Assembly (NCBI RefSeq): GCF_002024505.1
Contig: NZ_CP019402.1
Span: forward strand, 372,001-436,000
DNA from: Plantibacter flavus
GTDB lineage: Bacteria; Actinomycetota; Actinomycetes; Actinomycetales; Microbacteriaceae
Length of the DNA: 64,000 nucleotides
Direction: 5' to 3'
A program made the position numbers and the translations under genes. Within the stretch, counting starts at the first letter, position 1. Every line of letters starts with the position of its first letter. Below are positions 1-64,000 of the stretch, piece after piece. Below the pieces are notes generated by a model that made no database searches, was not told the origin of the DNA, and was given only the letters and a program-made list of their open reading frames with translations.

Positions 1-495
1 CCCGTCCTGCCCGTAGTCGCGCTGCACGCGACCGAGTGCTTCGAAGAAGCGGTCCGCCACCCCGTCGCTGTTCTCGTACTTGGGGATGACGAAGCCGCTC
101 AGGAGGTCGAGTCCCGGACCGAGGAGCCCGGCGACCCGCTCGAGCTGCTCGGGCGTGCGGACGCGGATGAAGAGCAGCGGCAGCACCGGGCGCTTGGACC
201 CTGAGCTCTTGGCGGCGAGCTGCTGCATGGCCTCCGCGACGTTCGTCTCGGCGAACTCGACCGCGTCGTCGGGGACCGAGTCCTCGAGGCACAGCACCAT
301 GCTCAGGCAGCCGTGCTTCGCCTGCTTCACGACGTCCTTCGCGAGCGTCGGGCGCGTGCCCGGGCTGTAGAGGGTGGCGCCGAGTGCCGCCGCCACGTGT
401 TCCGGTGGGGAGTCGATGCTGATGGGGCTCGGGAGCTTGTGGAACAACCGCGACGCGCGCTTGTCGTCGACGTAACTGAAGTGGCGCATGGTCAT
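1..495 (-). CDS. HpcH/HpaI aldolase / citrate-lyase-beta-like protein of a Ter cluster (3' part cut by window edge)
   Basis: The visible 165 residues read MTMRHFSYVDDKRASRLF, then GATLYSPGTRPTLAKDV, MVLCLEDSVPDDAVEFAE and LLFIRVRTPEQLERV. This is the N-terminal half of a CitE-like TIM-barrel C-C lyase, with the conserved acidic CLEDSV segment of the metal/CoA-binding site. The ATG at 495 overlaps the stop of the preceding gene as ATGA, so translation is probably coupled; a second in-frame ATG follows two codons later. CitE-like lyases belong to the biosynthetic module found beside TerD/TelA/TerC genes, where they are thought to help make a small metabolite; substrate unknown. The gene runs off the left end, so its length and the rest of the module cannot be judged. 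Confidence 0.85.
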   Translation of the reverse strand, partial: MTMRHFSYVDDKRASRLFHKLPSPISIDSPPEHVAAALGATLYSPGTRPTLAKDVVKQAKHGCLSMVLCLEDSVPDDAVEFAETNVAEAMQQLAAKSSGSKRPVLPLLFIRVRTPEQLERVAGLLGPGLDLLSGFVIPKYENSDGVADRFFEALGRVQRDYGQDG

Positions 496-1328
496 CGTCT
501 CCGGGGTTCGCGGGCGACGACGTACGGCGTCGGCTCGAAGCCGAACTGCTGCAAGAGCGTCTGGAGGGGGATCTCGGCGGGAAGGGGTTCGAGGCGGAGT
601 TCGAGTCTCGACCCGATGCGCAGCAGCGAGACGACCGGCGGTGCGGCGGTGTCGTCAGCGGCGGCGAAGCTTTCGCCGTCGAAGAGCTGCACCGTCAGTG
701 GGTGACCGGCTGTGCCGACGAACAACGCCCGCCGGATGAGGTGCACGTGCCGGAGCGCGAGGATCGCGTCGCCGCCGTCGAAGCCGAGCAGCGGCCGGTT
801 GCCGGGCGTCGTCACCGGCGTGCCGTCGATGCCGTCGGCGGTCGCGACCCCCGTCACGAGTTCGACGGTCTCCCACACGATCGCCGTCGCTCCGCCGACG
901 ATGAGGCTGCCGATCGCCGACTGACGAGGGTCGAGCCGGACCAGCGGGGTCTCGTCGTCGAGGACGCGGATCTCCTCGGCCGTCGGGGCGGGGAAGGGCT
1001 GTGGGGTCGTCGGAGCTGCGGCGGGCGTGGTGGCCGGGCGTGCCGACGGCGCAGCGGGAGCGGTCGACGAGGATCCGCCGAGCGAGAGTCCCGTCGACGG
1101 TGCAGACGCTGCCGATGCCACCGGGGCAGGGGGTGCGGCGGCGGACGTGGACGGCCCACCGAGCGTGAGTCCGGTCGACGGTGCTGCCGATGCGGCCGGC
1201 GCTGCAGGAGGAGGTGCCGCCGGGGCGCTCGCCACGGGTTCCTCCTGCGCGACCGGCGCGGGCCTCGGCTTCACCCGACGACGGAGGTAGTCGATGTCCC
1301 GTCGCACCGGGGAGGTGTTGAGCGGCAC
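492..1328 (-). CDS. Hypothetical Ala/Pro-rich protein of the Ter cluster
   Basis: 278 aa, family not recognised. Residues about 20-115 are a low-complexity Ala/Pro/Ser linker carrying two copies of a short motif (STGLTLGG and STGLSLGG). Residues about 120-278 look like a compact beta-rich domain (LDPRQSAIGSLIVGG, LLRIGSRLELRLEPLP). There is no signal peptide or membrane segment. It starts 3 bp after the upstream TerD-like gene stops and overlaps the downstream lyase gene by ATGA, so it is firmly inside the operon. The duplicated GLxLGG motif on a flexible linker could be a docking peptide for other Ter proteins; that is speculation. Function unknown. Confidence 0.75.
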   Translation of the reverse strand: MPLNTSPVRRDIDYLRRRVKPRPAPVAQEEPVASAPAAPPPAAPAASAAPSTGLTLGGPSTSAAAPPAPVASAASAPSTGLSLGGSSSTAPAAPSARPATTPAAAPTTPQPFPAPTAEEIRVLDDETPLVRLDPRQSAIGSLIVGGATAIVWETVELVTGVATADGIDGTPVTTPGNRPLLGFDGGDAILALRHVHLIRRALFVGTAGHPLTVQLFDGESFAAADDTAAPPVVSLLRIGSRLELRLEPLPAEIPLQTLLQQFGFEPTPYVVAREPRRR

Positions 1329-1331
1329 GGC

Positions 1332-1883
1332 TCAGAGGTCGATTCTGAAGTCGCGTGCCACGCCCGCGAGACCGCCGGCGTACCCCTGTCCGAGGGCGCG
1401 GAACTTCCAGTCCGAGCGGTGCCGGTACAGCTCCGCCAGGAGCAGCGCCTGGCTGCTGCGGACCTCGGCGATCGGCACGTCGAAGCGCACGAGCTCCCGA
1501 CCGTCGGGCGTTGCGACGCGGACGAACGCCGAGCGCACGGGCGAGAAGTCGCCGGGGCCGCGGACGTCGGGGTCGATGTAGAGCAGGAAGGCGATCTTCG
1601 ACACGGCGTCCGGCACGCGCGACAGCTCGACGTCGATCTCCTCATCGTCGGCCTCGGACGAGAAGGTGACCGCGCCGTCCTGGCTCTCGACCTGGTTGAA
1701 GAACACGAGGTGGTCGTCGGACAGCGCCTTGCCGTCGTCGCCGCACATGATCGCCAGCGGCACGGGTTCGCTCTGCGGCCCACGGCTCGCGATGACGTCC
1801 CAGCCGAACCCGATGAGCACCGCGTCGAGACCGGGGTTCTCTGCGGTGAGCGCGGCGTTCGCGCCCGCGATCAGTGACGCCAT
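1332..1883 (-). CDS. Divergent TerD-family protein
   Basis: 183 aa. The TerD fold is recognisable from GLDAVLIGFGWD near the N-terminus, DDHLVFFNQ in the middle and LLAELYRHRSDWKFRALGQGYAGGL near the end, the last closely matching the other TerD proteins here. The usual calcium-ligand segments are eroded: the DLDAS motif is replaced by VPLAIMCGDDGK and the GDN-TG-G-GDDE loop by SSEADDEEIDVEL, so it may bind calcium differently or not at all. The start shares one base with the preceding stop (TGATG at 1885-1881). TerD proteins are cytoplasmic beta-sandwich proteins linked to tellurite, phage and envelope-stress resistance. Confidence 0.85.
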   Translation of the reverse strand: MASLIAGANAALTAENPGLDAVLIGFGWDVIASRGPQSEPVPLAIMCGDDGKALSDDHLVFFNQVESQDGAVTFSSEADDEEIDVELSRVPDAVSKIAFLLYIDPDVRGPGDFSPVRSAFVRVATPDGRELVRFDVPIAEVRSSQALLLAELYRHRSDWKFRALGQGYAGGLAGVARDFRIDL

Positions 1884-2398
1884 CAGTGCGCACCCAGCAC
1901 GAGACCGGCGTCGGGCTCCTGGAACTTGTCGGAGAGGAACCGACCGTGCGTCGAGAGTTCGGCGATCGCGCCGATGCGGATCTGGTTGAGGAGGTCGCGG
2001 ATGGTCTCCTCGATGAGCTCCAGCTGACGGGCGAAGACGATCGTGCTGCGGGAGTCGTCGGTGCGGTCCGCGGCCGGCAGCGCGAGGAAGGAACGCAGCG
2101 GGCTCGGGAGGTAGTCCGTCACCATCGCGGCGAGGAGCACGCGCTGTTCGGTCGACGCACCCTGGTCGGCGATCGTCGCGACGACGAGGCGCAACTGGTC
2201 GTCGATCTGTCGGAGCTGCGAGGTGATCAGCGTGGGGAGGTCGCGCCCCACGGAGCGCACCGAGTCGCGGAGTTCGTCGAGGTGGCGAGCGGTCTGCTCG
2301 TCCTCCGTCTCACCGACGGGCGCCGGCGTGGCGTCGACGACGCCGAGCGGCTCGGCCCCGCCGGTCCGCAGTGCGTTCAGCAGTCGTCCGAATGCCAT
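1883..2398 (-). CDS. Hypothetical helical protein between telA and terD-like gene
   Basis: 171 aa, not recognised. Apart from a short Ala/Pro stretch near residues 18-32 it looks mostly alpha-helical (TARHLDELRDSVRSVGRDLP, FARQLELIEETIRDLLNQIR) with heptad-like spacing, suggesting a coiled-coil or helical-bundle protein. No membrane segment or signal peptide. GAAGGGG about 6 bases upstream supports the ATG. It sits 54 bp after telA and overlaps the next TerD-like gene by one base. By position it may partner TelA, itself a helical protein, but that is inference only. Confidence 0.7.
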   Translation of the reverse strand: MAFGRLLNALRTGGAEPLGVVDATPAPVGETEDEQTARHLDELRDSVRSVGRDLPTLITSQLRQIDDQLRLVVATIADQGASTEQRVLLAAMVTDYLPSPLRSFLALPAADRTDDSRSTIVFARQLELIEETIRDLLNQIRIGAIAELSTHGRFLSDKFQEPDAGLVLGAH

Positions 2399-2452
2399 CC
2401 CTCGTCCCCTTCGTCCTCAGCGACCCGTGCGCCCGGTCACCCGAGCGTGAGG

Positions 2453-3664
2453 CTACCGCAGTTCGCGCTGCTCGGCCTGACGGCTGCGCTCGAGGTACGG
2501 CTTCGCCTTCTCGAGGCCCGACTCGAGCGCGTTGACGGTGCCCTCCATGTTCTTGGCGGCTTCGGCGCGGAAGGTGTCGATCGCGTCCATGGTCTGGAAG
2601 ACGTTGTCGAACGCGCGCTGCAGGGTCTCGACGCTGACGCCCGAGGTGGACGCCTGCTGGTGGATGCGCGTCGTCTGGTCCTTCAGCATCTCGCTGGTCT
2701 GCAGGATCATGTTGTTCGTCGTGGTGTTGATCGCGTCGATCTGGTCGAGCACCATCTTCTGGTTCGCGAGGGCCTGCGCGACGACGACGGCGGTCCGAAG
2801 AGCGGCGATCGTCGTGGTGCGCGCGCGGTCGACACCCTTGATGAGCTCGAGGTTGTTCTTGCGGATGAGGTCCATCGCCAGGTAGCCCTGCACCGAGACG
2901 GCGAGCTGCGTGAGGATGTCCTGATGGCGCTGACGGACGGGGAAGAGGACGTCGGCCTCGAGCTTCTGCGCCTCTTCGATGCGCCCGGCGGAGCGGGCTT
3001 CGTCGATCTTGGCGACGCACGCGGCGTCGAGCGCCTTGGCGAAGACGGCGTACTCGCTGAGCGCCTGCATGGTCTCCCAGAGCTGGACCTTCTCGCCCGC
3101 GAGCGAGGCGTTGTCCTTCAGGAGTTCGTCCTGTCCGGCCATGAGCGACTTGATGATCTTGTCGAGCTGGGTCTGCGCGGACTCGTACTTCTGGAAGTAC
3201 TTGGCGAGCTTGTTGCCGCCTGGGATGAACCCGAGGATCTTGCGGCCGACGCCGAGGTCCGCCTGGTTGGGCGTGAGGTCCTCGACGGTGCTGCGGAGGT
3301 CGCCGAGCGTGGTCGCGACCTTGATCTGCGCGCTGTCACCCGAACGCTTCGCCCCGGCGACCGAGGTCGACGAGCGGTCGAGCATGCGCGAGGAGTACCC
3401 GCTCGACTGCACCATCTCCTTGCCGCCGATCTGGGAGATGCCCTCGATCTTCTGCGTGAACTCGGGGGAGCGCGGGTCGAGCGTCGCGACCTCGGACACG
3501 AACGAGCGTGCCTGCTGCTGGATCTCCGTCTGGCGCTCCGCCGGGACCGGGACCATGCCCGGCGCCTCTTCGGCCTGCACGACGTCCGGTGCGTCCGGAG
3601 CGTGCAGCACGAGGGAGGCTGCGGCCTGTTCGTTGGCGTCTGGCGGAGTGAGTGGCGTGCTCAT
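2453..3664 (-). CDS. telA: Toxic anion resistance protein TelA
   Basis: 403 aa, the normal length for the TelA/KlaA family. After a disordered N-terminal tail (to about residue 50) the protein is almost entirely helical, with the family segment GRKILGFIPGGNKLAKYFQKYESAQTQ around residues 145-170, then long coiled helices containing ALRTAVVVAQALANQKMVLDQIDAINTTT. TelA proteins accompany TerD and TerC in tellurite and general stress-resistance operons; the biochemical role is not settled, and a membrane-associated scaffold has been proposed. It lies 53 bp after a canonical TerD gene in the same direction. The Shine-Dalgarno is weak (AAGG, 8 bases upstream). Confidence 0.92.
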   Translation of the reverse strand: MSTPLTPPDANEQAAASLVLHAPDAPDVVQAEEAPGMVPVPAERQTEIQQQARSFVSEVATLDPRSPEFTQKIEGISQIGGKEMVQSSGYSSRMLDRSSTSVAGAKRSGDSAQIKVATTLGDLRSTVEDLTPNQADLGVGRKILGFIPGGNKLAKYFQKYESAQTQLDKIIKSLMAGQDELLKDNASLAGEKVQLWETMQALSEYAVFAKALDAACVAKIDEARSAGRIEEAQKLEADVLFPVRQRHQDILTQLAVSVQGYLAMDLIRKNNLELIKGVDRARTTTIAALRTAVVVAQALANQKMVLDQIDAINTTTNNMILQTSEMLKDQTTRIHQQASTSGVSVETLQRAFDNVFQTMDAIDTFRAEAAKNMEGTVNALESGLEKAKPYLERSRQAEQRELR

Positions 3665-3716
3665 GCGGTCGACCTTGCTCTCGTGTGTGGCTTGCTCGTG
3701 GTGGAGGCGTCGGTGC

Positions 3717-4295
3717 TCAGCCGAGCGGGACGCCGAAGTCGCCGGCGATGCCGGCGAGACCGGTGGTGTAGCCCTGGCCGACGGCCTTGAACTTCCACTC
3801 GGATCCGTTGCGGTAGAGCTCCGAGAACAGCATGGCGGTCTCGGGAGCGGCGTCCTCGCTGAGGTCGAAGCGGACGATCTCGGTGCCGTCCTGGTCGACG
3901 ATGCGGCAGTACGCGCCGCGGACCTGGCCGAAGTTCTGGCGACGCTCGTCGGCCTTGTCGATCGACACGGCGATGACCACGCGCTCGACGTCGGCGCCGA
4001 CCGCGTTCAGGTCGACCGAGATCTGCTCGTCGTCGCCCTCGCCGTCGCCGGTGCGGTTGTCACCGAGGTGCTTGACCGAACCGTCCGCCGAGGCGGGCTG
4101 GTTGTAGAAGATGAAGTCGGCGGAGGAGCGCACCTTGCCGTTCGCGCCGATCAGCAGCGCCGAGGCGTCGAGGTCGAAGGCCTCACCGCTCGTGGTGCGC
4201 GGGTCCCACCCGAGGCCGACCGTCGCGACCGTCAGGCCGGGGCTGGTCTTGGTGAGCGAGAGGTTGTTGCCCTTTTCGAGGGTGAGTCCTGCCAT
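3717..4295 (-). CDS. terD: TerD/TerE-type tellurium and stress resistance protein
   Basis: 192 aa, canonical TerD size. It begins MAGLTLEKGNNLSLTK and carries both calcium-binding segments: FDLDASALLIGANGK near residue 42, and GDNRTGDGEGDDEQISVDL around 77-95. The C-terminus ends with FSELYRNGSEWKFKAVGQGY, a family hallmark. A strong GAAGGAG lies 11 bases upstream. TerD proteins bind Ca2+ and are thought to be cytoplasmic scaffolds at the inner membrane face, acting with TerC. It lies 58 bp after a second complete TerD-type gene and before telA, so the operon holds a paralogous pair plus one degenerate member further on. Confidence 0.93.
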   Translation of the reverse strand: MAGLTLEKGNNLSLTKTSPGLTVATVGLGWDPRTTSGEAFDLDASALLIGANGKVRSSADFIFYNQPASADGSVKHLGDNRTGDGEGDDEQISVDLNAVGADVERVVIAVSIDKADERRQNFGQVRGAYCRIVDQDGTEIVRFDLSEDAAPETAMLFSELYRNGSEWKFKAVGQGYTTGLAGIAGDFGVPLG

Positions 4296-4353
4296 GGTGA
4301 TCGCTTCTCCTTCGGAACTGCGCTGACGCGCGGGGGACTACTGCGGGTGGTGC

Positions 4354-4947
4354 TCAGAGGGCCTGGGCGGCCGGACCGAGCAGATCCATGACGGAGCGCC
4401 CGTTGGCGCGCTCGCCGATCGCCTTGAAGGTCCAACCGTTGCCCTCGCGCGAGACCTTCGACATGATCATCGCCGTGTGCGGCCCGGAGTCGGTGAGCTG
4501 GTAGCGGGCGACCTCGGGCGAGCCGGGGGTCGAGTCGTCGATGATGCGACTGAAGGCGTTCTGCACCGTGTCGAAGGTCTGCCGGCTGTAGCTGCTGATC
4601 ACGAACACGATCTGCTGGACCGACGGCGCCACCTTCGAGAGGTCGACCAGGATGGTCTCGTCGTCACCGTCGCCCGCGCCGGTGAGGTTGTCGCCGGTGT
4701 GGGTGGCCGAGCCGTCCTTGCTCGCGAGCTGCTGGAACCAGATGGTGTCGAGGACCTTGCCGGTGGCGTCGAAGAAGATCGCCGAGGCGTCCAGGTCGAT
4801 GTCGGGCGCGGAGGCTGCGCGACCGAAGAAGCCGCGCTTCACCGGTGCGACGCCGTCCCAGCCGAGGCCGAGACGGATCCGCGTGAGCGAGCCACCGTCC
4901 TGCTTCGTCAGTGAGAGCGACTGGCCCTTTTCCAGACTCAGACCCAT
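4354..4947 (-). CDS. TerD-family protein (TerZ-like)
   Basis: 197 aa from the ATG at 4947, chosen because AAGGAG sits 8 bases upstream; an in-frame ATG at 4971 would place that site inside the gene. It begins MGLSLEKGQSLSLTK, then DIDLDASAIFFDATGK and GDNLTGAGDGDDETILVDL, so both calcium-ligand segments are intact. It differs from its neighbour by an inserted basic/aromatic stretch near residue 35 (KRGFFGRAASAP) and ends in GWTFKAIGERANGRSVMDLL. It is the first gene of the TerD/TelA run, just after the terminator that closes terC. Specialisation relative to the second copy cannot be read from sequence. Confidence 0.92.
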   Translation of the reverse strand: MGLSLEKGQSLSLTKQDGGSLTRIRLGLGWDGVAPVKRGFFGRAASAPDIDLDASAIFFDATGKVLDTIWFQQLASKDGSATHTGDNLTGAGDGDDETILVDLSKVAPSVQQIVFVISSYSRQTFDTVQNAFSRIIDDSTPGSPEVARYQLTDSGPHTAMIMSKVSREGNGWTFKAIGERANGRSVMDLLGPAAQAL

Positions 4948-4995
4948 GGTTCCGTCTCCTTGATGCTTCATCGTGTAGCTGGTGGTGAGGTGTGG

Positions 4996-5030
4996 GACGT
5001 GCGCCCCGGCCGAAGCCGGGAGCGCACGTC
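4996..5030 (-). terminator. Terminator after terC
   Basis: A long inverted repeat: GACGTGCGC plus CCCGGC, a four-base CGAA loop, then GCCGGG, one bulged A and GCGCACGTC. The stem is about 15 bp and very GC-rich. It lies just beyond the terC stop, before the first TerD gene, so terC probably forms its own unit with limited read-through into the TerD/TelA operon. No clear U-tract is visible, as is usual in high-GC Actinobacteria. Confidence 0.7.
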
Positions 5031-5075
5031 CACGTTATCGGTTCAGCCGGGCGAGCGCCCGGATTCCCGGTCCGT

Positions 5076-6302
5076 TCAGAGCAGGCCGCGTGAGTCGGAG
5101 CCCTTGGCCTGCAGCTCGTGGGCTCGGGCGAGCAGCCGCTGGAGCTCCTCGTCGTCGGCCGCCTTCGCCTGGTGCTTGGGCTTCAGGTTGGCGAAGGACT
5201 TCTGGCGCTCGACCATGCGGGTGTAGCTCGTCTCGAGCTCGACCTCGTCCACGTGGTGGCCGACCGGGATGTCCTCGGGGGAGTCCGCGTGGAGCACGAT
5301 CTTCTTGGCCTGGCTGCGGGCGTCGCTGATGATCGTGTGGGCACGGCCCGCCGGGCTGAGGAGCGACAGCAGGACCGTCACGAGGAGGATGCCGACGATG
5401 ACCGCGAGCGAGAGGCCCGTCTCGATCTCGAAGACCGGGACGTGCTCACCGCCGTTGATGAACGGCAGCGTGTTCTCGTGCAGTGCGTGCAGGACGAGCT
5501 TCACACCGATGAAACCGAGGATCGCCGCCAGGCCGTAGCTGAGGAAGATGAGGCGGTCGAGCAGGCCGTCGATGAGGAAGTAGAGCTGACGGAGGCCGAG
5601 GAGCGAGAACGCGGTCGCCGTGAAGACGATGTACGCGTTCTGCGTGAGGCCGAAGATCGCGGGGATCGAGTCGAGCGCGAAGAGCAGGTCGGTGCCGCCG
5701 ATGGCGACCATGACGAGCAGCATCGGGGTGAGGACCTTCTTGCCGTTCTCGATGGTGACGAGCTTGTCGCCGTCGTAGCGGTCGGTCGTCTTGAAGAGGC
5801 GCTTGGCGAGTCGGATGACGAAGTTGTTCGCCTCGTCCTCGTTCTCCTCCTCCGGACGGAGCAGCTTGACGGCGGTGAAGATGAGGAACGCGCCGAAGAT
5901 GTAGAACAGCCAGGACCACGCGTTGACCGCGGCGGCGCCGAGGAAGATGAACCCGGTGCGGGCGATGAGCGCGAAGACGATGCCGAAGAGCAGCACCTTC
6001 TGCTGGTCGGCACGCGGCACGCGGAAGCTCGACATGATGATGAGGAAGACGAAGAGGTTGTCGACCGACAGGGCCTTCTCCGTGATGTAGCCGGCGAAGT
6101 ACTCGGACCCGAGCGTCCCGCCGCCGAAGATGAGGACGCCGACACCGAAGATGAGGGCGAAACCGACGTAGAGGGCCGACCACTTCGCGGCTTCCGGCAG
6201 CGTCGGCTCGTGGGCCTTGCGTACGTGGAAGATGAAGTCGAAGGCGAGGAGGGCCAGGATGCCGACGATCGTCAGCAGCCAGACGTATCCGGGGATTTCC
6301 AT
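5076..6302 (-). CDS. terC: TerC family integral membrane protein
   Basis: 408 aa from the ATG at 6302, which has GGAGA 9 bases upstream and starts directly with MEIPGYVWLLTIVGILALLAF, the first membrane helix; longer starts would run into the divergent promoter. About nine membrane segments. The conserved acidic family motifs are present: EKALSVDNLFVFLIIMSSF near residue 75 and GGTDLLFALDSIPAIFGLTQ near 215. The cytoplasmic C-terminal tail is longer than usual (about 80 residues, charged, no membrane segment). TerC proteins are implicated in tellurite resistance and in metal (often Mn2+) export; which applies here is not decidable. Followed by a strong terminator and divergent from a MarR regulator. 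Confidence 0.93.
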   Translation of the reverse strand: MEIPGYVWLLTIVGILALLAFDFIFHVRKAHEPTLPEAAKWSALYVGFALIFGVGVLIFGGGTLGSEYFAGYITEKALSVDNLFVFLIIMSSFRVPRADQQKVLLFGIVFALIARTGFIFLGAAAVNAWSWLFYIFGAFLIFTAVKLLRPEEENEDEANNFVIRLAKRLFKTTDRYDGDKLVTIENGKKVLTPMLLVMVAIGGTDLLFALDSIPAIFGLTQNAYIVFTATAFSLLGLRQLYFLIDGLLDRLIFLSYGLAAILGFIGVKLVLHALHENTLPFINGGEHVPVFEIETGLSLAVIVGILLVTVLLSLLSPAGRAHTIISDARSQAKKIVLHADSPEDIPVGHHVDEVELETSYTRMVERQKSFANLKPKHQAKAADDEELQRLLARAHELQAKGSDSRGLL

Positions 6303-6347
6303 GGGCTGTATTCTCCGCAGCGCTCGAGGTGGGGGACGGGTGACGTT

Positions 6348-6391
6348 TAGTTGGTGCCGTCCCACTATATAGTTGGTATGGTCGAACCAAC
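6348..6391. promoter_or_regulatory. Probable MarR operator between terC and the MarR gene
   Basis: Within the divergent 122-bp intergenic region, TAGTTGGT occurs twice (6348-6355 and 6370-6377), 22 bp apart (two helical turns). The second copy forms a 20-bp inverted repeat with 6-bp arms, GTTGGTATGGTCGAACCAAC at 6372-6391. The site lies about 70 bp from the terC start and 33 bp from the MarR start, so one dimeric regulator could control both. Confidence 0.55.
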
Positions 6392-6424
6392 ACCCGAACG
6401 CAGGTATTCAGGAAGAATTCAGCT

Positions 6425-6916
6425 ATGAGCGATGAGGTCGACCCAGCCGACGCCGGCGCCGTCATCCAGGCGTCGCTCGCGTCCGTGCTCCGGTGGTCCA
6501 CCCGGGCCGACAACCGGCGTTCCCTCCACGACGCCGAAGGCGCAGCCCTGACCGGCACGGACGCGTGGCTCCTCGAGTACGTGATCACCGCCGGCCCGAT
6601 CCGCATGTCGACGGTCGCGGGCTGGATGGACGTCGACAAGTCGACCGCGACGGCCGAGGTCCGTCGCCTCGAGGAGGGTGGTCTCGTCGTCCGGGAGACG
6701 GATCCGAGCGACCGTCGAGCGGTGCTCGTCAGCGCCACGGAGGAGGGACGCACGGCTCTCGAGCGGCATCGGCAGGCGGCCCAGCAGGTCTACAACACGC
6801 TCGTCGGCAAGTGGAGCGAACACGATCGCGTGGAGCTCGCCCGACTCCTCTCGCGGTTCGTCGACGAGTTCTCCTGGGTCAGCGACGCGGTCTCCCGGCA
6901 CAACGCGAGTCGCTGA
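6425..6916 (+). CDS. MarR-family transcriptional regulator
   Basis: 163 aa. It has the winged-helix core of MarR proteins: helix-turn-helix around GPIRMSTVAGWMDVDKSTATAEVRRLEEGGLV (residues 59-90), followed by the wing motif DPSDRRAVLVSATEEGR. N- and C-terminal helices provide the dimer interface. It is transcribed away from terC across an intergenic region that holds a palindrome and a direct repeat (6348-6391), which points to control of terC and of itself. No conserved Cys suggests redox sensing; the ligand is unknown. Confidence 0.88.
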   Translation: MSDEVDPADAGAVIQASLASVLRWSTRADNRRSLHDAEGAALTGTDAWLLEYVITAGPIRMSTVAGWMDVDKSTATAEVRRLEEGGLVVRETDPSDRRAVLVSATEEGRTALERHRQAAQQVYNTLVGKWSEHDRVELARLLSRFVDEFSWVSDAVSRHNASR

Positions 6917-6926
6917 CCGGACGACC

Positions 6927-7424
6927 TCACGGGTCCACGCGCACCGGGATCGACCCGGTCCGCTCCGCCCGTGGCCCGTACACCCAGAAGCGATACAGCA
7001 CGAAGCGGAACGCGGAGCCGAGGGCCAGGCCGACGATGTTCGCCGACACGTTGTCCGCCAACGGTGTCGTCAGGTGCAGTGCGTCGTGGGAGACCCAGAG
7101 GCAGCCCAGGGCGATCGCGCCTCCCGCGAGGCTCACAATGCCGAACTCGAGCGCTTCGCGGGCGACGTCCGAGCGCCGATGGGCGCGGAAGGTGAGGAGC
7201 CGGTTGCCCACCCAGTTGGCCACGATGGCGAGCGTCGTGGAGACACCCTTCGCCACGAGCAGCCCGGAGGTGCCGGTGTGGAGGAACACGGTGTACGCGA
7301 GGAGGTTGAAGACCCCGACGTCGACGAGGAAGCCGACGCCGCCGACGAGGCCGAAGGCGGCGACCTCGCGGACGATCGGGCGCCGGAGCAGCGCGCGCGG
7401 TTTCGGGAAGGGCCGGATCACCAC
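6927..7424 (-). CDS. GtrA-like membrane protein
   Basis: About 165 aa from tandem GTG codons at 7424/7421; there is no good Shine-Dalgarno, and the gene begins 5 bases after the upstream stop, so translation is probably coupled. Four membrane helices with typical GtrA sequence: FGLVGGVGFLVDVGVFNLL, STTLAIVANWVGNRLLTF, FGIVSLAGGAIALGCLWV and NIVGLALGSAFRFVLYRFWVY. GtrA proteins are thought to flip lipid-linked sugars or to help cell-surface glycosylation. Its partner is the membrane glycosyltransferase immediately upstream. It converges on the MarR gene with 10 bp between them. Confidence 0.88.
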   Translation of the reverse strand: MVIRPFPKPRALLRRPIVREVAAFGLVGGVGFLVDVGVFNLLAYTVFLHTGTSGLLVAKGVSTTLAIVANWVGNRLLTFRAHRRSDVAREALEFGIVSLAGGAIALGCLWVSHDALHLTTPLADNVSANIVGLALGSAFRFVLYRFWVYGPRAERTGSIPVRVDP

Positions 7425-7428
7425 TGCA

Positions 7429-8949
7429 TCACGACCTGACCAGCTCGAAGACGATGCTGCGGTTGACGGGGATGCGCTGCTCGACGCGGTAGCCGAGGGC
7501 CTCCAGATCCGCCACGTCCGGAGAGGTGCTCGACCCTTCGACGACCCAGACGGTGTCGTGGCCGATGAGCCGGTCGTGGATCTCCGACAGCGGCGCGGCC
7601 AGGTCCCAGAGCTCGGGGCGGTCGCGGTAGCTCGTCTCGAGCGCCACATCGTCGAGGCCGGCGAAGGCCTGCGGGTAGAGGTCGATCGCGAGCCGCGACT
7701 TGCGAGAGGGCTTCACGGACTGGTCGAAGACGACCGCGTCGCCCGGCGAGGCGTGGGCCTGGACGACCTCCGCGGTCTGCCGGAGGTCGCTGCCGTCGTC
7801 CTTCGCGAACGGGCCGCGCTGTTCCACGAGGACCGGGGTCGCGAGCGCCAGCACGAGCGCGACACCGGCCGCGGTCGCCGCCATGCGGTCGACTCGCTTC
7901 GGCAGGAGGTCGACGATCGTCCGGAGTCCGAGCGCCATCATGATCGCGACGGCCGGGACGCAGAAGGTGACGTAGCGCAGGTTGTACATCGGCGTCACGA
8001 GGGTGTTGCCGATGATGAGCAGCGCCGTCGGTGCGAGGGCCCAGACGGCGATCATCGCCAGTGCGCGACGCTGTCGGGAGGATCGGCGGACCACGAGGAC
8101 TCCGATGGGAGCGAGCACGATCAGCAGCCACGCGAGCACGGCGAAGGCCGGCGTCTGGAACCACTGGCCGACGAGCACCGATTCCGGCGTCGCGTAGTCC
8201 CGTCTGCCCAGGAACGCGATCTGCTCGCGCTGCGCGATGCCCGCGATCACGATCGGAGCGCCGAGGACCAGTGCACCGACGAGGGACCAGCCCCAGGCTC
8301 GCATCACCCGCCGCCCGGGGCGCTGGAGCACCATCCAGGTGGCGTGCACGAGGAGGAGCATCGCGAGGTACAGGAACAGGTACATCGAGGCGGCGCTCCC
8401 GACGGCGAAGAGGGCCCAGCTGCGGCGTGATGTGGACCGGCGACGCACGAGCGACACGAACCACACCGTCAGCCACACGACCGCGGCCATGCCCAACGCG
8501 TAGGAACGTGTTTCGGCGCCCATCCTCGTGACCTGGGGGATCACGGCGAACACGAGGCCCGCCGTGATGCCGATCGCCGGGGTGAAGAGCGCCCTCGCGA
8601 GCACGACCGTGCCGGCCGCGGCCAGGCCGACCCCGACCGCACTCGGGAACCGCGTCACGGCCTCGGCGGTACCGAAGGCTCCGGTCCAGACGTGCAGGAA
8701 CGCGTAGTACAGGCCGTGGACGGCGTCGATGTGGCCGATCATCCCGAACATGACAGGGAGCGGACGTTCGGCGGCGAGGACGCTCGCCGCCTCGTCACCC
8801 CAGTACGACGGCGTCCCGATGCCGATGAGCGAGACGAGGGTGGCGAACAGGCCGACCACCCAGGGCACGGCGCGGCCGCCGAGGAGGGTGCGGAGGGCGT
8901 CCCACCGACGGCGCGAGGGCGCGGTCGGGACGGTGATCGTCGCAGTCAT
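7429..8949 (-). CDS. Multi-pass membrane glycosyltransferase (GT-C fold, GT39/ArnT-like)
   Basis: 506 aa with about 11-12 membrane helices. The first extracytoplasmic loop carries SYWGDEAASVLAAERPL, where the acidic DE pair is the expected catalytic motif of GT-C enzymes that use polyprenyl-phosphate sugars. The C-terminal 130 residues form an extracytoplasmic domain. The start has GAGGGGAA upstream. With the downstream GtrA protein it makes a two-gene unit for glycosylating a cell-surface glycan or protein; donor and acceptor are unknown. Confidence 0.82.
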   Translation of the reverse strand: MTATITVPTAPSRRRWDALRTLLGGRAVPWVVGLFATLVSLIGIGTPSYWGDEAASVLAAERPLPVMFGMIGHIDAVHGLYYAFLHVWTGAFGTAEAVTRFPSAVGVGLAAAGTVVLARALFTPAIGITAGLVFAVIPQVTRMGAETRSYALGMAAVVWLTVWFVSLVRRRSTSRRSWALFAVGSAASMYLFLYLAMLLLVHATWMVLQRPGRRVMRAWGWSLVGALVLGAPIVIAGIAQREQIAFLGRRDYATPESVLVGQWFQTPAFAVLAWLLIVLAPIGVLVVRRSSRQRRALAMIAVWALAPTALLIIGNTLVTPMYNLRYVTFCVPAVAIMMALGLRTIVDLLPKRVDRMAATAAGVALVLALATPVLVEQRGPFAKDDGSDLRQTAEVVQAHASPGDAVVFDQSVKPSRKSRLAIDLYPQAFAGLDDVALETSYRDRPELWDLAAPLSEIHDRLIGHDTVWVVEGSSTSPDVADLEALGYRVEQRIPVNRSIVFELVRS

Positions 8950-9156
8950 GGGTTCCCCTCGGACGCGACAACCTGGCGCGTCGTCTCATCGTCCGCCGCT
9001 CGGATGAACGCGAGCAGAGAGATTCCTGAGAGGGCGCGGGGGATCCTGCTGGAGCCTGACGGCCGGAGGCGGGCCGTCCCGGTGGGGAGTTGTCCCCATC
9101 GCGCGGCGTCGGTGCGCAGGACAGACTGCAGGGGTCCGCCGCCGAAAGGAATCCCG

Positions 9157-9810
9157 ATGCAGCTCTCCAGAGTCGCCGCCCTGATCACGCTCCCTGTCGC
9201 AGCCATGCTCGTGCTGGCGGGATGCTCCACGCCGTCGGCCCCCGACGCGAAGCCGACGGAGAAGGCTTCGTCGTCCGCGACGTCGAAGCCGACCTCGACC
9301 GGATCGGCCGATGGTGAGGTCACCGAGCCTGGAGCGCAGGTCGGGATCGATGAGCCGATCGTCTACGAGTCGCAGGGCACCGACGGCGTCACCGCGCTCA
9401 TCAGCGCGAAGCTGACCGAGGTCACCCCCGCGACCGCCGACCAGGTCGCGTTCCTCAAGACGCAGTTCGACGGCGGAGAACTCGACGGCTACGACATCAC
9501 ACTTATCCGCCTCGAGATGACCAAGGTGTCGGGCGACCCGGTGGCGTTCAACAGCGACGCGACCTCCTTCGCACCCGTCGACGCCGATGGTGAGAAGGTC
9601 CAGGAGGCCACGCTCATCGGGTGGGACGAGTGCGGATCCGAGTCGTTCACCGAGGAGTTCGATGGCGGCGAGCCGATCACGCAGTGCTACGTCGCGGCGG
9701 CTCCCGCCGGTGGCAAGGCTCCGGCCGGCCTCATGTACGACGGCGGTTTCACCGATCCGAACCCCTACGACTCCTTCGACGGCGACCCGATCCTGCTCAT
9801 CAAGGACTAG
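9157..9810 (+). CDS. Secreted lipoprotein, unknown function
   Basis: 217 aa. The ATG at 9157 is set by GAAAGGA 6 bases upstream and by the signal peptide that follows. Signal: MQLSRVAALITLPVAAMLVL with lipobox LAGC, so the mature protein is anchored by a lipidated Cys at residue 23. A Ser/Thr/Pro/Lys linker (residues 25-55) leads to a beta-rich domain with two Cys (DECGSESF and ITQCYVAA) that could form a disulfide. No family recognised. Upstream 207 bp (8950-9156) separate it from the divergent glycosyltransferase; I see only small GC-rich hairpins there. Confidence 0.8.
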   Translation: MQLSRVAALITLPVAAMLVLAGCSTPSAPDAKPTEKASSSATSKPTSTGSADGEVTEPGAQVGIDEPIVYESQGTDGVTALISAKLTEVTPATADQVAFLKTQFDGGELDGYDITLIRLEMTKVSGDPVAFNSDATSFAPVDADGEKVQEATLIGWDECGSESFTEEFDGGEPITQCYVAAAPAGGKAPAGLMYDGGFTDPNPYDSFDGDPILLIKD

Positions 9811-9828
9811 CTGTCCTGCGGGCCTGAG

Positions 9829-9900
9829 TGCCTGCGACAGGCTCAGGGACCGCGTCGTTCTGGGGTCACGTCTCCCGGTCACTGAGCCTGTCGAAGTGCC
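9829..9900. repeat. Two REP-like elements downstream of DUF222-HNH copy A
   Basis: Two oppositely oriented copies of the dispersed repeat lie between the convergent lipoprotein and HNH genes: a degenerate one (TGCCTGCGACAGGCTCAGGG, about 9829-9848) and CACTGAGCCTGTCGAAGTG (9880-9898). They pair with copies on the other side of the HNH gene and may also terminate transcription from both sides. Confidence 0.75.
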
Positions 9901-9925
9901 CACGAGAATCCCGTCGTCGGCGGGG

Positions 9926-11197
9926 TCAGAACGGCGCGGGGTCCGGTTCCGTTCGGTGGTGTTTCCCGTCGGGTGTCGTCCAGTCGAGCACACCACCTGG
10001 CCCGTGGTCGAGGTTCCAACCCGGCAGGTGCTTCATCCGGTGATGATGTCGACACAGGCAGGCGAGGTTTCCGACATCCGTTGTGCCGCCGTCTTCCCAC
10101 GCGACGGAGTGATCGAGATCGCAGGCTCTGGCGCGTCTGCCGCAGCCTGGCGCCCGACAGGTGCCGTCCCGGAGGCGGACCGCGCGTTGCAGGTCGGCCG
10201 GAACGCGGTACTGATTCCGCCCTTCCGAGAGGACCGCACCGGTTTCAGGCTGGACGAGGATCCGGGTGAAGCTCGGTGCGTTCACCGCGATGCGTGCGGC
10301 GGTCTCGGGGTCGATTGGCCCGTAGCCGTCCAGGGTTGCCGGGGCGTCCGAGACACCGGCCATGCTGAGCGCCGGGACCGTGATCTGGACGGTGGGGACG
10401 ATGTGCTCCTGCACTTCGATCGGGTGCGGGAGCATCGGGCTCGACATGACATCTTCCGGCGTGACACCGGTGAGGGCGAGCGCCGCGAGTGCGTCCGCTT
10501 GCAGTTGTGCGCAGGTGCGGGTGTCGCCCGCAGCGCGCGAGGCCGCGGCGGCCGCCTCGACGCGCTCGACGATGCCCTGCGCGATCGGCGCCGTGGTGAA
10601 CAGGTGCACCCACGCCATGCCGTCGGCTGCGGGCTCGAACTCAACCCGGCGGTCTGCCTCGGAGCGGACCGCTCGGGCGGTGATGGACTCGGGGTGGAGG
10701 CGCTCGCGCAGGACGCGGGCGCGCCTGCGGAGGTTCGCGTTGGTGGACTCCTCCGCGACTGGCAGGACTTCTGCGAGGAACGCAGCCCGCCCGGCTACCG
10801 GGACGTCACAGAGTTGGTCGATGATCGTCTGCGCGTGCCGCGCCGAGATGCGACCGGTTTCGAGGGATTCGAGGACGGCCGGCGCTTCGTTCACCAGGCG
10901 CTCGGCGTCGTTGATCGCTCGCTGGACGGTCTGCTCGGGCGTGCGCGTCGCCATCGCGAGGGCTGCACACGTGGAGCGGCGCGAGAGCGCCAGGCGCTCG
11001 GCCGGCGGGAACACGGCCGGAACGACCGAGTCGGCGTAGGCGTCCGCGTAGGCCGCTGAGCGGGCGAGGAGGCGGGCCTCTTCAGCGTCCAGGTTGGCGC
11101 GACGCCGCTGGATGTCCGCGTACTGGTCCGAGAACTCCGCGAGCTGCGCGGCGTACTCGTCGCCGGCTCGAACTGCGGAGGCGGTGGTCTCGGTCAT
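9926..11197 (-). CDS. DUF222 / HNH endonuclease, 13E12 repeat family (copy A)
   Basis: 423 aa. Residues 1-320 form the helical DUF222 domain (SRRSTCAALAMATRTPEQTV, LETGRISARHAQTIIDQL). The C-terminus is a zinc-bound HNH nuclease: CRAPGCGRRARACDLDHSVAW, then DVGNLACLCRHHHRMKH. The two Cys pairs should bind zinc and DLDH plus the HHH cluster form the beta-beta-alpha-Me active site. Differs from copy B (35417) at 41 of 423 residues and has the same length. No Shine-Dalgarno; instead a conserved palindrome precedes the ATG. The family corresponds to the REP13E12 repeats of Mycobacterium tuberculosis; its biological role is unresolved. Confidence 0.92.
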   Translation of the reverse strand: MTETTASAVRAGDEYAAQLAEFSDQYADIQRRRANLDAEEARLLARSAAYADAYADSVVPAVFPPAERLALSRRSTCAALAMATRTPEQTVQRAINDAERLVNEAPAVLESLETGRISARHAQTIIDQLCDVPVAGRAAFLAEVLPVAEESTNANLRRRARVLRERLHPESITARAVRSEADRRVEFEPAADGMAWVHLFTTAPIAQGIVERVEAAAAASRAAGDTRTCAQLQADALAALALTGVTPEDVMSSPMLPHPIEVQEHIVPTVQITVPALSMAGVSDAPATLDGYGPIDPETAARIAVNAPSFTRILVQPETGAVLSEGRNQYRVPADLQRAVRLRDGTCRAPGCGRRARACDLDHSVAWEDGGTTDVGNLACLCRHHHRMKHLPGWNLDHGPGGVLDWTTPDGKHHRTEPDPAPF

Positions 11198-11234
11198 GGG
11201 ACAAGTCCAGCATGGACCACTGACATTCCAGATG
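11198..11234 (-). promoter_or_regulatory. Conserved 37-bp leader of DUF222-HNH copy A with small palindrome
   Basis: Directly abutting the ATG, 37 bp match the leader of copy B at 35 positions. Both hold GTCCA-N3-TGGAC (here 11205-11217) and neither has a Shine-Dalgarno. Such strong conservation in a noncoding stretch suggests an operator or a translation-control hairpin that travelled with the gene. Confidence 0.6.
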
Positions 11235-11267
11235 GTGAGCCGTCCCAGTTGTGGAAGTTGCTCGTGG

Positions 11268-11318
11268 GCCCTTCGACAGGCTCAGGGACCGGGGAGGGGA
11301 GTCAGGGACCGGGGGAGG
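11268..11318. repeat. REP-like element and decayed tandem copy upstream of DUF222-HNH copy A
   Basis: CCCTTCGACAGGCTCAGGG at 11270-11288 is followed by ACCGGGGAGG and a partial repeat TCAGGGACCGGGG at 11302-11314 (period 20). In gene orientation the element points the same way as those upstream of copy B. Confidence 0.8.
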
Positions 11319-11326
11319 ACAGACGA

Positions 11327-11356
11327 ACGCCGGTGACCCGAGCGGGTCACCGGCGT
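11327..11356 (-). terminator. Terminator of the csbD-like gene
   Basis: A perfect 14-bp inverted repeat, ACGCCGGTGACCCG / CGGGTCACCGGCGT with AG between the arms, 16 bp beyond the csbD-like stop. Confidence 0.75.
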
Positions 11357-11372
11357 CCGTGTGATCAGGAGG

Positions 11373-11546
11373 TCAGTTCTTGAACGCGTCCTTCACGTTC
11401 TCACCGGCCTGCTTCACGTCGGACTTGGCCTGGTCGGCCTTGCCCTCCGCGATGAGCTTGTCGTTGTCTGTCGCCTTGCCGACGGCCTCTTTGGCCTTGC
11501 CCGCGAGGTCTTCGGCGGCGTTCTTGATCTTGTCTCCTGCGCTCAT
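11373..11546 (-). CDS. CsbD-family stress protein
   Basis: 57 aa: MSAGDKIKNAAEDLAGKAKE, then AVGKATDNDKLIAEGKADQA and finally KSDVKQAGENVKDAFKN. This is a complete, hydrophilic Lys/Ala-rich CsbD protein with the family GKAKEAVGKATDN and AEGKADQAKSDVKQ pattern. GAGGAG precedes the ATG and a strong terminator follows the stop. CsbD proteins accumulate in general stress and stationary phase; molecular role unknown. It stands alone, about 200 bp from the VIT1-type transporter gene; nothing evident lies in 11547-11747. Confidence 0.9.
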   Translation of the reverse strand: MSAGDKIKNAAEDLAGKAKEAVGKATDNDKLIAEGKADQAKSDVKQAGENVKDAFKN

Positions 11547-11747
11547 ATGGTGCTCCTCACATGTTCTTCGGGCTGTCGATCCGCACTGATCGAATCCGAC
11601 AGGGCGACCGGGTGGACGCCCTTCACTTCTACACCCGGGAGCCCCAGGCCCGGGCGGGGCTCCAGCAGACTCCCAGAGAACTCCCCGGACCGCGCTGTGC
11701 CAGCGCGCCCGTCGTCGGATCGTCGTCGACGACCGGGACCCTGGCCA

Positions 11748-12476
11748 TCAGACCACGCCGCTCGTGCCGAGCAGGGTGCCGATCGCGAAGGTGACGGCGA
11801 GGGCGAGCGCTCCACCGACCACGACACGGATGGTCGGGCGGAGCGCGGGGTTGCCGCCGATCCTCGCGCTCGTGAACCCGGTGAGCGCCAGCGCGATGAG
11901 CACGACGATGAAGGTGATCGGGACGCGCACCTCGGGCGGCGGCAGCAGGATCGCGAGCAGGGGGAGCAGTGCCCCGATCGTGAAGGCGAGCGCCGATGCG
12001 CCGGCGGCCGCCCACGGGCTCACGACGGCGTCCTCGGTGATGCCGAGTTCGGCCTCGAGGTGCGCCGTGAGCGGATCGTGTGCGGTCAGCTCCTCGGCGA
12101 CCCGCCTCGCGGTCGTCGGCTGGAGCCCCTTCGCCTCGTAGATCCCGGCGAGTTCCGCGAGCTCGGCCTCGGGGTCGTCGGAGAGCTCCCGCCGCTCCTT
12201 CGCGATGAGGGCGCGCTGACTGTCCCGCTGGCTGCTCACCGACACGTACTCGCCGAGCGCCATGGAGATCGCACCACCGACGAGCCCGGCGACACCCGCG
12301 GCGAGGAGCGGGGTGCTGTCGGTCGTGGCACCGGCGACACCGACGACGAGGGACGCGACGGAGACGATGCCGTCGTTCGCGCCGAGCACACCCGCACGGA
12401 GCCAGTTCAAGCGGCCCGCGAGGTCACCGCGGTGCGGTTCGTCCGGGTGGCCGCCGGTCGGTGGTGAGGAGCTCAT
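11748..12476 (-). CDS. VIT1/CCC1-family iron/manganese transporter
   Basis: 242 aa from the ATG at 12476. The N-terminal cytoplasmic segment leads into LRAGVLGANDGIVSVASLVVGVAGA (about residues 25-50), the family hallmark. Then comes a membrane pair ending GEYVSVSSQRDSQ, an acidic/basic cytoplasmic helix region (ERRELSDDPEAELAEL) that normally binds the metal before transport, and three C-terminal helices. Members move Fe2+ or Mn2+ across membranes, here probably exporting it. The Shine-Dalgarno is weak. Divergent from nhaA across 161 bp. Confidence 0.9.
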   Translation of the reverse strand: MSSSPPTGGHPDEPHRGDLAGRLNWLRAGVLGANDGIVSVASLVVGVAGATTDSTPLLAAGVAGLVGGAISMALGEYVSVSSQRDSQRALIAKERRELSDDPEAELAELAGIYEAKGLQPTTARRVAEELTAHDPLTAHLEAELGITEDAVVSPWAAAGASALAFTIGALLPLLAILLPPPEVRVPITFIVVLIALALTGFTSARIGGNPALRPTIRVVVGGALALAVTFAIGTLLGTSGVV

Positions 12477-12637
12477 GGATGCATCCAAGCACTCCGCGGG
12501 CCGCCCGCGCACGGGTTCCCGCCCGATCGCGTGCCCGGTCGCCTAGACTGGAGGCTGGTGCGCCGGGAAGTCTGGTCGGCGGGCGGTCGATCGGGATCGC
12601 TCTGCTGCTCGACCGAACCCTCCCCCGAAGGATCCGT

Positions 12638-13954
12638 ATGCCCGACGCTCACCGCTCACACGACCTGCCGGCCGACCAGGCCCCGCACTCGATCTGGCGT
12701 GGCATCCACCAGACGCTCCAACAGGACACCGTCGGTGGTGCCCTCCTCGTCGTCGCAACCGCACTCGCGCTCGTGCTCGCCAACACCGGTGCCTCCGACT
12801 TCTACCTGAGCGTCCGCGACTTCACCTTCGGTCCGGAGGCGCTCCATCTGAACCTCTCCATCGGTGCCTGGGCGGCCGACGGGCTCCTCGCGATCTTCTT
12901 CTTCGTCGTCGGCCTGGAACTCAAGGAGGAGTTCGTCGCCGGAAAGCTCCGGAACCCCAAGACCGCGGCGCTCCCCATCGCCGCAGCCGTCGGCGGCGTG
13001 GTCGTGCCCGCCGTCATCTACGTCCTCGTGAACCTGAGCGCTGGGCCCGACGCGCTGCAGGGCTGGGCGATCCCGGCCGCCACGGACATCGCGTTCGCCG
13101 TCGCCGTGATCGCGGTGGTCGGCAAGTTCCTACCGCCGGCACTGCGGACCTTCCTGCTCACGCTCGCCGTGGTGGACGACCTCATCGCCATCAGCATCAT
13201 CGCGATCTTCTACACCGACCACATCGAGTTCCTGCCCCTCGCGATCGCGGCCGTGCCGCTCGCGATCTTCGCCGTGCTCGTCCAGCGCGGCGTCCGGGCC
13301 TGGTGGGTGCTCATCCCGCTCGGTCTGTGCACCTGGGCGCTCATCCACGCCTCCGGTATCCACGCGACCGTCGCCGGCGTGCTGCTCGGCTTCATGGTGC
13401 CCGTCTTCGCGACGAAGCGCGCCCGCGTCCAGGTGGGGACCACCGCCGAGGGGCGCCCGGTCTACGACGGGCTCGCCGCGCACTTCGCCGACCGCTGGAG
13501 TGTCGTGTCCACGGCGGTCGCCGTCCCGATCTTCGCCTTCTTCTCCGCGGGCGTGGTCATCGGCGGGATCTCCGGGCTCGTCGAGTCCTTCCAGGACACC
13601 ATCGCACTCGGGATCATCGCCGGACTCGTCCTCGGCAAGCCGATCGGCATCACGGTGACGACGTTCCTCGTCACGCGCCTGCCCGGGCTCAGGCTCGACC
13701 CCTCGATCCGTTGGGTCGACCTCGTCGGCATGGCGTTCGTCGCGGGCATCGGATTCACGGTGTCGCTGCTCGTCGGTGAACTGTCCTTCGGTGTCGGCAG
13801 CGAGTCCGACGACCACGTCAAGGTCGGTGTGCTCGCCGGCTCGCTCATCGCCGCCGCCATCGGTGCCGCGATCCTCGCCGCCCGCAACCGCGTCTACCGG
13901 CGTGGGGTCACGGCTGGAAGTAGTACGCCGAATGCAGGCGGCAGCCCGGATTGA
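12638..13954 (+). CDS. nhaA: Na+/H+ antiporter NhaA
   Basis: 438 aa; the ATG at 12638 has GAAGGA 6 bases upstream. About 12 membrane helices. The Na+/H+-binding aspartates are in LLTLAVVDDLIAISIIAIFY, and ADGLLAIFFFVVGLELKEEF and PAATDIAFAVAVIAVVGKFLP are family signatures. It exchanges cytoplasmic Na+ for external protons, supporting pH and salt homeostasis. The last 15 codons (GVTAGSSTPNAGGSPD) overlap the convergent CHY zinc-finger gene by 47 bp; this tail is not conserved in NhaA and is probably a by-product of the overlap. Confidence 0.95.
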   Translation: MPDAHRSHDLPADQAPHSIWRGIHQTLQQDTVGGALLVVATALALVLANTGASDFYLSVRDFTFGPEALHLNLSIGAWAADGLLAIFFFVVGLELKEEFVAGKLRNPKTAALPIAAAVGGVVVPAVIYVLVNLSAGPDALQGWAIPAATDIAFAVAVIAVVGKFLPPALRTFLLTLAVVDDLIAISIIAIFYTDHIEFLPLAIAAVPLAIFAVLVQRGVRAWWVLIPLGLCTWALIHASGIHATVAGVLLGFMVPVFATKRARVQVGTTAEGRPVYDGLAAHFADRWSVVSTAVAVPIFAFFSAGVVIGGISGLVESFQDTIALGIIAGLVLGKPIGITVTTFLVTRLPGLRLDPSIRWVDLVGMAFVAGIGFTVSLLVGELSFGVGSESDDHVKVGVLAGSLIAAAIGAAILAARNRVYRRGVTAGSSTPNAGGSPD

Positions 13955-14240
13955 ACCGGGCGCCACAGTTCGGGCAGGCGTCGACTTCCAGGTAGCGCTC
14001 GATCGTCAACTCCGTCGAGCACACGCCGCACAGGATCGCCTCGCGGTCGCGCTGCTCGCGCGGCCACTGCTCGGCCGGGTGGTCGGCGCACTCCGCGTGG
14101 CACAGGTGGCACGGGTAGTACTCGCCGCAGCAGGCGAAGCGGATCGCGATGACGTCGAGCGTGGTCGCGTAGTGGACGCAGCGCGTCTCGTCGTCGACCG
14201 TCTTCCCGAGGACGTGCACGGTGTCGCCGCCGCCGCTCAT
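13908..14240 (-). CDS. CHY zinc-finger protein
   Basis: 110 aa, mostly zinc ligands: CVHY at 21-24, CCGEYYPCHLCHAECADH around 37-54, CGVCSTEL near 71 and CPNCGARFNPGC near 89. This is the arrangement of the stand-alone bacterial CHY zinc finger; the family binds several zinc ions, and function in bacteria is unknown. The ATG overlaps the bioN stop (ATGA at 14240-14237), so it is co-translated as the last gene of the biotin-uptake operon. Whether it has a biotin or zinc role is open. Its 3' end overlaps nhaA by 47 bp on the other strand. Confidence 0.88.
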   Translation of the reverse strand: MSGGGDTVHVLGKTVDDETRCVHYATTLDVIAIRFACCGEYYPCHLCHAECADHPAEQWPREQRDREAILCGVCSTELTIERYLEVDACPNCGARFNPGCRLHSAYYFQP

Positions 14241-14833
14241 CGGACGCCCCGGGCGGTGAGGGCCTCACCGAGTTCGTCGGCGTGCTTCAGCGACACCACG
14301 AGGAACGGCACGACGAAGGTCACCAGGTTCGACCCCGCCCCGCGCGCCCGCTGCGCCTCCCGGACGCTCGTGGCCAGGCGGGCGAGGACCGGCACCGTGT
14401 TGATCGCGACGGCGAGCATCAGGGCGATGCGCGAGGGGTCGACACCGAAGCGACCCAGGGGCTGGAGGACGCGCTCGAAGGCGTCGAGCAGGTCGGCGAC
14501 GCGCGTGCTCAGCACGAGGAGGCCCGCGAGCAGGATGGCGGCGACGATGCGGGACGTGTTCGACACGGCGGACTCGACGTCGAGGAACAGCAGTTGGCCG
14601 GCCACCGTGATCGTGATGATCCAGCGGATGAGCAGGAGCTGCCGTCCGAGCTCGCCGAGGCCGAGACCCGAGACGAGGTAGGCGATGACGGTCACGGTGG
14701 TGGCGATGCCCGCGGTCCACCAGCTCGTCGGTAGGAGCGAGATCGCGAGCACCACGACGAGGATGCCGAGCGCCTTCGGGCCGGCCGGCGCGCGATGGAG
14801 CCAGCCGGAGCCGGGGCGGTAGAGGGTGATCAC
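14237..14833 (-). CDS. bioN: ECF transporter T component BioN
   Basis: 198 aa, a short T component with about five membrane helices. The two coupling-helix motifs that dock the ATPase are present: AQRARGAG around residue 163 and ALTARGVR at the extreme C-terminus. BioN connects BioY, the biotin-binding subunit, to BioM, the ATPase. It starts 5 bp after bioM ends and overlaps the CHY gene start by ATGA. Assignment to biotin rather than another vitamin rests on the linked bioY and BioQ operators. Confidence 0.9.
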   Translation of the reverse strand: MITLYRPGSGWLHRAPAGPKALGILVVVLAISLLPTSWWTAGIATTVTVIAYLVSGLGLGELGRQLLLIRWIITITVAGQLLFLDVESAVSNTSRIVAAILLAGLLVLSTRVADLLDAFERVLQPLGRFGVDPSRIALMLAVAINTVPVLARLATSVREAQRARGAGSNLVTFVVPFLVVSLKHADELGEALTARGVR

Positions 14834-14837
14834 GCCG

Positions 14838-15548
14838 TCACGACCGCAGACTCGCGCGGTAGGCCGCGATCACGTCGTCCGGTGCGCCCTGCGCGACGAC
14901 CCGCCCGCCGTCGAAGAGCAGCGCGGTGTCGCAGCGGGCGGCGAGTTCCAGGTCGTGGGTGACGAGGAGGAGCTGATGGCCCGCCTCGGGACGCAGGAGG
15001 TGGTCGGCGACGGCGGCGCTGTTGCGGGCGTCGAGGTAGGCGGTGGGTTCGTCGGCGATGAGCAGCGCCGGCCGGCGGATCACGGCCCCGCAGAGCGCCA
15101 ACAGCTGCTTCTGGCCACCGGAGAGTTCGTAGGCGGACCGGTCGGCGAGCGCCGTCAGGCCGAACTCGTCGAGCGCATCGGCGACCTGCGTGGCGATGTC
15201 GGCCTTCGACGCCTTCGTGCCGCGGAGGGAGAACGCGACGTCCTCCGCCACCGTCGGCATGACGATCTGCGCGTCCGGGTTGCTGAACACGATGCTGACG
15301 AGTCGTCGAAGGGTCGCCGTGTCCTTCGCGGCGTCGACCCCGTGGACCTGCACGCTGCCGGCGGTCGCGCGGGTCAGGCCGCCGACGAGCCGGGCGAAGG
15401 TGGACTTGCCCGAGCCGTTCGCGCCGATGACCGCGATGCGCGCGTCGTCGAGGTGGAGCGTCACGTCGTCGAGTGCGACGGTGTCGCCGAGACGCGCGGT
15501 GACGCGGTCGAGACGGATGGCGGATGACTGGTCGATGTCCCCGATCAT
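14838..15548 (-). CDS. bioM: ECF transporter ATPase BioM
   Basis: 236 aa; the ATG at 15548 overlaps the thiolase stop as ATGA. ABC ATPase features in order: Walker A GANGSGKST (about residue 42), Q-loop in IVFSNPDAQIVMPT, signature ELSGGQKQLLALC, Walker B ALLIADEPTAYLD, and switch histidine in LLVTHDLELA. One ATPase gene suggests a homodimer, as known for BioMNY systems. It powers biotin uptake with BioN and BioY. Confidence 0.93.
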   Translation of the reverse strand: MIGDIDQSSAIRLDRVTARLGDTVALDDVTLHLDDARIAVIGANGSGKSTFARLVGGLTRATAGSVQVHGVDAAKDTATLRRLVSIVFSNPDAQIVMPTVAEDVAFSLRGTKASKADIATQVADALDEFGLTALADRSAYELSGGQKQLLALCGAVIRRPALLIADEPTAYLDARNSAAVADHLLRPEAGHQLLLVTHDLELAARCDTALLFDGGRVVAQGAPDDVIAAYRASLRS

Positions 15549-16702
15549 CGCACGACCTCGAACACCGCGGCGACGCCGAGACCGCCGCCGACCGACGCTG
15601 CCGCCACCCCGATCGTGCCCGCTGGAGCCCCGCCGCGGACGAGCCGCGAGAACAGGCGGACCACGGCGACCGCACCGCTCGCGCCCCACGGGTGACCGAG
15701 CGCGAGGGCTCCACCGTCGGCGCAGAGTCGCTCATCGTCCTCGGCGACACCGAGCCGGTCGAGCACGGCGAGGGTCTGGGCCGCGAACGCCTCCACGATC
15801 TCGAACGCGGCGACCTGCGCGAGGTCCACGTCGGCCCGTTCGAGGGCGTCGAGGATCGCCGGCGCGGCCCCGATCCCTGGGAGTGCCGGGTCGCAGCCGA
15901 CGACGGCGTGCGCCCGGACGGCGAGACCGGGCGTCGCGCTCCCGTGGGCGGGCCCGCCGGGTCCGCCGGGCACGACGAGCACCGCGGCAGCACCGTCGCT
16001 CACCCGGCAGGTGTTGCCTGCGGTGAGGGAGCCGTCGCTGAAGAGCGGCGTGAACCGGGGGAGGAGCCGCTCGATCCCGCTGCTCGGCGCCTCATCGTGC
16101 TCCGCCGCCCCGACCAGCGGGACGAGCTCGTCCGTGAACCGCCCGGCGGCGACGGCGCTCGCCGCACGGTGCGTGCTGCGCGCCGCGTAGGCGTCCTGGC
16201 GTTCGCGCGAGATCCCGTCGTGCTCCGCGAGATCCTCAGCGGCCCTGGTCATGTCGGGGTCGTGCCAACCCGACGGCGCGAACGGTGCACGCGTGTATGC
16301 GACGCCGTCGACGGAGCGGGTCGGCGCGGTCGACGCGCTCTCGACACCGCCGGCGATCCGAGGCCGACCGTCACCGGCGCTGATCGCCGTGGACGCCTCG
16401 ATGATCGCCGCGAGGCCGCTGCCGCACTGCCGGTCGACGGTGAGCCCTGGCACGGCGAAGCCGAGGCCCGCTCCGAGTGCGGCGACGCGGGCAGGGTTGC
16501 CGCCAGGCCCCATGCAGTTGCCGAGGACGACGTCCGCCACCACCGGCGGCAGACCCAGCATGTGCGTCGCGTCGTCGTGCACGGCCCGGACGGCGGGGAC
16601 CGCCAGCTGCTCGACCGTGAGCGCGGCGAGGGCGCGCCCGCGCGTCGCCATCGGCGTCCGTCGGGCGGCGACGATGCGCGGGAGGGTGTGCGACTCAGTC
16701 AA
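15545..16702 (-). CDS. Thiolase-family acetyl-CoA C-acyltransferase in the biotin-uptake operon
   Basis: 385 aa from a TTG start at 16702, the only start before the conserved PRIVAARRTP; it overlaps the ligase stop by 8 bases. The nucleophilic Cys is in VDRQCGSGLAA and the catalytic His in GGALALGHPWGASGA. Two family positions deviate: the usual NEAFA reads VEAFA, and the second active-site Cys of CxGGG is replaced, reading AAASVGGGLG. Classical thiolases use that Cys as acid/base, so activity may be altered. In Bacillus subtilis a bioY paralogue is likewise linked to an acyl-CoA ligase (YhfT) and thiolase (YhfS), so the association recurs; the reaction in biotin metabolism is unknown. Confidence 0.88.
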   Translation of the reverse strand: MTESHTLPRIVAARRTPMATRGRALAALTVEQLAVPAVRAVHDDATHMLGLPPVVADVVLGNCMGPGGNPARVAALGAGLGFAVPGLTVDRQCGSGLAAIIEASTAISAGDGRPRIAGGVESASTAPTRSVDGVAYTRAPFAPSGWHDPDMTRAAEDLAEHDGISRERQDAYAARSTHRAASAVAAGRFTDELVPLVGAAEHDEAPSSGIERLLPRFTPLFSDGSLTAGNTCRVSDGAAAVLVVPGGPGGPAHGSATPGLAVRAHAVVGCDPALPGIGAAPAILDALERADVDLAQVAAFEIVEAFAAQTLAVLDRLGVAEDDERLCADGGALALGHPWGASGAVAVVRLFSRLVRGGAPAGTIGVAAASVGGGLGVAAVFEVVR

Positions 16703-17852
16703 GGGACGCCACCGTCCCGGCCGCGAGTCGGTCGGCGAGCTCCGCGCGGGCGGCCTTGCCGGTGACGGTCCGGGGGAGCTCGTCGACGACGAACCAGCGT
16801 CGGGGCCGGTGCGTCGGCGGCAACAGCGGTTCGAGGGCGTCGCGGAGCGTCGCGCGGCTCGGCTGCGAGCCCGGGTGCAGTTCCAACACGGCCGTCACGA
16901 GCGATCCGACCCTCGCGTTCGGCAGAGCGAGCACGACGGCGTCGTCCACCTCGTCGAGTCGGCGCAGGGCCTCCTCGACGTCGGCGGGGATGACGGTCGC
17001 CGCGGCCGTGAGGATCGCGTCGTCGGCTCGGCCGAGGAGCGTGACGATTCCGTCGTCGATCCGCGCCCGGTCGCCGACGGTGGACCAGTCGCCGTCGCGT
17101 CGGAGCGGGCCGTCGCCCTCGAGGTACCCGGTCGCGACGAACGGCGATCGGACCCACAGGACATCGTCGTCCCGGACCTCGAGCTCGACACCGGGGAACG
17201 CGCGGAGGCCGGGTCGATCCGGATCGACACCGTCGTCGACGGCTGCGAAGGAGAGTTCGGCGGCACCGTAGTAGGAGACGACGCGGATGCCGAGGCCCTC
17301 CGCGGTGGCGCGGAGTCCGGGGTCGAGTGAGGCGCCTCCGATCAACGCCACCCGCAGGCGGGGCGGCACCTCGCCGTCGAGGAGCGCCCGGAGGCCGTTC
17401 GGGGTCCCGTGGAACCGGGTCGCGTCACGGGCGTCGTCGGGGGTGAGCGCGTGGGTCGTCGGGAGGGCGAGCGAGCAACCGACGGCGGCCGCATGCGCGA
17501 TCGAGAACAGCGAGAGTGACGACGCAGGCGGCGACGACAGTGCCAGGACGTCGTCCGAACCGAGATCCAGCAGTGTTCCCACGGCCGGGAAGGAGTCCGC
17601 CCACGACGCGGCGGTCCGGAGCACGATCCGCGGCTCGCCCGTCGTGCCGGAGGTCAGCGTCGCCCAGCCCTGGTCCGGCTGTGGACCGGCCGCGGTGCTG
17701 CGGTCGCGGACGGAACGCCAGTACGACTCGCTCCATCGATCGTCGCCGAGCAACGGCACGCCGCCGGACGCCCGCACCTCGAGTGCCCGACGGACGAGGT
17801 CGGTCGGCGCCCCGCCGCGCAGCGGGACGAGGTGCCCTGGACGCACGGTCAT
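16695..17852 (-). CDS. AMP-binding acyl-CoA ligase in the biotin-uptake operon
   Basis: 385 aa, short for the ANL superfamily (usually about 500). Motifs in order: phosphate loop ATLTSGTTGEPRIV near residue 48, adenine motif VVSYYGAAELSFAAVDD, hinge region WSTVGDRARIDDGIVTLLGR, and the catalytic lysine in LPRTVTGKAARAEL near the end. It should activate a carboxylic acid as its adenylate and pass it to CoA. The start overlaps the bioY stop (ATGA) and its own stop overlaps the thiolase start. The pair resembles the YhfT/YhfS association with a BioY protein; a fatty-acid or pimelate-like substrate is plausible but unproven. Confidence 0.88.
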   Translation of the reverse strand: MTVRPGHLVPLRGGAPTDLVRRALEVRASGGVPLLGDDRWSESYWRSVRDRSTAAGPQPDQGWATLTSGTTGEPRIVLRTAASWADSFPAVGTLLDLGSDDVLALSSPPASSLSLFSIAHAAAVGCSLALPTTHALTPDDARDATRFHGTPNGLRALLDGEVPPRLRVALIGGASLDPGLRATAEGLGIRVVSYYGAAELSFAAVDDGVDPDRPGLRAFPGVELEVRDDDVLWVRSPFVATGYLEGDGPLRRDGDWSTVGDRARIDDGIVTLLGRADDAILTAAATVIPADVEEALRRLDEVDDAVVLALPNARVGSLVTAVLELHPGSQPSRATLRDALEPLLPPTHRPRRWFVVDELPRTVTGKAARAELADRLAAGTVASLD

Positions 17853-18454
17853 CCGATCCGGGCGGGCTCGCCGGGACGCGTGGAGCCGGCGCCGGCCGCG
17901 TTGCGGAACGCGCGCGGGTAGGCGCGGGCGAGCGTCATCGTGATCACCGTCGCGAGCACGACCTTGACGAGGTCGCCGGGTACGAACACGAGGCTCTGCA
18001 GGGCGGTCTCGCCGAGTGGCAGGCGGGTGACGAGCGACTGCACCGGGATGCCGAACGCGTAGATGACGCCGATGCCGCCGACGAACACCCCGAGCGCGGT
18101 GCGCCACCAGCGCAGCCGATGCCCACCGGCGTGCACAATGAGCCCGATCACGAAGACGCCGACGATCCAGCCGAGGAGGTATCCGGCGCTCGGTCCGACG
18201 AAGACGCCGACCCCGCCGCGACCGCCGGACAGGAGCGGGAGGCCGATGGCGACGAGGGCCAGCAGCACGACCATGGAGAGCATGCCGCGCCACGGGCCGA
18301 GGATCGCGCCGGCGAGCATGACGCCGAGGGTCTGCGCCGTGATGGGCACCGCGCCGAGCACCGAGAACGCGCCGGGCAGGCCGAGGGCGGCCACGATGGC
18401 GGCGAACACGGCGATGCGTGCGATGTCGGTCGCGTCGATCCGGAGTCTGCTCAT
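17849..18454 (-). CDS. bioY: Biotin transporter substrate-binding subunit BioY
   Basis: 201 aa; the ATG at 18454 has GAAGGA 7 bases upstream. Six membrane helices with BioY signatures: AVPITAQTLGVMLAGAILGP (about 35-54), GPSAGYLLGWIVGVFVIG, and FVPGDLVKVVLATVITMTLA near the C-terminus. It captures biotin in the membrane and works with BioM and BioN encoded three genes on. First gene of a six-gene overlapping operon, and directly downstream of two BioQ-type operators. Confidence 0.93.
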   Translation of the reverse strand: MSRLRIDATDIARIAVFAAIVAALGLPGAFSVLGAVPITAQTLGVMLAGAILGPWRGMLSMVVLLALVAIGLPLLSGGRGGVGVFVGPSAGYLLGWIVGVFVIGLIVHAGGHRLRWWRTALGVFVGGIGVIYAFGIPVQSLVTRLPLGETALQSLVFVPGDLVKVVLATVITMTLARAYPRAFRNAAGAGSTRPGEPARIG

Positions 18455-18508
18455 GCTGGGTCCTTCGTCGGGATGGTCGGTTCGCTTTGGGGGCGGATGG
18501 ATCGCACC

Positions 18509-18536
18509 TGAACGGTGTTCACCTGAACAGCGTTCA
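18509..18536. promoter_or_regulatory. Twin BioQ operators, TGAAC-N3-GTTCA
   Basis: Two perfect 13-bp palindromes, TGAACGGTGTTCA (18509-18521) and TGAACAGCGTTCA (18524-18536), 15 bp apart, lie between bioY and the TetR gene. TGAAC-N3-GTTxx is the form known for BioQ in Corynebacterineae. The second copy lies directly before the probable -10 of the regulator gene (TATAGT, 18538-18543), so the site fits both repression of bioY and autoregulation. Confidence 0.85.
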
Positions 18537-18550
18537 CTATAGTGGTGCTC

Positions 18551-19162
18551 ATGTCCGGTCCCGAAACAGTGCGTCGCCATCGGCGCGACGACGTGGCTCA
18601 GGTGGCGCTGCGGATCCTCGACGATCACGGCCTGGCCGACCTCACGATGCGCCGCCTCGCCGCGTCGCTCGACGTCCAGCCGAGCGCGCTGTACTGGCAC
18701 TTCGAGAACAAGCAGACCCTCATCGCCGAGCTCGCCGATCGGATCGTCGACGCCCACCCGGCACCGGTCGACGCCGTGTCCGAGGCCGGCTCCGACTGGC
18801 GCGAGCGGACGCGCGTGGAGGCGGAGGCGCTGCGTGACGCCCTCCTCGCCTATCGCGACGGCGCCGAGGTGGTCTCGAGCACCTACGCGCTCGGGCTCGG
18901 TTCCGGACGGGCGCTCACCCGGCTGACGGACGCGGTGTCGGTGGCCGGCTTCGACGAGGCCACGAGTCGACGTGCGGGCACGGTGCTGCTCCACTTCATC
19001 CTCGGGCACGTGTCGCACGAGCAGCAACGGATGCAGTACGACAGCGTCGGTGTGCTGGCCGACGGTGCGACGGATCCGCTCGGCCAGGAGGACCAGGCCC
19101 AGGCGTTCGCCTTCGGGGTCGGTCTGCTGGTCGACGGCCTGGCGGCGCTCTCCGTCCGCTGA
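18551..19162 (+). CDS. bioQ: TetR-family repressor, probable BioQ
   Basis: 203 aa. N-terminal helix-turn-helix DVAQVALRILDDHGLADLTMRRLAASLDVQPSALYWHF is typical TetR, followed by a TetR_C-type ligand domain. The ATG at 18551 lies 7 bases after a probable -10 (TATAGT) with no Shine-Dalgarno, so the transcript is probably leaderless; a GTG at 18542 is the alternative. It is divergent from bioY, and the shared region holds two TGAAC-N3-GTTCA palindromes, the BioQ signature. Known BioQ proteins repress biotin genes, usually sensing status through BirA rather than binding biotin directly. Confidence 0.82.
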   Translation: MSGPETVRRHRRDDVAQVALRILDDHGLADLTMRRLAASLDVQPSALYWHFENKQTLIAELADRIVDAHPAPVDAVSEAGSDWRERTRVEAEALRDALLAYRDGAEVVSSTYALGLGSGRALTRLTDAVSVAGFDEATSRRAGTVLLHFILGHVSHEQQRMQYDSVGVLADGATDPLGQEDQAQAFAFGVGLLVDGLAALSVR

Positions 19163-19269
19163 CGGCTCTCGGTACGCCGATAGCACAGCGTGGATGGAAC
19201 CGCCCACCGTCTGGATCGGCGGCGGCCCACGGTAGCGTTGGAGCAGGCAGGACGTGAGGGAGGCCGGTG

Positions 19270-19770
19270 ATGGCGAAGGGTGATGACGACGACGTCGACA
19301 TCGTCATCGACGCCTGGGCGAACGCGCTGCCCGATGTGGACTTCGCACCGCTCGACGTGGTGTCCCGCCTTCGCCGGCTCGTGCCGCACCTGCAGGAGGT
19401 CCGACGCCTGTCGTTCGCCGCGAGCAACCTGCGGCCGTGGGAGTTCGAGTTCCTCTCCATCCTCCGCCAGCACGGAGCGGACGGGCTGACGCCGTCCATG
19501 CTCGCAACGCGGTTGGGCATCACGAGCGGCAACCTCGCGAGTCAGCTCGACCGCCTGGCAGCACGCTCACTCGTCGCCCGTCAGAAGAACGAGGCCGACG
19601 GCCGGAGCAAGATCGTCGTGCTGACGACCCTCGGTCAGCAGCGGGTCGACGAGGCGATGCGTCGGCTGGTGGACGACGAGAACGCGATGCTCGCCGACCT
19701 CAGCCATGAGCAGGTGGCCGTGCTCATCGAGAGCCTGCGGGTCATCGGCGCGGCGCTCGAGCGTCGGTAG
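19270..19770 (+). CDS. MarR-family transcriptional regulator
   Basis: 166 aa; GAGGGAGG upstream supports the ATG at 19270 (a GTG lies one codon earlier). The N-terminus is very acidic (KGDDDDVDIVIDAW). Winged-helix core: TPSMLATRLGITSGNLASQLDRLAARSLVAR, with wing NEADGRSKIVVLTTLGQQ. No obvious divergent target: the upstream neighbour bioQ is co-directional and the downstream gene converges on it. Ligand unknown. Confidence 0.88.
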   Translation: MAKGDDDDVDIVIDAWANALPDVDFAPLDVVSRLRRLVPHLQEVRRLSFAASNLRPWEFEFLSILRQHGADGLTPSMLATRLGITSGNLASQLDRLAARSLVARQKNEADGRSKIVVLTTLGQQRVDEAMRRLVDDENAMLADLSHEQVAVLIESLRVIGAALERR

Positions 19771-19784
19771 AGGTCTGCTCGACG

Positions 19785-19806
19785 CCCTTCGACAAGCTCA
19801 GGGACC
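19785..19806. repeat. Solo REP-like element between convergent genes
   Basis: CCCTTCGACAAGCTCAGGG followed by ACC, one base different in the loop from the elements at the HNH genes. It fills the 45-bp gap between the MarR gene and the nuclease gene, a position suited to two-way transcription termination. Confidence 0.75.
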
Positions 19807-19815
19807 GGACCCGCC

Positions 19816-20664
19816 TCAGAACCGCAGGTCGGACGGGTCGCTCAGCTTGATCCAGGTGTCGGTGTCGGGACGCACCGTCGCCGGAGCCGGTTCGAGGACA
19901 TCGGCGGAGGCGAGGGCCCCGAAATCGAGACCGGTGAGGCTCGCGAGGTCGAGGATCGGCAGCTGGAAGGTCCGGAACGGGCCGAGTGGGGGGACGGCGG
20001 TGGCGTCTTGCGTGTCGTCGATCGCACTGGACCGGCCGAGGTCGATATCGTCGAGCTGCGCCGACTGGTCGAGGAGGTAGCCGCTCGCCGCGAGCGCTCC
20101 GCCGTTCGACCACGCCGCCACCTTCCAGAACCGGCGCGGGATCTGCACGCCCCGGTAGAGCGGGTCCGCGTCGCCGAACACCGGCCCGGTGAAGACCGAC
20201 AGCCGCCGGCGTCCGGCCGAGGCGTACTCGAGGACGAGGTCCTCCAGGCCGTTCCAGAGCTCGAGTGACTGGTTGAAGTCCGCAGCCTGCGGTGCGGCGT
20301 TCGTGTAGCAGAAGGTGTCGACGTTGGCCTGCCGGGCGATCTCGACGGGCCCCCAGACCGGGTCCCTCCGGCGCACGAGGTGGCCGCGGTCGAGGTCGTT
20401 GCGGGCGTACAGCTCCGGGCCGGCCTGTTCCTCGACCGGCACGCGGTCGTCGAGGTGCCAGTCGTCCCCGCGCCCGAGGTCGAGGAGGGCGGCGCCGTCG
20501 ATGTCGACGGCGGTGGCGGCCGCCAGCCGACGATCGGGGTCGAGCAGCACGGAGAAGTGCGTGTAGTCGAGGGGTCGGAGTCGCGCCTTGGCCGTGGGGT
20601 CGGCTGGAGCGGGGATGGTGAGTGGTTCGGAGAGGTCGAGGAAGCCTGAATCGAAGCCAGTCAT
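19816..20664 (-). CDS. DNA/RNA non-specific endonuclease (DRGH type)
   Basis: 282 aa from the ATG at 20664 (20670 is an alternative). The beta-beta-alpha-Me nuclease core has the catalytic DRGH in RNDLDRGHLVRRRDPVWG (about residue 100) and the Mg2+-binding Asn in NAAPQAADFNQSLELWNGLED. Members cut DNA and RNA without sequence preference. Most are secreted, but no signal peptide or TAT motif is visible here, so it may act in the cytoplasm or leave by another route. It is divergent from a small membrane-protein gene across an AT-rich region with a palindrome. Confidence 0.88.
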   Translation of the reverse strand: MTGFDSGFLDLSEPLTIPAPADPTAKARLRPLDYTHFSVLLDPDRRLAAATAVDIDGAALLDLGRGDDWHLDDRVPVEEQAGPELYARNDLDRGHLVRRRDPVWGPVEIARQANVDTFCYTNAAPQAADFNQSLELWNGLEDLVLEYASAGRRRLSVFTGPVFGDADPLYRGVQIPRRFWKVAAWSNGGALAASGYLLDQSAQLDDIDLGRSSAIDDTQDATAVPPLGPFRTFQLPILDLASLTGLDFGALASADVLEPAPATVRPDTDTWIKLSDPSDLRF

Positions 20665-20746
20665 GAACATGAGTCGATCATGATTTCGGGTGGAAAGGAA
20701 GCGCGGAGCGGTGGCGCTGTTGTCACCGGCACAAACGCTGCAATAC

Positions 20747-20768
20747 TCATACTTTTGTTTCAGTATGA
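20747..20768. promoter_or_regulatory. Palindrome in an AT-rich divergent promoter region
   Basis: TCATACT at 20747-20753 and AGTATGA at 20762-20768 form perfect 7-bp arms around an 8-base spacer. The stretch 20740-20790 is unusually AT-rich for this genome and includes GATATAT at 20774-20780, a possible -10 for the small gene at 20788. Regulator unknown. Confidence 0.45.
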
Positions 20769-20787
20769 AGTTTGATATATTTAACTC

Positions 20788-21030
20788 ATGACCACGATCT
20801 ATCAGAACCCGCACCGAGCCGGCGACGCCCGCATCCTCGCGGCGCTCGTGTCGGCGACCTTCCTCGTCGACGCCCTGATCGTGTTCGGAATCGGATTCCT
20901 CCCCGGCGTCTCAGGGATGGACGGTGGCGTCACCGTGGCGACGGCGACGATCCTGACCGCGGTCCTCTTCGCGGTGCAGTTCGTGGTCGTCGTCGTCCTC
21001 GCTCGCCTCGCCCGAGCGTCGATCGCCTGA
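20788..21030 (+). CDS. Small two-helix membrane protein, unknown
   Basis: 80 aa. Two clear membrane helices (ILAALVSATFLVDALIVFGIG and TVATATILTAVLFAVQFVVV) joined by a short Gly-rich loop, with a positively charged N-terminus (NPHRAGDAR). No family recognised. The AT-rich leader gives a short 5' end without a strong Shine-Dalgarno. It ends 6 bp before the convergent alcohol dehydrogenase. Its divergent partner is the DRGH nuclease; a functional link is possible but untested. Confidence 0.7.
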   Translation: MTTIYQNPHRAGDARILAALVSATFLVDALIVFGIGFLPGVSGMDGGVTVATATILTAVLFAVQFVVVVVLARLARASIA

Positions 21031-21036
21031 GCCGAC

Positions 21037-22041
21037 TCAGAAGCGGATCTGCGTCTTCGGTCCGGAGCCGACCGCGCGGGGGAGGCCGTCGGTCAACACC
21101 CGTGGCACGTCGTCCAGGCCGATGACCGTGCCGATCAATCGCCGGACCGTGTCGCCCATGGAGGCGAACCGTCGCGCCGCCTCATCGATGCAGTCGGATC
21201 CGCCGAGCACGGCGTGCAGTGTGGCGTCGAGGGCGATGAGTCTGCCTGAGGGCAGCCCCACGTCGCCGCCGGGCACGCCGAGGAGTGCGATGCGGACGCC
21301 GGCGGTCGCGTTGTCGAGGAGACGGCGGGTGACCTCGGCCGAACCCGTCGCCTCGATGATCACGTCGAAGCGCTCGTCTCCGAGGTCGGCTGGATCGCGC
21401 GTGGCCAGGCCGAAGTCCGCGGCGAACCGCCGATCGGACTCGCGACGGGCCACGACGGTGACGGATGCCCCGGAATCCGCGGCGAAGAGCGCGGCGAACA
21501 TGCCGAGGGTGCCGGCGCCCCAGACGAGCACGCGGTCGCCCGGCCCCACCGCCGTGAGTCGGACGCCACGGAGTGAGCAGGAGGCGGGCTCGACCATCGC
21601 ACCGAGGTCCGCGTCGACGCCGGCCGGGAGGCGATGGACCGCGCGTTCGGGGACGACGAGGAGTTCCGCGAGGGCTCCCTCCAGTTGTCCGAGGACGCCG
21701 AGTTCGAGGTGGTCGGGGCAGAGGTGGTGTCGCCCCGTGGCGCAGAGCGTGCAGGCACCGCACCCGATGAAGGTGTCACCGGTGACGAGGTCGCCCGGTG
21801 CGATCGCGGTGACACCCTCGCCCACCGAGACCACCCGGCCGGCCCACTCGTGGCCTGGTTGGAGGGGCAGGGTGGTGCGGCCGTCGGCGAGGTACGGCAT
21901 GGTGCCGCGCAGCAGCGCGACGTCGGTGCCGCAGAGCCCGGCGCGTTCGATGCGGATGAGGACCTCACCCGGTCCGGCCTGTGGATCCGGTCGGTCGAGG
22001 ACGGTGGCCTCGTTCTGTGCGGTGATCCGTACGGCTCTCAT
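21037..22041 (-). CDS. Zinc-binding alcohol dehydrogenase (MDR family)
   Basis: 334 aa. Catalytic zinc ligands: Cys in RAGLCGTDVALLRG (residue 37) and His/Glu in LQPGHEWAGRVV. The structural zinc lobe CGACTLCATGRHHLC has four Cys with normal spacing. NAD(P) fold: DRVLVWGAGTLGMFAALFA. It oxidises or reduces a polyol, sugar alcohol or similar substrate. Stands alone between a small membrane-protein gene and a serine hydrolase gene with 61 bp upstream; substrate not inferable. Confidence 0.92.
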   Translation of the reverse strand: MRAVRITAQNEATVLDRPDPQAGPGEVLIRIERAGLCGTDVALLRGTMPYLADGRTTLPLQPGHEWAGRVVSVGEGVTAIAPGDLVTGDTFIGCGACTLCATGRHHLCPDHLELGVLGQLEGALAELLVVPERAVHRLPAGVDADLGAMVEPASCSLRGVRLTAVGPGDRVLVWGAGTLGMFAALFAADSGASVTVVARRESDRRFAADFGLATRDPADLGDERFDVIIEATGSAEVTRRLLDNATAGVRIALLGVPGGDVGLPSGRLIALDATLHAVLGGSDCIDEAARRFASMGDTVRRLIGTVIGLDDVPRVLTDGLPRAVGSGPKTQIRF

Positions 22042-22102
22042 GCGGTCTCCTCGTCGTGACGGCGCTGGTCAGAGCGTCGTGGGGGTATGCCGCCGTCTCA
22101 GC

Positions 22103-23575
22103 TCACCAGGACGACTTGCCCCCGCCTGCGACGACCGCGCTCGGCCGCTGCACCTCGGTGAGGCGGGAGGTGCGGAGCGGCGTCGTCTCCCACCAGGCGT
22201 CGAAGGTGCCGGCCGCCGGGTCGATCTCGACGTGCATGCGGTGGGGGGTCTCGATGAAGATCGCGTCGACGCGGAGGACCCGCGCTCCGTCCTCGCCGCC
22301 GGTGCCCCAGGCGGCACTGGCGACGATCGGACCGTGCGTCCGCCATGCGCCGACGCCGGCGACGAGCTCCACCCGGTCGTCGCCCTCGTGCACGACCAGC
22401 ACGATGTCGTCGCCCTCGCCCGCCGTCACCTCGAGCGCCGTCAGCTGCGCCAGGCCGGTATCGGCGGCCGCCGCGAACGTCCGTCCGGCGAGTTCGCGCA
22501 GTGCCGCAGCCGAGCCGGTCTCATCCGAGGCGTCGAGCGGCGGCAGGGCGAGCCCTGCCAGGCGTTCGAGCAACGCCTGGTCGGCGGTTGCGCTCGCACC
22601 GCGCTCCGCGTCGGAGGCCTCGCCTGTCCCGAACGATGGCAGCAGGTGCTCCCACGCGGCGTTCAGCACGGCCTGCATGTCGAGACTCTGCCCGGTGATC
22701 GCCAGGACGACGTCGTGCTCCGGCAGGACGACGCAGTATTGGCCGTAGGCGCCGTCGCCACGGAACCCGTGCCGGGCCATCCAGAACTGGAACCCGTACC
22801 CCTGCGCCCAGTCCGACTCCGGGTCGTCGCCGTTCACGATGTGCGATCGCGTCGCCTCGGCGACCCATGCGGCCGGCAGGAGCTGCCGCCCCTCCCACTC
22901 GCCACCCTGCAGGTAGAGCTGACCGAGCGCGGCGATCGCCTCCGTCGTCGCGTGCAGGCCGCTGTACCCGAGCTCGAAGCCCTCGTCGTCCCGCTGCCAG
23001 TCGAACTCGCCGATACCCAACGGCTCGAGCAGCCGCGGTCGCAGGTAGTCGGTGAGCGTCCCGCCCGTGACGCGCTGGACGATCGCCGCGGCCGTGTACG
23101 TGCAGGGCTGGTTGTACGCGAAGACGGTTCCCGGGTCCTCATCGGGAGGGAGGAGCAGGAAGCCGCGGACGAGGTTCGTCGGGTCGATCGCAGCGGCCCG
23201 CATGATCGTCTCCTCGCGGTGACCGCTCGCCATCGCGAGCACGTGGCGCACGCGCATGGCGCGGCTGCGGGGGTCGGTGATCTCGGCGTCGAGCTCCGGG
23301 AAGTGACTGATGATCGTGTCGTCGAGTCCGAGCAGACCCTCGTCGACGGCGAGGCCGACGGCGGTCGAGGTGAAGCTCTTGCTCAGCGAGTACAGCAGGT
23401 GCACCCGATCAGCCGAGTACGGCGCCCACCAGCCCTCGGCGGCGACGTTCCCACCGCGCAAGAGCATCAGGCTGTGCGGTTCGACGTTCGGCGTGTGCTC
23501 GAGGGCGGTGATGAACGCCTCGATCCCGGAGGCGTCGATGTGCTGGGCGGACGGAGTGCTTCGCTGCAGGCTCAT
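22103..23575 (-). CDS. Serine hydrolase, beta-lactamase class C / esterase-like
   Basis: 490 aa from the ATG at 23575. The nucleophile motif SxxK is SLSK in VHLLYSLSKSFTSTAVG near residue 67; FAYNQPCTYTAAAIVQ supplies the second motif Tyr, and HGFRGDGAYGQ the third. There is no signal peptide, so it is probably cytoplasmic, arguing for an esterase or peptidase rather than a secreted beta-lactamase. The C-terminal 130 residues form an extra beta-rich domain found in some members. Substrate unknown. Confidence 0.87.
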   Translation of the reverse strand: MSLQRSTPSAQHIDASGIEAFITALEHTPNVEPHSLMLLRGGNVAAEGWWAPYSADRVHLLYSLSKSFTSTAVGLAVDEGLLGLDDTIISHFPELDAEITDPRSRAMRVRHVLAMASGHREETIMRAAAIDPTNLVRGFLLLPPDEDPGTVFAYNQPCTYTAAAIVQRVTGGTLTDYLRPRLLEPLGIGEFDWQRDDEGFELGYSGLHATTEAIAALGQLYLQGGEWEGRQLLPAAWVAEATRSHIVNGDDPESDWAQGYGFQFWMARHGFRGDGAYGQYCVVLPEHDVVLAITGQSLDMQAVLNAAWEHLLPSFGTGEASDAERGASATADQALLERLAGLALPPLDASDETGSAAALRELAGRTFAAAADTGLAQLTALEVTAGEGDDIVLVVHEGDDRVELVAGVGAWRTHGPIVASAAWGTGGEDGARVLRVDAIFIETPHRMHVEIDPAAGTFDAWWETTPLRTSRLTEVQRPSAVVAGGGKSSW

Positions 23576-23618
23576 CCCTCCATGCTGCCACCTGCCGGCG
23601 GTGGGATCGACCGGATGC

Positions 23619-23903
23619 TCAGTCCTGGTCGGCGTCGAGCTGGTCGCGGAGGCCCTGGTTGATGTCCTCGAGGTCGAGCACGCGAGCGATGCCGGCGAGG
23701 TTGACGCCGTCGTCACGGAGATCCGTGACGCGCTTGAGTCGCTCGATGTCGTCCTCGCTGTAGCGCCGGGTGCCACCCTCGGTCCGCGACGGGGTGAGGA
23801 GGCCTTTGCTCTCGAAGAGCCGCAGCGACGCCTCCGGGACGCCGACGAGCTGGGCCGCGACGGCGATGCCGTACACGGGTGTCGTGCCGTCACGATCGGC
23901 CAT
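23619..23903 (-). CDS. Small MerR-type regulator paired with hsp20
   Basis: 94 aa: a MerR helix-turn-helix and wing (VYGIAVAAQLVGVPEASLRLFESKGLL, then RTEGGTRRYSEDDIERLKRV) plus a short dimer helix, with no sensor domain. HspR repressors have this layout. Divergent from hsp20, with two overlapping palindromes between them. These do not match the HspR HAIR box, so I call it HspR-like rather than HspR. AAAGGAAA precedes the ATG. Confidence 0.85.
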   Translation of the reverse strand: MADRDGTTPVYGIAVAAQLVGVPEASLRLFESKGLLTPSRTEGGTRRYSEDDIERLKRVTDLRDDGVNLAGIARVLDLEDINQGLRDQLDADQD

Positions 23904-23926
23904 GCTTGAGATTTCCTTTGAACGGG

Positions 23927-23996
23927 TTGCAACGGATCGGGTCTCGGATGTATAAAAAATCTACACCACGAAGTGTAGATCTGAACCCTCAGATCT
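23927..23996 (+). promoter_or_regulatory. hsp20 promoter with two overlapping palindromes
   Basis: TTGCAA (23927-23932) and TATAAA (23951-23956), 18 bp apart, form a good -35/-10 pair toward hsp20. Just downstream, ATCTACAC and GTGTAGAT form 8-bp perfect arms (23959-23980); overlapping them, AGATCTGAACCCTCAGATCT is a second perfect palindrome (23977-23996). The sites are placed to block transcription start and the divergent regulator promoter. Confidence covers the promoter and operator together. Confidence 0.7.
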
Positions 23997-24063
23997 GACA
24001 CTTCCGGGCACTGACAATCGATGAGCCCGATCCGTCATCGGGCGACAGGGAAGGAGAACACCC

Positions 24064-24489
24064 ATGGCAATGACCCTCGATCCCATCAGCCAGCTCGACC
24101 GCTTCGCGGCCTCCGTACTGGACTCCGTGCGCGCACCCCGGCCCATGCCGGTGGACCTCTTCCGCGACGGCGACCGGTACATGATGGTCGCCGACCTCCC
24201 CGGCATCGACCCCGGATCCATCGACGTCGACGTCGACGGTGGTCAGCTCACCATCCGTGCCCAGCGCACGGCCGACAGCCGCGAGGGTGTCCGCTGGCTC
24301 GCACGCGAGCGCGGTGGTGGCCACTTCCTGCGGCAGTTCACGCTCGGCGAGGGCGTCGACCTCGACGGCATCACCGCGTCCTACGACAGCGGTGTGCTCT
24401 CCGTGATCATCCCGGTGAGCGAGCGCGCGAAGCCGCGGAAGATCACCGTCGACTCCACGACCGACCACCCGCAGTCGATCAACGCCTGA
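24064..24489 (+). CDS. Hsp20 / small heat-shock protein
   Basis: 141 aa. Alpha-crystallin domain from about residue 30 to 130, with MPVDLFRDGDRYMMVADLPGIDP and the diagnostic strand GVLSVIIPVSERAKPRKI; the VIIPV near the end corresponds to the GVL/IXI region that assembles oligomers. The N-terminal arm is short. AAGGAGAA precedes the ATG. An ATP-independent holdase that keeps unfolded proteins soluble. Under the palindromic promoter shared with the MerR-type regulator and followed by a strong terminator. Confidence 0.95.
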   Translation: MAMTLDPISQLDRFAASVLDSVRAPRPMPVDLFRDGDRYMMVADLPGIDPGSIDVDVDGGQLTIRAQRTADSREGVRWLARERGGGHFLRQFTLGEGVDLDGITASYDSGVLSVIIPVSERAKPRKITVDSTTDHPQSINA

Positions 24490-24515
24490 CCGGAGCTCGA
24501 CGCCTGACCGGAGCA

Positions 24516-24552
24516 CGAACGCCCCGCCCACGATCCGTGGGCGGGGCGTTCG
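24516..24552 (+). terminator. Terminator after hsp20
   Basis: Perfect 17-bp arms CGAACGCCCCGCCCACG and CGTGGGCGGGGCGTTCG around a 3-base ATC centre, 27 bp after the hsp20 stop. Confidence 0.85.
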
Positions 24553-24587
24553 CCCGTGTGCGACCCGGCGGTCGGCATACTGGTGCC

Positions 24588-24914
24588 ATGTCCCGCGTCC
24601 AACGCATCCTCGGAGCGTCCGCCCTGCTCGTGATCGCCGCGTTCGGGCTGTCGATCGCGGCGACGCAGACCACGATGACCTGGTACCAGGCGCCGGGCGC
24701 CGACGGCCTGGCGACGAAACAGACCGCCGTGTTCGAGCCGGCGGTGGTCGGCACCGTGATCGCCGCCGTGGCGGTGCTGGCACTCCTGGCCCACCTGATC
24801 CTCGTGATCCGTCGTGCCGTGCCTCGGGTGCAGTGGGTCGTCGCCATCGCGCTCACCGTCGTCGCGGTGATCGCCGCGGTCCTCGTGTCCATCGCGGACC
24901 GGCCGGTGTTCTAG
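24588..24914 (+). CDS. Small three-helix membrane protein, unknown
   Basis: 108 aa. Three predicted membrane helices: LGASALLVIAAFGLSIAAT, VVGTVIAAVAVLALLAHLIL and VVAIALTVVAVIAAVLVSIA. The first loop is extracytoplasmic and holds TWYQAPGADG. No family recognised. The ATG at 24588 follows the hsp20 terminator by 35 bp, so it needs its own promoter. It converges with the lipoprotein gene 12 bp beyond its stop. Confidence 0.7.
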   Translation: MSRVQRILGASALLVIAAFGLSIAATQTTMTWYQAPGADGLATKQTAVFEPAVVGTVIAAVAVLALLAHLILVIRRAVPRVQWVVAIALTVVAVIAAVLVSIADRPVF

Positions 24915-24926
24915 CGCACGTCGACC

Positions 24927-25913
24927 TCAGCTGAGCAGTTCGGCCAGGAGGGCCCGAATGGTCTCTTCGCTCGCCCCGGGTGCCTGCAGCCGCACCCAGT
25001 CGTCGCCACGTCGAGCCTGTGCCGAGTGCTCGCTCCCGGCCGAGTCCACGGGGCTGACCGGACTGTCCTGGCGAAGCACCCAGGCGCCTCCGGGGAGCAC
25101 TGTGAACCGGATGAGCTCGCGGGAGTCCGCGGACAGCAGCCGGCAGTCGAGCCCACCGACGCGCTGGAGCGAGTCCTGCGCGAGGTGGTAGCTCGGTGTC
25201 GCGGTGCTCACGTAGCTCGCGCCGGTGGCGGCTGCACCGAGTCGGGCCACCGCGGTGTCCACCGGCAGCGTCGTGGCGCACGAGCGCGAGGTGGGTGCCG
25301 ACGACGACGGGGACTCGGCGGGAGCCGGAACCGGGGCTGCCGCGAGCACCGCCCGGGCGAGCTCCTCCGTGCGGGTTCCGGCCGGGTCGTCGAGCCCTGC
25401 CGCATCGACCTCGATGAACCGCTCGCCGTCGAGGGCGTGGACGGAGCAGGCGCCGTCCGAGCACATCGTCCCGTTGATCTCGCCGACGCTGTCACGCCAG
25501 TCGGTGTGCTCGTACCAGTGGTTGAAGGTGGCCCAGTGGTCGACGCCGTCTCCGACGAGTCGGACGGTCAGTGAGGTGCCGGCCGCTTCGTCGGCCCAGG
25601 CGCAAATGCTGCCGCCGTCCTGCAGGACCGGGGCGTCGTCGATGGTGAGCGGTCGCGGCGCGGCTGTGTTGCCCAGGAGGGATGCGACCTCCGCGTCGGG
25701 GACGAGCGCGTCGCAGGCGAGCCCCGGGAAGGCGGACGTCGGCGGGGGTGGGAGCGCCGCCGATGAAGTCGGTGCGGATCCGGGCGGGGTCTCGGTGGGC
25801 ACCCCCGACCGTGGCGCGCTACACGCTGTGAGGACGCCCAGCAGCGCGGCGATCGTGAGGACGCGTGCGCCACGTGCGACCGCGTGCGCCGTTCGACTCA
25901 GCCCACTGCTCAT
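24927..25913 (-). CDS. Two-domain secreted lipoprotein (DUF3558-like)
   Basis: 328 aa. Signal peptide to about residue 30 with lipobox LTAC; then a Pro/Ser linker (35-60) and two similar domains. Each opens with a Cys (LACDALVPDAEVASLLG and SCATTLPVDTAVARLGA), holds a second (SICAWA; LDCRLL) and an aromatic-rich middle. An extra Cys pair CSDGAC sits in the first. This resembles a duplicated DUF3558-type domain of actinobacterial lipoproteins. The ATG overlaps the SseB-like stop (ATGA), so the two are co-translated. Function unknown. Confidence 0.8.
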   Translation of the reverse strand: MSSGLSRTAHAVARGARVLTIAALLGVLTACSAPRSGVPTETPPGSAPTSSAALPPPPTSAFPGLACDALVPDAEVASLLGNTAAPRPLTIDDAPVLQDGGSICAWADEAAGTSLTVRLVGDGVDHWATFNHWYEHTDWRDSVGEINGTMCSDGACSVHALDGERFIEVDAAGLDDPAGTRTEELARAVLAAAPVPAPAESPSSSAPTSRSCATTLPVDTAVARLGAAATGASYVSTATPSYHLAQDSLQRVGGLDCRLLSADSRELIRFTVLPGGAWVLRQDSPVSPVDSAGSEHSAQARRGDDWVRLQAPGASEETIRALLAELLS

Positions 25914-26665
25914 CGTCGCCGGAACAGCCCTCGCTTGCGGCGGTGGAACGGCGGGACACCACTCAGGAGATGCTTCGCACCCGGCGCGACGTACATGACG
26001 TCGATCGGCACGCTGGCCGAGTACGTCGCGAGGGCCCGTGCGAGGGGACCGCTGATCGTCTCACGGGCGGTCGGGGCGCCGACGATGACGAGGAGGTAGC
26101 ACTCGTCGAACGTCCCGCCCTCCTGCGGGGTGACTTTCCAGCCCAGCACCGCTTCGTCGACCTCGCTGTGCTCGGCGAGGACCGCGGTCAGCGTCTCGGT
26201 CATCCCTGGTGGGATGCGAGCCGGCTGTCCCACCATGACCTCGGTCTCGCGCTCGACGACGCGCGGTGTGAGCACCGCCTCGCCGTCGAGCAGCTGGGCG
26301 ATCTCGCCCGGGAGGAACTCCTTGCCATGCGTGGAATGCGGGTTCAGGACCAGCCTCGCGCCTCGGGTCATCTGCCACAGGACGCGGCAGGGGAGGGCGA
26401 GGAGGTGCTGTTCGAACGACGGGACGACCTGGAGTGTCTCCTGGAAGCGCGCCTTCGAGGTGTAGAACGGCTGCACCGAGCTGCCGTCCGAGTCGAGGAG
26501 GTCCGCCAGGGTCGCCATGCCGTCGTCGGTCACGGTCCCCGCCACGATCACGGTGCTCTCGAGGAGCGCCGTCAGGAACGCAGGGGCGTTCGAGCGGTCG
26601 TTCGCGGCTGCGGCGAGGAGGGCTTCGATCTCGGGAGCGTCTGATGCGTCGTCGGCGGCAGGCAT
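25910..26665 (-). CDS. SseB-family protein
   Basis: 251 aa from the ATG at 26665. N-terminal SseB domain: EIEALLAAAANDRSNAPAFLTALLES, then AFEQHLL-type segment VPSFEQHLLALPCRVLWQM and LVLNPHSTHGKEFLPGEIAQLL. The C-terminal SseB-C-like domain has ETLTAVLAEHSEVDEAVLGW and CYLLVIVGAPTARETISGPL. A basic tail ends FHRRKRGLFRRR. SseB proteins were named for serine sensitivity and are also linked to secretion systems; no specific role is assignable. It overlaps the downstream lipoprotein gene by ATGA. Confidence 0.82.
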   Translation of the reverse strand: MPAADDASDAPEIEALLAAAANDRSNAPAFLTALLESTVIVAGTVTDDGMATLADLLDSDGSSVQPFYTSKARFQETLQVVPSFEQHLLALPCRVLWQMTRGARLVLNPHSTHGKEFLPGEIAQLLDGEAVLTPRVVERETEVMVGQPARIPPGMTETLTAVLAEHSEVDEAVLGWKVTPQEGGTFDECYLLVIVGAPTARETISGPLARALATYSASVPIDVMYVAPGAKHLLSGVPPFHRRKRGLFRRR

Positions 26666-26705
26666 GCCAGCAGCGTATCCCGGCCGCGCGGGAGGGTGCG
26701 CGTGC

Positions 26706-27398
26706 TCAGCAGCAGTCGCAGGTGTCCGTGTTCTCCGAGGTGAGCGATGAGACCGGCCGCTTGCACGCGTCTCCACGCCAGGCTTCGACGCCCTCACGGA
26801 CCGCGAAGCCGGCGATGACGAGGCCGGCGACGCCGTCCGCCCAGGCCCAGCCGAGGGTGCTGTTGAGGACCAGCCCGATGAGGACCGCGGCCGACAGGTA
26901 GGAGCAGATGAGCGTCTGCTTCGAGTCGGCGATGGCGGAGGCGGAGCCGAGTTCCTTGCCGGTCCGGCGCTCGAACAGCGAGAACGCCGGCATGATCACG
27001 ACGCTGACCGCCGCGAGGACGATGCCGACGGTCGAGTGCTGGACCTCGGCGAACCCGAGCAGCGAGCGGGCGGCGTCGACGCTCACGAACGCGGCGAGGC
27101 CGAAGAACGACAGGGCGATCACCCGGAGGGCGACCCGTTCCCGACGATGGGGATCGGGGCTCGAGAACTGCCAGGCGACCGCGGCGGCGGACAGGACCTC
27201 GACGATCGAGTCGAGACCGAAGCCGACGAGGGCTGCCGATGAGGCGACGGTCCCGGCCGACAGGGCGACGATGGCCTCGACGACGTTGTAGGCGATGGTC
27301 GCCGCGACGATCCAGCGGATCCGGCGCTGCAGCGTCGCGCGTCTGGCGGGGCTCAGCTGGGCGCGGAGACGGGGGCTCGGCAGGCCGACGGTGCTCAC
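26706..27398 (-). CDS. Cation diffusion facilitator (CDF) metal exporter
   Basis: 230 aa from a GTG overlapping the ArsR stop (GTGA). Six membrane helices; the metal site of helix II is in AALVGFGLDSIVEVLSAAAV and that of helix V in SASAIADSKQTLICSYLSAA. The usual cytoplasmic C-terminal domain is missing: the protein ends soon after helix VI with the Cys-rich CDCC tail. CDF proteins export Zn2+, Cd2+, Fe2+ or Mn2+ against protons. Coupling to a Cys-rich ArsR sensor suggests Cd/Pb/Zn. Confidence 0.9.
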   Translation of the reverse strand: MSTVGLPSPRLRAQLSPARRATLQRRIRWIVAATIAYNVVEAIVALSAGTVASSAALVGFGLDSIVEVLSAAAVAWQFSSPDPHRRERVALRVIALSFFGLAAFVSVDAARSLLGFAEVQHSTVGIVLAAVSVVIMPAFSLFERRTGKELGSASAIADSKQTLICSYLSAAVLIGLVLNSTLGWAWADGVAGLVIAGFAVREGVEAWRGDACKRPVSSLTSENTDTCDCC

Positions 27399-27742
27399 GC
27401 GCAGGTGCAGCTCTCACCCGAGCAGCAGGCGGGATCGACGACCAGGACGAGCCGGAGGAGGTCGTCGAGCGCCGGCGCCAGGTGGCTGTCCGCCAGGCGG
27501 TACCAGGTGTTGCGTCCTTCCTTGACGCCTTCGACGAGGCCGCAGCCGCGGAGACAGGCGAGCTGGTTCGACATGACCTGTCGGGAGACGCCGAGTGCGT
27601 CCGCGAGGTCGGAGGGGAAGGCCGGTGCCTCGCGCAGGGTCAGGAGGATGCGTGCCCGGGTCTCGTCGGACAGAGCGTGCCCCAGCCTCGCGAGTGCGGC
27701 GGTGTGCGTCAGGGTCGCGGTCGGCGTGATGGTGTCGGTCAC
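27395..27742 (-). CDS. ArsR-family metal sensor, CmtR-like
   Basis: 115 aa. Winged helix with recognition helix SRQVMSNQLACLRGCGLVEG: the CLRGC pair fits the Cd/Pb site of CmtR, which uses two Cys in this helix plus C-terminal Cys. The C-terminus here ends ACCSGESCTCA, supplying more ligands. GTG start at 27742 without Shine-Dalgarno; a possible -10 (TACTAT on the minus strand) sits 7 bases upstream, so the message may be leaderless. It overlaps the CDF gene and probably represses both until metal binds. Confidence 0.87.
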   Translation of the reverse strand: MTDTITPTATLTHTAALARLGHALSDETRARILLTLREAPAFPSDLADALGVSRQVMSNQLACLRGCGLVEGVKEGRNTWYRLADSHLAPALDDLLRLVLVVDPACCSGESCTCA

Positions 27743-27748
27743 GCGAAC

Positions 27749-27771
27749 GATAGTACACGAAATGCTGTATC
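27749..27771. promoter_or_regulatory. Candidate ArsR/CmtR operator
   Basis: An imperfect palindrome from GATAGTACA to TGCTGTATC around CGAAA. It covers the likely -10 element of the arsR-like gene, the standard place for repression by this family. Confidence 0.45.
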
Positions 27772-27942
27772 AATCGAGCGTCGCGGTCGCCCGAACAGCC
27801 GCGTTAGGCGAGGCGAAACGCTGGCAATCGGGCGTCTCGGCTTGCCGCCGCCGCATCGCGCTGGCAACGTTGACGGGTCCTCGCGGCATGGCGCCCGAAC
27901 GCATCTCCGCGTCCAGGACGCATCACAGGAAGACCCCGCGAC

Positions 27943-28506
27943 ATGACGTTCTGGCCGCTGCTCCTCATCGCGCTCGGCGTCTCCGCCGACGCCTTCGCCG
28001 TCGCCCTCACCAAGGGCCTGCACATGCGGCGGTTCAACGTGCGTCACGCCCTCGTGATCGCGGGCACCTTCGGGCTGTTCCAAGCGGTCATGCCGCTCGT
28101 CGGCTGGTTCCTCGGCACGCAGTTCGCGCGGTACATCACGGAGGTCGACCACTGGGTCGCCTTCGGCCTGCTCGCCGTCGTCGGCGGCAAGATGCTCTGG
28201 GAGGCGTTCTCGAGCCACGAGGACACCGAGGTCGACTCCGACCGCATCGACGTCCGCCGGCTCCTCGTCCTCGCGCTCGCCACGAGCATCGACGCGCTCG
28301 CCATCGGCATCACGCTCGCGTTCCTGCCCGGCTCGATCCTCGAAGCCGTCGTCCTCATCGGACTGACGACCTTCGTGCTCGCCTTCCTGGGCGTCTTCAT
28401 CGGCCGTCGCGTCGGTCAGCGCTTCGGCAAGCCGGCGGAGATCGCCGGTGGTGTCATCCTGATCCTCATCGGCACCAAGATCCTCATCGACCACCTCACC
28501 GCGTAG
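27943..28506 (+). CDS. mntP: Manganese efflux pump MntP
   Basis: 187 aa, full MntP length. Six membrane helices with the two acidic repeats: LLLIALGVSADAFAVALTKG near the N-terminus and VLALATSIDALAIGITLAFLP at about 110, each with the conserved Asp of the metal path. Exports Mn2+. The 170-bp leader (27776-27942) is GC-rich; I looked for the yybP-ykoY manganese riboswitch core and did not find it. Converges on the sugar porter gene, 7 bp apart. Confidence 0.93.
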   Translation: MTFWPLLLIALGVSADAFAVALTKGLHMRRFNVRHALVIAGTFGLFQAVMPLVGWFLGTQFARYITEVDHWVAFGLLAVVGGKMLWEAFSSHEDTEVDSDRIDVRRLLVLALATSIDALAIGITLAFLPGSILEAVVLIGLTTFVLAFLGVFIGRRVGQRFGKPAEIAGGVILILIGTKILIDHLTA

Positions 28507-28513
28507 TCGGAGG

Positions 28514-29956
28514 TCACCGCTTCCGGGTGAAGATCGCGCCGGTCGACACGTCCTCACCGAGCGCCTCGAGGCTCCGCCCACGCGTCTCGGGCACCTGGGT
28601 GGCGACGAACAGGAGCGCGAGCGCGCCGACACCCGCGAAGAGGAAGAAGGTCCCGGTGATGCCGAGGCCGTCGACGAGCGACGGGAAGTACAGCGCCAGG
28701 AACCCGTTGGCGACCCAGAGCATGAAGATCGAGACGCCCATGCCGAGGCCGCGCATCCGGAGCGGGAAGACCTCGGCGAGGTAGACCCAGACAGCCACGT
28801 TGAGGAACGTCTGCATGGAGCCGACGAACACGACCACGAGGAACAGGATGACCCATGGACGCATCGGGTCGCCCGGCTCGAGCACCATCGACGAGAAGCC
28901 GATGAGCAGATGGCACGCGGTCGTGAGTGAGAAGCCGATGACGAACGTCTTCCGTCGGTCGAGACGGTCCATGTAGGTGAGGGCGATGAAGCCGCCGACG
29001 ACGGCGATGATGCCGGGCGCGATGTTGGCGATAAGCGCGGCGCTCTCGTCGAAACCCGACTCCACGAGCACGGTCTGCCCGTAGTACATGATCGAGTTGA
29101 TCCCGGTGAGCTGCTGGGCGATCCCGACGCCGACACCGACGAGCAGGATGCGCACGAGCCACGGGTTGCGGAGGACGGCCCAGAGCCCGATCCGGTGTTC
29201 GTCGCGCTGCGCGGTGATGGACGCCTCCACCTCCGCGAGTTCGGCGACGGCGCGGTCGTCGGAGCGGACGGTCCGCAGTACGTCCAGCGCGTCCTCGCGG
29301 CGACCGTGGTCGACGAGCCAGCGTGGTGACTCGGGCATCCGCAGCATGCCGACGAACAGGGCGACCGCGGGCAGGGCGCAGACGGCGAACATGATGCGCC
29401 ACACGCTCGTGTGCTCGCTGAACACGGTGCCGATGACGGCGTTGATCACGAACGCCGACAGCTGTCCGAGGACGATCGCGACCTCGTTCCGGCCGGTGAT
29501 CGACCCTCGGATCTCGTACGGAGCGAGCTCCGCCAGGTAGACCGGGACGACGGCGGAGGCACCGCCGACGGCCAGTCCGAGGAGCACGCGACCGGCGACG
29601 AGCAACTCGACGTTCGGCGAGCAGACGACCACGAGCGTCCCGACGAAGAAGAGCACCGCCAGCACGATGATGCTCCGCCGCCGGCCCCACGCGTCCGACA
29701 CCCGGCCGCCGAGCAGCGCACCGACGGCGGCCGCGAAGACGAGCGAGCTCGTGACGATGCCCTCCGTGAACGGGGTGAGCCCGAGCTCGGCGGTCATCGG
29801 ACGCAGCGCCCCGTTGATCACGCCGGTGTCGTAGCCGAAGAGCAACCCGCCGAAACAAGCGACGATCGAGATCAGGCCGAGGTGGCGGCGGTGCGGCCCG
29901 GGCGTGAGGGCAGGCAGCGCGCTCGCCGTCTGTCGGGCTGTGGGGGATCCGGCCAT
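28514..29956 (-). CDS. MFS sugar porter (sugar:H+ symporter)
   Basis: 480 aa; the ATG at 29956 has GAGGAAG 5 bases upstream. Twelve membrane helices with sugar-porter signatures: GLLFGYDTGVINGAL in helix 1, GRVLLGLAVGGASAVVPVYL then AELAP, PESPRWLVDHGR after helix 6, QQLTGINSIMYYGQ in helix 7, and VPETRGRSLEAL after helix 12. Imports a monosaccharide or polyol with protons. No sugar-metabolic gene is adjacent, so the substrate is unknown. Confidence 0.93.
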   Translation of the reverse strand: MAGSPTARQTASALPALTPGPHRRHLGLISIVACFGGLLFGYDTGVINGALRPMTAELGLTPFTEGIVTSSLVFAAAVGALLGGRVSDAWGRRRSIIVLAVLFFVGTLVVVCSPNVELLVAGRVLLGLAVGGASAVVPVYLAELAPYEIRGSITGRNEVAIVLGQLSAFVINAVIGTVFSEHTSVWRIMFAVCALPAVALFVGMLRMPESPRWLVDHGRREDALDVLRTVRSDDRAVAELAEVEASITAQRDEHRIGLWAVLRNPWLVRILLVGVGVGIAQQLTGINSIMYYGQTVLVESGFDESAALIANIAPGIIAVVGGFIALTYMDRLDRRKTFVIGFSLTTACHLLIGFSSMVLEPGDPMRPWVILFLVVVFVGSMQTFLNVAVWVYLAEVFPLRMRGLGMGVSIFMLWVANGFLALYFPSLVDGLGITGTFFLFAGVGALALLFVATQVPETRGRSLEALGEDVSTGAIFTRKR

Positions 29957-30020
29957 CGCACTTCCTCGTCTGCTGGGCCCGCGAGCCGGACGGCGTCGTG
30001 GACAGGACGACAGTACCGGT

Positions 30021-30698
30021 TCAGTCGTCGGCGCCCGGCCGCAGCAGGCCGCTCTCGTACGCGAGGATGACGAGCTGGGCGCGGTCATGAGCGGCGACCT
30101 TGGTCATGATGCGGTTCACGTGGGTCTTCGAGGTGTGCGGTGAGATGACGAGGTCGTCGGCGATCTGCTGGTTCGACCGTCCGCGGGCCACGAGGAGCAG
30201 CACCTCGAGTTCCCGCTCGGTGAGCAGCGCCAGCTCGGTGGGGACCGCGCGTGGGCTCGTCGGTTCCCCCGCAGCGACGACGTACTTCGTGATGAGACTC
30301 CGGGTCGCCGCGGGGGACAGGAGAGCGTCGCCGGCGTGCACCGCGCGCACGGCGCGGACGATCTCCTCGGGCTCCGAGCCCTTGCCGATGAAGCCGCTCG
30401 CGCCGGCCCGCAGGGTCGCGACGAGGTTCTCGTCCTCCTCGAACGTGGTGAGGATGAGGACCCGCGTGTCCGAGAGGTCGGGGTCGGTGCAGATCGCCGA
30501 GGTCGCGTCGATGCCGTCGAGCACGGGCATGCGGATGTCCATGAGCACGACGTCCGGTCGCATCTCCTGCGCAAGTGACACCGCCTGCGCGCCGTCGACG
30601 GCTTCGCCCACGACCTCGAGGTCGGCCTCGGACGAGAGGATGTCGGCGACGGCCTGACGGATGAGCGACTGGTCGTCGACGACGAGCACGGTGGTCAT
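30021..30698 (-). CDS. NarL/FixJ-family response regulator
   Basis: 225 aa. Receiver domain with VVDDQSL acidic pair and phosphoacceptor Asp in PDVVLMDIRMPVLDG (residue about 54), then Thr in LILTTFEED and Lys in GFIGKGSEP. C-terminal LuxR helix-turn-helix: LTERELEVLLLVARGRSNQQIADDLVIS. Its start overlaps the histidine-kinase stop (ATGA). Probable target: the ABC exporter pair transcribed divergently from the kinase gene. Confidence 0.93.
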   Translation of the reverse strand: MTTVLVVDDQSLIRQAVADILSSEADLEVVGEAVDGAQAVSLAQEMRPDVVLMDIRMPVLDGIDATSAICTDPDLSDTRVLILTTFEEDENLVATLRAGASGFIGKGSEPEEIVRAVRAVHAGDALLSPAATRSLITKYVVAAGEPTSPRAVPTELALLTERELEVLLLVARGRSNQQIADDLVISPHTSKTHVNRIMTKVAAHDRAQLVILAYESGLLRPGADD

Positions 30699-31930
30699 GC
30701 GGGGGACTCCTCGGGGTGCGTCGGGTGCGCGAGAGTCGGCTCGCCGGTCGGGAGGCTCGCGGACAGCCGCCAGCCGCCCGGAGTCGCGCCGACGTCGACG
30801 GACCCGCGGACGGCGGCGACGCGCTCACGGATGCCGAGGAGTCCGTGTCCGGTGGTCGGCGCCGCGTCGGCCTGCTCACGCGGGACCCCGGGTGCCGTCG
30901 GGTTGCTCACGCTGACGACGATCCTCCCGTTCTCGCCCTCCACGAGCACGTGCGCACGACGCTCAGGACCGTGCTTCAGCGCGTTCGTCAGCCCCTCCTG
31001 GATGACGCGGTACGCGACCATGTCCGTGGCGGTCGACAGCTCCAGTGGGTCTGGGTCGATCCGTGTCGTGATGTCGAGACCCGCGGCCGTGAACTCGGCG
31101 ATCAATGCGTCGAGTCGGTCGAGTCCCGGCTGCGGCAGCGTTCCCCGGGAGCCTGCGCCAGCGCCGTCGCTGTCGCTGCGCAGGACCTCGAGCAGATCAC
31201 CGATCTCGCCGAGCACCGTCCGCGACGCCCGGCGGATCGAGACGAGCGCCTCCTTCGCCTTCTCCGGCCGCGTCTCCAGGGAGCTCGACGCCACCCCGGC
31301 GTTCAGGCTGATCACCGAGATCTGGTGGGCGACGGTGTCGTGGAGGTCCCGCGCGATCCGGAGCCGCTCCTCGGTCACCCGACGCCTCGCCTCTGCCTCG
31401 CGGGTCTGTTCGGCCCGCTCCGCGCGTTCGGTGATCGCCAGGATGTACGCGCGGCGGGACCGCGTCCCGTCTCCGGCCGCGGCGGCGAACGCGATCAGCA
31501 CCGCGAACTGCACCGTCCGCGGATCGAAGCTCCCGATCGACGCGAGCAGGCTGAGGAGGGCGACGGCGACCATCGTCGCGACGGCCGTGATGAGGGTCGT
31601 CCGACGCGCAGAGCGAACGGCCACCCCGAACATCGCGATGGCGGCCGCGACCACGACACCGGGAGCGAGGGTCCCCGTGATCGCCGCTGCCCCGTAACAG
31701 GCGACGACGGCCGCGAGCACCGGGATGGGCCAGTGTCGACGGAGCGGGAGCAGGAGCGCGGGCGCGACGACGAGCGCGACGACGAGTGGGCTGCCCGGAC
31801 GGAACTCCGCGTTGGGGAACGGGATGAACGCCGAGGCGATGATGAGGACCGCGGCCACCACATCGCCCACCCACGCCGGAGGTCTCGGATGCGGATCGCG
31901 CACCCGGTGATCCTGCGTCACGGAGGTCAT
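30695..31930 (-). CDS. DesK/NarX-type sensor histidine kinase
   Basis: 411 aa from the ATG at 31930. N-terminal membrane domain with about five helices and no large extracytoplasmic loop, so it probably senses within the membrane. HisKA_3 phosphoacceptor in ERLRIARDLHDTVAHQISVI (His near residue 205). HATPase core: VIQEGLTNALKHGPERR (N box) and GHGLLGIRERVAAVRGSVDV (G box). Co-translated with the response regulator, and divergent from an ABC exporter by 165 bp. Confidence 0.92.
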   Translation of the reverse strand: MTSVTQDHRVRDPHPRPPAWVGDVVAAVLIIASAFIPFPNAEFRPGSPLVVALVVAPALLLPLRRHWPIPVLAAVVACYGAAAITGTLAPGVVVAAAIAMFGVAVRSARRTTLITAVATMVAVALLSLLASIGSFDPRTVQFAVLIAFAAAAGDGTRSRRAYILAITERAERAEQTREAEARRRVTEERLRIARDLHDTVAHQISVISLNAGVASSSLETRPEKAKEALVSIRRASRTVLGEIGDLLEVLRSDSDGAGAGSRGTLPQPGLDRLDALIAEFTAAGLDITTRIDPDPLELSTATDMVAYRVIQEGLTNALKHGPERRAHVLVEGENGRIVVSVSNPTAPGVPREQADAAPTTGHGLLGIRERVAAVRGSVDVGATPGGWRLSASLPTGEPTLAHPTHPEESPA

Positions 31931-31983
31931 GGGCCCAGTCTGCCGGGAACCGGCGTCCGGCGACTCCTCCGCACGTGGCATTC

Positions 31984-32005
31984 CGCGGTACCACGGACGC
32001 GGTAC
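31984..32005. promoter_or_regulatory. Direct repeat upstream of the ABC operon, possible response-regulator site
   Basis: CGCGGTAC occurs at 31984-31991 and 31998-32005, 14 bp apart, each followed by a CACGG-like stretch, about 90 bp before the ABC ATPase start. A NarL-type dimer could use such a repeat; evidence is positional only. Confidence 0.3.
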
Positions 32006-32095
32006 ACGGGTGTCCGCCGGAGGGGGACGCGTCGGACGGGCGTCGCCGCGAGTCTGGACTGGTGCCGGAGTACCGGCCCCAGACGAGGAGACACC

Positions 32096-32803
32096 ATGCA
32101 GAACACCACAGCGCCGCCGATCATCTCGGTCCGGGACGTCCGGCGTTCCTACGGTCGCGGTCAGAACCGGTTCGACGCGCTGAAGGGGGTGAGCTTCGAC
32201 ATCCACGCCGGCGAGAGTGTCGCGATCGTCGGGAAGAGCGGCTCCGGCAAGTCCACGCTCATGCACGTGCTCGCGCTCCTCGACGCACCGAGTTCCGGCA
32301 CCGTCGAGCTCGAAGGGGTCGACACGAGCACCCTCCGCGGTCGCCGCCTCAACACGACCAGGAACAAGACCTTCGGGTTCGTGTTCCAGCAGTTCTTCCT
32401 CACCGCCAATGCGACGGTGCTCGAGAACGTCCTGCTCCCCATGAAGATCGCCGGCGTCCGCCGCCGTGACCGACGTCGCCGGGCGCTCGCCGCACTCGCG
32501 CAGCTCCAGCTCGAGGACAAGGCGCGCAACCGTGCGGTGAACCTCTCGGGCGGGCAGAAGCAGCGGACGGTGATCGCCCGCGCGCTCGTCAACAACCCGC
32601 GGATCATCTTCGCCGACGAGCCGACCGGCAACCTCGACACGGCGACCGGCGCCGTCGTGGAGGACATCCTGTTCTCCCTCAACCGGGAGAGCGGCATCAC
32701 CCTCATCGTCGTCACGCACGACGAGGAGCTGGCGGCACGCTGTGATCGGCGGATCCTCATCCGAGACGGACTGCTCGTCGAGGACGAGGCGGTGGCCGCA
32801 TGA
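32096..32803 (+). CDS. ABC exporter ATPase (MacB/LolD type)
   Basis: 235 aa; GACGAGGAG precedes the ATG. Walker A GKSGSGKST (about 44), Q-loop FVFQQFF, signature NLSGGQKQRTVIARAL, Walker B RIIFADEPTGNLDTATG with the DEPTGNLD typical of the MacB/LolD subfamily, and switch His in VVTHDEELA. Acts with the FtsX-like permease, whose start overlaps its stop (ATGA). These systems export peptides or antibiotics, or act in envelope stress. Probably controlled by the divergent two-component system. Confidence 0.94.
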   Translation: MQNTTAPPIISVRDVRRSYGRGQNRFDALKGVSFDIHAGESVAIVGKSGSGKSTLMHVLALLDAPSSGTVELEGVDTSTLRGRRLNTTRNKTFGFVFQQFFLTANATVLENVLLPMKIAGVRRRDRRRRALAALAQLQLEDKARNRAVNLSGGQKQRTVIARALVNNPRIIFADEPTGNLDTATGAVVEDILFSLNRESGITLIVVTHDEELAARCDRRILIRDGLLVEDEAVAA

Positions 32804-34110
32804 GAACCGTCGACCTCATCGGGACCGCCGTCGCGAACACGTTCCGGTCCAAGACCCGGACCATCCTGACCATCCTGGCGATCTTCGTCGGGGCGTTCAC
32901 CCTCACCCTCACGAACGGGCTCGGCACCGGCATCAACGCCTACATCGACGACACGGTGTCGAGCGTCGGCGCGTCCGACACGATGACCGTCACCAAGACG
33001 TCCGACACCGGCGGCGGGCTGGGTGGGGCCACGAGCGGGCCGAAGGAGTACGATCCGGACGCGGTCGCCTCCACCGGTGCCGGTGCGCCGGGATCGACCG
33101 TCGTCGCCCTCACGCCGACCGATCTCGACGAGCTCGGCGGGATCGACGGCGTCCTGGACGTGCAGGCCGTGAAGTCGATCTCGACCGACTACATCGAGGC
33201 GGGCGGCGGCACGAAGTACGTCGTCGGTGTCGGTGGGCTCATCTCCGGGCAGAGCGTCACACTGCTGGACGGTGCACAGCCCGACGACGACACCGACACG
33301 CTTCAGCTCGTGCTCCCCACCTCCTATGTGGAACCGCTCGGCTTCGGAAGCGACGCCGACGCGGTCGGGCAGACGGTCACGGTCGCCATCACGGATGCGC
33401 AGCGCACGCAGCACACCGTGGACGCGACGGTCGTCGGAGTCGCCGAGGAGAGTCTCACCTCGCCCACGGGCGCCTCGATCGTGCCGAACGCCGCGCTCAC
33501 CGACCTTCTCTACGAGACACAGAACATCGGCGTCCCGTCCGACCAGGTCGAGCGGTACGCGCAGGCGTCCATCCGGTTCAGCGCGGACGCCACCGACGAG
33601 CAGGTCACGGCGTTGAAGGACCGACTCGCCGACGCGGGCTACACCGGCACGACCGTCGCGGACCAGCTCGGCACCATCAAGACGGTGATCGACGGGATCG
33701 TCCTCGTCCTCAACGCCTTCGCGATCATCGCCCTTCTCGCGGCCAGCTTCGGGATCGTGAACACCCTGCTCATGTCCGTGCAGGAGCGCACCCGCGAGAT
33801 CGGGCTGATGAAGGCCATGGGGATGGGCAGCGGGAAGGTCTTCGGGTTGTTCAGCCTCGAGGCGGCGTTCATCGGTTTCCTCGGCAGTGCGATCGGCGTC
33901 GGTATCGCGGTGCTGGCCGGCACCGGCATCAGTGCCGCGCTGTCCGGATCGCTCCTCGCCGACCTGCCGGGCCTCGACCTCATCGCGTTCGACCCGGTGT
34001 CGCTCGGGATCATCGTCCTGGTCGTCATGGTGATCGCGTTCCTCGCCGGGACCCTGCCCGCCGCCCGGGCCGCCAAGGCCGATCCGGTGGAGTCGCTCCG
34101 CTACGAGTGA
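32800..34110 (+). CDS. MacB/FtsX-like ABC permease
   Basis: 436 aa. One N-terminal membrane helix (RTILTILAIFVGAFTLTLTN), a large extracytoplasmic MacB-type periplasmic core domain (residues about 45-290) and three C-terminal helices containing ERTREIGLMKAMGMGSGKVF and LPAARAAKADPVESLRYE, both FtsX/MacB hallmarks. It couples ATP hydrolysis in the partner ATPase to mechanical work on an extracytoplasmic substrate. Strong terminator after the stop. Confidence 0.93.
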   Translation: MRTVDLIGTAVANTFRSKTRTILTILAIFVGAFTLTLTNGLGTGINAYIDDTVSSVGASDTMTVTKTSDTGGGLGGATSGPKEYDPDAVASTGAGAPGSTVVALTPTDLDELGGIDGVLDVQAVKSISTDYIEAGGGTKYVVGVGGLISGQSVTLLDGAQPDDDTDTLQLVLPTSYVEPLGFGSDADAVGQTVTVAITDAQRTQHTVDATVVGVAEESLTSPTGASIVPNAALTDLLYETQNIGVPSDQVERYAQASIRFSADATDEQVTALKDRLADAGYTGTTVADQLGTIKTVIDGIVLVLNAFAIIALLAASFGIVNTLLMSVQERTREIGLMKAMGMGSGKVFGLFSLEAAFIGFLGSAIGVGIAVLAGTGISAALSGSLLADLPGLDLIAFDPVSLGIIVLVVMVIAFLAGTLPAARAAKADPVESLRYE

Positions 34111-34134
34111 GATGCGGCGGAAGGTCCGTGGTGA

Positions 34135-34172
34135 CGGCTGTGGGGCGTGGCGGAAGCGGCGCCCCACAGCCG
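34135..34172 (+). terminator. Terminator after the MacB-like ABC operon
   Basis: Arms CGGCTGTGGGGCG (34135-34147) and CGCCCCACAGCCG (34160-34172) are perfectly complementary around a 12-base loop, 24 bp after the stop. The rest of the 281-bp gap to the next gene shows nothing I can name. Confidence 0.8.
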
Positions 34173-34391
34173 CGCCGGCGCCAGGTTGAGGAGCAGCACC
34201 GGCGCAGACGCTCAGGTCACGTCTGCAGCGTCCACGTTACGACCAGCGACCGCCCTGTCGTCGGAGGTTGAGGCTCGGCGCCTGCTCTCTTACGCTTCGC
34301 GCTGTGGCTGTCCATGCGGGTCGTCGGTTTCATCGCGCTGCTCCCGTCGGTCTCTTCCGGACACTACTCCGGAACCAATATCGTCGACATC

Positions 34392-34988
34392 ATGCGTGTG
34401 TTGCAGCGGGTGGGAGTGCCGCTTCTCGTGTCCGGAACGATCGTGCTCGCGCTGTCGGCGTGCTCTGGTGGGAGTGGGCCCGGTGGTGACTCCGCCGGTG
34501 GTGCATCGCCCGCTGCGACGGTGCCGGCGGAGACGTCGAGCGGGGGCTCGGGAGACGGATCGCCCCTGCAGGTCGACTGCGCGGCGGTGCAGGCGGCCGT
34601 CGCGCCGTACATCGAGGGACTCGTCGCGCGGGAGGACAACGGGGCGGACGAGTACGGGACCCTCTGCGGCTGGGAGGCGCCGGAAGGGACGATCGACGCG
34701 GCGGACATCCGGTCGGTGGAGGTCGTCGTCTCGCCGGAACCGAGTGAGGCGCTGTCGGCCGATGAGCTCGCCGCCGCTGGGCTCACGCCGATCCCGGATA
34801 CGACCATCGAGGCTGCCGGCGGGATCGCGTACAGCGCGACGGTCGAGACCGGAGTCGCCGCGGTGATCGTCACGACGGTGGTGCTGCCGGACGCCGAAGT
34901 GTCCGTCACCGGCGGGCAGTGGGCGGGTCATCCGTCGCTCGACGGGCCTGCCGCGGTCGAGGTCGTGAAGGTGCTCATGGGCCGGTGA
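34392..34988 (+). CDS. Secreted lipoprotein, unknown function
   Basis: 198 aa from the ATG at 34392, chosen because MRVLQRVGVPLLVSGTIVLA with lipobox LSAC is a complete lipoprotein signal; the frame is open further upstream but adds no signal-like sequence. A Gly/Ser/Pro linker (25-55) precedes a compact alpha/beta domain with one Cys pair (VDCAAVQ, TLCGWEAP), reminiscent of DUF3558-type lipoproteins. Weak Shine-Dalgarno. It is followed by the repeat block upstream of the second DUF222-HNH gene. Confidence 0.75.
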   Translation: MRVLQRVGVPLLVSGTIVLALSACSGGSGPGGDSAGGASPAATVPAETSSGGSGDGSPLQVDCAAVQAAVAPYIEGLVAREDNGADEYGTLCGWEAPEGTIDAADIRSVEVVVSPEPSEALSADELAAAGLTPIPDTTIEAAGGIAYSATVETGVAAVIVTTVVLPDAEVSVTGGQWAGHPSLDGPAAVEVVKVLMGR

Positions 34989-35028
34989 GCGGACTGGGAG
35001 CATGTCGCCTTTCGGCACGCTCGGCGAC

Positions 35029-35345
35029 CGAGACCGTTCCCTGAGCACCCCGGTCCGCGAGCAACCCTTCCCCGTTCCCTGAGCAACCCTTCCCCGTTCC
35101 CTGAGCAACCCTTCCCCGTTCCCTGAGCAACCCTTTCCCGGTCCACGAGCGACCCTTCCCCGGTCCCTGAGCTTGTCGAAGGGCGCACGTAGGCACTTCG
35201 ACAAGCTCAGTGACCGGAGGAGGTCCACCCGAATCCCCTCCGCTCCTTGAGCAACCCTTCCCCGGTCCCTGAGCCTGTCGAAGGGCGCACGGAGAACCCG
35301 GCGAATCCGGCATGCCTCTCCCGGTCCCTGAGCCTGTCGAAGGGC
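35029..35345. repeat. REP-like elements and 22-bp tandem array upstream of DUF222-HNH copy B
   Basis: The 428-bp gap 34989-35416 holds no gene. From about 35029 to 35150 a 22-bp unit (CCCTGAGCAACCCTTCCCCG plus two bases) repeats four to five times with mutations. Full REP-like cores follow: CCCTGAGCTTGTCGAAGGG (35165-35183), CACTTCGACAAGCTCAGTG (35194-35212, inverted), CCCTGAGCCTGTCGAAGGG (35267-35285) and the same at 35326-35344. Confidence 0.85.
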
Positions 35346-35379
35346 ACACGAGGAGACTTACACAACCGGCTCGACTCAG

Positions 35380-35416
35380 CATCTGAAATGTCAGTGGTCC
35401 ATGGTGGACTTGTCCC
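35380..35416 (+). promoter_or_regulatory. Conserved 37-bp leader of DUF222-HNH copy B with small palindrome
   Basis: Matches the leader of copy A at 35 of 37 positions and holds GTCCATGGTGGAC (35397-35409), a GTCCA-N3-TGGAC palindrome. No Shine-Dalgarno precedes the ATG. Confidence 0.6.
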
Positions 35417-36688
35417 ATGACCGAGACCACCATCACCGCGATCCGCGCGAGCGACGAATACGCCGCACGCCTCGCGGAGTTCTCGGACCAGTACGCGGAG
35501 ATCCAGCGTCGGCGTGCTGCTCTGGACGCCGAGGAGGCCCGCCTCCTCGCCCGCTCCGCCGCCTACGCGGACGCCTTCGCCGACGCCACGGTCCCGGCGA
35601 TCTTCCCGCCCGCGGAACGCCAGGCGCTCTCGCGCCGCTCGACGTGTGCGGCGCTCGCGATGGCGACGCGGATCCCGGAACGGACGGTTCAGCGTGCGAC
35701 CAACGATGCCGAACTGCTCGTGAACGAAGCGCCGGCTGTGCTCGAGTCCCTCGAAGCCGGTCGTATCTCGGCGCGGCACGCGCAGACGATCGTCGATCAA
35801 CTCAGTGACGTCCCGACCGCAGGGCGGACGGTGTTCCTCGCTGAGGTGCTGCCGGTTGCGGAGGAGTCGACCAACGCGTACCTCCGGAAGCGCGCCCAAG
35901 TCCTGCGCGAGCGCCTCCACCCGGAATCGATCACCGCACGCGCAACCCGTTCCGAGGCTGACCGTCGCATCGAGTTCGAACCCGCCGCCGACGGCATGGC
36001 CTGGGTGCACCTGTTCACCACCGCGCCGATCGCGCAAGGCATCATCGAGCGGGTCGAGACGGCAGCGGCGGAATCGCGCAAGGCCGGCGACACCCGCACC
36101 TGCGGACAGCTGCAGGCGGACGCGCTCGCGGCGCTTGCGCTCACCGGTGTCACGCCGGACGACGTGATGTCGAGCCCGGTGCTCCCGCACCCGATCGAGG
36201 TGCAGGAGCACATCGAGCCGACCGTGCAGATCACGGTCCCGGCGCTCACGATGGCCGGCGTCTCCGATGCACCCGGCATGCTCGATGGGTACGGCCCCAT
36301 CGACCCTGAGACCGCAGCACGTATCGCCGTGAACGCACCGAGCTTCACTCGGATCCTGGTCCAGCCCGAGACCGGCGCGGTCCTTTCCGTCGGCCGGAAT
36401 CAGTACCGCGTTCCGGCCGACCTCCAACGCGCTGTACGCCTGCGGGACGGCACCTGTCGGGCACCCGGTTGCGGCAGACGGGCCCGGGCTTGCGACCTCG
36501 ATCATTCGGCCGCGTGGGAGGACGGCGGCACGACGGATGTCGGGAACCTCGCCTGTCTCTGTCGACATCACCATCGGATGAAGCACCTTCCGGGATGGAA
36601 TCTCGACCATGGTCCCGGTGGGGTGCTCGAGTGGACGACACCCGACGGGAAGCATCACCGGACCGAACCGGACCCCGCCCCGTTCTGA
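35417..36688 (+). CDS. DUF222 / HNH endonuclease, 13E12 repeat family (copy B)
   Basis: 423 aa, the same length as copy A and 382 of 423 residues identical; the differences concentrate in the DUF222 half while the HNH end is almost unchanged. HNH region: CRAPGCGRRARACDLDHSAAW, DVGNLACLCRHHHRMKH. Both copies are intact with full nuclease motifs, arguing against simple decay. Opposite strand from copy A, about 25 kb apart, and flanked on both sides by the same repeats plus 22-bp tandem arrays. Function unresolved for the family. Confidence 0.92.
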   Translation: MTETTITAIRASDEYAARLAEFSDQYAEIQRRRAALDAEEARLLARSAAYADAFADATVPAIFPPAERQALSRRSTCAALAMATRIPERTVQRATNDAELLVNEAPAVLESLEAGRISARHAQTIVDQLSDVPTAGRTVFLAEVLPVAEESTNAYLRKRAQVLRERLHPESITARATRSEADRRIEFEPAADGMAWVHLFTTAPIAQGIIERVETAAAESRKAGDTRTCGQLQADALAALALTGVTPDDVMSSPVLPHPIEVQEHIEPTVQITVPALTMAGVSDAPGMLDGYGPIDPETAARIAVNAPSFTRILVQPETGAVLSVGRNQYRVPADLQRAVRLRDGTCRAPGCGRRARACDLDHSAAWEDGGTTDVGNLACLCRHHHRMKHLPGWNLDHGPGGVLEWTTPDGKHHRTEPDPAPF

Positions 36689-36700
36689 CCCGTTTTCGGT

Positions 36701-36922
36701 CCCTGAGCCTGTCGAAGGGTTCTTCGTGGGCACTTCGACAGGCTCAGTGACCGGGAGAGGTCCGCCCGGAGTGGTGAGGCATGCTCGTGGGCACTTCGAC
36801 AGGCTCAGTGACCGGGGAGAACAGGCTCAGTGACCGGGGAGGACGCGCTCAGTGACCGGGGAGGACGCGCTCAGTGACCGGGAGAGGTGCGCCCGGATGG
36901 ACCCGGTCCCTGAGCCTGTCGA
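36701..36922. repeat. REP-like elements and 22-bp tandem array downstream of DUF222-HNH copy B
   Basis: CCCTGAGCCTGTCGAAGGG at 36701-36719, inverted CACTTCGACAGGCTCAGTG at 36731-36749 and 36792-36810, then four 22-bp units built on GCTCAGTGACCGGGGAG (36800-36887), and a final CCCTGAGCCTGTCGAAGGG at 36908-36926. The 316-bp gap 36689-37004 contains nothing else. Confidence 0.85.
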
Positions 36923-37004
36923 AGGGCAGTCGGGTTGCACACGCTCCGTGGACGGGGAGCCGCTTCCGGGACCACCTCCGCACCCCGCCGGGTAGGCTCC
37001 AAAG

Positions 37005-37460
37005 GTGGGCACCGACGAAGACCAGATGCTGTCACTCGTATACGCGAGCACGGCGACACAGCCGTTCAGCGACGACGACCTCACCGCCCTGCTCGCCACC
37101 TGCCGCGAGAACAACGCCCGCGCACAGCTCACCGGCATGCTCGTCCACCGCGACGGCCGGTTCCTGCAGGTCCTCGAAGGACCGGAGCCCGCCGTTCGCG
37201 AGCTCATGGAGACCCTCGCCGCCGATCCCCGCCACACCGGCATCCGTGTGATGTTCGAGGAGCCCATCCGCGAACGCCAGTTCGCCGCCTGGACGATGGG
37301 CTTCGAACGCGCTGACACCGCCACCGGCACCGATTCGGAGACCGAGCTCGACGGCTACCGCGACACCTTCGACGACCTCGACCGCGACGACCCGACCGCC
37401 ACCATGCGCGCGCTGCAGGAACTCGCCCGCTGGTTCCGCAGCCGCGCCACGCGGAGCTGA
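37005..37460 (+). CDS. BLUF-domain blue-light photoreceptor
   Basis: 151 aa (GTG at 37005; an ATG at 37026 giving MLSLVYAS is an alternative). BLUF core of about 95 residues with all key positions: Tyr in LSLVYASTA, Asn in CRENNARAQLTGML, Gln in GRFLQVLEGPEPAV, and Trp/Met in RQFAAWTMGFERAD. It should bind FAD and switch its hydrogen-bond network in blue light. The remaining 50 residues are acidic then helical with no output domain, so it must act through a partner. Directly downstream of the repeat block; converges on the HAD gene. Confidence 0.9.
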   Translation: MGTDEDQMLSLVYASTATQPFSDDDLTALLATCRENNARAQLTGMLVHRDGRFLQVLEGPEPAVRELMETLAADPRHTGIRVMFEEPIRERQFAAWTMGFERADTATGTDSETELDGYRDTFDDLDRDDPTATMRALQELARWFRSRATRS

Positions 37461-37479
37461 GCCGCGCTCACACCCGCAG

Positions 37480-38193
37480 TCAGCCTGCGAGGTTGCCGAT
37501 CGGGCTGTCGTCGAGGTTCGCGAGCAGGTCCGCGACGTCGCCGTAGACCGCGACCGCGCCGGCGTCACGGAGCTCCTGCTCACCGAAGCCACCGCTGCGC
37601 ACCCCGATGCACTCCACGCCGGCCCGCGCAGCCGCCTCGATGTCCCAGACGGCATCGCCGACCATGACCGCCCGCGACGCCGGCACGCCCGCACGATCGA
37701 GCGCGACCTCGACGATGTCGGGCTCCGGCTTGGCGGTCTCCACGTCACCGGACGAGGTCGCGGCGAAGATCGCGTCGTCGACGTCGAGCAGCTCCCGCAG
37801 GATCTCGAGCTCGTTCTCCGGAGCCGACGTCGCCAGCACGACTGCGATCCCGCGGCCCGCCAACTCGCCAAGCAGCTCGCGCGCACCGCCGATCACCCGC
37901 AGCCGGGAGGTGTTCTGGAGGTAGTACTCGCTGTGCAGCTCCTTCGCCCGCTCGCCGTACTGCTCGACCTCGTCGGAACCGTCCAGCAGCGATTCGAGCA
38001 GCTCGCCGCCGTCCTTGCCGATCGAGCGGTGGATCCGCCATGCGTCGACCGGTCTGCCGGCATCGGCGAACGCACGATCCCAGGCGTCGACGTGCAGGTA
38101 GTTCGAGTCGACGAGCGTCCCGTCGATGTCGAAGAGCACCGCGATGCGGTCATCGGAGTTCTCGGGGACGGTGGTGTCAGCTGGTTCGGACAT
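37480..38193 (-). CDS. HAD-family hydrolase (phosphoglycolate phosphatase-like)
   Basis: 237 aa from the ATG at 38193. HAD motif I VLFDIDGTLVDSN (nucleophile Asp near residue 21), motif II VVLATSAPENE, motif III Lys in VETAKPEPDIVEVAL, motif IV MVGDAVWDIEAA. The helical cap between motifs I and II places it among C1-cap phosphatases. Hydrolyses a small phosphorylated metabolite; substrate unknown. Convergent with the BLUF gene, 19 bp apart. Confidence 0.92.
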   Translation of the reverse strand: MSEPADTTVPENSDDRIAVLFDIDGTLVDSNYLHVDAWDRAFADAGRPVDAWRIHRSIGKDGGELLESLLDGSDEVEQYGERAKELHSEYYLQNTSRLRVIGGARELLGELAGRGIAVVLATSAPENELEILRELLDVDDAIFAATSSGDVETAKPEPDIVEVALDRAGVPASRAVMVGDAVWDIEAAARAGVECIGVRSGGFGEQELRDAGAVAVYGDVADLLANLDDSPIGNLAG

Positions 38194-38274
38194 GCGTCCA
38201 GTCAATCCCGCGAGCCCGCGATTGTGAAGCGGTGGTGATTCGCCGCAGAACGTGCGAGCCCGCCGTGCCGCCCG

Positions 38275-38826
38275 CTACTGGAACCGACTCGTGAGGACCA
38301 CCGAGCTGGTCGCATCGTCGAGGAACACCTGCGTCACCCGGCCGTCCTGCGAGAAGGCGTCGTCGAGCGCAGACGAACGCACGAACGGTCCCGGCGGCAG
38401 TGCGTCGTCGAGTCCGGGGTCGAGGTCCGGAAGCTCCGCGCCCACGTCCGAGCCCGCCTCATCGGGTGCGAGCGCCCGCAGTTCCGGGTATCCGGCCTCG
38501 TCCAGGACGACGACCGCATCGATCCAGTACGTGCTCGGGCCCGGAACCCGCGCGTCGCCCATGGTTCCCGACATCCAGGTCGCCGAGAGCGCGCTGGCGA
38601 GTTGTGGGAAGCGCTCGGTGAGGGGGTCGAACTCGTGCCGGATCTCACCGGTGCCCGAGCGGGTCGCGGCGTCCGATGCGGATACGGATGCCGCCGTCGT
38701 CCGGTCCGGCGAGGGCGACGACGCGCAGCCTGCGAGCAGACCGGCGACGACGACCGCCGTGGCCACGAGGGTCGCGCGCGGCGCGAGACGGCGACGTCGA
38801 TCGTGCAGCCGAGCAGTCGTGTCCAT
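38275..38826 (-). CDS. Secreted lipoprotein, unknown function
   Basis: 183 aa. An unusually basic N-terminus (LHDRRRRLAPRA) precedes the membrane signal TLVATAVVVAGLLAGC, with lipobox LAGC at about residue 34. A Ser/Thr linker leads to a beta-rich domain (MSGTMGDARVPGPSTYWID, VVVLDEAGYPELRALAPDEA). No family recognised. It faces away from the ABC transporter operon at 38926 with 99 bp between the starts. Confidence 0.78.
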   Translation of the reverse strand: MDTTARLHDRRRRLAPRATLVATAVVVAGLLAGCASSPSPDRTTAASVSASDAATRSGTGEIRHEFDPLTERFPQLASALSATWMSGTMGDARVPGPSTYWIDAVVVLDEAGYPELRALAPDEAGSDVGAELPDLDPGLDDALPPGPFVRSSALDDAFSQDGRVTQVFLDDATSSVVLTSRFQ

Positions 38827-38925
38827 GCCTGCAGCCTAGGGGTCGTCGATGACTGTCCGTTCGGCCAGCCCGGGACTGTGCGGCGGGCTGGGGCGCCCTG
38901 GGCCACCCGCTACGAGGCTGAAGAC

Positions 38926-39675
38926 ATGAACGTACCAACCTCTCATCCCATCGAGGCCCGCGGGCTCCGGAAGACCTTCCACGGTCGCCCGCGCGTCGAC
39001 GACGTGTCCTTCACCGTCGACCCCGGCCGGGTCGTCGGACTCCTCGGCCCCAACGGTGCCGGGAAGACCACCACCATCCGTCTGCTCCTCGGTCTGGTCC
39101 GTCCTGACGCGGGCGACGGTCTCATCCTCGGCCGCCCGTACCGCCAGCTCGAGCACCCCGCTCGTTCCATCGGCGCCGTCCTCGACGCCGGTGGACTCCA
39201 CCCGGCCCGCACCGGGCGGCAGCACCTCCGCATCGCCGCCGCACGGATCGGGGTCGACGCGGCCCGGATCGACGCGGTCCTCACCGAGGTGGGGATGACT
39301 CGCGACGCCGACCGTCCTGCGGCCGGGTATTCGCTCGGCATGCGTCAGCGGATCGCGATCGCCGCAGCCCTCCTCGGCGAGCCGGCCGTGCTCATCCTCG
39401 ACGAGCCGTCGAACGGTCTGGACCCGGCCGGCATGCAGTGGCTGCGACGCCGGCTGCGTGCGTTCGCCGACGCGGGTGGGACGGTGCTGCTCTCGTCCCA
39501 CCTTCTGTCCGATGTCCAGGACATCGCGGACGACGTGGTCGTCATCACCGACGGTCGCGTGCTGGCCCAGTCGTCGATGGTCGACATCCTCGCCGCATCG
39601 GGCGGTGACCTCGAGGCGTACTACCTCCAGGTCACCGGAACCGCCCAGCTCACCGAGAACAGGGAGGTGCGCTGA
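38926..39675 (+). CDS. ABC transporter ATPase (antibiotic/DrrA-BcrA type)
   Basis: 249 aa. Walker A LGPNGAGKTTTIRLLLGLV (about 44), signature YSLGMRQRIAIAAALLG, Walker B VLILDEPSNGLDPAGMQWL, switch His in LLSSHLLSDVQDIADDV. The YSLGMRQR and DEPSNGLDP variants are typical of BcrA/DrrA-type exporters of peptides or drugs. Its stop shares one base with the permease start (TGATG). First gene of a five-gene same-strand run ending in a two-component system. Confidence 0.93.
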   Translation: MNVPTSHPIEARGLRKTFHGRPRVDDVSFTVDPGRVVGLLGPNGAGKTTTIRLLLGLVRPDAGDGLILGRPYRQLEHPARSIGAVLDAGGLHPARTGRQHLRIAAARIGVDAARIDAVLTEVGMTRDADRPAAGYSLGMRQRIAIAAALLGEPAVLILDEPSNGLDPAGMQWLRRRLRAFADAGGTVLLSSHLLSDVQDIADDVVVITDGRVLAQSSMVDILAASGGDLEAYYLQVTGTAQLTENREVR

Positions 39676-40499
39676 TGTTCCGCGCTGAACTCATCGGGCT
39701 CGTCACCACGACCGCGACGAAGGTCACCGCGGCGGTCGCCGTCGCGGGACTCATCGTCACGCAACTCGCCTTCGTCACCCTCATGCCCGCCCTCGCCGAC
39801 GGCGACATCGGTCCTGGCCTCGATGCCCTCGGGAGCGACTTCCCCGTCCTGGACCTCGCCTCCCGCGCCGTCCAACTCGACGCGCTCAACCCCCTCGGTG
39901 CGTCGATGGGCAGCGGCTCCATCGGCGTCGCACTCCTGGCGATCACTTTGCTCGGTGTGCTCGCCGGCACGAGTGACGACCGCTACGGCGGCATCGTCGG
40001 TGCTGTCCTCGCTTCACCCAAGCGGTTCCGCATCGTCGCAGCCAAGGCGGGCGCGGTCGCACTCGCCGGCGTCGCCCTCGGTGTCGTGCTCGCCCTCGTC
40101 AGTCTGGTCACGCTCGTGATCACCCTTGCAGCGACTGGAACGCCCTTCGTCCTCGGTCTCCCTGACCTTGCAGCACGGTTCGGGCTCGGTGTCCTCGCGG
40201 TGACCGCACTGTCGGTCATCGGCCTCGCGGTCGGACTCATCGTCCGCACCCAGCTCGCCGGCGTGCTGACGATGATCGCGGTCCTCATCCTCGAACCGAT
40301 CGTCGTCTCGTCGATCCAGTTGGTCGGCGGCGGTACTCCGCCGGTCTGGACCCAGTACCTGCCGGTCGCCCTGGCGCAGGGCGTCATCCACGCCGGGACG
40401 GGCGGGGTCGGCCTGCCCGTCGTCACCATCGCCCTCGTCGCCCTCACCGCGGCGCTGAGCGTGGCCGCATCCGCAACGCTCGCACGCCGCGACCTCTGA
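39675..40499 (+). CDS. ABC-2 type permease
   Basis: 274 aa with about six membrane helices and an extracytoplasmic loop after the first (residues 38-75). The segment SDDRYGGIVGAVLASPKRFRIVAAKAG between helices 2 and 3 is typical of BcrB-like permeases. Probably an exporter or resistance pump with the upstream ATPase. Followed after 19 bp by the serine hydrolase gene with its own GAAAGGAA site. Confidence 0.88.
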   Translation: MFRAELIGLVTTTATKVTAAVAVAGLIVTQLAFVTLMPALADGDIGPGLDALGSDFPVLDLASRAVQLDALNPLGASMGSGSIGVALLAITLLGVLAGTSDDRYGGIVGAVLASPKRFRIVAAKAGAVALAGVALGVVLALVSLVTLVITLAATGTPFVLGLPDLAARFGLGVLAVTALSVIGLAVGLIVRTQLAGVLTMIAVLILEPIVVSSIQLVGGGTPPVWTQYLPVALAQGVIHAGTGGVGLPVVTIALVALTAALSVAASATLARRDL

Positions 40500-40518
40500 A
40501 CGGAAAGGAACCACCAGC

Positions 40519-41766
40519 ATGGACACCCAGCTCCAGAACCCGAACCAGCCGCAGCCCCCGAACCGGTCGGAGACACCGACGCCGAGGCGTCGCCGGACCC
40601 GCACGGTGATCGCCGTCTCGGTGGTGGCCGCCCTCCTCGCCGGAACCGTCTCCCTCGGGGCCTGGTACCGCAGCACCGACCGGGCCGCGGCCGCTGCGTC
40701 CGCATCCGCGCCGCTGCAGGATCGCATGCAGTCCCTCGTCGACGCCGGCTACCCCGCTGCGCTCGCCTCGGCGATCGGACCGGACGGTGAGGCGATCGAC
40801 GTCGCGGCCGGTATCGGCGACCTCGCGACCGACGAGCCGGCCCCGGTCGACGGCGAGGTGCGGATCGCGAGCAACACGAAGATGTTCGTCTCGACCGTCG
40901 TCCTGCAGCTCGTCCAGGAGGGGAAGGTCGCGCTCGACGCCCCGATCGACACCTACCTCCCCGGGCTCATCACCGGCGACGGCATCGACGGCACCCGCAT
41001 CTCGGTCCGTCAGCTGCTGCAGCACACGGCGGGGCTCCCCGAGTACGCCGACCAGATCGCCGCCGACGCGTTCGCGGCCCAGGAGCGCTACATCTCGCCT
41101 CGCGACATGCTCGATGTCGCCCTCGCGAAGCCCGCCGTGTTCGCGCCGGGTGAGCGCTGGGAGTACAGCAACACGAACTACCTCCTACTGGGCCTGCTGG
41201 TCGAGGCCGTCACCGATCGAGCGTTGCCGCAGCAGATCGACGAGCGCATCGTCAAACCGCTCGACCTCGAGCACACCTACTTCCCGGCGCCGGGCGAACG
41301 CGAGCTGCGCGGTGAGCACCCGCACGGGTACCACGCGAAGACCGTCGGCGACCTCCTTGACATCACGGCCCTCGACTCCTCCTTCGCCTGGTCCGCCGGG
41401 GCCATGGTGTCCACACCGCACGAGCTCAACGTCTTCATGCAGGCCCTGCTCGACGGTGAACTGCTGGACGAGGAGAGCCTCGCCGAGATGCAGACCACGG
41501 TTCCGGCCGGCGATGAGCTGTGGCCGGAAGCGAGCTACGGACTTGGCCTGCAGCGGTACCCGCTCAGCTGCGGTGGCGCCGCGTGGGGACACGGTGGCGA
41601 CATCCCGGGGACCCAGACGCGTAACGCGGTCGGTCCCGACGGGACGGCCGTCACCATCGCGGTCACCTCGCTGCCGTGGGCGGTTGTGTCCCCCGACGAC
41701 CACGAGCGGTTGATGGAGCAGTACCGGATCGTCGTCGACGCGCTCGACGCGACGCTCTGCGAGTGA
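40519..41766 (+). CDS. Membrane-anchored serine hydrolase / D-Ala-D-Ala carboxypeptidase-like
   Basis: 415 aa. Basic N-terminus then one membrane helix (TVIAVSVVAALLAGTVSLGAWY), so the catalytic domain is outside the cell. Class C / R61-type motifs: SNTK (SxxK) in RIASNTKMFVSTVVLQ, YSN in RWEYSNTNYLLLGLL, and HGG in AAWGHGGDIPGTQTRN. It may trim peptidoglycan peptides or hydrolyse a beta-lactam or peptide. Lies between an ABC exporter and a two-component system, a setting common in cell-wall-antibiotic defence; the precise substrate is unknown. Confidence 0.9.
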   Translation: MDTQLQNPNQPQPPNRSETPTPRRRRTRTVIAVSVVAALLAGTVSLGAWYRSTDRAAAAASASAPLQDRMQSLVDAGYPAALASAIGPDGEAIDVAAGIGDLATDEPAPVDGEVRIASNTKMFVSTVVLQLVQEGKVALDAPIDTYLPGLITGDGIDGTRISVRQLLQHTAGLPEYADQIAADAFAAQERYISPRDMLDVALAKPAVFAPGERWEYSNTNYLLLGLLVEAVTDRALPQQIDERIVKPLDLEHTYFPAPGERELRGEHPHGYHAKTVGDLLDITALDSSFAWSAGAMVSTPHELNVFMQALLDGELLDEESLAEMQTTVPAGDELWPEASYGLGLQRYPLSCGGAAWGHGGDIPGTQTRNAVGPDGTAVTIAVTSLPWAVVSPDDHERLMEQYRIVVDALDATLCE

Positions 41767-41837
41767 TGACCGGTCTCCACCGCACGTCGAGCGTCGGCTC
41801 CCTCCGGGGCCGGCGTTCGACGTGGTTGACTCGACGC

Positions 41838-43124
41838 ATGACCTCTCCCGCACGGCGCGCACCGCTCGCGGACCGCCTGCGCTCGGCTCTCCCGCCGCTC
41901 CTGGTGCTCGCCGGTGCGGTGGGCTACCTCGGTGTCGACCCGTGGGTGGGTGGGCTGCATCCGGTGCCAGGCCAGATCCCGGCCTGGGTGCATGCCGGGC
42001 TGGTCGTCCTCCAGGCCGTCGCGATGCTGCAGCGCGTCAGGTATCCGGTCGCAGTGTTCGCGGTGGTCGTCGCCCTGGACCTCGTCATCCTCGGCACCAC
42101 CAGTGGTGAACTCGGCATCGGCTCGCTCGGCGTGATCCTGGCGACGTACGCGCTCGCGCGACGGCGGGAACGGCGGACCGTCGTGACCGCGCTGGTCGTG
42201 GGTGCGGCCGCCACGACGATGGTCGGCGGGATCGCGATGGTCCTCGGCTCATCGGAGCAGCCGCTCGTCCTCGTGTTCGCGGTCGTCGCGCGCATCGCGC
42301 TGCAGTACGTCCTCCCAGCGGGTGTCGCCGAGTACGCCAGGGGGCGTGAGCGCTTGTTGTCGGCAATCGAGGACCAGGCGCGCATGGCCGAGAACGAGCG
42401 TCGGATCAGTGCGCAGAACGACCTCCGGGCCGAACGCACGGCGCTCGCCCGCGAACTGCACGACATCGCCGGGCACCACCTGTCGGGGATCATCGTCAGT
42501 GCCCAGGCGGCCAGCGCGCTGGTCGAGCGCGACCCGGAACGCGCTCGGGCGATGCTCCAGACGGTGCAGTCGGACGCACGGACGACGCTCGTGGATCTGC
42601 GGCGGACGGTCGGCCTGCTGCGCAGCGATGATGCGGACGTCCAGCGCGGCGGAGACGGATCGACGCTCGGTCCGGCGACAACCCCGACCATTTCGGCGAT
42701 CCCGGAACTCGTCGAGGCGGCGCGGTCGCGTGGGCAGCACGTCGCGTACACCGTGACCGGTGAGCCTCGGGTGCTGGGTCCGCTCGCGGAGACGGCCGCG
42801 TACCGGACCGTCCAGGAGTCGCTCGCAAACGCCGCTCGCCATGCGCCCGGAGCCGTCTGCCGCGTCGCGGTGCGGTTCGAGGTGGACGCGATCGAACTCA
42901 CCGTGACGAACGCCGCGTCGTCGCAGCGGCCTGCTTCACCGTCGCGCGACGGCTACGGCCTCTGGGGCATGCGCGAGCGCGCCGAACTCATCGGAGCGCG
43001 TTTGACCTCGGCACCGACGGACGAGGGCGGGTGGCGCAACCGCCTGACCATCCCTGACGAGCACCGTCCCGACGAGCACCGCCCCGAGGAGCACCGTCCC
43101 GACCAGCATCGGAGTGATTCATGA
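41838..43124 (+). CDS. DesK/NarX-type sensor histidine kinase
   Basis: 428 aa from the ATG at 41838. Five or six membrane helices, then HisKA_3 motif ERTALARELHDIAGHHLSGI (His near 217) and ATPase boxes TVQESLANAARHAPGAVC and DGYGLWGMRERAELIG. The C-terminal tail is a near-perfect pentapeptide repeat (DEHRP, DEHRP, EEHRP, DQHRS) encoded by a 15-bp tandem repeat at 43056-43112 that looks recently expanded. Its stop overlaps the response regulator start (ATGA). Confidence 0.92.
   Translation: MTSPARRAPLADRLRSALPPLLVLAGAVGYLGVDPWVGGLHPVPGQIPAWVHAGLVVLQAVAMLQRVRYPVAVFAVVVALDLVILGTTSGELGIGSLGVILATYALARRRERRTVVTALVVGAAATTMVGGIAMVLGSSEQPLVLVFAVVARIALQYVLPAGVAEYARGRERLLSAIEDQARMAENERRISAQNDLRAERTALARELHDIAGHHLSGIIVSAQAASALVERDPERARAMLQTVQSDARTTLVDLRRTVGLLRSDDADVQRGGDGSTLGPATTPTISAIPELVEAARSRGQHVAYTVTGEPRVLGPLAETAAYRTVQESLANAARHAPGAVCRVAVRFEVDAIELTVTNAASSQRPASPSRDGYGLWGMRERAELIGARLTSAPTDEGGWRNRLTIPDEHRPDEHRPEEHRPDQHRSDS
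43056..43112 (+). repeat. 15-bp tandem repeat at the 3' end of the kinase gene
   Basis: Three full units (GACGAGCACCGTCCC and close variants) and a partial fourth. The unit length is a multiple of three, so copy-number change would only lengthen the DEHRP tail without breaking the frame. Confidence 0.85.
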
Positions 43125-43783
43125 TCCGCCTCCTCATCGCCGACGACCAGGCGGTCGTCCGCGCCGGCCTCTCGGTGATCCTCGGCGCCGAGCCCGACAT
43201 CGAGGTCGTCGGTGAGGCGATCGACGGTGCCGACGCGGTGCGCTTGGCGAAGGAACTGCGGCCCGACCTGATCTGCATGGACATCCGGATGCCGGGCACG
43301 GACGGGATCGCGGCGACCCGCACGATCACGGCGGACCCTGAGCTCGACGCCGACGTCCTCATCCTCACGACCTTCGACGTCGACGCGGACGTGTTCGCCG
43401 CCCTCGAGGCCGGTGCGGCAGGCTTCCTCCTCAAGGGCGCCGATGAGGCGACGCTGCTCGCCGCGATCCGGTCCGTCGCAGCGGGGGAGGGGACGCTCGA
43501 CCAACGCCTCACCCGTCGCATCCTCCGCGAGTTCTCAGAGCGCCGACGGGAGACGCCCGCGGCCGCGATGGCACCGGCGGAGTCGCCGCTCACCGATCGC
43601 GAATTCGAGGTCCTCGACCTCCTGTCGCAGGGCTTGTCCAACGCCGAGATCGCCGAGCGACTCTTCGTCGAGCCCACCACGGTGAAGTACCACCTCGCCG
43701 GTCTGCTGCAGAAGACCGGAGCGCGCGACCGCCTCCAGGCCGTGTTGTGGGGGATCCGCGCGGGGCTCATCGACCCGCGGTGA
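43121..43783 (+). CDS. NarL/FixJ-family response regulator
   Basis: 220 aa. Receiver with IADDQAVV acidic pair, phosphoacceptor Asp in PDLICMDIRMPGTDG (residue 54), Lys in GFLLKGADE. LuxR helix-turn-helix LTDREFEVLDLLSQGLSNAEIAERLFVEPTTVKYHL, a close textbook match. Co-translated with the kinase; probably controls the ABC/serine-hydrolase genes upstream. Confidence 0.94.
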   Translation: MIRLLIADDQAVVRAGLSVILGAEPDIEVVGEAIDGADAVRLAKELRPDLICMDIRMPGTDGIAATRTITADPELDADVLILTTFDVDADVFAALEAGAAGFLLKGADEATLLAAIRSVAAGEGTLDQRLTRRILREFSERRRETPAAAMAPAESPLTDREFEVLDLLSQGLSNAEIAERLFVEPTTVKYHLAGLLQKTGARDRLQAVLWGIRAGLIDPR

Positions 43784-43952
43784 GCGCTGGGTGGCGATGG
43801 TGCGGGCGCTATGCGTCGCCTGGTGCGCTGAGCCCCGAGGACGCGAGACGACCGGGAACGGCAAGGGAGGACCGGCAGGCGTTCACGGCTGTACGTCGCA
43901 CTGCTCATCACAGCGCCGGACACGGTGGTCTCTCCAACACCTATAGCGGTCG

Positions 43953-43992
43953 CAGTTCCCGCGCCGAAGCCGTGCCATCGGCGCGGGAACTG
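43953..43992. terminator. Bidirectional terminator between response regulator and island
   Basis: Perfect 15-bp arms CAGTTCCCGCGCCGA and TCGGCGCGGGAACTG around a 10-base loop, ending 5 bp before the stop of the convergent beta-helix gene. It marks the point where base composition drops. The preceding 43784-43952 holds nothing recognisable. Confidence 0.8.
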
Positions 43993-43997
43993 TTGCG

Positions 43998-45794
43998 TTA
44001 CTTGAGCCCGACGGGCCCGTAACCCCTCGACCCGGTCTCCCAGACGTTGAAGGCTCCTGATCCTGCACTCCCTGCACCCACGACCGTGATCCCGGTACTG
44101 CTGGCAGTGATCGGGGTGGGGTCGCGGAAGGTGTCGCCACCGTTCTCCTCAGTACTGAGGAGCCAGTAAGTGCCGGGGGCGAGGTTCACTCCTGAAGAGA
44201 GGGTGCAGTATTTCAGACCGTCAGAATCGGTTGTCAGCGTGGGGTAGACCACACAGCGAGCGACGACGGACTTGTCGGAGTCTCGATAGAGGTTGATCGA
44301 GTGGGGACGGTAGTCGCCGGCTGTGGCGTATCGTCCCAGCCCCGTCACCGTGCGGCTGCCTGAGAGCGTGAGCTTGATTCCCGCCTGGACCGTCACATCG
44401 TTGCGGCTGGCACCGATCGGTGCGCCATAAGACAGGGCGGCGGGGGCGGTGGTGGGTGTCTTCGACGTCGGAGCGGCAGCGACTGTGGTGGAGGTGACGG
44501 TGGCCTGCGCGATGTCCTTCATGCTGTAGGCGGACGTCGTTCCGCCGAGGGTGGGCTGGTTGTAGCTGTTTCTGAGCAAGAGTCCGGCGAGTTGGCCTGA
44601 GCCTCCCGTCTGGTCTGCTCGGATGCCCGCGGCGTTGATGGGGTTGCTTCCAGGGCTGCGACCCCAGCGGGAGATCGTGGTGTTCTCGACGTTGATGTCG
44701 GTCATGGCGCCGTTGCCGGAGTTGTCGAAGAGCATCAGCCCGGCGCCGTCGGTGAGGTCGATCGTGGAATTCGTGAGGCTGATGTTGTCGCCGACGCCTT
44801 CGAAGTCGAATCCTGCTCCGTCGTAGTCGTTTGCCGCGTTCCGGCTGACGTTGCGAATGTGTATGAGGTTGAAGGAAACATCTCGGCTGTAGGCGACGAC
44901 GAGGCCCGCAGTGCCGTAGTTGTTGACTGCTCCGCCTGAGTCGAAGGCGCGCAGGTTGGAGAATGAGCCACCGTTGACGAACAACACGTTGAACCCCCAG
45001 AGTGCCCCGTTGATGACTTGGAGGTTGTCCATCGTGACGTTGCGGATCCATTGGTGGCTGCCCTGTTCGGACATCTGGAATCCATCTGAGTTCGTGACCA
45101 GCCCCCCGAACCAGGTTGCCGCGCCCACATCGCTGAAGGTGGAGTTGGTGACGCTGAAGCCGGTCAGAGCGGTCTTGCGGCTGGGCGGGTTCGCCTTGTT
45201 CGTCTTCGAACCATCCGCGGCCGAGTCGTAGGTCTTCACCACGATCGCTGCCGACGTGTGGTTGTACAACGAATAGTTGCTGTTGAAGGTCGGGGTCAGG
45301 CTACTGACCTGCACGGAATCGATGGCGACATCCTGGCGGTTCGAGACGTTGCTGTACGAGAGTGCAATGCCCTCGTAGGCGTTGGATACGGCAATGTTGT
45401 TGATTCGCCAGTATCCGACTCCGTCGAGTTTCACGCCCTGGCTGTCGAGGACACCTGGTGAGATCAGCGGGAGACTGCCAGAACCATAGGCGGACAGTGT
45501 GATGGGCGCACCGGCCATTCCGCTTTCCGTGAAGACGAGTCCTCCGCCTGTCCAGGTGTCTCCGCGCTTGAGCAGTAGCTGATCGCCTGGTTGGAAGGTC
45601 CTGGAGTTGAGCGAGTCGAGCGTCTTCCAGGGTGACGACGAGGAGGTGCCTGTGTTGGTGTCCGAGCCTGAGGACGAGCTGACGTAGTAGACGGTGCCCG
45701 CCGCTTGAGCCGGACTCGCGACGATGACGACGCCCAGCGCCGAGATGATGGCCGCCGCGGCTATGACGGCGACGGATCGAAGCATTCTTTTCAC
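43998..45794 (-). CDS. Secreted right-handed beta-helix protein, probable polysaccharide lyase or glycosidase
   Basis: 598 aa from a GTG at 45794 with AAGAGGA 5 bases upstream. Sec signal VAVIAAAAIISALGVVIVAS followed by PAQA cleavage near residue 32. Residues 35-430 read as a parallel beta-helix: an opening YYVSSSSGSDTNTGTSSSSP typical of pectate-lyase-like proteins, then many Asn-rich coils (SNVSNRQDVAIDSVQV, NISLTNSTIDLTDG, NISLTN). After a Thr/Ala/Pro linker comes a C-terminal beta-sandwich (470-598) with a Cys pair. Such proteins cleave pectin-like polymers; the catalytic class is not certain. An operator of the LacI type lies upstream. Confidence 0.8.
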   Translation of the reverse strand: MKRMLRSVAVIAAAAIISALGVVIVASPAQAAGTVYYVSSSSGSDTNTGTSSSSPWKTLDSLNSRTFQPGDQLLLKRGDTWTGGGLVFTESGMAGAPITLSAYGSGSLPLISPGVLDSQGVKLDGVGYWRINNIAVSNAYEGIALSYSNVSNRQDVAIDSVQVSSLTPTFNSNYSLYNHTSAAIVVKTYDSAADGSKTNKANPPSRKTALTGFSVTNSTFSDVGAATWFGGLVTNSDGFQMSEQGSHQWIRNVTMDNLQVINGALWGFNVLFVNGGSFSNLRAFDSGGAVNNYGTAGLVVAYSRDVSFNLIHIRNVSRNAANDYDGAGFDFEGVGDNISLTNSTIDLTDGAGLMLFDNSGNGAMTDINVENTTISRWGRSPGSNPINAAGIRADQTGGSGQLAGLLLRNSYNQPTLGGTTSAYSMKDIAQATVTSTTVAAAPTSKTPTTAPAALSYGAPIGASRNDVTVQAGIKLTLSGSRTVTGLGRYATAGDYRPHSINLYRDSDKSVVARCVVYPTLTTDSDGLKYCTLSSGVNLAPGTYWLLSTEENGGDTFRDPTPITASSTGITVVGAGSAGSGAFNVWETGSRGYGPVGLK

Positions 45795-45866
45795 CGATGT
45801 CCTCTTCCTTGAGGTCTTCGAGGCCTGTCTCGTTGACCGGTCTCAACATCAAGGTGTACAGCAGTA

Positions 45867-45881
45867 GGTGAAATTGTTCAA
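45867..45881. promoter_or_regulatory. LacI-type operator upstream of the beta-helix gene
   Basis: GGTGAAATTGTTCAA, on the other strand TTGAACAATTTCACC, matches the two sites at the LacI/ABC promoter region. It lies 73 bp before the beta-helix start. The rest of 45795-45982 shows nothing else. Confidence 0.6.
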
Positions 45882-45982
45882 TAGATCATGATGGCAAGCA
45901 AGACATTGCCTAGCGGTTCCATCCAGGTCCGCCGGCCGAAGACGACCGTCTGCACCCGAAGGCGCTGACGATCGTTCTCGGT

Positions 45983-46975
45983 TCAGGTCGAGGATCGCGA
46001 AACCACGTGGGGCGTGAAGAGCTCACCACTCACAACGGGGTAGTCCTTGGAGAGTGCCAGCTCGGCCGCGAGATGGCCGAGCTCGTACCGCGGCTGGTGG
46101 ACTGTCGTCAGTGAAACGGGGGCAATCTCCGCGCCCTCGATATCGTCGTAGCCGATGATCGCCACCTCGCCCGGGATGCGGAGGCCCGAACGAAGCGCCT
46201 CGGTCTCCAGTGCGAGAGCGATGACGTCGTTGGCGCAGACGACTGCGATCGGACGGGGTGTCCGGTCGAGGATCGCGCGCGCCGCAGCGGACCGCGCTCG
46301 GGGGGAATTGGAGGCGGCGTCCACGCGCAGGATCCCGTCAGGATCGAGACCGGCGGCTTTGTAGGCTGCACAGCAACCTGCGAAGCGCTCGTGGATTTGT
46401 GTCTCGGCCTCGGGTGCCCCCAGGAAAGCAACCTGCCGATGGCCGCGCTCGAGCAGATGCTCCATGGCGAGGACTCCGCCGCGGTAGTCGTCGACGTCGA
46501 TCGCTGGATATGGATGATCGGGCAGGTGGCTTCCGAGTGTGACAACCCGAACCCCGGATTGCTGGAGGGTGTGTAGCAGGTTCTCATTCGTCGTGGACGC
46601 AACAGCGATCACGGCGCTGACGCGCATTTCAGAAAGAGCCTTCGCGTAGTGTCGCTCTCGCTCGAGGTCGCCCTCGGTGTTGCATGAGACGACGACGTGA
46701 CCGTGCGCGATCGCAACATCCTCGATGCCACGCGCCACCTCGAGGAAGAACGGATTGCCGCTGTCGGGCACGATGAACGCGATCACGTGGCTTCGCCCGC
46801 CCCGCATGACCCTGACGGCGACATTGGGAACGAACTGCAGCTCTTCGATAGCTGCATCAATGCGTTTGCGTGTCGATTCGGCGAGAGGCTTGGTGCCGTT
46901 GAGGTAGTTCGACATCGTGCCGATGGAAACGCCGGCTACGCGTGCCACATCGCGAATCGTGCTCTGCGCTGCCAT
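45983..46975 (-). CDS. LacI-family transcriptional repressor
   Basis: 330 aa. N-terminal helix-turn-helix STIRDVARVAGVSIGTMSNYLNGTKPLAESTRKRI, then hinge region RVMRGGRSHVIAF and a periplasmic-binding-protein-like sugar domain (PDSGNPFFLEVARGIEDVA, CANDVIALALETEAL, IIGYDDIEGAEIAPVSLTTV). Represses transport and degradation genes until an oligosaccharide binds. Divergent from the sugar ABC operon; one probable operator lies in its own promoter and two more control the flanking genes. Confidence 0.94.
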   Translation of the reverse strand: MAAQSTIRDVARVAGVSIGTMSNYLNGTKPLAESTRKRIDAAIEELQFVPNVAVRVMRGGRSHVIAFIVPDSGNPFFLEVARGIEDVAIAHGHVVVSCNTEGDLERERHYAKALSEMRVSAVIAVASTTNENLLHTLQQSGVRVVTLGSHLPDHPYPAIDVDDYRGGVLAMEHLLERGHRQVAFLGAPEAETQIHERFAGCCAAYKAAGLDPDGILRVDAASNSPRARSAAARAILDRTPRPIAVVCANDVIALALETEALRSGLRIPGEVAIIGYDDIEGAEIAPVSLTTVHQPRYELGHLAAELALSKDYPVVSGELFTPHVVSRSST

Positions 46976-46989
46976 CGCGGCCTCCTCAT

Positions 46990-47078
46990 GTGAACAGTTT
47001 CAACCTAGTACACGCCCCGACTTGACACGTTGCGGGTCGAGACCATAGCGTCGCGTGCAGCAGGTGAACCATTTCACC
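46990..47078 (+). promoter_or_regulatory. Sugar ABC operon promoter with two LacI operators
   Basis: GTGAACAGTTTCAAC at 46990-47004 sits 15 bp from the lacI-type start (autoregulation). TTGACA at 47022-47027 and TAGCGT at 47046-47051 (18-bp spacer) form a promoter toward the binding-protein gene. GGTGAACCATTTCACC at 47063-47078, a near-perfect palindrome, lies just past the expected start of transcription. Confidence 0.7.
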
Positions 47079-47101
47079 AACCACAGCAAGGGAGCATGAC
47101 A

Positions 47102-48424
47102 ATGACGTTACGCATGACCAGGCGTTTGGCTGCCGCCATCGCCGCGGCTACAGGCTCGGCCCTTCTCCTCGCCGGTTGCGTGGGCGGGTCAGGCGGAGCA
47201 GACGCCACGACCGCTGACGGACCCCAAACCGTCACATGGTGGACTTGGAACGCCATCAGCCCTGATGACACGATCAAGCAGTTCGAAGACGCCAACCCGA
47301 ACATCACCGTCGACTACAAGCTCTACAGCTACAGCGACTATGTCACCGCGATCCGCACGGGGCTGACGTCCTCGGACGGCCCAGACGTATTCCAGCTCCA
47401 GCCTGGTGACCTCGTCACCAATCTGGGTCCCCTGGCCCTCCCGCTCGACGACGACCTCGCCGCGAACGGCGGCACCGACAACATCAACGCCGCAGGTCTC
47501 GCGCAACTGCAGCTCGACGGCAAGCAGGTGGCCCTGCCGTCCTACATGAGTGGTGCCGGCCTGATCTACTACAACGCTTCGATCCTCGATCAGCTCGGTG
47601 TGTCTGTACCGAAGAACTTCGACGAGTGGAAGGCCGCATGCGCCACGATCGAAGCCGCCGGCTACGACTGCCTGGCGCACGGCGCCAAAGACGCCTGGGC
47701 GAATACTGACGTTTACCTGTCACTCATCAACAGCATCGACCCCGGCATCGTCTACGACGCGATCGAGGGCAAAGCCGACTGGACCGGAGACAGCTTCATT
47801 CAAGCCATGCAGGCTTGGAGTGATCTGTTCACCTCAGGCATCATTCCCAGCGGCTCGACTGCCGCGGCAGAATACCCCGACGCGTTCGGCGACCTCCTGA
47901 CCAAGAAGGCGGCGTTCATCGCACTGGGCACCTGGAACACGCCTGGCACGATGACGAAGGAGGGTATCGAGGTCTCTCAGGGCACCGTGACCGAGCCGAT
48001 CGACAGCGTGTACCTCTCCGCGCCGTTCCCCGCCCCCGTGACAGGGGATGAACCGACAGGTCTCTTCGGCGGTCCAGACAACGGTTGGGCTGTCTCGGCC
48101 AAGAGTGACGCGCAGACCGCCGCCCTGAAGTTCCTGAACTTCCTCTCACTCGGCGGCGGTCAGAACATCCAAGCCGCGAACGGCAACTTCCCGGCCGTCC
48201 TCGATGTGCCCGTCGCCACCGATGACGTCATCGACCAGCGCCAGGTAGCCGACATCGAAAAACAACAGTCGGACTTGCAGAACCTCGTCGGAGCCCGACA
48301 GCTCCCGTACGCGGACCTCTCGACCGCGTTGGGGGACGCGCTCTCCGCGGTCGCTGCGGGAACCGCATCGCCCGCAGATGCCATGGCGCAGGTCCAAGCG
48401 GTATCCGCGTCGCTGAGCCGCTAG
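47102..48424 (+). CDS. Sugar ABC transporter substrate-binding lipoprotein
   Basis: 440 aa from the ATG at 47102, because AAGGGAG ends 7 bases before it and would touch an ATG at 47096. Signal MTLRMTRRLAAAIAAATGSA with lipobox LAGC. Family-1 solute-binding fold: TVTWWTWNAISPDDTIKQFE, DVFQLQPGDLVTNLGPLA, SYMSGAGLIYYNASILDQLG. Captures an oligosaccharide outside the cell for the two permeases downstream. Strong hairpin after the stop, a common way to keep binding protein more abundant than permeases. Confidence 0.94.
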   Translation: MTLRMTRRLAAAIAAATGSALLLAGCVGGSGGADATTADGPQTVTWWTWNAISPDDTIKQFEDANPNITVDYKLYSYSDYVTAIRTGLTSSDGPDVFQLQPGDLVTNLGPLALPLDDDLAANGGTDNINAAGLAQLQLDGKQVALPSYMSGAGLIYYNASILDQLGVSVPKNFDEWKAACATIEAAGYDCLAHGAKDAWANTDVYLSLINSIDPGIVYDAIEGKADWTGDSFIQAMQAWSDLFTSGIIPSGSTAAAEYPDAFGDLLTKKAAFIALGTWNTPGTMTKEGIEVSQGTVTEPIDSVYLSAPFPAPVTGDEPTGLFGGPDNGWAVSAKSDAQTAALKFLNFLSLGGGQNIQAANGNFPAVLDVPVATDDVIDQRQVADIEKQQSDLQNLVGARQLPYADLSTALGDALSAVAAGTASPADAMAQVQAVSASLSR

Positions 48425-48430
48425 TCCCGA

Positions 48431-48462
48431 CTGAGGGTGCCTCGGTGCCGAGGCACCCTCAG
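48431..48462 (+). terminator. Intercistronic hairpin after the binding-protein gene
   Basis: Perfect 15-bp arms CTGAGGGTGCCTCGG and CCGAGGCACCCTCAG with 2 bases between. It lies between the binding-protein and first permease genes, so it probably attenuates transcription or stabilises the upstream message rather than stopping it fully. Confidence 0.8.
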
Positions 48463-48482
48463 TCCCTTTCGAAAGTAGCCCA

Positions 48483-49355
48483 GTGAATTCACGACGCGTA
48501 GCGTTGAGCTCGTATCTCTACCTGCTCCCCGCTCTCATCCTTGTCGTCGGCGTCGTCCACGTCGGCATCGTCGCCAATGCGTACTACTCCACGTTGGACT
48601 GGAACGGGGTGTCTCCCGACGCCTCGCAGGTCGGCGTCGGCAACTACGTCAAGCTCCTTCAAGATCCGGTTTTCTGGACTGCGCTTCGCAACACCTTCGC
48701 CTTCGCGGTAGCCACCATCGCGCTCCAGATGCTCTTCGGGTTCGTGCTCGCGACCTTGGTGCGCACCCGCACCGTGCTGCGGGGGCTGCTGCGGACGCTC
48801 GCCTTCGTTCCGGTGGTTCTCGCGCCCGCTGTCGTTGCGACGTCCTTTCGGTTTCTCCTCACCCCTGACGGGTCGATCAACGACCTACTGTCGATCGTGA
48901 CCGGGCAGAACATCGAGCAGGCTTGGCTGGCCGACCCCAATACCGCACTCACTGCGATCATCCTCATCAACGTGTGGCAGTACACCGGATACAGCTTCCT
49001 CATCTACGACGCGGCGATGGGGCAGATCGACACGTCAATCATCGAAGCCGCGCGGATCGATGGCGCCTCGAGTCTCCAGCTTCTCCGCCTTATCGTGGCG
49101 CCGCTGCTGTCGGGCTCGCACCTTGTTCTCGTGGTACTCGGTGTTATCAGCGCGCTGAAGACCTTCGACCTCGTCTACCTCACCACAGCGGGCGGCCCGG
49201 GAACGAGCACGCAGGTGCTCACGGGCTACATCTACCGACAAGTGATCGAGCAGTTCCATGCCGGTTACGGCGCGGCGCTGTCGATGGCACTCGTGGTGCT
49301 CGCCCTCATCTTCGCTGTCCTGCAGGTGCGCCTCACGTCCAGGAAGGTCAACTGA
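48483..49355 (+). CDS. Sugar ABC permease, MalF/UgpA-type
   Basis: 290 aa from a GTG; GAAAG is the only site upstream. Six membrane helices; the cytoplasmic EAA loop that contacts the ATPase is IIEAARIDGASSLQLLRLIV, and the N-terminal SSYLYLLPALILVVGVVHVG is typical of MalF-like partners. Forms the membrane channel with the next gene, which starts 3 bp downstream. Confidence 0.95.
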   Translation: MNSRRVALSSYLYLLPALILVVGVVHVGIVANAYYSTLDWNGVSPDASQVGVGNYVKLLQDPVFWTALRNTFAFAVATIALQMLFGFVLATLVRTRTVLRGLLRTLAFVPVVLAPAVVATSFRFLLTPDGSINDLLSIVTGQNIEQAWLADPNTALTAIILINVWQYTGYSFLIYDAAMGQIDTSIIEAARIDGASSLQLLRLIVAPLLSGSHLVLVVLGVISALKTFDLVYLTTAGGPGTSTQVLTGYIYRQVIEQFHAGYGAALSMALVVLALIFAVLQVRLTSRKVN

Positions 49356-49357
49356 TC

Positions 49358-50146
49358 ATGTTCTCCCATCAACGAATCGCGGGCCGGATCATCAGCCAAG
49401 GACTGGTCATCATCGCGTTGGCGCTGCTCATCGCGCCGCTCGTGATGATCGTAGTCACGTCAGTTCAGGGCCAGGGGCTGGACAACTATTTGGTCGTCGT
49501 CTCCACGACACCATTCCTGAGATTCCTGCTCAACAGCGTCATCGTGAGCGTGAGCACTGTCGTTCTCGTACTCGTGTGCTCCATCGCGACCGCCTATGCT
49601 GTCGCCACACTCCGGCCACGTGGTTCGAGTGTTGCGATGGTGCTCATCCTCGGCGGCATGACACTCCCCGGAATCGCACTCGTGGTGCCGTTGTTTTACG
49701 CGGCCCAGTTACTCGGGTTCTTGAACACCTACTGGGCCGTGATCGTACCGCTGACCGCGATCTCGATTCCGTTTGGGGCGCTGGTCGCCACCAATTACGT
49801 GCGCGGACTACCCGTAGAACTGTATGAGGCAGCTCGTGTCGACGGAGCCAGTAACTGGACCTACTTCGTGCGCATCCTGATCCCGCTGGCCCGTCCCATT
49901 CTCGCTGTGGTGGCGATCTTCACGTTTCTGAGCGCCTGGAACGAGTACCTCCTCCCGCTCATCCTCGTGCAGAACACCGACCTGCAGGTTCTCACGCAGG
50001 TGCCCACCTATTTCCAGAGTCAGCGGCTCGTGGACACTCCCAAGATCTTTGCCGCGAGCGTGCTCATCAGCCTGCCCGTTGTACTCGCCTACGTCCTCAT
50101 GCAGCGGCTGTTCCGGCAAGGCATGTCCGCCGGCGCCCTGAAATAA
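49358..50146 (+). CDS. Sugar ABC permease, MalG/UgpE-type
   Basis: 262 aa from the ATG at 49358; AGGAAGG lies 10 bases upstream. Six membrane helices, EAA loop LYEAARVDGASNWTYFVRIL and the C-terminal AWNEYLLPLILVQN typical of MalG partners. No ATPase gene is present in the island, so the pair probably uses a shared MsiK-type ATPase encoded elsewhere, as is common for sugar importers in Actinobacteria. Confidence 0.95.
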   Translation: MFSHQRIAGRIISQGLVIIALALLIAPLVMIVVTSVQGQGLDNYLVVVSTTPFLRFLLNSVIVSVSTVVLVLVCSIATAYAVATLRPRGSSVAMVLILGGMTLPGIALVVPLFYAAQLLGFLNTYWAVIVPLTAISIPFGALVATNYVRGLPVELYEAARVDGASNWTYFVRILIPLARPILAVVAIFTFLSAWNEYLLPLILVQNTDLQVLTQVPTYFQSQRLVDTPKIFAASVLISLPVVLAYVLMQRLFRQGMSAGALK

Positions 50147-50167
50147 GCCCTCGACCAGGAGAATCCC

Positions 50168-51331
50168 TTGACACGTCCGAAAGTTCTCGCTTACTACTTC
50201 CCCAATTGGCATGCGGACCCGCGTAACATCGCATGGTTCGGAGACGGTTGGGACGAATGGAAGCTGCTGGACGCCGCCCAGCCGCGCTTCCCTGGGCACC
50301 GCCAGCCGCGCATTCCTCTGGCGGGGAGGACGGACGGGGCCAATCCCGCCGTCGCGGAGGCGGAGATAGACATCGCTGCCGACCACGGCGTCGATGGGTT
50401 CCTTGTCGACTACTACTGGTACGACGACGGCCCCTATCTCTCTGGCGAGCTGGACAACGGCCTCCTCCAGGCCCGTAATCGAGACCGCGTCGACTTCGCA
50501 CTGATGTGGGCCAATCACGAACTGGTCGACATCTTCCCGTACTCCTCGACCGACCGGAGCCGGGCGCCTCAGTTGAAGAACGGCGCCGTCGACCGAGCCG
50601 CCTTCGAACGCATGGTGGACCACATCATCGAGAAGTACTTCGTACAGTCGAACTACCTCACTGTCGACGGCCGGCCCTGGTTCTCTCTCTACGAGATCGG
50701 CAACTTCATCGCTGGATTGGGCGGCGTCTCGGACGCCGCCGACGCGCTCGGATGGTTCCGTGATCGCGTCGTCGCCGCCGGGTTCCCCGGTCTCCATCTC
50801 GACGCCGTGGTCTGGGGGTTCGGCGTTCTCCCCACCGCGATCACCGTGCAGGACCCCGCAACGCTCATCAGCCAACTCGGATTCGACAGCGCGACCTCTT
50901 ACGTCTGGGTGCACCATGCGGACATGGCCGCTCAAGGTTTCCCGGAGGGTGACCCCGCAGAACTCGCCGAGCTTGCGTTCGACGACTACGAACGGCTCGC
51001 GGCAGAACTGCCGGTGCCGTTTCACCCCAACGTCACCGTCGGCTGGGACTCCACCCCACGCATCTCGGCCGATGTCGAATTTCGCGGCGGCACATACCCC
51101 TTCTTCCCGGTCTTCGACCAGGATCCCACCCAGTTCGCCGCAGCCCTCAAACGAGCCCACGAGTTCATCGCGCGACACCCTAACGATCATCCAATGATCA
51201 CCATCAACGCCTGGAACGAATGGACGGAAGGCTCCGCTCTCCTCCCCGACACCACACACGGGATGGCCTTCCTCTCGGCCGTACGCACGGAATTCGGCAT
51301 CGATGCCGGTCAAGAAAGCCGCGTGCGATGA
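50168..51331 (+). CDS. Glycoside hydrolase family 99-like / WbsX-type protein
   Basis: 387 aa from a TTG with AGGAGA 5 bases upstream. No signal peptide. GH99-like TIM-barrel features: VLAYYFPNWHADP at the N-terminus, GVDGFLVDYYWYDDG in the middle, and ITINAWNEWTEGSALLPDT near the end, the last being the WNEW-EG motif of the WbsX/GH99-like group. Such enzymes act on mannose-containing or related glycans, either as endo-glycosidases or in sugar transfer. Placed after the importer, it probably processes the transported oligosaccharide inside the cell. Stop overlaps the next start (ATGA). Confidence 0.85.
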   Translation: MTRPKVLAYYFPNWHADPRNIAWFGDGWDEWKLLDAAQPRFPGHRQPRIPLAGRTDGANPAVAEAEIDIAADHGVDGFLVDYYWYDDGPYLSGELDNGLLQARNRDRVDFALMWANHELVDIFPYSSTDRSRAPQLKNGAVDRAAFERMVDHIIEKYFVQSNYLTVDGRPWFSLYEIGNFIAGLGGVSDAADALGWFRDRVVAAGFPGLHLDAVVWGFGVLPTAITVQDPATLISQLGFDSATSYVWVHHADMAAQGFPEGDPAELAELAFDDYERLAAELPVPFHPNVTVGWDSTPRISADVEFRGGTYPFFPVFDQDPTQFAAALKRAHEFIARHPNDHPMITINAWNEWTEGSALLPDTTHGMAFLSAVRTEFGIDAGQESRVR

Positions 51332-52926
51332 ACCGAGTCGAGCAATGGACCCGTCACGAGGTGCAACTGACGAGCACGCAGGAGTACGCCCACCCCGACA
51401 CAGATGTCAGCATCACGGCCCATTTTCGGGGACCGAGCGGCCAAGTCATCGAGCTTCCCGGCTTCTGGGATGGAGGAGACGCCTTCGCCGTTCGCTTCGC
51501 TCCCACCGAGACAGGCCGCTGGACCTACACGGTTACGGCGAGCGATGAGACCAACGCCGGTCTGCACCGCGTGACGGGCGAACTCGACGCTGTTCCCTAC
51601 ACGGGCGACCACGCCATCTACCGCCATGGGTTCATCCGCGAATCCGACGACCGTCGAGCATTCGTCTACGCCGACGGAACCCCGTTCTTCTGGCTCGGTA
51701 ACACCCACTGGCAAGCGGCCAACTACGAACGCCTTGACACCAGCAACAATCCTTACGCGGCGGGCACCAGTCAGTTTCATTCCGTAGTGGACAGTGATCA
51801 GGCGCGCGGCTTTACCGTCTATCAGACCTATCCGGACGCCGCCGTCAACGACGGTGGCGGAAACGTTCCGGTCGTCAACTGGTGGGCTGCGGAGTACACC
51901 CATCTCGACCCGGACGCATTCCGCGATCAATTCGACGTCATGATGGACTACATCGCGGACCAAGGCATCGTCATCGCCCTGGGCCTCGGTGTCCACACTC
52001 AGAGCGGCCAGATCGGCCCCGTGGCGATGACCCATTTCACCCGCTACGTCCTCGCTCGGTACGCAGCCCACCCCATTATCTGGATCACTGGGCAAGAGGT
52101 CGATATCGAAGATGAAACGGCAAAACTGTCGACATGGCAGGCCGTTGCCGAGACGATCGCAGCCAACGACGGCTACCACCGCCCGCTCGGAGCGCACATG
52201 TGGGCGATCGGAGAGCCCAAGGTGTTCGGTGACCAGCCCTGGCACACCTGGTACCCCACGCAGGGTGGCCACGACTCCATACGCACGCAAGAGCACTACC
52301 GCTCGTACTGGGACGAGAGACCCACGAAGCCCTTCCTCGAGACAGAAGCGAACTATGAGGACATCTGGGCAGTCACGGTCGACGACACCCGTCACTCCGC
52401 CTGGAAGGCTCTCCAATGTGGAAGTTATGGCTACACCTACGGGGTCGCCGGGGTGTGGGCCATCAAGTGGGACTATGACGTTCCTGGGTGGGACGACTTC
52501 CAGAACGGAATCCCGTGGTTCGACGGGATCCGCAAACCAGGCGGGGACCAGATGGGCATACTCCGCCGCTTCTACGAGACGCTAGGGGATTGGCAGCGCC
52601 TCCTGCCCCGGTATGGGGACCACACCTTCGGGACCTTCGCACATCCTGAGGAATCCGTCCTCTCCAGCGACGGGAACTCGCGCTACGTCGTCTACTTCTA
52701 CCAAGACGACCTCGCCACGGGCAGCCTTCATGGACTCGGCGAAGTACCCTACCTCGCCCGGTGGTTCGACCCCGCAACCGGCGAATGGACAACCATACCC
52801 GGCGATGTCGACGCACCCGCTGGTACATGGGCGATCCCCGACAAGCCCGATCGTCACGATTGGGTCTTAGTCGTGGAGGCCGCAGATATGAGTAGAAGAC
52901 GACTCCCGGAGCGGAGGAACAGCTAG
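51328..52926 (+). CDS. DUF5060/DUF4038 glycosidase-like protein (apiosidase-type)
   Basis: 532 aa from the ATG at 51328. Residues about 8-95 are a beta-sandwich of the DUF5060 type (GFWDGGDAFAVRFAPTETGR), followed by a TIM-barrel DUF4038 domain opening with FVYADGTPFFWLGNTHWQAA. The barrel carries HPIIWITGQEVDIEDE (Glu near 255, likely acid/base) and PFLETEANYEDIWAV (Glu near 340, likely nucleophile). The family includes apiosidases and other plant-glycan glycosidases. No signal peptide. Co-translated with the GH99-like gene, last gene of the island operon. Its TAG is followed in the same frame by a lysS fragment. Confidence 0.85.
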   Translation: MNRVEQWTRHEVQLTSTQEYAHPDTDVSITAHFRGPSGQVIELPGFWDGGDAFAVRFAPTETGRWTYTVTASDETNAGLHRVTGELDAVPYTGDHAIYRHGFIRESDDRRAFVYADGTPFFWLGNTHWQAANYERLDTSNNPYAAGTSQFHSVVDSDQARGFTVYQTYPDAAVNDGGGNVPVVNWWAAEYTHLDPDAFRDQFDVMMDYIADQGIVIALGLGVHTQSGQIGPVAMTHFTRYVLARYAAHPIIWITGQEVDIEDETAKLSTWQAVAETIAANDGYHRPLGAHMWAIGEPKVFGDQPWHTWYPTQGGHDSIRTQEHYRSYWDERPTKPFLETEANYEDIWAVTVDDTRHSAWKALQCGSYGYTYGVAGVWAIKWDYDVPGWDDFQNGIPWFDGIRKPGGDQMGILRRFYETLGDWQRLLPRYGDHTFGTFAHPEESVLSSDGNSRYVVYFYQDDLATGSLHGLGEVPYLARWFDPATGEWTTIPGDVDAPAGTWAIPDKPDRHDWVLVVEAADMSRRRLPERRNS

Positions 52927-53043
52927 GAGACCTCGTCCAACAAGATGTTCGAGATCGGCCGGAACTTCCGCGATGGAGGCATCGACGCGACCCGCAATCC
53001 CGAGTTCACGGCGGTGCAGGACTATCGCGCCTACGCCGACTAA
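52927..53043 (+). pseudogene. Lysyl-tRNA synthetase (lysS) remnant
   Basis: In the frame that starts directly after the preceding TAG, 38 codons read [20 protein letters not shown] then [14 protein letters not shown] and a TAA. This is the motif 2 region of class II lysyl-tRNA synthetases ([18 protein letters not shown], YxAYAD), with mutations at conserved places (DGG for NEG, R for H). The rest of the gene is missing on both sides. It looks like scar DNA at the edge of the carbohydrate island. Confidence 0.8.
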
Positions 53044-53100
53044 ACCGAGATGGGACATCTCGCGCAGCGATTCATCACGCGCATATCGGTGTGCATAGAA

Positions 53101-53196
53101 GATCAGCACTGGCCGTCCTCGCAGTCCACCGGCTTCGACGAGCCGGTGCGCCTCGGCGACGTCCTCGAGCGGCGGCACACGCGTTCTGTGATCGCG
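53101..53196 (-). pseudogene. Remnant of a quinone oxidoreductase / MDR C-terminus
   Basis: The minus strand reads RVPPLEDVAEAHRLVEAGG then LRGRPVLI, matching the C-terminal helix-strand end of NADPH:quinone oxidoreductases (PLxEVAEAHRLLExGxxRGKxVL). No start, Rossmann fold or zinc residues remain nearby. It lies next to the lysS fragment on the opposite strand, so 52927-53230 contains only gene debris. Confidence 0.6.
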
Positions 53197-53232
53197 GTCG
53201 GGTGCACGCTGACGACGCTTTCAGCGACAGGT

Positions 53233-53727
53233 TCAGCTCGCGGGCACTCCGAGCGCCGCGCGGAGCTGCGCTTTCGCTCTCGCGTATCGGGTGCGCGCAG
53301 TCGAGTCGGCGATGCCGAGCAGTCCAGCGGCCTGCACGATCGTCAAACGCTCCCAGTGGATCAGCCGCACCAGTTCACCCAGGTCAGGGTCCAAACGGCC
53401 GATCGCATCTCGGATCTCCGCACCGTCATCGGCGGCCGGCGCGACGACGGGCATCAGCGCATCACCGCGGATGCGGTCGGCCAACGCCCATCGGCGGCGC
53501 TGCCCGCGAGAGTGGTTCAGCAGTGCGGTGCGGGCGATGCCGAAGAGCCACATACGTGCCTGCTCCGCGTCGAGGGGAAGGTCGTCGACGCGGCGCCATG
53601 CGACGACCATCGTCTCTCCGATGAGGTCAGAGGCCTCATCGAACCCGACGCGTCGTTGCAGATAAGCGAGCAGGTCCGCCGACGACTCGCTCAGCGCGGT
53701 GGTGATGCGGACGTGCGCTCGCTTCAC
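53233..53727 (-). CDS. ECF-type sigma-70 family RNA polymerase sigma factor
   Basis: 164 aa. Region 2: DLIGETMVVAWRRVDDLPLDAEQARMWLFGIAR, with the DEA/W pattern of -10 recognition; region 4: LDPDLGELVRLIHWERLTIVQAAGLLGIADSTARTRYARAKAQL. No extra C-terminal domain. Its ATG overlaps the stop of the upstream membrane protein (ATGA), so sigma and probable anti-sigma are made together. Cognate signal unknown. Confidence 0.92.
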   Translation of the reverse strand: MKRAHVRITTALSESSADLLAYLQRRVGFDEASDLIGETMVVAWRRVDDLPLDAEQARMWLFGIARTALLNHSRGQRRRWALADRIRGDALMPVVAPAADDGAEIRDAIGRLDPDLGELVRLIHWERLTIVQAAGLLGIADSTARTRYARAKAQLRAALGVPAS

Positions 53728-54383
53728 GAACCGGACCCGAAGGAGTAGGGCGCGTTGTCCTCGTCGAAGCAGTTGATCTGACCGTTCCGCTCACTCCCGT
53801 TCATGCGGGGATCGCCGCCGGAGATACCGTGTGCGTTCAGCTCATCCCACTCCGCGTCGTTCACGGCCGCATCCCATGCGGTCCACTGACGCGCCCATTC
53901 CCGGTTCGTCGCTTCCCCCGGAGGCAACGTCTCGAGCGTCTCACCCGGCTGCAACTCAAGCCCGTCGACCTCGTCCAGCTTCTCAGGGACGATCGCCTCC
54001 ACGGCGGTACGCACATCCGCCGAGCGATACCAATCCCGCAGGATCCGGTTCACTTCGGCCACGTAGCCAGGATCCGCGCCCCCCGTGTACTCGGAGAACC
54101 GTAGCTCGCACGAAAACCCGACATCCATGGTGAAGGTCACGGCACCGATCGGTTCCTGCGCCCACGGCGCCCAGGAGAACTGGCCGGTGGCAGCTGCGAG
54201 ACTCGCTCCGCTCGTCGCGAGGACCGCCGCAAGTCCCGCTGTGATCAGGACCTTCGGACGGAATACGCGGGGAGTGTGGCGGCGGGCATCCGCAGCCATC
54301 GCGTCAAGGTCCGCTTGCGCAGCCGGGCGAGCCGGTAGCGCGGACCGATCAAGGAGTTCATCGAACGCTTCCCTGGTCATCAT
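53724..54383 (-). CDS. Single-pass membrane protein, probable anti-sigma partner
   Basis: 219 aa. Cytoplasmic N-terminus of about 42 residues (REAFDELLDRSALPARPAAQ, DLDAMAADARRHTPRVFRP), one membrane helix (VLITAGLAAVLATSGASLAA) and an extracytoplasmic acidic domain with two Cys (GFSCELRF, INCFDEDN). No ZAS zinc motif is visible. Topology and overlap with an ECF sigma gene suggest an anti-sigma factor or signal sensor; this is inference. The order is reversed from the usual sigma-then-anti-sigma. Confidence 0.65.
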   Translation of the reverse strand: MMTREAFDELLDRSALPARPAAQADLDAMAADARRHTPRVFRPKVLITAGLAAVLATSGASLAAATGQFSWAPWAQEPIGAVTFTMDVGFSCELRFSEYTGGADPGYVAEVNRILRDWYRSADVRTAVEAIVPEKLDEVDGLELQPGETLETLPPGEATNREWARQWTAWDAAVNDAEWDELNAHGISGGDPRMNGSERNGQINCFDEDNAPYSFGSGS

Positions 54384-54539
54384 GCCTCCATCGTCAGGGT
54401 CATCTCACCCCTACATGTCCAGCACCGGACCATCCGTCCGCCCCGAGTCGAATCTGTGCGGCGCAGCATCCCGGACGAGGAGGCTGCGCCGATGCTCGAA
54501 CCCAGCAGTCGAGCCCACTCTCCTCTGCCCCCAGCGACG

Positions 54540-55154
54540 TCACTCGTCGAGGTAAAGGATGTCCAGGTCACCACGATGCGACAGCGCCCCGAGGTGCGCG
54601 GATGCCGACCGTGAGACCACCAGGGTCTGCAGCTCCGCCAGTGCCTCCAGTGGCCGGTAGTCCTCGATCGGGGCGCCGGCCACCCCGACGGTGACCAGGC
54701 CCGTGAGGACACGGATCGGGTCGAGATCGGCGACGTTCGTCCCGTTCAACCACAGCTTCTCGAGTCGGCGGAGCGGTCGGAGTGGCTCGATGTCGACGAC
54801 CGGCGTATCGCCGAGCTCGAGCACCGTGAGTGCCTGCAGCCCCGACAGTGGGCGGAGATCGGTCACGCGCGTCTCGCTCAGCCACAGCTCTTCGAGGTCC
54901 CGAAGGCCTGCGAGTGGACGGAGATCGACGACATCCGTGCCTTCCAGCCCGAGTCGTCGGAGTCCGTGGAAGCGCTCGATGCCATCCAGCACCGTCACCT
55001 CATCGACGACGATCTCGCTCAAGCCCTCCGAGCCCGCGCCGTGCGGCAACCCGCGCAGATGCTCCCGCACGGCAGCCCGCAGCCCCACGTCCCGCAACGA
55101 TTCGACCGCATCCACCCGATGATCCTCTCGCACCCACCGGCGAACACCAGGCAA
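54540..55154 (-). CDS. Leucine-rich-repeat protein (internalin-like repeats)
   Basis: 204 aa from a TTG at 55154 (a GTG at 55133 is equally possible). About six repeats of 21-22 residues with the pattern LxxLxLxxTxVxDLxPLxxLxx: LRRLGLEGTDVVDLRPLAGL, LEELWLSETRVTDLRPLSGL, LTVLELGDTPVVDIEPLRPL, LEKLWLNGTNVADLDPIRVL. No signal peptide or membrane anchor, so it is probably cytoplasmic and meant for protein binding. Partner unknown. Nothing evident in the 156 bp to the sigma operon. Confidence 0.8.
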   Translation of the reverse strand: MPGVRRWVREDHRVDAVESLRDVGLRAAVREHLRGLPHGAGSEGLSEIVVDEVTVLDGIERFHGLRRLGLEGTDVVDLRPLAGLRDLEELWLSETRVTDLRPLSGLQALTVLELGDTPVVDIEPLRPLRRLEKLWLNGTNVADLDPIRVLTGLVTVGVAGAPIEDYRPLEALAELQTLVVSRSASAHLGALSHRGDLDILYLDE

Positions 55155-55169
55155 GCCCGGAAGGCCGGT

Positions 55170-55610
55170 TCACTCCGAGCGCTCGAGCGTGCCGATCTCC
55201 GTGCCGCTCCCGTCGAGGACGACGAGTTCCGTGTCAGTCCAGGTGCCGGACGCTCCGCCCGACAACCAGGTGTCGACTCCCTCGCAGGCCATCCGCGTGG
55301 ACACCAGCGGCGCGAACTCGACCGTTCCGCCGTCGGCCGTCCACGAGCCCATCAGTCGGTTGCACCCGTCGGTCCCCGTCACCGTGCCGTCCTCCGCGAA
55401 CACCAGCGACGGGGTGTTCTGTGCGTCGGCGTCTCCCCAGACGCCGACCACGCCGACCGCGTCGCCGGACTCGCCGGACGCAGTGGTCGAGGGGTCGGCG
55501 CCGCTTTCGGCCCCGGAGGCGCATCCCGCGAGGGCGAGCGCGAGCACTGCTGCACCGATGACGCCGAGGCCCGCGGTGCGCCCCCGCTTCGATCCACCAG
55601 CTGTGAACAT
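55170..55610 (-). CDS. META-domain lipoprotein (HslJ-like)
   Basis: 146 aa from the ATG at 55610, favoured because GGAGGGG is 6-8 bases upstream; an ATG at 55616 touches that site. Signal TAGLGVIGAAVLALALAGC with lipobox LAGC. META domain: FAEDGTVTGTDGCNRLMGSW then VSTRMACEGVDTW, matching the G-x-GCNR and sTrmaC strands of HslJ/META proteins. Function unclear; some members respond to heat or antibiotic stress. Confidence 0.85.
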   Translation of the reverse strand: MFTAGGSKRGRTAGLGVIGAAVLALALAGCASGAESGADPSTTASGESGDAVGVVGVWGDADAQNTPSLVFAEDGTVTGTDGCNRLMGSWTADGGTVEFAPLVSTRMACEGVDTWLSGGASGTWTDTELVVLDGSGTEIGTLERSE

Positions 55611-55700
55611 GTCCATCCCCTCCGGAGGCCGCCCGGCCGCGACTGGCTCGATGCTAGCGCGAGTCCGAGCCACGGCTCATCGGTCTATGGTGGCCGCTGC

Positions 55701-56609
55701 TCAAGGAGCTGCGATCGCCTGCGCGGTCCCCGTCACGGTGATGCCGCCCGTGGTGGGGACGTCGACCGTCAGCAGACTGGGTGCGCCGACGTGATGGCCC
55801 TGCCGGATGACGACCTGCGCAGGCGGGGTGACCAGGCCGAGTGCGCGCAGATAACCGCCGAGTGAGGCCGCGGCGGAGCCGGTCGCCGGGTCCTCGGTGA
55901 TGTCTCCGACGGGGAAGAGGTTGCGGGCTTCGACGAGTAGGCGCCCGGCGTCGTCGAGACCGTGGCCGTGCACCACGGTCACCGTTCCGGCCCAGCCCTG
56001 CTCGTCCATCAGTCGGCGCAGCGCGGCCGGATCGAAGGTGAAGGCGTCGAAGGCGTCCTGGTCTCTGACGGCGACGACCGGGTGCCGGTTGCCGGCGAAC
56101 GATTCACGCAGCGGCCACCGCTCGTCGAGGTCGGAACGCTCGAGCCCGAGGAGCGACAGCAGCCGATCGGTGATCTCGGCGTCGAGCTCACGCAGGGTGG
56201 GCTCGACACTCGTGAACGACGCGGTGATCGAGCCGGTGCCGCCGGTCGTGTCGGCGTCTGCGTCGGAGGCCGTCTCGATGACGAGCGGCCCGACGTTCGT
56301 CTCCAGAGTGAACCGCCCGACGCCACGCCGTTCCGCGAGGGCGACCGCGGTCGCGATGGTCGCGTGACCGCAGAACGGCACCTCGGCGCCGGGGGAGAAG
56401 TAGCGCATCCGCACGTGCCGGTCGTCACCGTCGACACCGGGATCGACGACGAAGGCCGTCTCCGGGTAGGCGACCTCGGTGGCGATCGCCTGCATCTCGG
56501 CCTCGGTGAGCGTCGAGGCGTCGAGCACGACCCCCGCGGGATTGCCGCCGCCGGCCTCGGCGGCAAAGGCCGTGAGGCGGAGGATCTCGGGCGGTCCGGC
56601 GTTCGACAT
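55701..56609 (-). CDS. PhzF-family isomerase
   Basis: 302 aa. All family motifs are present: GGGNPAGVVL near residue 20, the catalytic Glu in VAYPETAFVVD (about 50), CGHATIATAVALAERR (about 80) and EDPATGSAAASLGGYL near 240. PhzF-like proteins isomerise small acids; the real substrate is unknown, and no phenazine genes are nearby. Divergent from the mannanase with 157 bp between. Confidence 0.93.
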   Translation of the reverse strand: MSNAGPPEILRLTAFAAEAGGGNPAGVVLDASTLTEAEMQAIATEVAYPETAFVVDPGVDGDDRHVRMRYFSPGAEVPFCGHATIATAVALAERRGVGRFTLETNVGPLVIETASDADADTTGGTGSITASFTSVEPTLRELDAEITDRLLSLLGLERSDLDERWPLRESFAGNRHPVVAVRDQDAFDAFTFDPAALRRLMDEQGWAGTVTVVHGHGLDDAGRLLVEARNLFPVGDITEDPATGSAAASLGGYLRALGLVTPPAQVVIRQGHHVGAPSLLTVDVPTTGGITVTGTAQAIAAP

Positions 56610-56766
56610 CCGTCGATGCTACCGCTCCTCGCCAGGCCCCGCCCGGAGCCGCCGCCATCGCGATGAGTTTAAGCAGTAATTTATGAAAGTCCTTGACGGC
56701 ACCCCACCCCTACCGCGATCCTGGGGTCGCCGCCCTCCGACGACGCAGGGCGGAAAGGAGATGGAC

Positions 56767-57774
56767 ATGACATCGCACACCCGGAGGACGCGCATCGCAC
56801 TGGGCGCCGCGCTCGTCCTCGGCCTCGTCGGCTCCGCCGTCGCGCAACCGGTGGACGCCGAGGCGTTCCCCGCGAAGAACAAGGCCACGGTGATCCAGCA
56901 CCTCAAAACGATCGCCGGGACGAACATCGTGTCGGGCCAGCACAACAAGGAACCGGCGAGCCTGCCGGGCCAGTACACCCAGCAGGTGAAGGACATCACC
57001 GGGCAGTATCCCGGGCTCTGGGGCGGTGACCTCATGTTCCGCGGGCAGGACGCCGCGAACCGACAGCGGGTGATCGACCAGGCGAAGACGGAGTGGGCGA
57101 ACGGCTCGCTCGTCGCCCTCACCTGGCACGCCTGCTCACCGACCGGACCCTCCACCTGCGAGTTCGACGGCGGGGTGAAGACCCAGATCTCGAACGCCCA
57201 GTTCACGCAGATCGTGACGGGAGGCACCGCGCTCAACACGACCTGGCGACAGCGGATGGCCGAGGTGGTGCCGTACCTGCGGCAGCTCAAGGACGCCGGG
57301 ATACCCGTCCTCTTCCGACCGTTCCACGAGATGAACGAGACCTGGAACTGGTGGGGTGGCCGCTCCGGCGCGAACGGTGGCGCGAAGATCTTCCAGCAGA
57401 TGCGCGACTACTTCGACGCCCAGGGCCTCGACAACCTCATCTGGGTCTGGAACGTCCAGGACAACCCGCAGGGCGGGTGGTCGGGCTACTACCCCGGGAA
57501 CTCCTACGTCGACGTCGTCTCGCTCGACGTCTGGTACAAGAACTACCCGAGCACCGCCGACTACCAGCAGCTGCAGTCGATCGCCGGGACGAAGCCGATC
57601 GCCATCGCGGAGATGGGCAAGGTGCCCGACGCCAACCTCCTGCAGTCCCAGACGCGCTGGTCGTACTTCATGATCTGGTCCGAGCAGCTGCGCGGCAACA
57701 ACTCGAACACCGAGATCCAGAACACCTACTTCCACCCGAGGGTGCTCAACCAGGATGAGGTGGTGCTGCCCTAG
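56767..57774 (+). CDS. Secreted GH26 beta-mannanase
   Basis: 335 aa from the ATG at 56767 (AAGGAG 6 bases upstream; ATG 56761 touches it). Signal TRIALGAALVLGLVGSAVAQ, then PVDAEA cleavage near residue 32. GH26 TIM barrel: HNKEPASLPGQYTQQ, GGDLMFRGQD, acid/base Glu in LFRPFHEMNETWNWWGGRSG (about residue 190), nucleophile Glu in PIAIAEMGKVPDANL (about 285). Cuts beta-1,4-mannan outside the cell. No carbohydrate-binding module. Its stop shares CTAG with the convergent alpha-galactosidase. An AT-rich stretch at 56665-56691 is the likely promoter. Confidence 0.92.
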   Translation: MTSHTRRTRIALGAALVLGLVGSAVAQPVDAEAFPAKNKATVIQHLKTIAGTNIVSGQHNKEPASLPGQYTQQVKDITGQYPGLWGGDLMFRGQDAANRQRVIDQAKTEWANGSLVALTWHACSPTGPSTCEFDGGVKTQISNAQFTQIVTGGTALNTTWRQRMAEVVPYLRQLKDAGIPVLFRPFHEMNETWNWWGGRSGANGGAKIFQQMRDYFDAQGLDNLIWVWNVQDNPQGGWSGYYPGNSYVDVVSLDVWYKNYPSTADYQQLQSIAGTKPIAIAEMGKVPDANLLQSQTRWSYFMIWSEQLRGNNSNTEIQNTYFHPRVLNQDEVVLP

Positions 57775-59942
57775 TCGTCGACCGCGGCGACCTCGACGAT
57801 CCACGCCCGTTCGGGCGGGGTCGCCGGGGTCTGCAGGCCGGCGTGGAGGAGGGTCGTCCCGGACATCACCACGCCGGTCCAACCGGCGTGCGGACCGTCC
57901 ACGCCGTCCGGTTCACCGAACCAGGCGGGGACGGTGCGCCCTCCTGAGGGCTCGCCGATGCGCAGCGGCCGGACCCGGTAGCGACGCTCCGGGTCCAGGC
58001 CGCGGAGCGTGAACCGCCCGATCCTCGCGACGTCGGAACGCCCGAGGAATGCGAGGGAGAACAACGCCTCCGACCGGTCCGCGGCCACCACCCCCGTGAT
58101 CTGGAGCGCGTCGTCGACCACGTCCTCACGGACGAGCCGCCCCGTGTGCAGCAGGGCCCTGGTCGAGCGGTAGAGCGCGAACCAGTCGGCCAACTCCGCG
58201 AGTTCCGCCAGGGAGGCCTGCCGCAGATCCCACTCGACCCCGAGATGACCGAACAGCGCCGTCGCGGCCCGGAACGACAGCTCGTGCGATCTGCCCGTCG
58301 TGTGCGACCGACCGGACGCGATGTGCGCACCGAGGCGCTCGAGCGGGACCAGCTGAGCGGTCCAACGGTTGATCTGCTGCCGCTCGAGCGGGTCGCTGCA
58401 ATCGGAGGCCCAGACCCGGTGGGTCCGTTCGAGGACGCCGAGGTCGACCCGCGAACCGCCGGAGGAGCAGGACTCGATCTCCAGCTCAGGGAAGCGGTCC
58501 GCGAGTCCGTCCATCAACCGGTAGACGGCCGTCGTCTGACGGTGCACACCGGCCCCGCCGTCGGGTGCGGACCCGGCGTCGACCAGGTCGCGGTTCTGAT
58601 CCCACTTCACGTACGCGATGTCGACCTCGGTGAGGATCGCGGTCATCCGTTCCAGGACGTACGCGAAGGCCTCCGGACGGCCGAGGTCGAGGACCTGCTG
58701 ATTCCTCGCCGGGATCGGCAGTCGACCGCCCGTCTGCATGATCCAGTCCGGGTGTTCGCGGGCGAGGTCGGAGTCGAGGTTCACCATTTCCGGTTCGAAC
58801 CACAGACCGAACTCCATCCCGAGCGCGCGGACCCGATCGACGAGCGGTCGCAGTCCGTCCGGCCACACCTCCTCGTCGACGTACCAGTCACCGAGACCGG
58901 CCCGGTCGTGCCGCCGACCCCGGAACCAGCCGTCGTCGAGGACGAAGCGTTCGATCCCGAGCGACGCGGCGACCTCCGCCAGCTCCACGAGGGCGTCGAC
59001 GTCGTGATCGAAGTAGACCGCCTCCCACACGTTGAGCGTGAGCGGCCGGTCGCGGACCGGATGACTCGGCGCGTCACGCAGGTGCTCGTGGAACAGTGCG
59101 GCCTGCTCATCGAGCCCGTCACCGTAGGCCCCGTACACCCACGGGCTCGTTCAGGCCTCGCCGGAGCCGAGGCGGACCTCGTCCGGCAGGAGCAGCTCGC
59201 CACCGCCGATCACCTGGTCACCGGTCGAGAGCCGTTCCGCGACGTGTCGCTGATTGCCGCTCCACCCCACGTGCACGCCCCACACCTCACCGGCGGCGAA
59301 ACCGAAGCCCGGGACGCCGACGTTCAGCACGAGCGGGGTGTCGGGGCCGGTCCGTCCGCGGCGGTCCTCGCGGACCCAGGCGCCCACGCGGAGTGGGCCG
59401 CGCTGCGGCGTCCGCTCCTTGCCCCACCGGCCCGCGAGGTCGAGCACCTCGCGCGCCCTGGCCGGGATTGGCAAAGCCAGATGCAGATCGTCGAGTCGGT
59501 AGACATCGTCGGAGGTGTTGCGCAGCGTGGCGCGGACGCGCAGCAGGCCGGCCTCGCTCAGCTCGAACTCGACCCGGACGGCCAGCCCCGCCTCGGCGTC
59601 CTCGCCGTCGACGGTGACCGTGCGGGAGGTGACCAGCGCCGGCCTCATTGTGAACAGCGGCGACCAGTCGCGGCCGTCCCGGCTGCCGGTGATGCCCGGC
59701 CGGCCGAGCCAGGCCTCGCTCTGTTCTGGAAGCACCGCGAGGCGGGTCGGTCGATCGGGTGCGTTCTCCGTGACGAACCGCTCCGCACCGCGCACGACAT
59801 CGGCGAGCTCCCGATCGTCGAGCGGACCGAGGTCGGCTCCCCAGTGCGCGATCGACGGCAGGCGACCGTCGCGCAGGTCGATAACGACGCTCACGGCGCG
59901 CGATCGCAGGTGGACGACGGGCTGTCGGGTGTCGATGGACAT
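57771..59942 (-). pseudogene. GH36 alpha-galactosidase interrupted by one in-frame TGA
   Basis: The minus strand carries a full-length GH36 enzyme of 724 codons split by TGA at 59153-59151. N-part (59942 to stop, 264 aa): beta-sandwich domain ending DEVRLGSGEA. C-part continues in the same frame with TSPWVYGAYGDGLDEQ and holds the catalytic barrel: nucleophile Asp in YVKWDQNRDLVD (codon about 449), ESCSSGGSRVDLG and acid/base Asp in VWASDCSDPLER. Both halves are otherwise intact. Homologues have an aromatic residue at the stop position, so a TGG to TGA change is the simplest origin. It would cleave galactose side chains from galactomannan. Confidence 0.88.
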
Positions 59943-59967
59943 GGGGGCCTTTCGGATGGGTGCGTGG

Positions 59968-61947
59968 TCAGTCCACGGACGGGCGTGCGAGCTGGCCGTC
60001 CCAGGGGACGAAGGTGGCGAGGTCGACGTCGTGCACGGCTCCGTCGGTCCACCGTGTGACCAGTCGGGTCCCGGTCACGTCCACCGCGACCGGGAGGTCG
60101 GGTGTCTCGCCGTCGTCGAAGCGGAGGGTGTGGAGTGCGGCCAGGACGGTGTGCCCCGGAGTGCTGGCGGCGTACAGCGCCGGGACCGCTGAGTGGGGAC
60201 CGAACGCGTTCGCGTCACGGTAGGCGACGGCCTCCGCGCGGTCCCAACCGTGCAGCCCGACGATGGTCGCTGCGAGCCCGTCGCGACCGACCACCGTGGC
60301 CCGAGGCGCGGCCACAGCGGGATCGACCTCGGTGCGCAGGATGGCGTCGTCGGCGACGGCCGCACCGCCCTCGCGGACGGTCCAGGCGCGCGTCGATTCG
60401 ACCAGGTGCGCGCGGAGCTCCTGATCGCCGCGGACGATGCTGACCGTGGTGACGGCGCAGCCCGGCCACACCCGGCCGTCGAGCTGTGGGAGGTGCACCG
60501 AGCCGGAGATCTCGCCGACGGTCCGCATCCCGCGGATCGCGGCGCGACGACTCGCCCGCCCGTCCTCGTCGAGCAACGCGAGATGGCCGTCGACGTTCTC
60601 CTCCCACGCCGCGCTCGTCCCCGGAGCCGTGTGCGAGGAGTACCCGAACTTGGCGTAGTGCGGATCGTCCGCGTCGGCGCGGGAGGGCTCCACGGGGATC
60701 TCGCAGTGGTCGCTGCCATGGTTGGCGAGCGTTACGACACCGTCCCGCTGGGAGCGCAGGATCCATCCGACCGCCGGCAGCACGGTGGTCTCCGGCGGCC
60801 CGTCGGTCGGCTGCGAGCGTTCCGGAGCCGTCCACACCGGGTCGTCGCGGTCGATGGCGAGCCCGAGGAACCCGATGCCCGCGAGGTAGGGCGAACCGAA
60901 GCCACTGTAGCTCTGCGCGGTGGGCTCCCACGGTCCGTACCAACCGAGACTCAGCGGGCCGTCGACGCCGACGCCGTGCCGGACGAACCCCGAGACCACC
61001 CCGGAGGCCAGGCGTCGCGTCGCGCCGGGACTCAACGGGTTCACCCCCGAGAGCTCGGCGCACCAGAGCGCGGCGAGGGCGGCCGTCCGATAGCTCAGCG
61101 AGCGACCGATGTGCACCATCGACCCGTCCGGCGCGACCATGCGCGCGAAGGATCCGGTGAAGTCGTGCAGCCGTTCCAGATGCCGCGAGCCGTCGGCCGT
61201 GCCCGTGCGGTCGGTCATGCGGTACCAGGCCCAGAGGTAGGGATGGATCGCCCAAGCGTTGTAGTAGTCGATCGCGTGTTCCGGACCGTCGGTGTACCAG
61301 CCCTGCTCCAGGTGCCACGACTCGACCCGGGCGACGTTCCGCGTGCCGTTCAGCCCGGTGACGTCCTCGTCGACGGAGCGGAGGAATGCCTCCGCCATCG
61401 CCGGGAAGAGCTGCCAGTTGTTGTGCCAGACCTCGAGGCGCGCATGGTGGCGCAGCCAGTCGGCGATCTGCACCTGCTCCTTCCGAGTGAGCCCCGCCCA
61501 CAGCCGGTCGCGACTGACGTACAGGCCGAACGCGATGTTCGCCGCCTCGACGATCGAGTTGGTGACGCCCGTGCCAGGGGCCCGACACGTCACGCCCAGC
61601 GGCCAGGACTCCGGACCGTCCGGGGCCGTACCGGCGAGGAGCGCCCAGCTGTACCAGGCGACGAGGTCCTCGACCCCGTCACCATCGCCGTCTCCACCGC
61701 CGGCCATCCGCGGTGCGGCGAGGAGGAAGGAGCGACCGACCGCCTCCATGCCCTCACGGGCGACGCCGTCGCGGGTGACCCGACCGGGCAGCCGAGGGAT
61801 GCCGCCGAGCGGGCTCTCGAACCGGCGGACCTCCGCCAGCCACCGGTCGGCCGTGGCCTCCCAGTGCGCCCGCGTCCACCCGGTGAAGGGTGCGGCGACG
61901 GGGTCCGCGGCCGGTAAACGGAACGGCGGGAGCGGGTCGGGCGTCAT
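59968..61947 (-). CDS. DUF2264-domain protein of polysaccharide cluster
   Basis: 659 aa; the ATG at 61947 overlaps the heparinase stop (ATGA). N-terminal 330 residues form the DUF2264 alpha/alpha-toroid-like domain: PDGPESWPLGVTCRAPGTG, RHHARLEVWHNNWQLFPAM, and HLEQGWYTDGPEHAIDYYNA. A second, beta-rich domain follows (residues about 350-640). No signal peptide. DUF2264 genes are common in polysaccharide-utilisation loci, often beside lyases, but no activity is firmly assigned. Acts with its neighbours in breaking imported oligosaccharides, by inference. Confidence 0.85.
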   Translation of the reverse strand: MTPDPLPPFRLPAADPVAAPFTGWTRAHWEATADRWLAEVRRFESPLGGIPRLPGRVTRDGVAREGMEAVGRSFLLAAPRMAGGGDGDGDGVEDLVAWYSWALLAGTAPDGPESWPLGVTCRAPGTGVTNSIVEAANIAFGLYVSRDRLWAGLTRKEQVQIADWLRHHARLEVWHNNWQLFPAMAEAFLRSVDEDVTGLNGTRNVARVESWHLEQGWYTDGPEHAIDYYNAWAIHPYLWAWYRMTDRTGTADGSRHLERLHDFTGSFARMVAPDGSMVHIGRSLSYRTAALAALWCAELSGVNPLSPGATRRLASGVVSGFVRHGVGVDGPLSLGWYGPWEPTAQSYSGFGSPYLAGIGFLGLAIDRDDPVWTAPERSQPTDGPPETTVLPAVGWILRSQRDGVVTLANHGSDHCEIPVEPSRADADDPHYAKFGYSSHTAPGTSAAWEENVDGHLALLDEDGRASRRAAIRGMRTVGEISGSVHLPQLDGRVWPGCAVTTVSIVRGDQELRAHLVESTRAWTVREGGAAVADDAILRTEVDPAVAAPRATVVGRDGLAATIVGLHGWDRAEAVAYRDANAFGPHSAVPALYAASTPGHTVLAALHTLRFDDGETPDLPVAVDVTGTRLVTRWTDGAVHDVDLATFVPWDGQLARPSVD

Positions 61948-63875
61948 CGTGGGGCCTCCATCGGTGCTCCCGGTTCCGGGTACTGTTCCGCGCGGCGCAC
62001 CCGCAGCGCGTGCGCTCCTGCCATCGCCGGGTCCCGCTGCACGAGGCACAGCCGGAAGACGGCCGACCCCCAGACCTCGTGGAGCTTCGGGTCGTCGATG
62101 TCGATCCGGTCCACCGCAGTCTCGAACGCGGGGTCGGTCTCCAGGCGCGCATCGCCGACCTGGATCCCGGAGCCCGTGACGATCGGCTCGACGGCGGTGA
62201 GGAAGGTGAGCGTCATCCGCATCGGTTCCGAGAACGCCCAGTCGTCCTCGATCAGGACGGTGCCGGCCGAGCGGTCGAGCGACACCGTGCGGTCGAGCGC
62301 CGTCAGCCGAGCCTCGGCCGGATAGGAGCCCAGGAGCGACATGGCGAGGACCGCGCGTCCGTCACCGTCGGAGAACCGCGTCCCACTCGCCGCGAACCCC
62401 CGGCCATACGGCTGTTCGACACCTGCGGGGAGCGGCACGTTGTGGAACGCACTCCGCATGGTCCAGATGCCGTAGCGGGTGTCGGGCATGAAGGTGTCGC
62501 GGTGGTACACGCCCACGCCGACGTCGATGAGGACGGGTGCGCCGTCCAACGAGACGATCACGCCGCCGGCGTCGTTGTGGTTGTGACTGACGTCGTTGTG
62601 ACCGCCCTTCGCGGCGACCGCCCACCCGTCCATGCGACCGGCGTGCTCGCGGAACACCGCCACCTCCGTTCCCGGTGCGTACCAAGAGGAGGGCATCCCC
62701 GGCGTGGCGTCGCCGGCCGTGGTCCACGCCGGGTCGAGCAGCTCCGCGAGTGTGCGGCGGAACAACGGAGCCAACTGCCCCGAGAAGCCGAGCGGATGCG
62801 AGCGCCCCATCCAGCGGGCGTGGGCCGCCACCTCGTCGTCGCCTACGCGCTCGCCGAAGCGGGCGAGCAGGTTCCAGGTCGCATTCGTCGGCAGGCTCGC
62901 GGACCCGTCCGAGAAGTTGACCTGTGACTCGCCGGAGAGCTGCATCACCATCGGGAAGCGGGCCATCGCGGCCACCGGCGCGACCGCGAACCCGTCGAAC
63001 GCGCCCTCGGTGACCTCGCCGAGGAGGTCGAGCGCCTCGAACAGCGTCGCCCCCGCCCACCACCAGTAGGTCGCCCCCTCGTCGCAGCTGCCGTCATCGG
63101 CGTAGCCCGCTCGGAACCGGTCCAGGATGACGAGTGCGCGGTCGATCGACGACGCCAGCTCGTCCGGGTCCGTCTCGACCACCGCCGAGCACACGAGGAC
63201 GTTCGAGACGATCCACGGCGCCCAGTTGTTCGGCGGGCCGTCGAGCCCGTGCCAGAAGTCCACCTCGTTCCGCCACGGGTCCAGCACGCGACGCCGGATC
63301 TCCGTGTGCACCCGCGAGCGCAGCCCGGGGAAGGCCACCTCCAGGCGGTCACCGGCGATCGTGTCCACCGCGGCGAGCATGCCGCCCACGTAGGCGTCGG
63401 ACAGGTCGAGGATGTCGCGGCCAGGGATCGGGAGGAACGGGCGCTCGCCGGACTCCGGCAGGGCGTAGTGGGAGGGCAGACACCACGCGGTCAGCTCGCA
63501 GAGCCGCCAGACGCGGTCGCCGAGCTCGCGGACCCAGGCCTCGTCGTCGGTCGAACCGAGGGCGAGCGCGGACGAGGCGACCGCACCGAGGAGCGCCTGC
63601 TGCGCCGTCTCGTAGGGGGTCCGGTCGCCGTCGGAGCTGTACCGCGCCCAGAGGGACAGCGTGGGCGGGTTGCGGTCGGCCTCGACGCACCAGTGCCGCG
63701 CGGCGGCGAGCAACGCCGTCCGGTCCCGCTCCGAGACCCGGTCCCAGGCGGTGCGGTCTCCGACCGGCGGCCCTGCGCGCCAGCTCCCGACGCGCAGGGC
63801 TCGGCGCGCCCGCGGCGTGAACTGCTCGGCGAAGCTCGTGGTGGTCGGCGCGCTGGTGGCTGCTGGGAGGGGCAT
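61944..63875 (-). CDS. Heparinase II/III-like polysaccharide lyase
   Basis: 643 aa from the ATG at 63875 (AGAGG 7 bases upstream). A GTG at 63956 that overlaps the previous stop would add 27 low-complexity residues from a 15-bp repeat, and I regard it as less likely. Toroid domain (1-370), then beta-sandwich with the catalytic-type segment GGHNDVSHNHNDAGGVIVSL followed by APVLIDVGVGVYHRD, the family HxHxDxG region. Members cleave uronic-acid-containing glycans. No signal peptide, so it probably acts on imported oligosaccharides. Confidence 0.88.
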   Translation of the reverse strand: MPLPAATSAPTTTSFAEQFTPRARRALRVGSWRAGPPVGDRTAWDRVSERDRTALLAAARHWCVEADRNPPTLSLWARYSSDGDRTPYETAQQALLGAVASSALALGSTDDEAWVRELGDRVWRLCELTAWCLPSHYALPESGERPFLPIPGRDILDLSDAYVGGMLAAVDTIAGDRLEVAFPGLRSRVHTEIRRRVLDPWRNEVDFWHGLDGPPNNWAPWIVSNVLVCSAVVETDPDELASSIDRALVILDRFRAGYADDGSCDEGATYWWWAGATLFEALDLLGEVTEGAFDGFAVAPVAAMARFPMVMQLSGESQVNFSDGSASLPTNATWNLLARFGERVGDDEVAAHARWMGRSHPLGFSGQLAPLFRRTLAELLDPAWTTAGDATPGMPSSWYAPGTEVAVFREHAGRMDGWAVAAKGGHNDVSHNHNDAGGVIVSLDGAPVLIDVGVGVYHRDTFMPDTRYGIWTMRSAFHNVPLPAGVEQPYGRGFAASGTRFSDGDGRAVLAMSLLGSYPAEARLTALDRTVSLDRSAGTVLIEDDWAFSEPMRMTLTFLTAVEPIVTGSGIQVGDARLETDPAFETAVDRIDIDDPKLHEVWGSAVFRLCLVQRDPAMAGAHALRVRRAEQYPEPGAPMEAPR

Positions 63876-63887
63876 GGTCTGGCCTCT

Positions 63888-63947
63888 GCTGCGGTTCGGT
63901 GGTCTGCGGTTCGGTGGTCTGCGGTTCAGTGGTGTGCGGTTCGGTGG
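63888..63947. repeat. Four exact-length 15-bp tandem repeats before the heparinase gene
   Basis: Four adjacent 15-bp units on the minus strand: CCACCGAACCGCACA, CCACTGAACCGCAGA, CCACCGAACCGCAGA and CCACCGAACCGCAGC. They lie between the previous stop (63953) and the heparinase ATG. In frame they would encode NRTPL/NRRPP repeats. Confidence 0.9.
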
Positions 63948-63952
63948 CCCGC

Positions 63953-64000
63953 TCACGCCTGGAGCGCGAGCGCGGCGATGGTGATCGGTCGTCGGAAGGC
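63953..64000 (-). CDS. C-terminal fragment of a gene running off the right edge
   Basis: Fifteen codons, AFRRPITIAALALQA, then TGA. Too short to identify. It is co-directional with the heparinase gene, and its stop overlaps a GTG (GTGA), so it probably belongs to the same polysaccharide operon. Confidence 0.5.
   Translation of the reverse strand, partial: AFRRPITIAALALQA

Follow-up and report, generated by a model that had tools for sequence, protein, structure and literature searches.

REP-type inverted repeats bracket DUF222-HNH nuclease genes in Plantibacter flavus, with hints of a mobile unit lacking a known transposase

Free-standing HNH homing endonucleases are encoded by genes able to sit inside their own target and to spread by recombination repair, and elements of the MITE class are non-autonomous derivatives. 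RAYT genes reportedly have GTAG repeats or long inverted repeats on their flanks, and the mover of REPs without RAYTs is described as an open question for the CGTC repeats (PMC3733652); the main text of that paper does not contain the word Actinobacteria. The REP13E12 sequences of Mycobacterium tuberculosis are classed with HNH endonuclease/DUF222 among repetitive elements in the DIVE paper (PMC10589994). They are reported to be a gene-conversion hotspot (87 events), their loci are said to be without defined function (PMC13061034), and phiRv1 is described as located within REP13E12 sequence (PMC9317374). Among the titles and abstract openings of papers on DUF222, or on 13E12 and repeats, in one open-licence literature library, nothing tied DUF222-HNH genes to palindromic REPs, and the literal core TTCGACARGCTCAG had no match in papers of that library. 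The same library gave nothing on Plantibacter repeats with HNH, nor on REPs together with RAYTs in Actinobacteria.

A 64,000-nucleotide stretch of the Plantibacter flavus genome (the window) carries two DUF222-HNH genes on opposite strands, both intact (Table 1). The encoded 423-aa proteins are 90.5% identical (84.8% for the DNA), matching the 90% given in a first-pass annotation of this DNA. Pfam finds DUF222 and HNH in both (copy 1, PF02720 E=2.8e-23 and PF01844 E=1.7e-05; copy 2, PF02720 E=1.3e-23 and PF01844 E=8.4e-05), with all scores above curated cut-offs, and the HNH region reads DLDHS..N..CRHHH in each. Both copies show the DUF222-then-HNH order of REP13E12-type proteins; REP13E12, to which the annotation tied them, is the name that the gene family carries in M. 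tuberculosis. The two groups are alike in their DUF222/HNH proteins, several copies and gene conversion, and differ in that phiRv1 lies inside one REP13E12 sequence. Pfam detected no domain besides DUF222 and HNH in the bracketed ORFs, and so no known transposase in the unit; NCBIfam and PADLOC gave no match for them.

Searching the window for the repeat at ≤3 mismatches returned 12 matches (shuffles average 0.05), which fall into five sites at 9830-9898, 11269, 19785, 35165-35344 and 36701-36926. As annotated, four of the five bracket the two genes. The exception is the solitary repeat at 19785, whose exact core is found too in G006 and in both clade-B genomes of the genus, without the gene in clade B. 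Copy 1 is enclosed by a 33-nt inverted repeat of 94% complementarity (9874-9906 and 11261-11293).

Table 1. Genes, repeat arms and related features in the window (positions count from its first nucleotide).
Feature	Positions	Strand	Remarks
DUF222-HNH gene copy 1, 423 aa, site s382	9926..11197	-	ORF + Pfam
DUF222-HNH gene copy 2, 423 aa, site s407	35417..36688	+	ORF + Pfam
Copy 1 upstream REP arm, L-type	11263..11293	-	CCCT/AGGG stem; core 11272-11285
Copy 1 downstream REP arm, R-type	9874..9906	-	CACT/AGTG stem; core 9882-9895
Degenerate outer repeat beyond copy 1	9830..9848	+	2 mismatches
Copy 1 leader	11198..11237	-	bears TGTCAGTGG motif
Copy 2 leader	35377..35416	+	
Tandem array, 22-bp period, partial REP sequence	35048..35157	+	adjoins copy 2
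Gene-free BIME-like L-R pair	35153..35223	+	L and R arms 8 nt apart; hairpin predicted
Copy 2 second upstream arm, L-type	35261..35291	+	
Copy 2 nearest upstream arm, L-type	35320..35352	+	
L-R pair immediately 3' of copy 2 stop	36697..36758	+	cores 36703-36716, 36734-36747
Copy 2 second downstream arm, R-type	36784..36816	+	
Terminal outer arm beyond copy 2	36902..36927	+	
Solitary repeat, no DUF222-HNH neighbour	19785..19803	+	

The pattern is stronger genome-wide than within the window. Exact cores number 232 in the P. flavus genome, of which 119 are forward and 113 reverse, with none for the reversed control; the genome also has 19 DUF222-HNH loci, with 12 near-full copies, and each of the seven genus genomes gives 8-15 matches at E ≤ 1e-100, some being pieces of one copy. 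Fifty-five of the 232 cores lie inside or within 300 bp of the 19 loci, space amounting to 0.86% of the genome, and a core is present at 15/19 loci (binomial bound 5.7e-12). The clustering of repeats at DUF222-HNH genes proposed in the first-pass annotation is therefore strongly borne out. Spacing is regular as well: 9/12 copies have an exact core 88-89 nt 5' of the ATG, and 9/12 have an exact core in inverse orientation 32-48 nt 3' of the stop; two diverged paralogues in this genome share the layout. All six Plantibacter copies tested for terminal inverted repeats beat the control (p ≤ 0.03). Such repeats are a feature of classical insertion sequences, from which these copies differ in having no known transposase.

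The repeats are short, extragenic, present in high copy and arranged in inverted pairs, as expected of REPs and BIMEs. They had been described as the same on both sides of each gene; they do bracket both genes, but those before and those after a gene belong to two stem-compensated types, L and R. In the seven genomes, the arm closest to the gene on its 5' side is L-type in 52/67 cases, and the first inverse arm on its 3' side is R-type in 56/68, both pointing inward. Inverted pairs are heterotypic and direct pairs homotypic; among adjacent convergent arm pairs, 76/101 are heterotypic, mostly with 10-29 nt between cores. In 615 Plantibacter cores stem pair 3 covaries, with 92% paired versus 48% in shuffled sequence. 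A strong fold is predicted only for an L-R pair, the one after the copy 2 stop reaching -43.4 kcal/mol as RNA. The GTAG- and CGTC-tagged REP superfamilies are marked by such a tag, unpaired, at one end of the stem; in Plantibacter, gene-free pairs have CGTAG between the arms in some cases and lack it in others.

Short, high-copy, putatively palindromic cores, inverted heterotypic pairs and tandem arrays are shared with RAYT-REP systems. In form the earlier comparison with these systems fits, since a nuclease gene stands between heterotypic REP pairs in inverse orientation. Plantibacter differs in that the brackets enclose DUF222-HNH and no Y1 transposase was found in the repeat-bearing genomes searched. 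Y1_Tnp (PF01797) was detected in one of 199 family genomes, G017, which is without the core, and in 5/14 control genomes; G000, G003, G005 and G006 gave none (G001, G002 and G004 lay outside the search set). Nor do the arms fit the CGTC repeats, for which a stem of 8-9 bp and a loop of 4-5 are given (PMC3733652).

Gene and repeats are often jointly present or jointly absent across relatives. Site s407 is occupied in 7/7 genus genomes; s382 has a full copy in 4/7, a remnant in G002 and none in the two clade-B genomes. At the four sites occupied in one clade alone (s382, s2850, s1384 and s1808), 0/8 clade-B alleles have the gene or a core at ≤2 mismatches within the stretches examined. A joint loss of unit and repeats in clade B would also fit these sites, which no outgroup polarises. 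By comparison, 7/7 gene-less clade-A alleles examined retain repeats or traces, a count that leaves out s504 and s297 in G001, s871 in G002, G003 and G006, s2368 in G003 and s3504 in G002; in G003 the s2850 stretch is cut off by the end of a contig. At some sites internally deleted genes lie between the arms, and array length at one site differs among species. Neither an even spread of repeats nor uniform presence of the genes, the two outcomes that the first-pass annotation named as telling against its proposal, was found, because the repeats are enriched at the genes, occupancy varies among species and empty sites exist in relatives. Neither a target-site duplication nor an exact junction could be established; at s382 the empty and occupied alleles have diverged too far at the junctions to reveal a duplication.

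Recent spread is not supported as the cause of copy similarity, which reflects largely gene conversion: the copies exchange sequence. In clade A, copies at the same site are 84.1% alike (61 pairs) versus 83.9% for different sites within genomes and 83.3% between them. Flanks of the species are 94-96% identical (the per-site flank mean of 86.6% takes in repeat-array stretches). Of 12 identical runs of ≥150 nt, nine join different sites of one genome, and the long runs are tracts of 151-350 nt within the gene, with no whole-gene arrivals. Recent whole-gene spread was consequently rejected as the main source of similarity. The copies are under purifying selection (median dN/dS 0.096, omega about 0.1). 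A phage or plasmid origin was also rejected: three plasmid and five phage records matched, all at <60% identity and the phage ones partially.

Our best explanation, held tentatively, is that the genome contains chromosomal units of ~1.5 kb composed of L arm(s), leader, DUF222-HNH gene and inverse R arm(s), in which a REP-bracketed nuclease gene disperses as a unit, perhaps with the help of its nuclease, and decays to bare repeats. It draws on the anatomy, enrichment, species variation, joint absence at clean sites, repeat-keeping gene-less alleles and conversion directly observed here. Gene and repeats would reach a new intergenic site together; the HNH nuclease would nick or cut at a REP palindrome, whether its own or that of a resident pair, and the unit would be copied in by the recombination repair of the host. 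Conversion between copies may be driven by the same cutting or by ordinary homology, and solitary REP pairs may in part be relics of lost units. In the latter respect the system resembles MITE and other non-autonomous systems, since gene-free L-R pairs carry the arms of gene-bearing units and internally deleted genes lie between arms; it differs in having no known transposase and no target-site duplication found. The frequent joint presence or absence of gene and repeats hints at a mobile unit for which no transposase is known, and the interpretation of the first-pass annotation, that nuclease and repeats spread together, is partly supported. Single arms folded alone count against the unit reading, as they adopt weak structures other than the proposed stem (-4.5 and -4.7 kcal/mol).

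A possible, though rather unlikely, alternative is that REPs and DUF222-HNH genes spread separately and share tolerant intergenic space, the REPs deriving from an unknown or past enzyme to which the nuclease is unrelated. REP-REP and copy-copy recombination would then yield loss, array growth and conversion; s2186x in G000, where the gene is absent and a single REP remains, is what direct-repeat recombination would produce. The 177/232 P. flavus cores away from any DUF222-HNH gene and the core-like matches on alphaproteobacterial plasmids (Sphingobium, Sinorhizobium and others) favour separate spread and count against the unit reading. The solitary repeat at 19785, which clade B has with no gene beside it, weighs against the unit reading too. 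The same alternative gains from repeat-bearing genera whose genes stand away from repeats: sampled genes at a repeat number 0/9 in g38, 0/5 in g77 and 1/7 in g34 (1/21 in total), and 0/2 in G076. These counts also weigh against the unit reading, and with 0/20 in repeat-poor genera, an extension of the gene-repeat link to the family at large is not supported. Separate spread does not predict the clean absence of gene and repeat at the clade-B sites, nor inward polarity and near-constant gene spacing in diverged lineages and three genera. In favour of the unit reading, two other genera show a looser version of the Plantibacter layout at 28-48% protein identity, with repeats at 10/10 genes in G138/G190 (44-48% aa identity, eight compared) and at 6/7 in G027 (28-39%). 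Where arms are present in these genomes, the upstream one closest to the gene points inward in 13/13 cases and the first one downstream in 11/14. In G027 the division into L and R types by side does not emerge clearly, which is counted against the unit reading.

An extension of the unit reading, which we consider unlikely, is that DUF222-HNH replaces RAYT in some Microbacteriaceae, the HNH nuclease reading the arm dyad and copying REP-bracketed units and bare pairs round the chromosome. Arms would be recognised through their own dyad and for that reason have compensated L and R stems. If true, this would provide a mover for REPs without a Y1 transposase. Both this issue and the function of REP13E12 are open to direct biochemical test in Plantibacter, a genus not known as a pathogen, since gene and repeats are tied there by position, polarity and joint presence, with sites, empty alleles and arm types listed.

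We regard as improbable a homing scheme in which REP arrays came first, the nuclease cut the inner L-R pair of an empty array, and the gene was copied in by recombination repair with flanking REPs as homology. Spread by recombination repair is conceivable as for homing endonucleases, from which the Plantibacter genes differ in showing no intron or intein and in occupying many chromosomal sites. The gene is positioned at the switch from L arms to R arms, and the closely spaced heterotypic convergent pairs would suit such cutting. At s1808, too, the relatives lacking the gene differ in repeat content, with no repeat in G004 and G005, traces in G001 and arrays in G002 and G003, and the G000 and G006 copies fall in different parts of the gene tree. 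Set against homing, a REP-only precursor is not seen at s382, because all five clade-A genomes pair repeats with a gene or remnant; no copying event was found that is recent enough for its junctions to be fixed; and the long identical runs are intragenic tracts. A regulatory role, with REP pairs retained as a terminator hairpin after the stop and an upstream insulator controlling the gene, is very improbable: the strong fold after copy 2 and the reported location of most REPs 3' of coding regions (PMC3733652) fit it, and it leaves unexplained the arrays on both sides, their species-variable length at one site, the gene-free pairs elsewhere and the many family genes without REP pairs.

Flanking inverted repeats were ruled out as a family trait, as 1/36 genes outside the Plantibacter repeat-bracketed copies, g22 and g71 reached an empirical p < 0.05 and 0/7 tested g22 genes passed. 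The leader shared by the two window copies (two differences in the last 37 bases 5' of the ATG) had been annotated as part of the repeated unit. The similarity stands; its assignment to the REP unit was rejected, because its motif, GTCRGTGG, begins 27 bases 5' of the ATG in DUF222-HNH genes of other genera as well, mostly away from this repeat, and occurs at -27 in 16/20 DUF222 genes of one sample, of which 3/20 lie at a repeat. Separately, a different palindrome occurs at DUF222 genes in genus g12. In G017 it is found at 11 places, nine of them at ≤1 mismatch, and by-eye comparison places at least seven of the 11 next to a DUF222 match, among the matches listed.

The window holds what the first-pass annotation had described, namely two DUF222-HNH genes with a common leader and repeats on both sides, and its 12 repeat matches compare with a shuffle mean of 0.05. 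Throughout the genome (one contig of 4.21 Mb, the window inside it), the core TTCGACARGCTCAG occurs 232 times and its reversed control 0 times, counted as exact matches, which miss decayed arms. Nineteen DUF222-HNH loci were found: 12 near-full copies (87–93% identical to copy 1 as proteins), a remnant of another copy at site s2137, two diverged relatives in pieces (58–75% identity) and four distant relatives (29–33% identity in the HNH part). The suspected clustering of repeats at these genes extends to the whole genome, where 55 of the 232 cores lie at the loci (inside or ≤300 bp away, locus borders being partly estimated) vs. 2.0 expected by length. At least one exact core is present at 15 of the 19 loci (P = 5.7e-12 for ≥15 at a generous per-locus chance of 0.106, treating each core as an independent point). 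Loci L160, L165, L168, and L049 have zero exact cores; near matches of the repeat stand at both ends of L160.

Read into the gene, the unit consists of an L arm GGTCCCTGAGCYTGTCGAAGGGC, a variable stretch, the conserved leader, the open reading frame, and an R arm GCACTTCGACARGCTCAGTGACC. The L-arm core lies 88–89 nt upstream of the ATG and the R-arm core 32–48 nt downstream of the stop, each exact in 9 of 12 own-genome copies. Some copies carry an extra L arm immediately 3′ of the stop, ahead of the R arm, and additional L arms upstream and R arms downstream repeat at roughly 60 bp; arm number varies between species at a single site. Tandem arrays of 22 bp, made from partial REP sequence, adjoin copy 2, and a similar short-period array follows the G005 counterpart of the window's solitary repeat (stretch L286). 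The diverged DUF222-HNH locus L051 has repeats on both sides in the usual polarity; its gene looks broken because the open frame of the HNH part begins well after the leader motif.

Coordinates of the features discussed
Feature	Frame	Position	Remark
DUF222-HNH copy 1	window	9926..11197 (−)	site s382; 423 aa
DUF222-HNH copy 2	window	35417..36688 (+)	site s407; 423 aa
Leader (with motif)	window	11198–11237 and 35377–35416	also at L299–L318 and other DUF222-HNH loci
Solitary repeat	window	19785	
22-bp tandem arrays	window	35048–35157	
L051	own genome	4012804–4016166	

The third pair of the stem is C-G in 336 of 615 distinct cores from Plantibacter and A-T in 230 of them; overall, 92% are paired there vs. 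48% with shuffled partners, a figure that is not a probability because many cores share descent. The third pair is C-G or G-C in genera g22 (20 cores) and g71 (37 cores). Folded as L–R pairs, the arms reach −50.6 and −43.4 kcal/mol with the third pair mismatched, and single arms folded alone gave weak alternative structures instead of the proposed stem; both observations count against a simple hairpin reading. Neighboring arms in the same direction are homotypic (74/81 and 72/83), while convergent (76/101) and divergent (80/92) neighbors are heterotypic. Heterotypic REP dimers are known in other systems and are said, in section 14 of PMC3733652, to be without obvious explanation.

The first-pass annotation had proposed that nuclease and repeats may spread together and suggested a check of relatives for empty sites; gene-less alleles were seen at s382, s2850, s1384, s1808, and s2186x. 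Seven Plantibacter genomes were compared, comprising clade A (own genome, G001, G002, G003, and G006; flanks 94–96% identical) and clade B (G004 and G005; 93%), with 86–87% identity between clades. Grouping 82 loci by both flanks gave three sites occupied in 7/7 genomes and further sites occupied in 2–6, and left nine loci ungrouped; contig ends within copies conceal some loci in G002 and G003. At s382, the site of copy 1, both clade-B genomes hold 22 nt in place of the clade-A repeats and gene, and G002 retains repeats and 196 nt of gene. Both clade-B genomes have neither gene nor repeat at s2850 and are clean at s1384, where G001 and G002 hold gene-less repeat arrays. At s1808 the gene is present in the own genome and G006, arrays in G002 and G003, traces in G001, and no repeat in G004 or G005. 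The eight clade-B alleles at these four sites contain 0 cores at ≤2 mismatches in 800–1900 bases each and a single 3-mismatch core (G005 at s1808); 1 to 9 cores were counted in each of the seven clade-A alleles examined that lack the gene, for G001 at s1808 by mismatch only.

Since gene and repeats are jointly absent at clean sites, the comparison favors a reading in which both would arrive together as one unit, with the qualification that same-clade genomes are not independent and sites are unpolarised by an outgroup. Loss of the gene leaves repeats behind. The s2186x allele of the own genome (one repeat, no gene, with the gene in relatives of both clades) is most simply read as such a loss. 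The solitary repeat in the window has an exact core in the own genome, G004, G005, and G006, and is decayed or lost in G001, G002, and G003; none of the seven genomes carries a DUF222-HNH gene there, and therefore REPs also occur without the unit. In G002 (L263, s382), a run of ~30 C, real or an assembly fault, adjoins the repeat array. The G005 allele at s1808 (L205) was read up to other inserted DNA, by its look an insertion sequence.

In a tree of 65 copies, same-site copies mostly fail to group. Site labels change 46 times (minimum possible 15, shuffled mean 50.7), and ≤46 changes were reached in 6/200 shuffles, so a slight site signal is left. The nearest relative is at a different site within the same genome for 35/62 copies (8.8 expected), at the same site of another genome for 12 (4.0 expected), and elsewhere for 15. 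Identical runs of ≥150 nt join 12 copy pairs and none in 20 column shuffles: 9/264 within-genome different-site pairs, 3/119 same-site two-genome pairs, and 0/1508 others. Such copy-to-copy sharing is gene conversion; in M. tuberculosis, REP13E12 loci are likewise reported as conversion hotspots (PMC13061034). The median dN/dS of 0.096 (60 random pairs from 45 intact copies) indicates that the protein has been kept working.

In the wider family, the core occurs at least once in 68/199 genomes, many holding just 1–3, and genera g1, g22, g34, g38, g71, and g77 each include one or more genomes with tens to hundreds. DUF222 was detected in 123/199 (copy numbers are lower bounds). Y1_Tnp, the domain of the RAYT transposases to which the nuclease had been likened, was found in 1/199 genomes, that one without the core. 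The DUF222 genes sampled (core-bearing genera, 40; core-poor genomes, 20) were drawn non-randomly from the high-scoring matches listed. A repeat lies ≤300 bp from 10/10 sampled genes in G138 and G190 and 6/7 in G027, but from 0/2 in G076, 0/9 in g38 (G172 and G043), 0/5 in g77, 1/7 in g34 (one of the seven lacking a clear ORF and any core in its stretch), and 0/20 in core-poor genomes. An upstream arm stands 135–137 nt ahead of the ATG in four G027 genes, starts set by the leader. Arms in G138, G190, and G027 face the gene in 13/13 cases for the nearest upstream one and in 11/14 for the first downstream one. An inverted-repeat test of 250-bp flanks (empirical p < 0.05) was passed by 6/6 Plantibacter copies, 7/8 G138/G190 genes, 0/7 in G027 (several starts there placed too far upstream), 0/2 in G076, and 1/36 others. 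Overall, gene and repeats are strongly bound in Plantibacter and in parts of two further genera, whereas in g38, g77, and g34 such a bond was not seen.

Where the bond is present, repeats are tied to the gene by position, polarity, arm type, and joint presence. A similar layout recurs where the proteins share 28–48% identity, which speaks for a working link between gene and repeats, whatever the agent. A serious alternative is that REPs are moved by a separate agent and only share space with DUF222-HNH genes: the bond is almost lacking in three core-bearing genera, and core-like matches occur on alphaproteobacterial plasmids. These matches fall in 48 of 72,556 plasmid records, two of them Microbacterium, with weak E-values for a 33-base query, and may reflect either a cross-phylum repeat family or a chance likeness. 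Plasmids of Sphingobium, Sinorhizobium, Sphingomonas, Nitratireductor, and others are represented, some records matching at several places.

In one multi-genus sample of DUF222 genes, the leader motif GTCRGTGG starts exactly 27 nt upstream of the ATG in 16/20; it also turns up in genera that lack the repeat and may serve much of the DUF222-HNH family as promoter or operator. In genus g12 (L240–L243 and L256), a palindrome of another kind, GC-rich and reading GGGCAAGCGCGRAGCGCGCGGCAG or its inverse, stands at DUF222 genes, mostly just downstream. At ≤3 mismatches it has 0 matches in the own genome, 3 each in G159 and G098, and 15 in G017, where they fall at 11 places.
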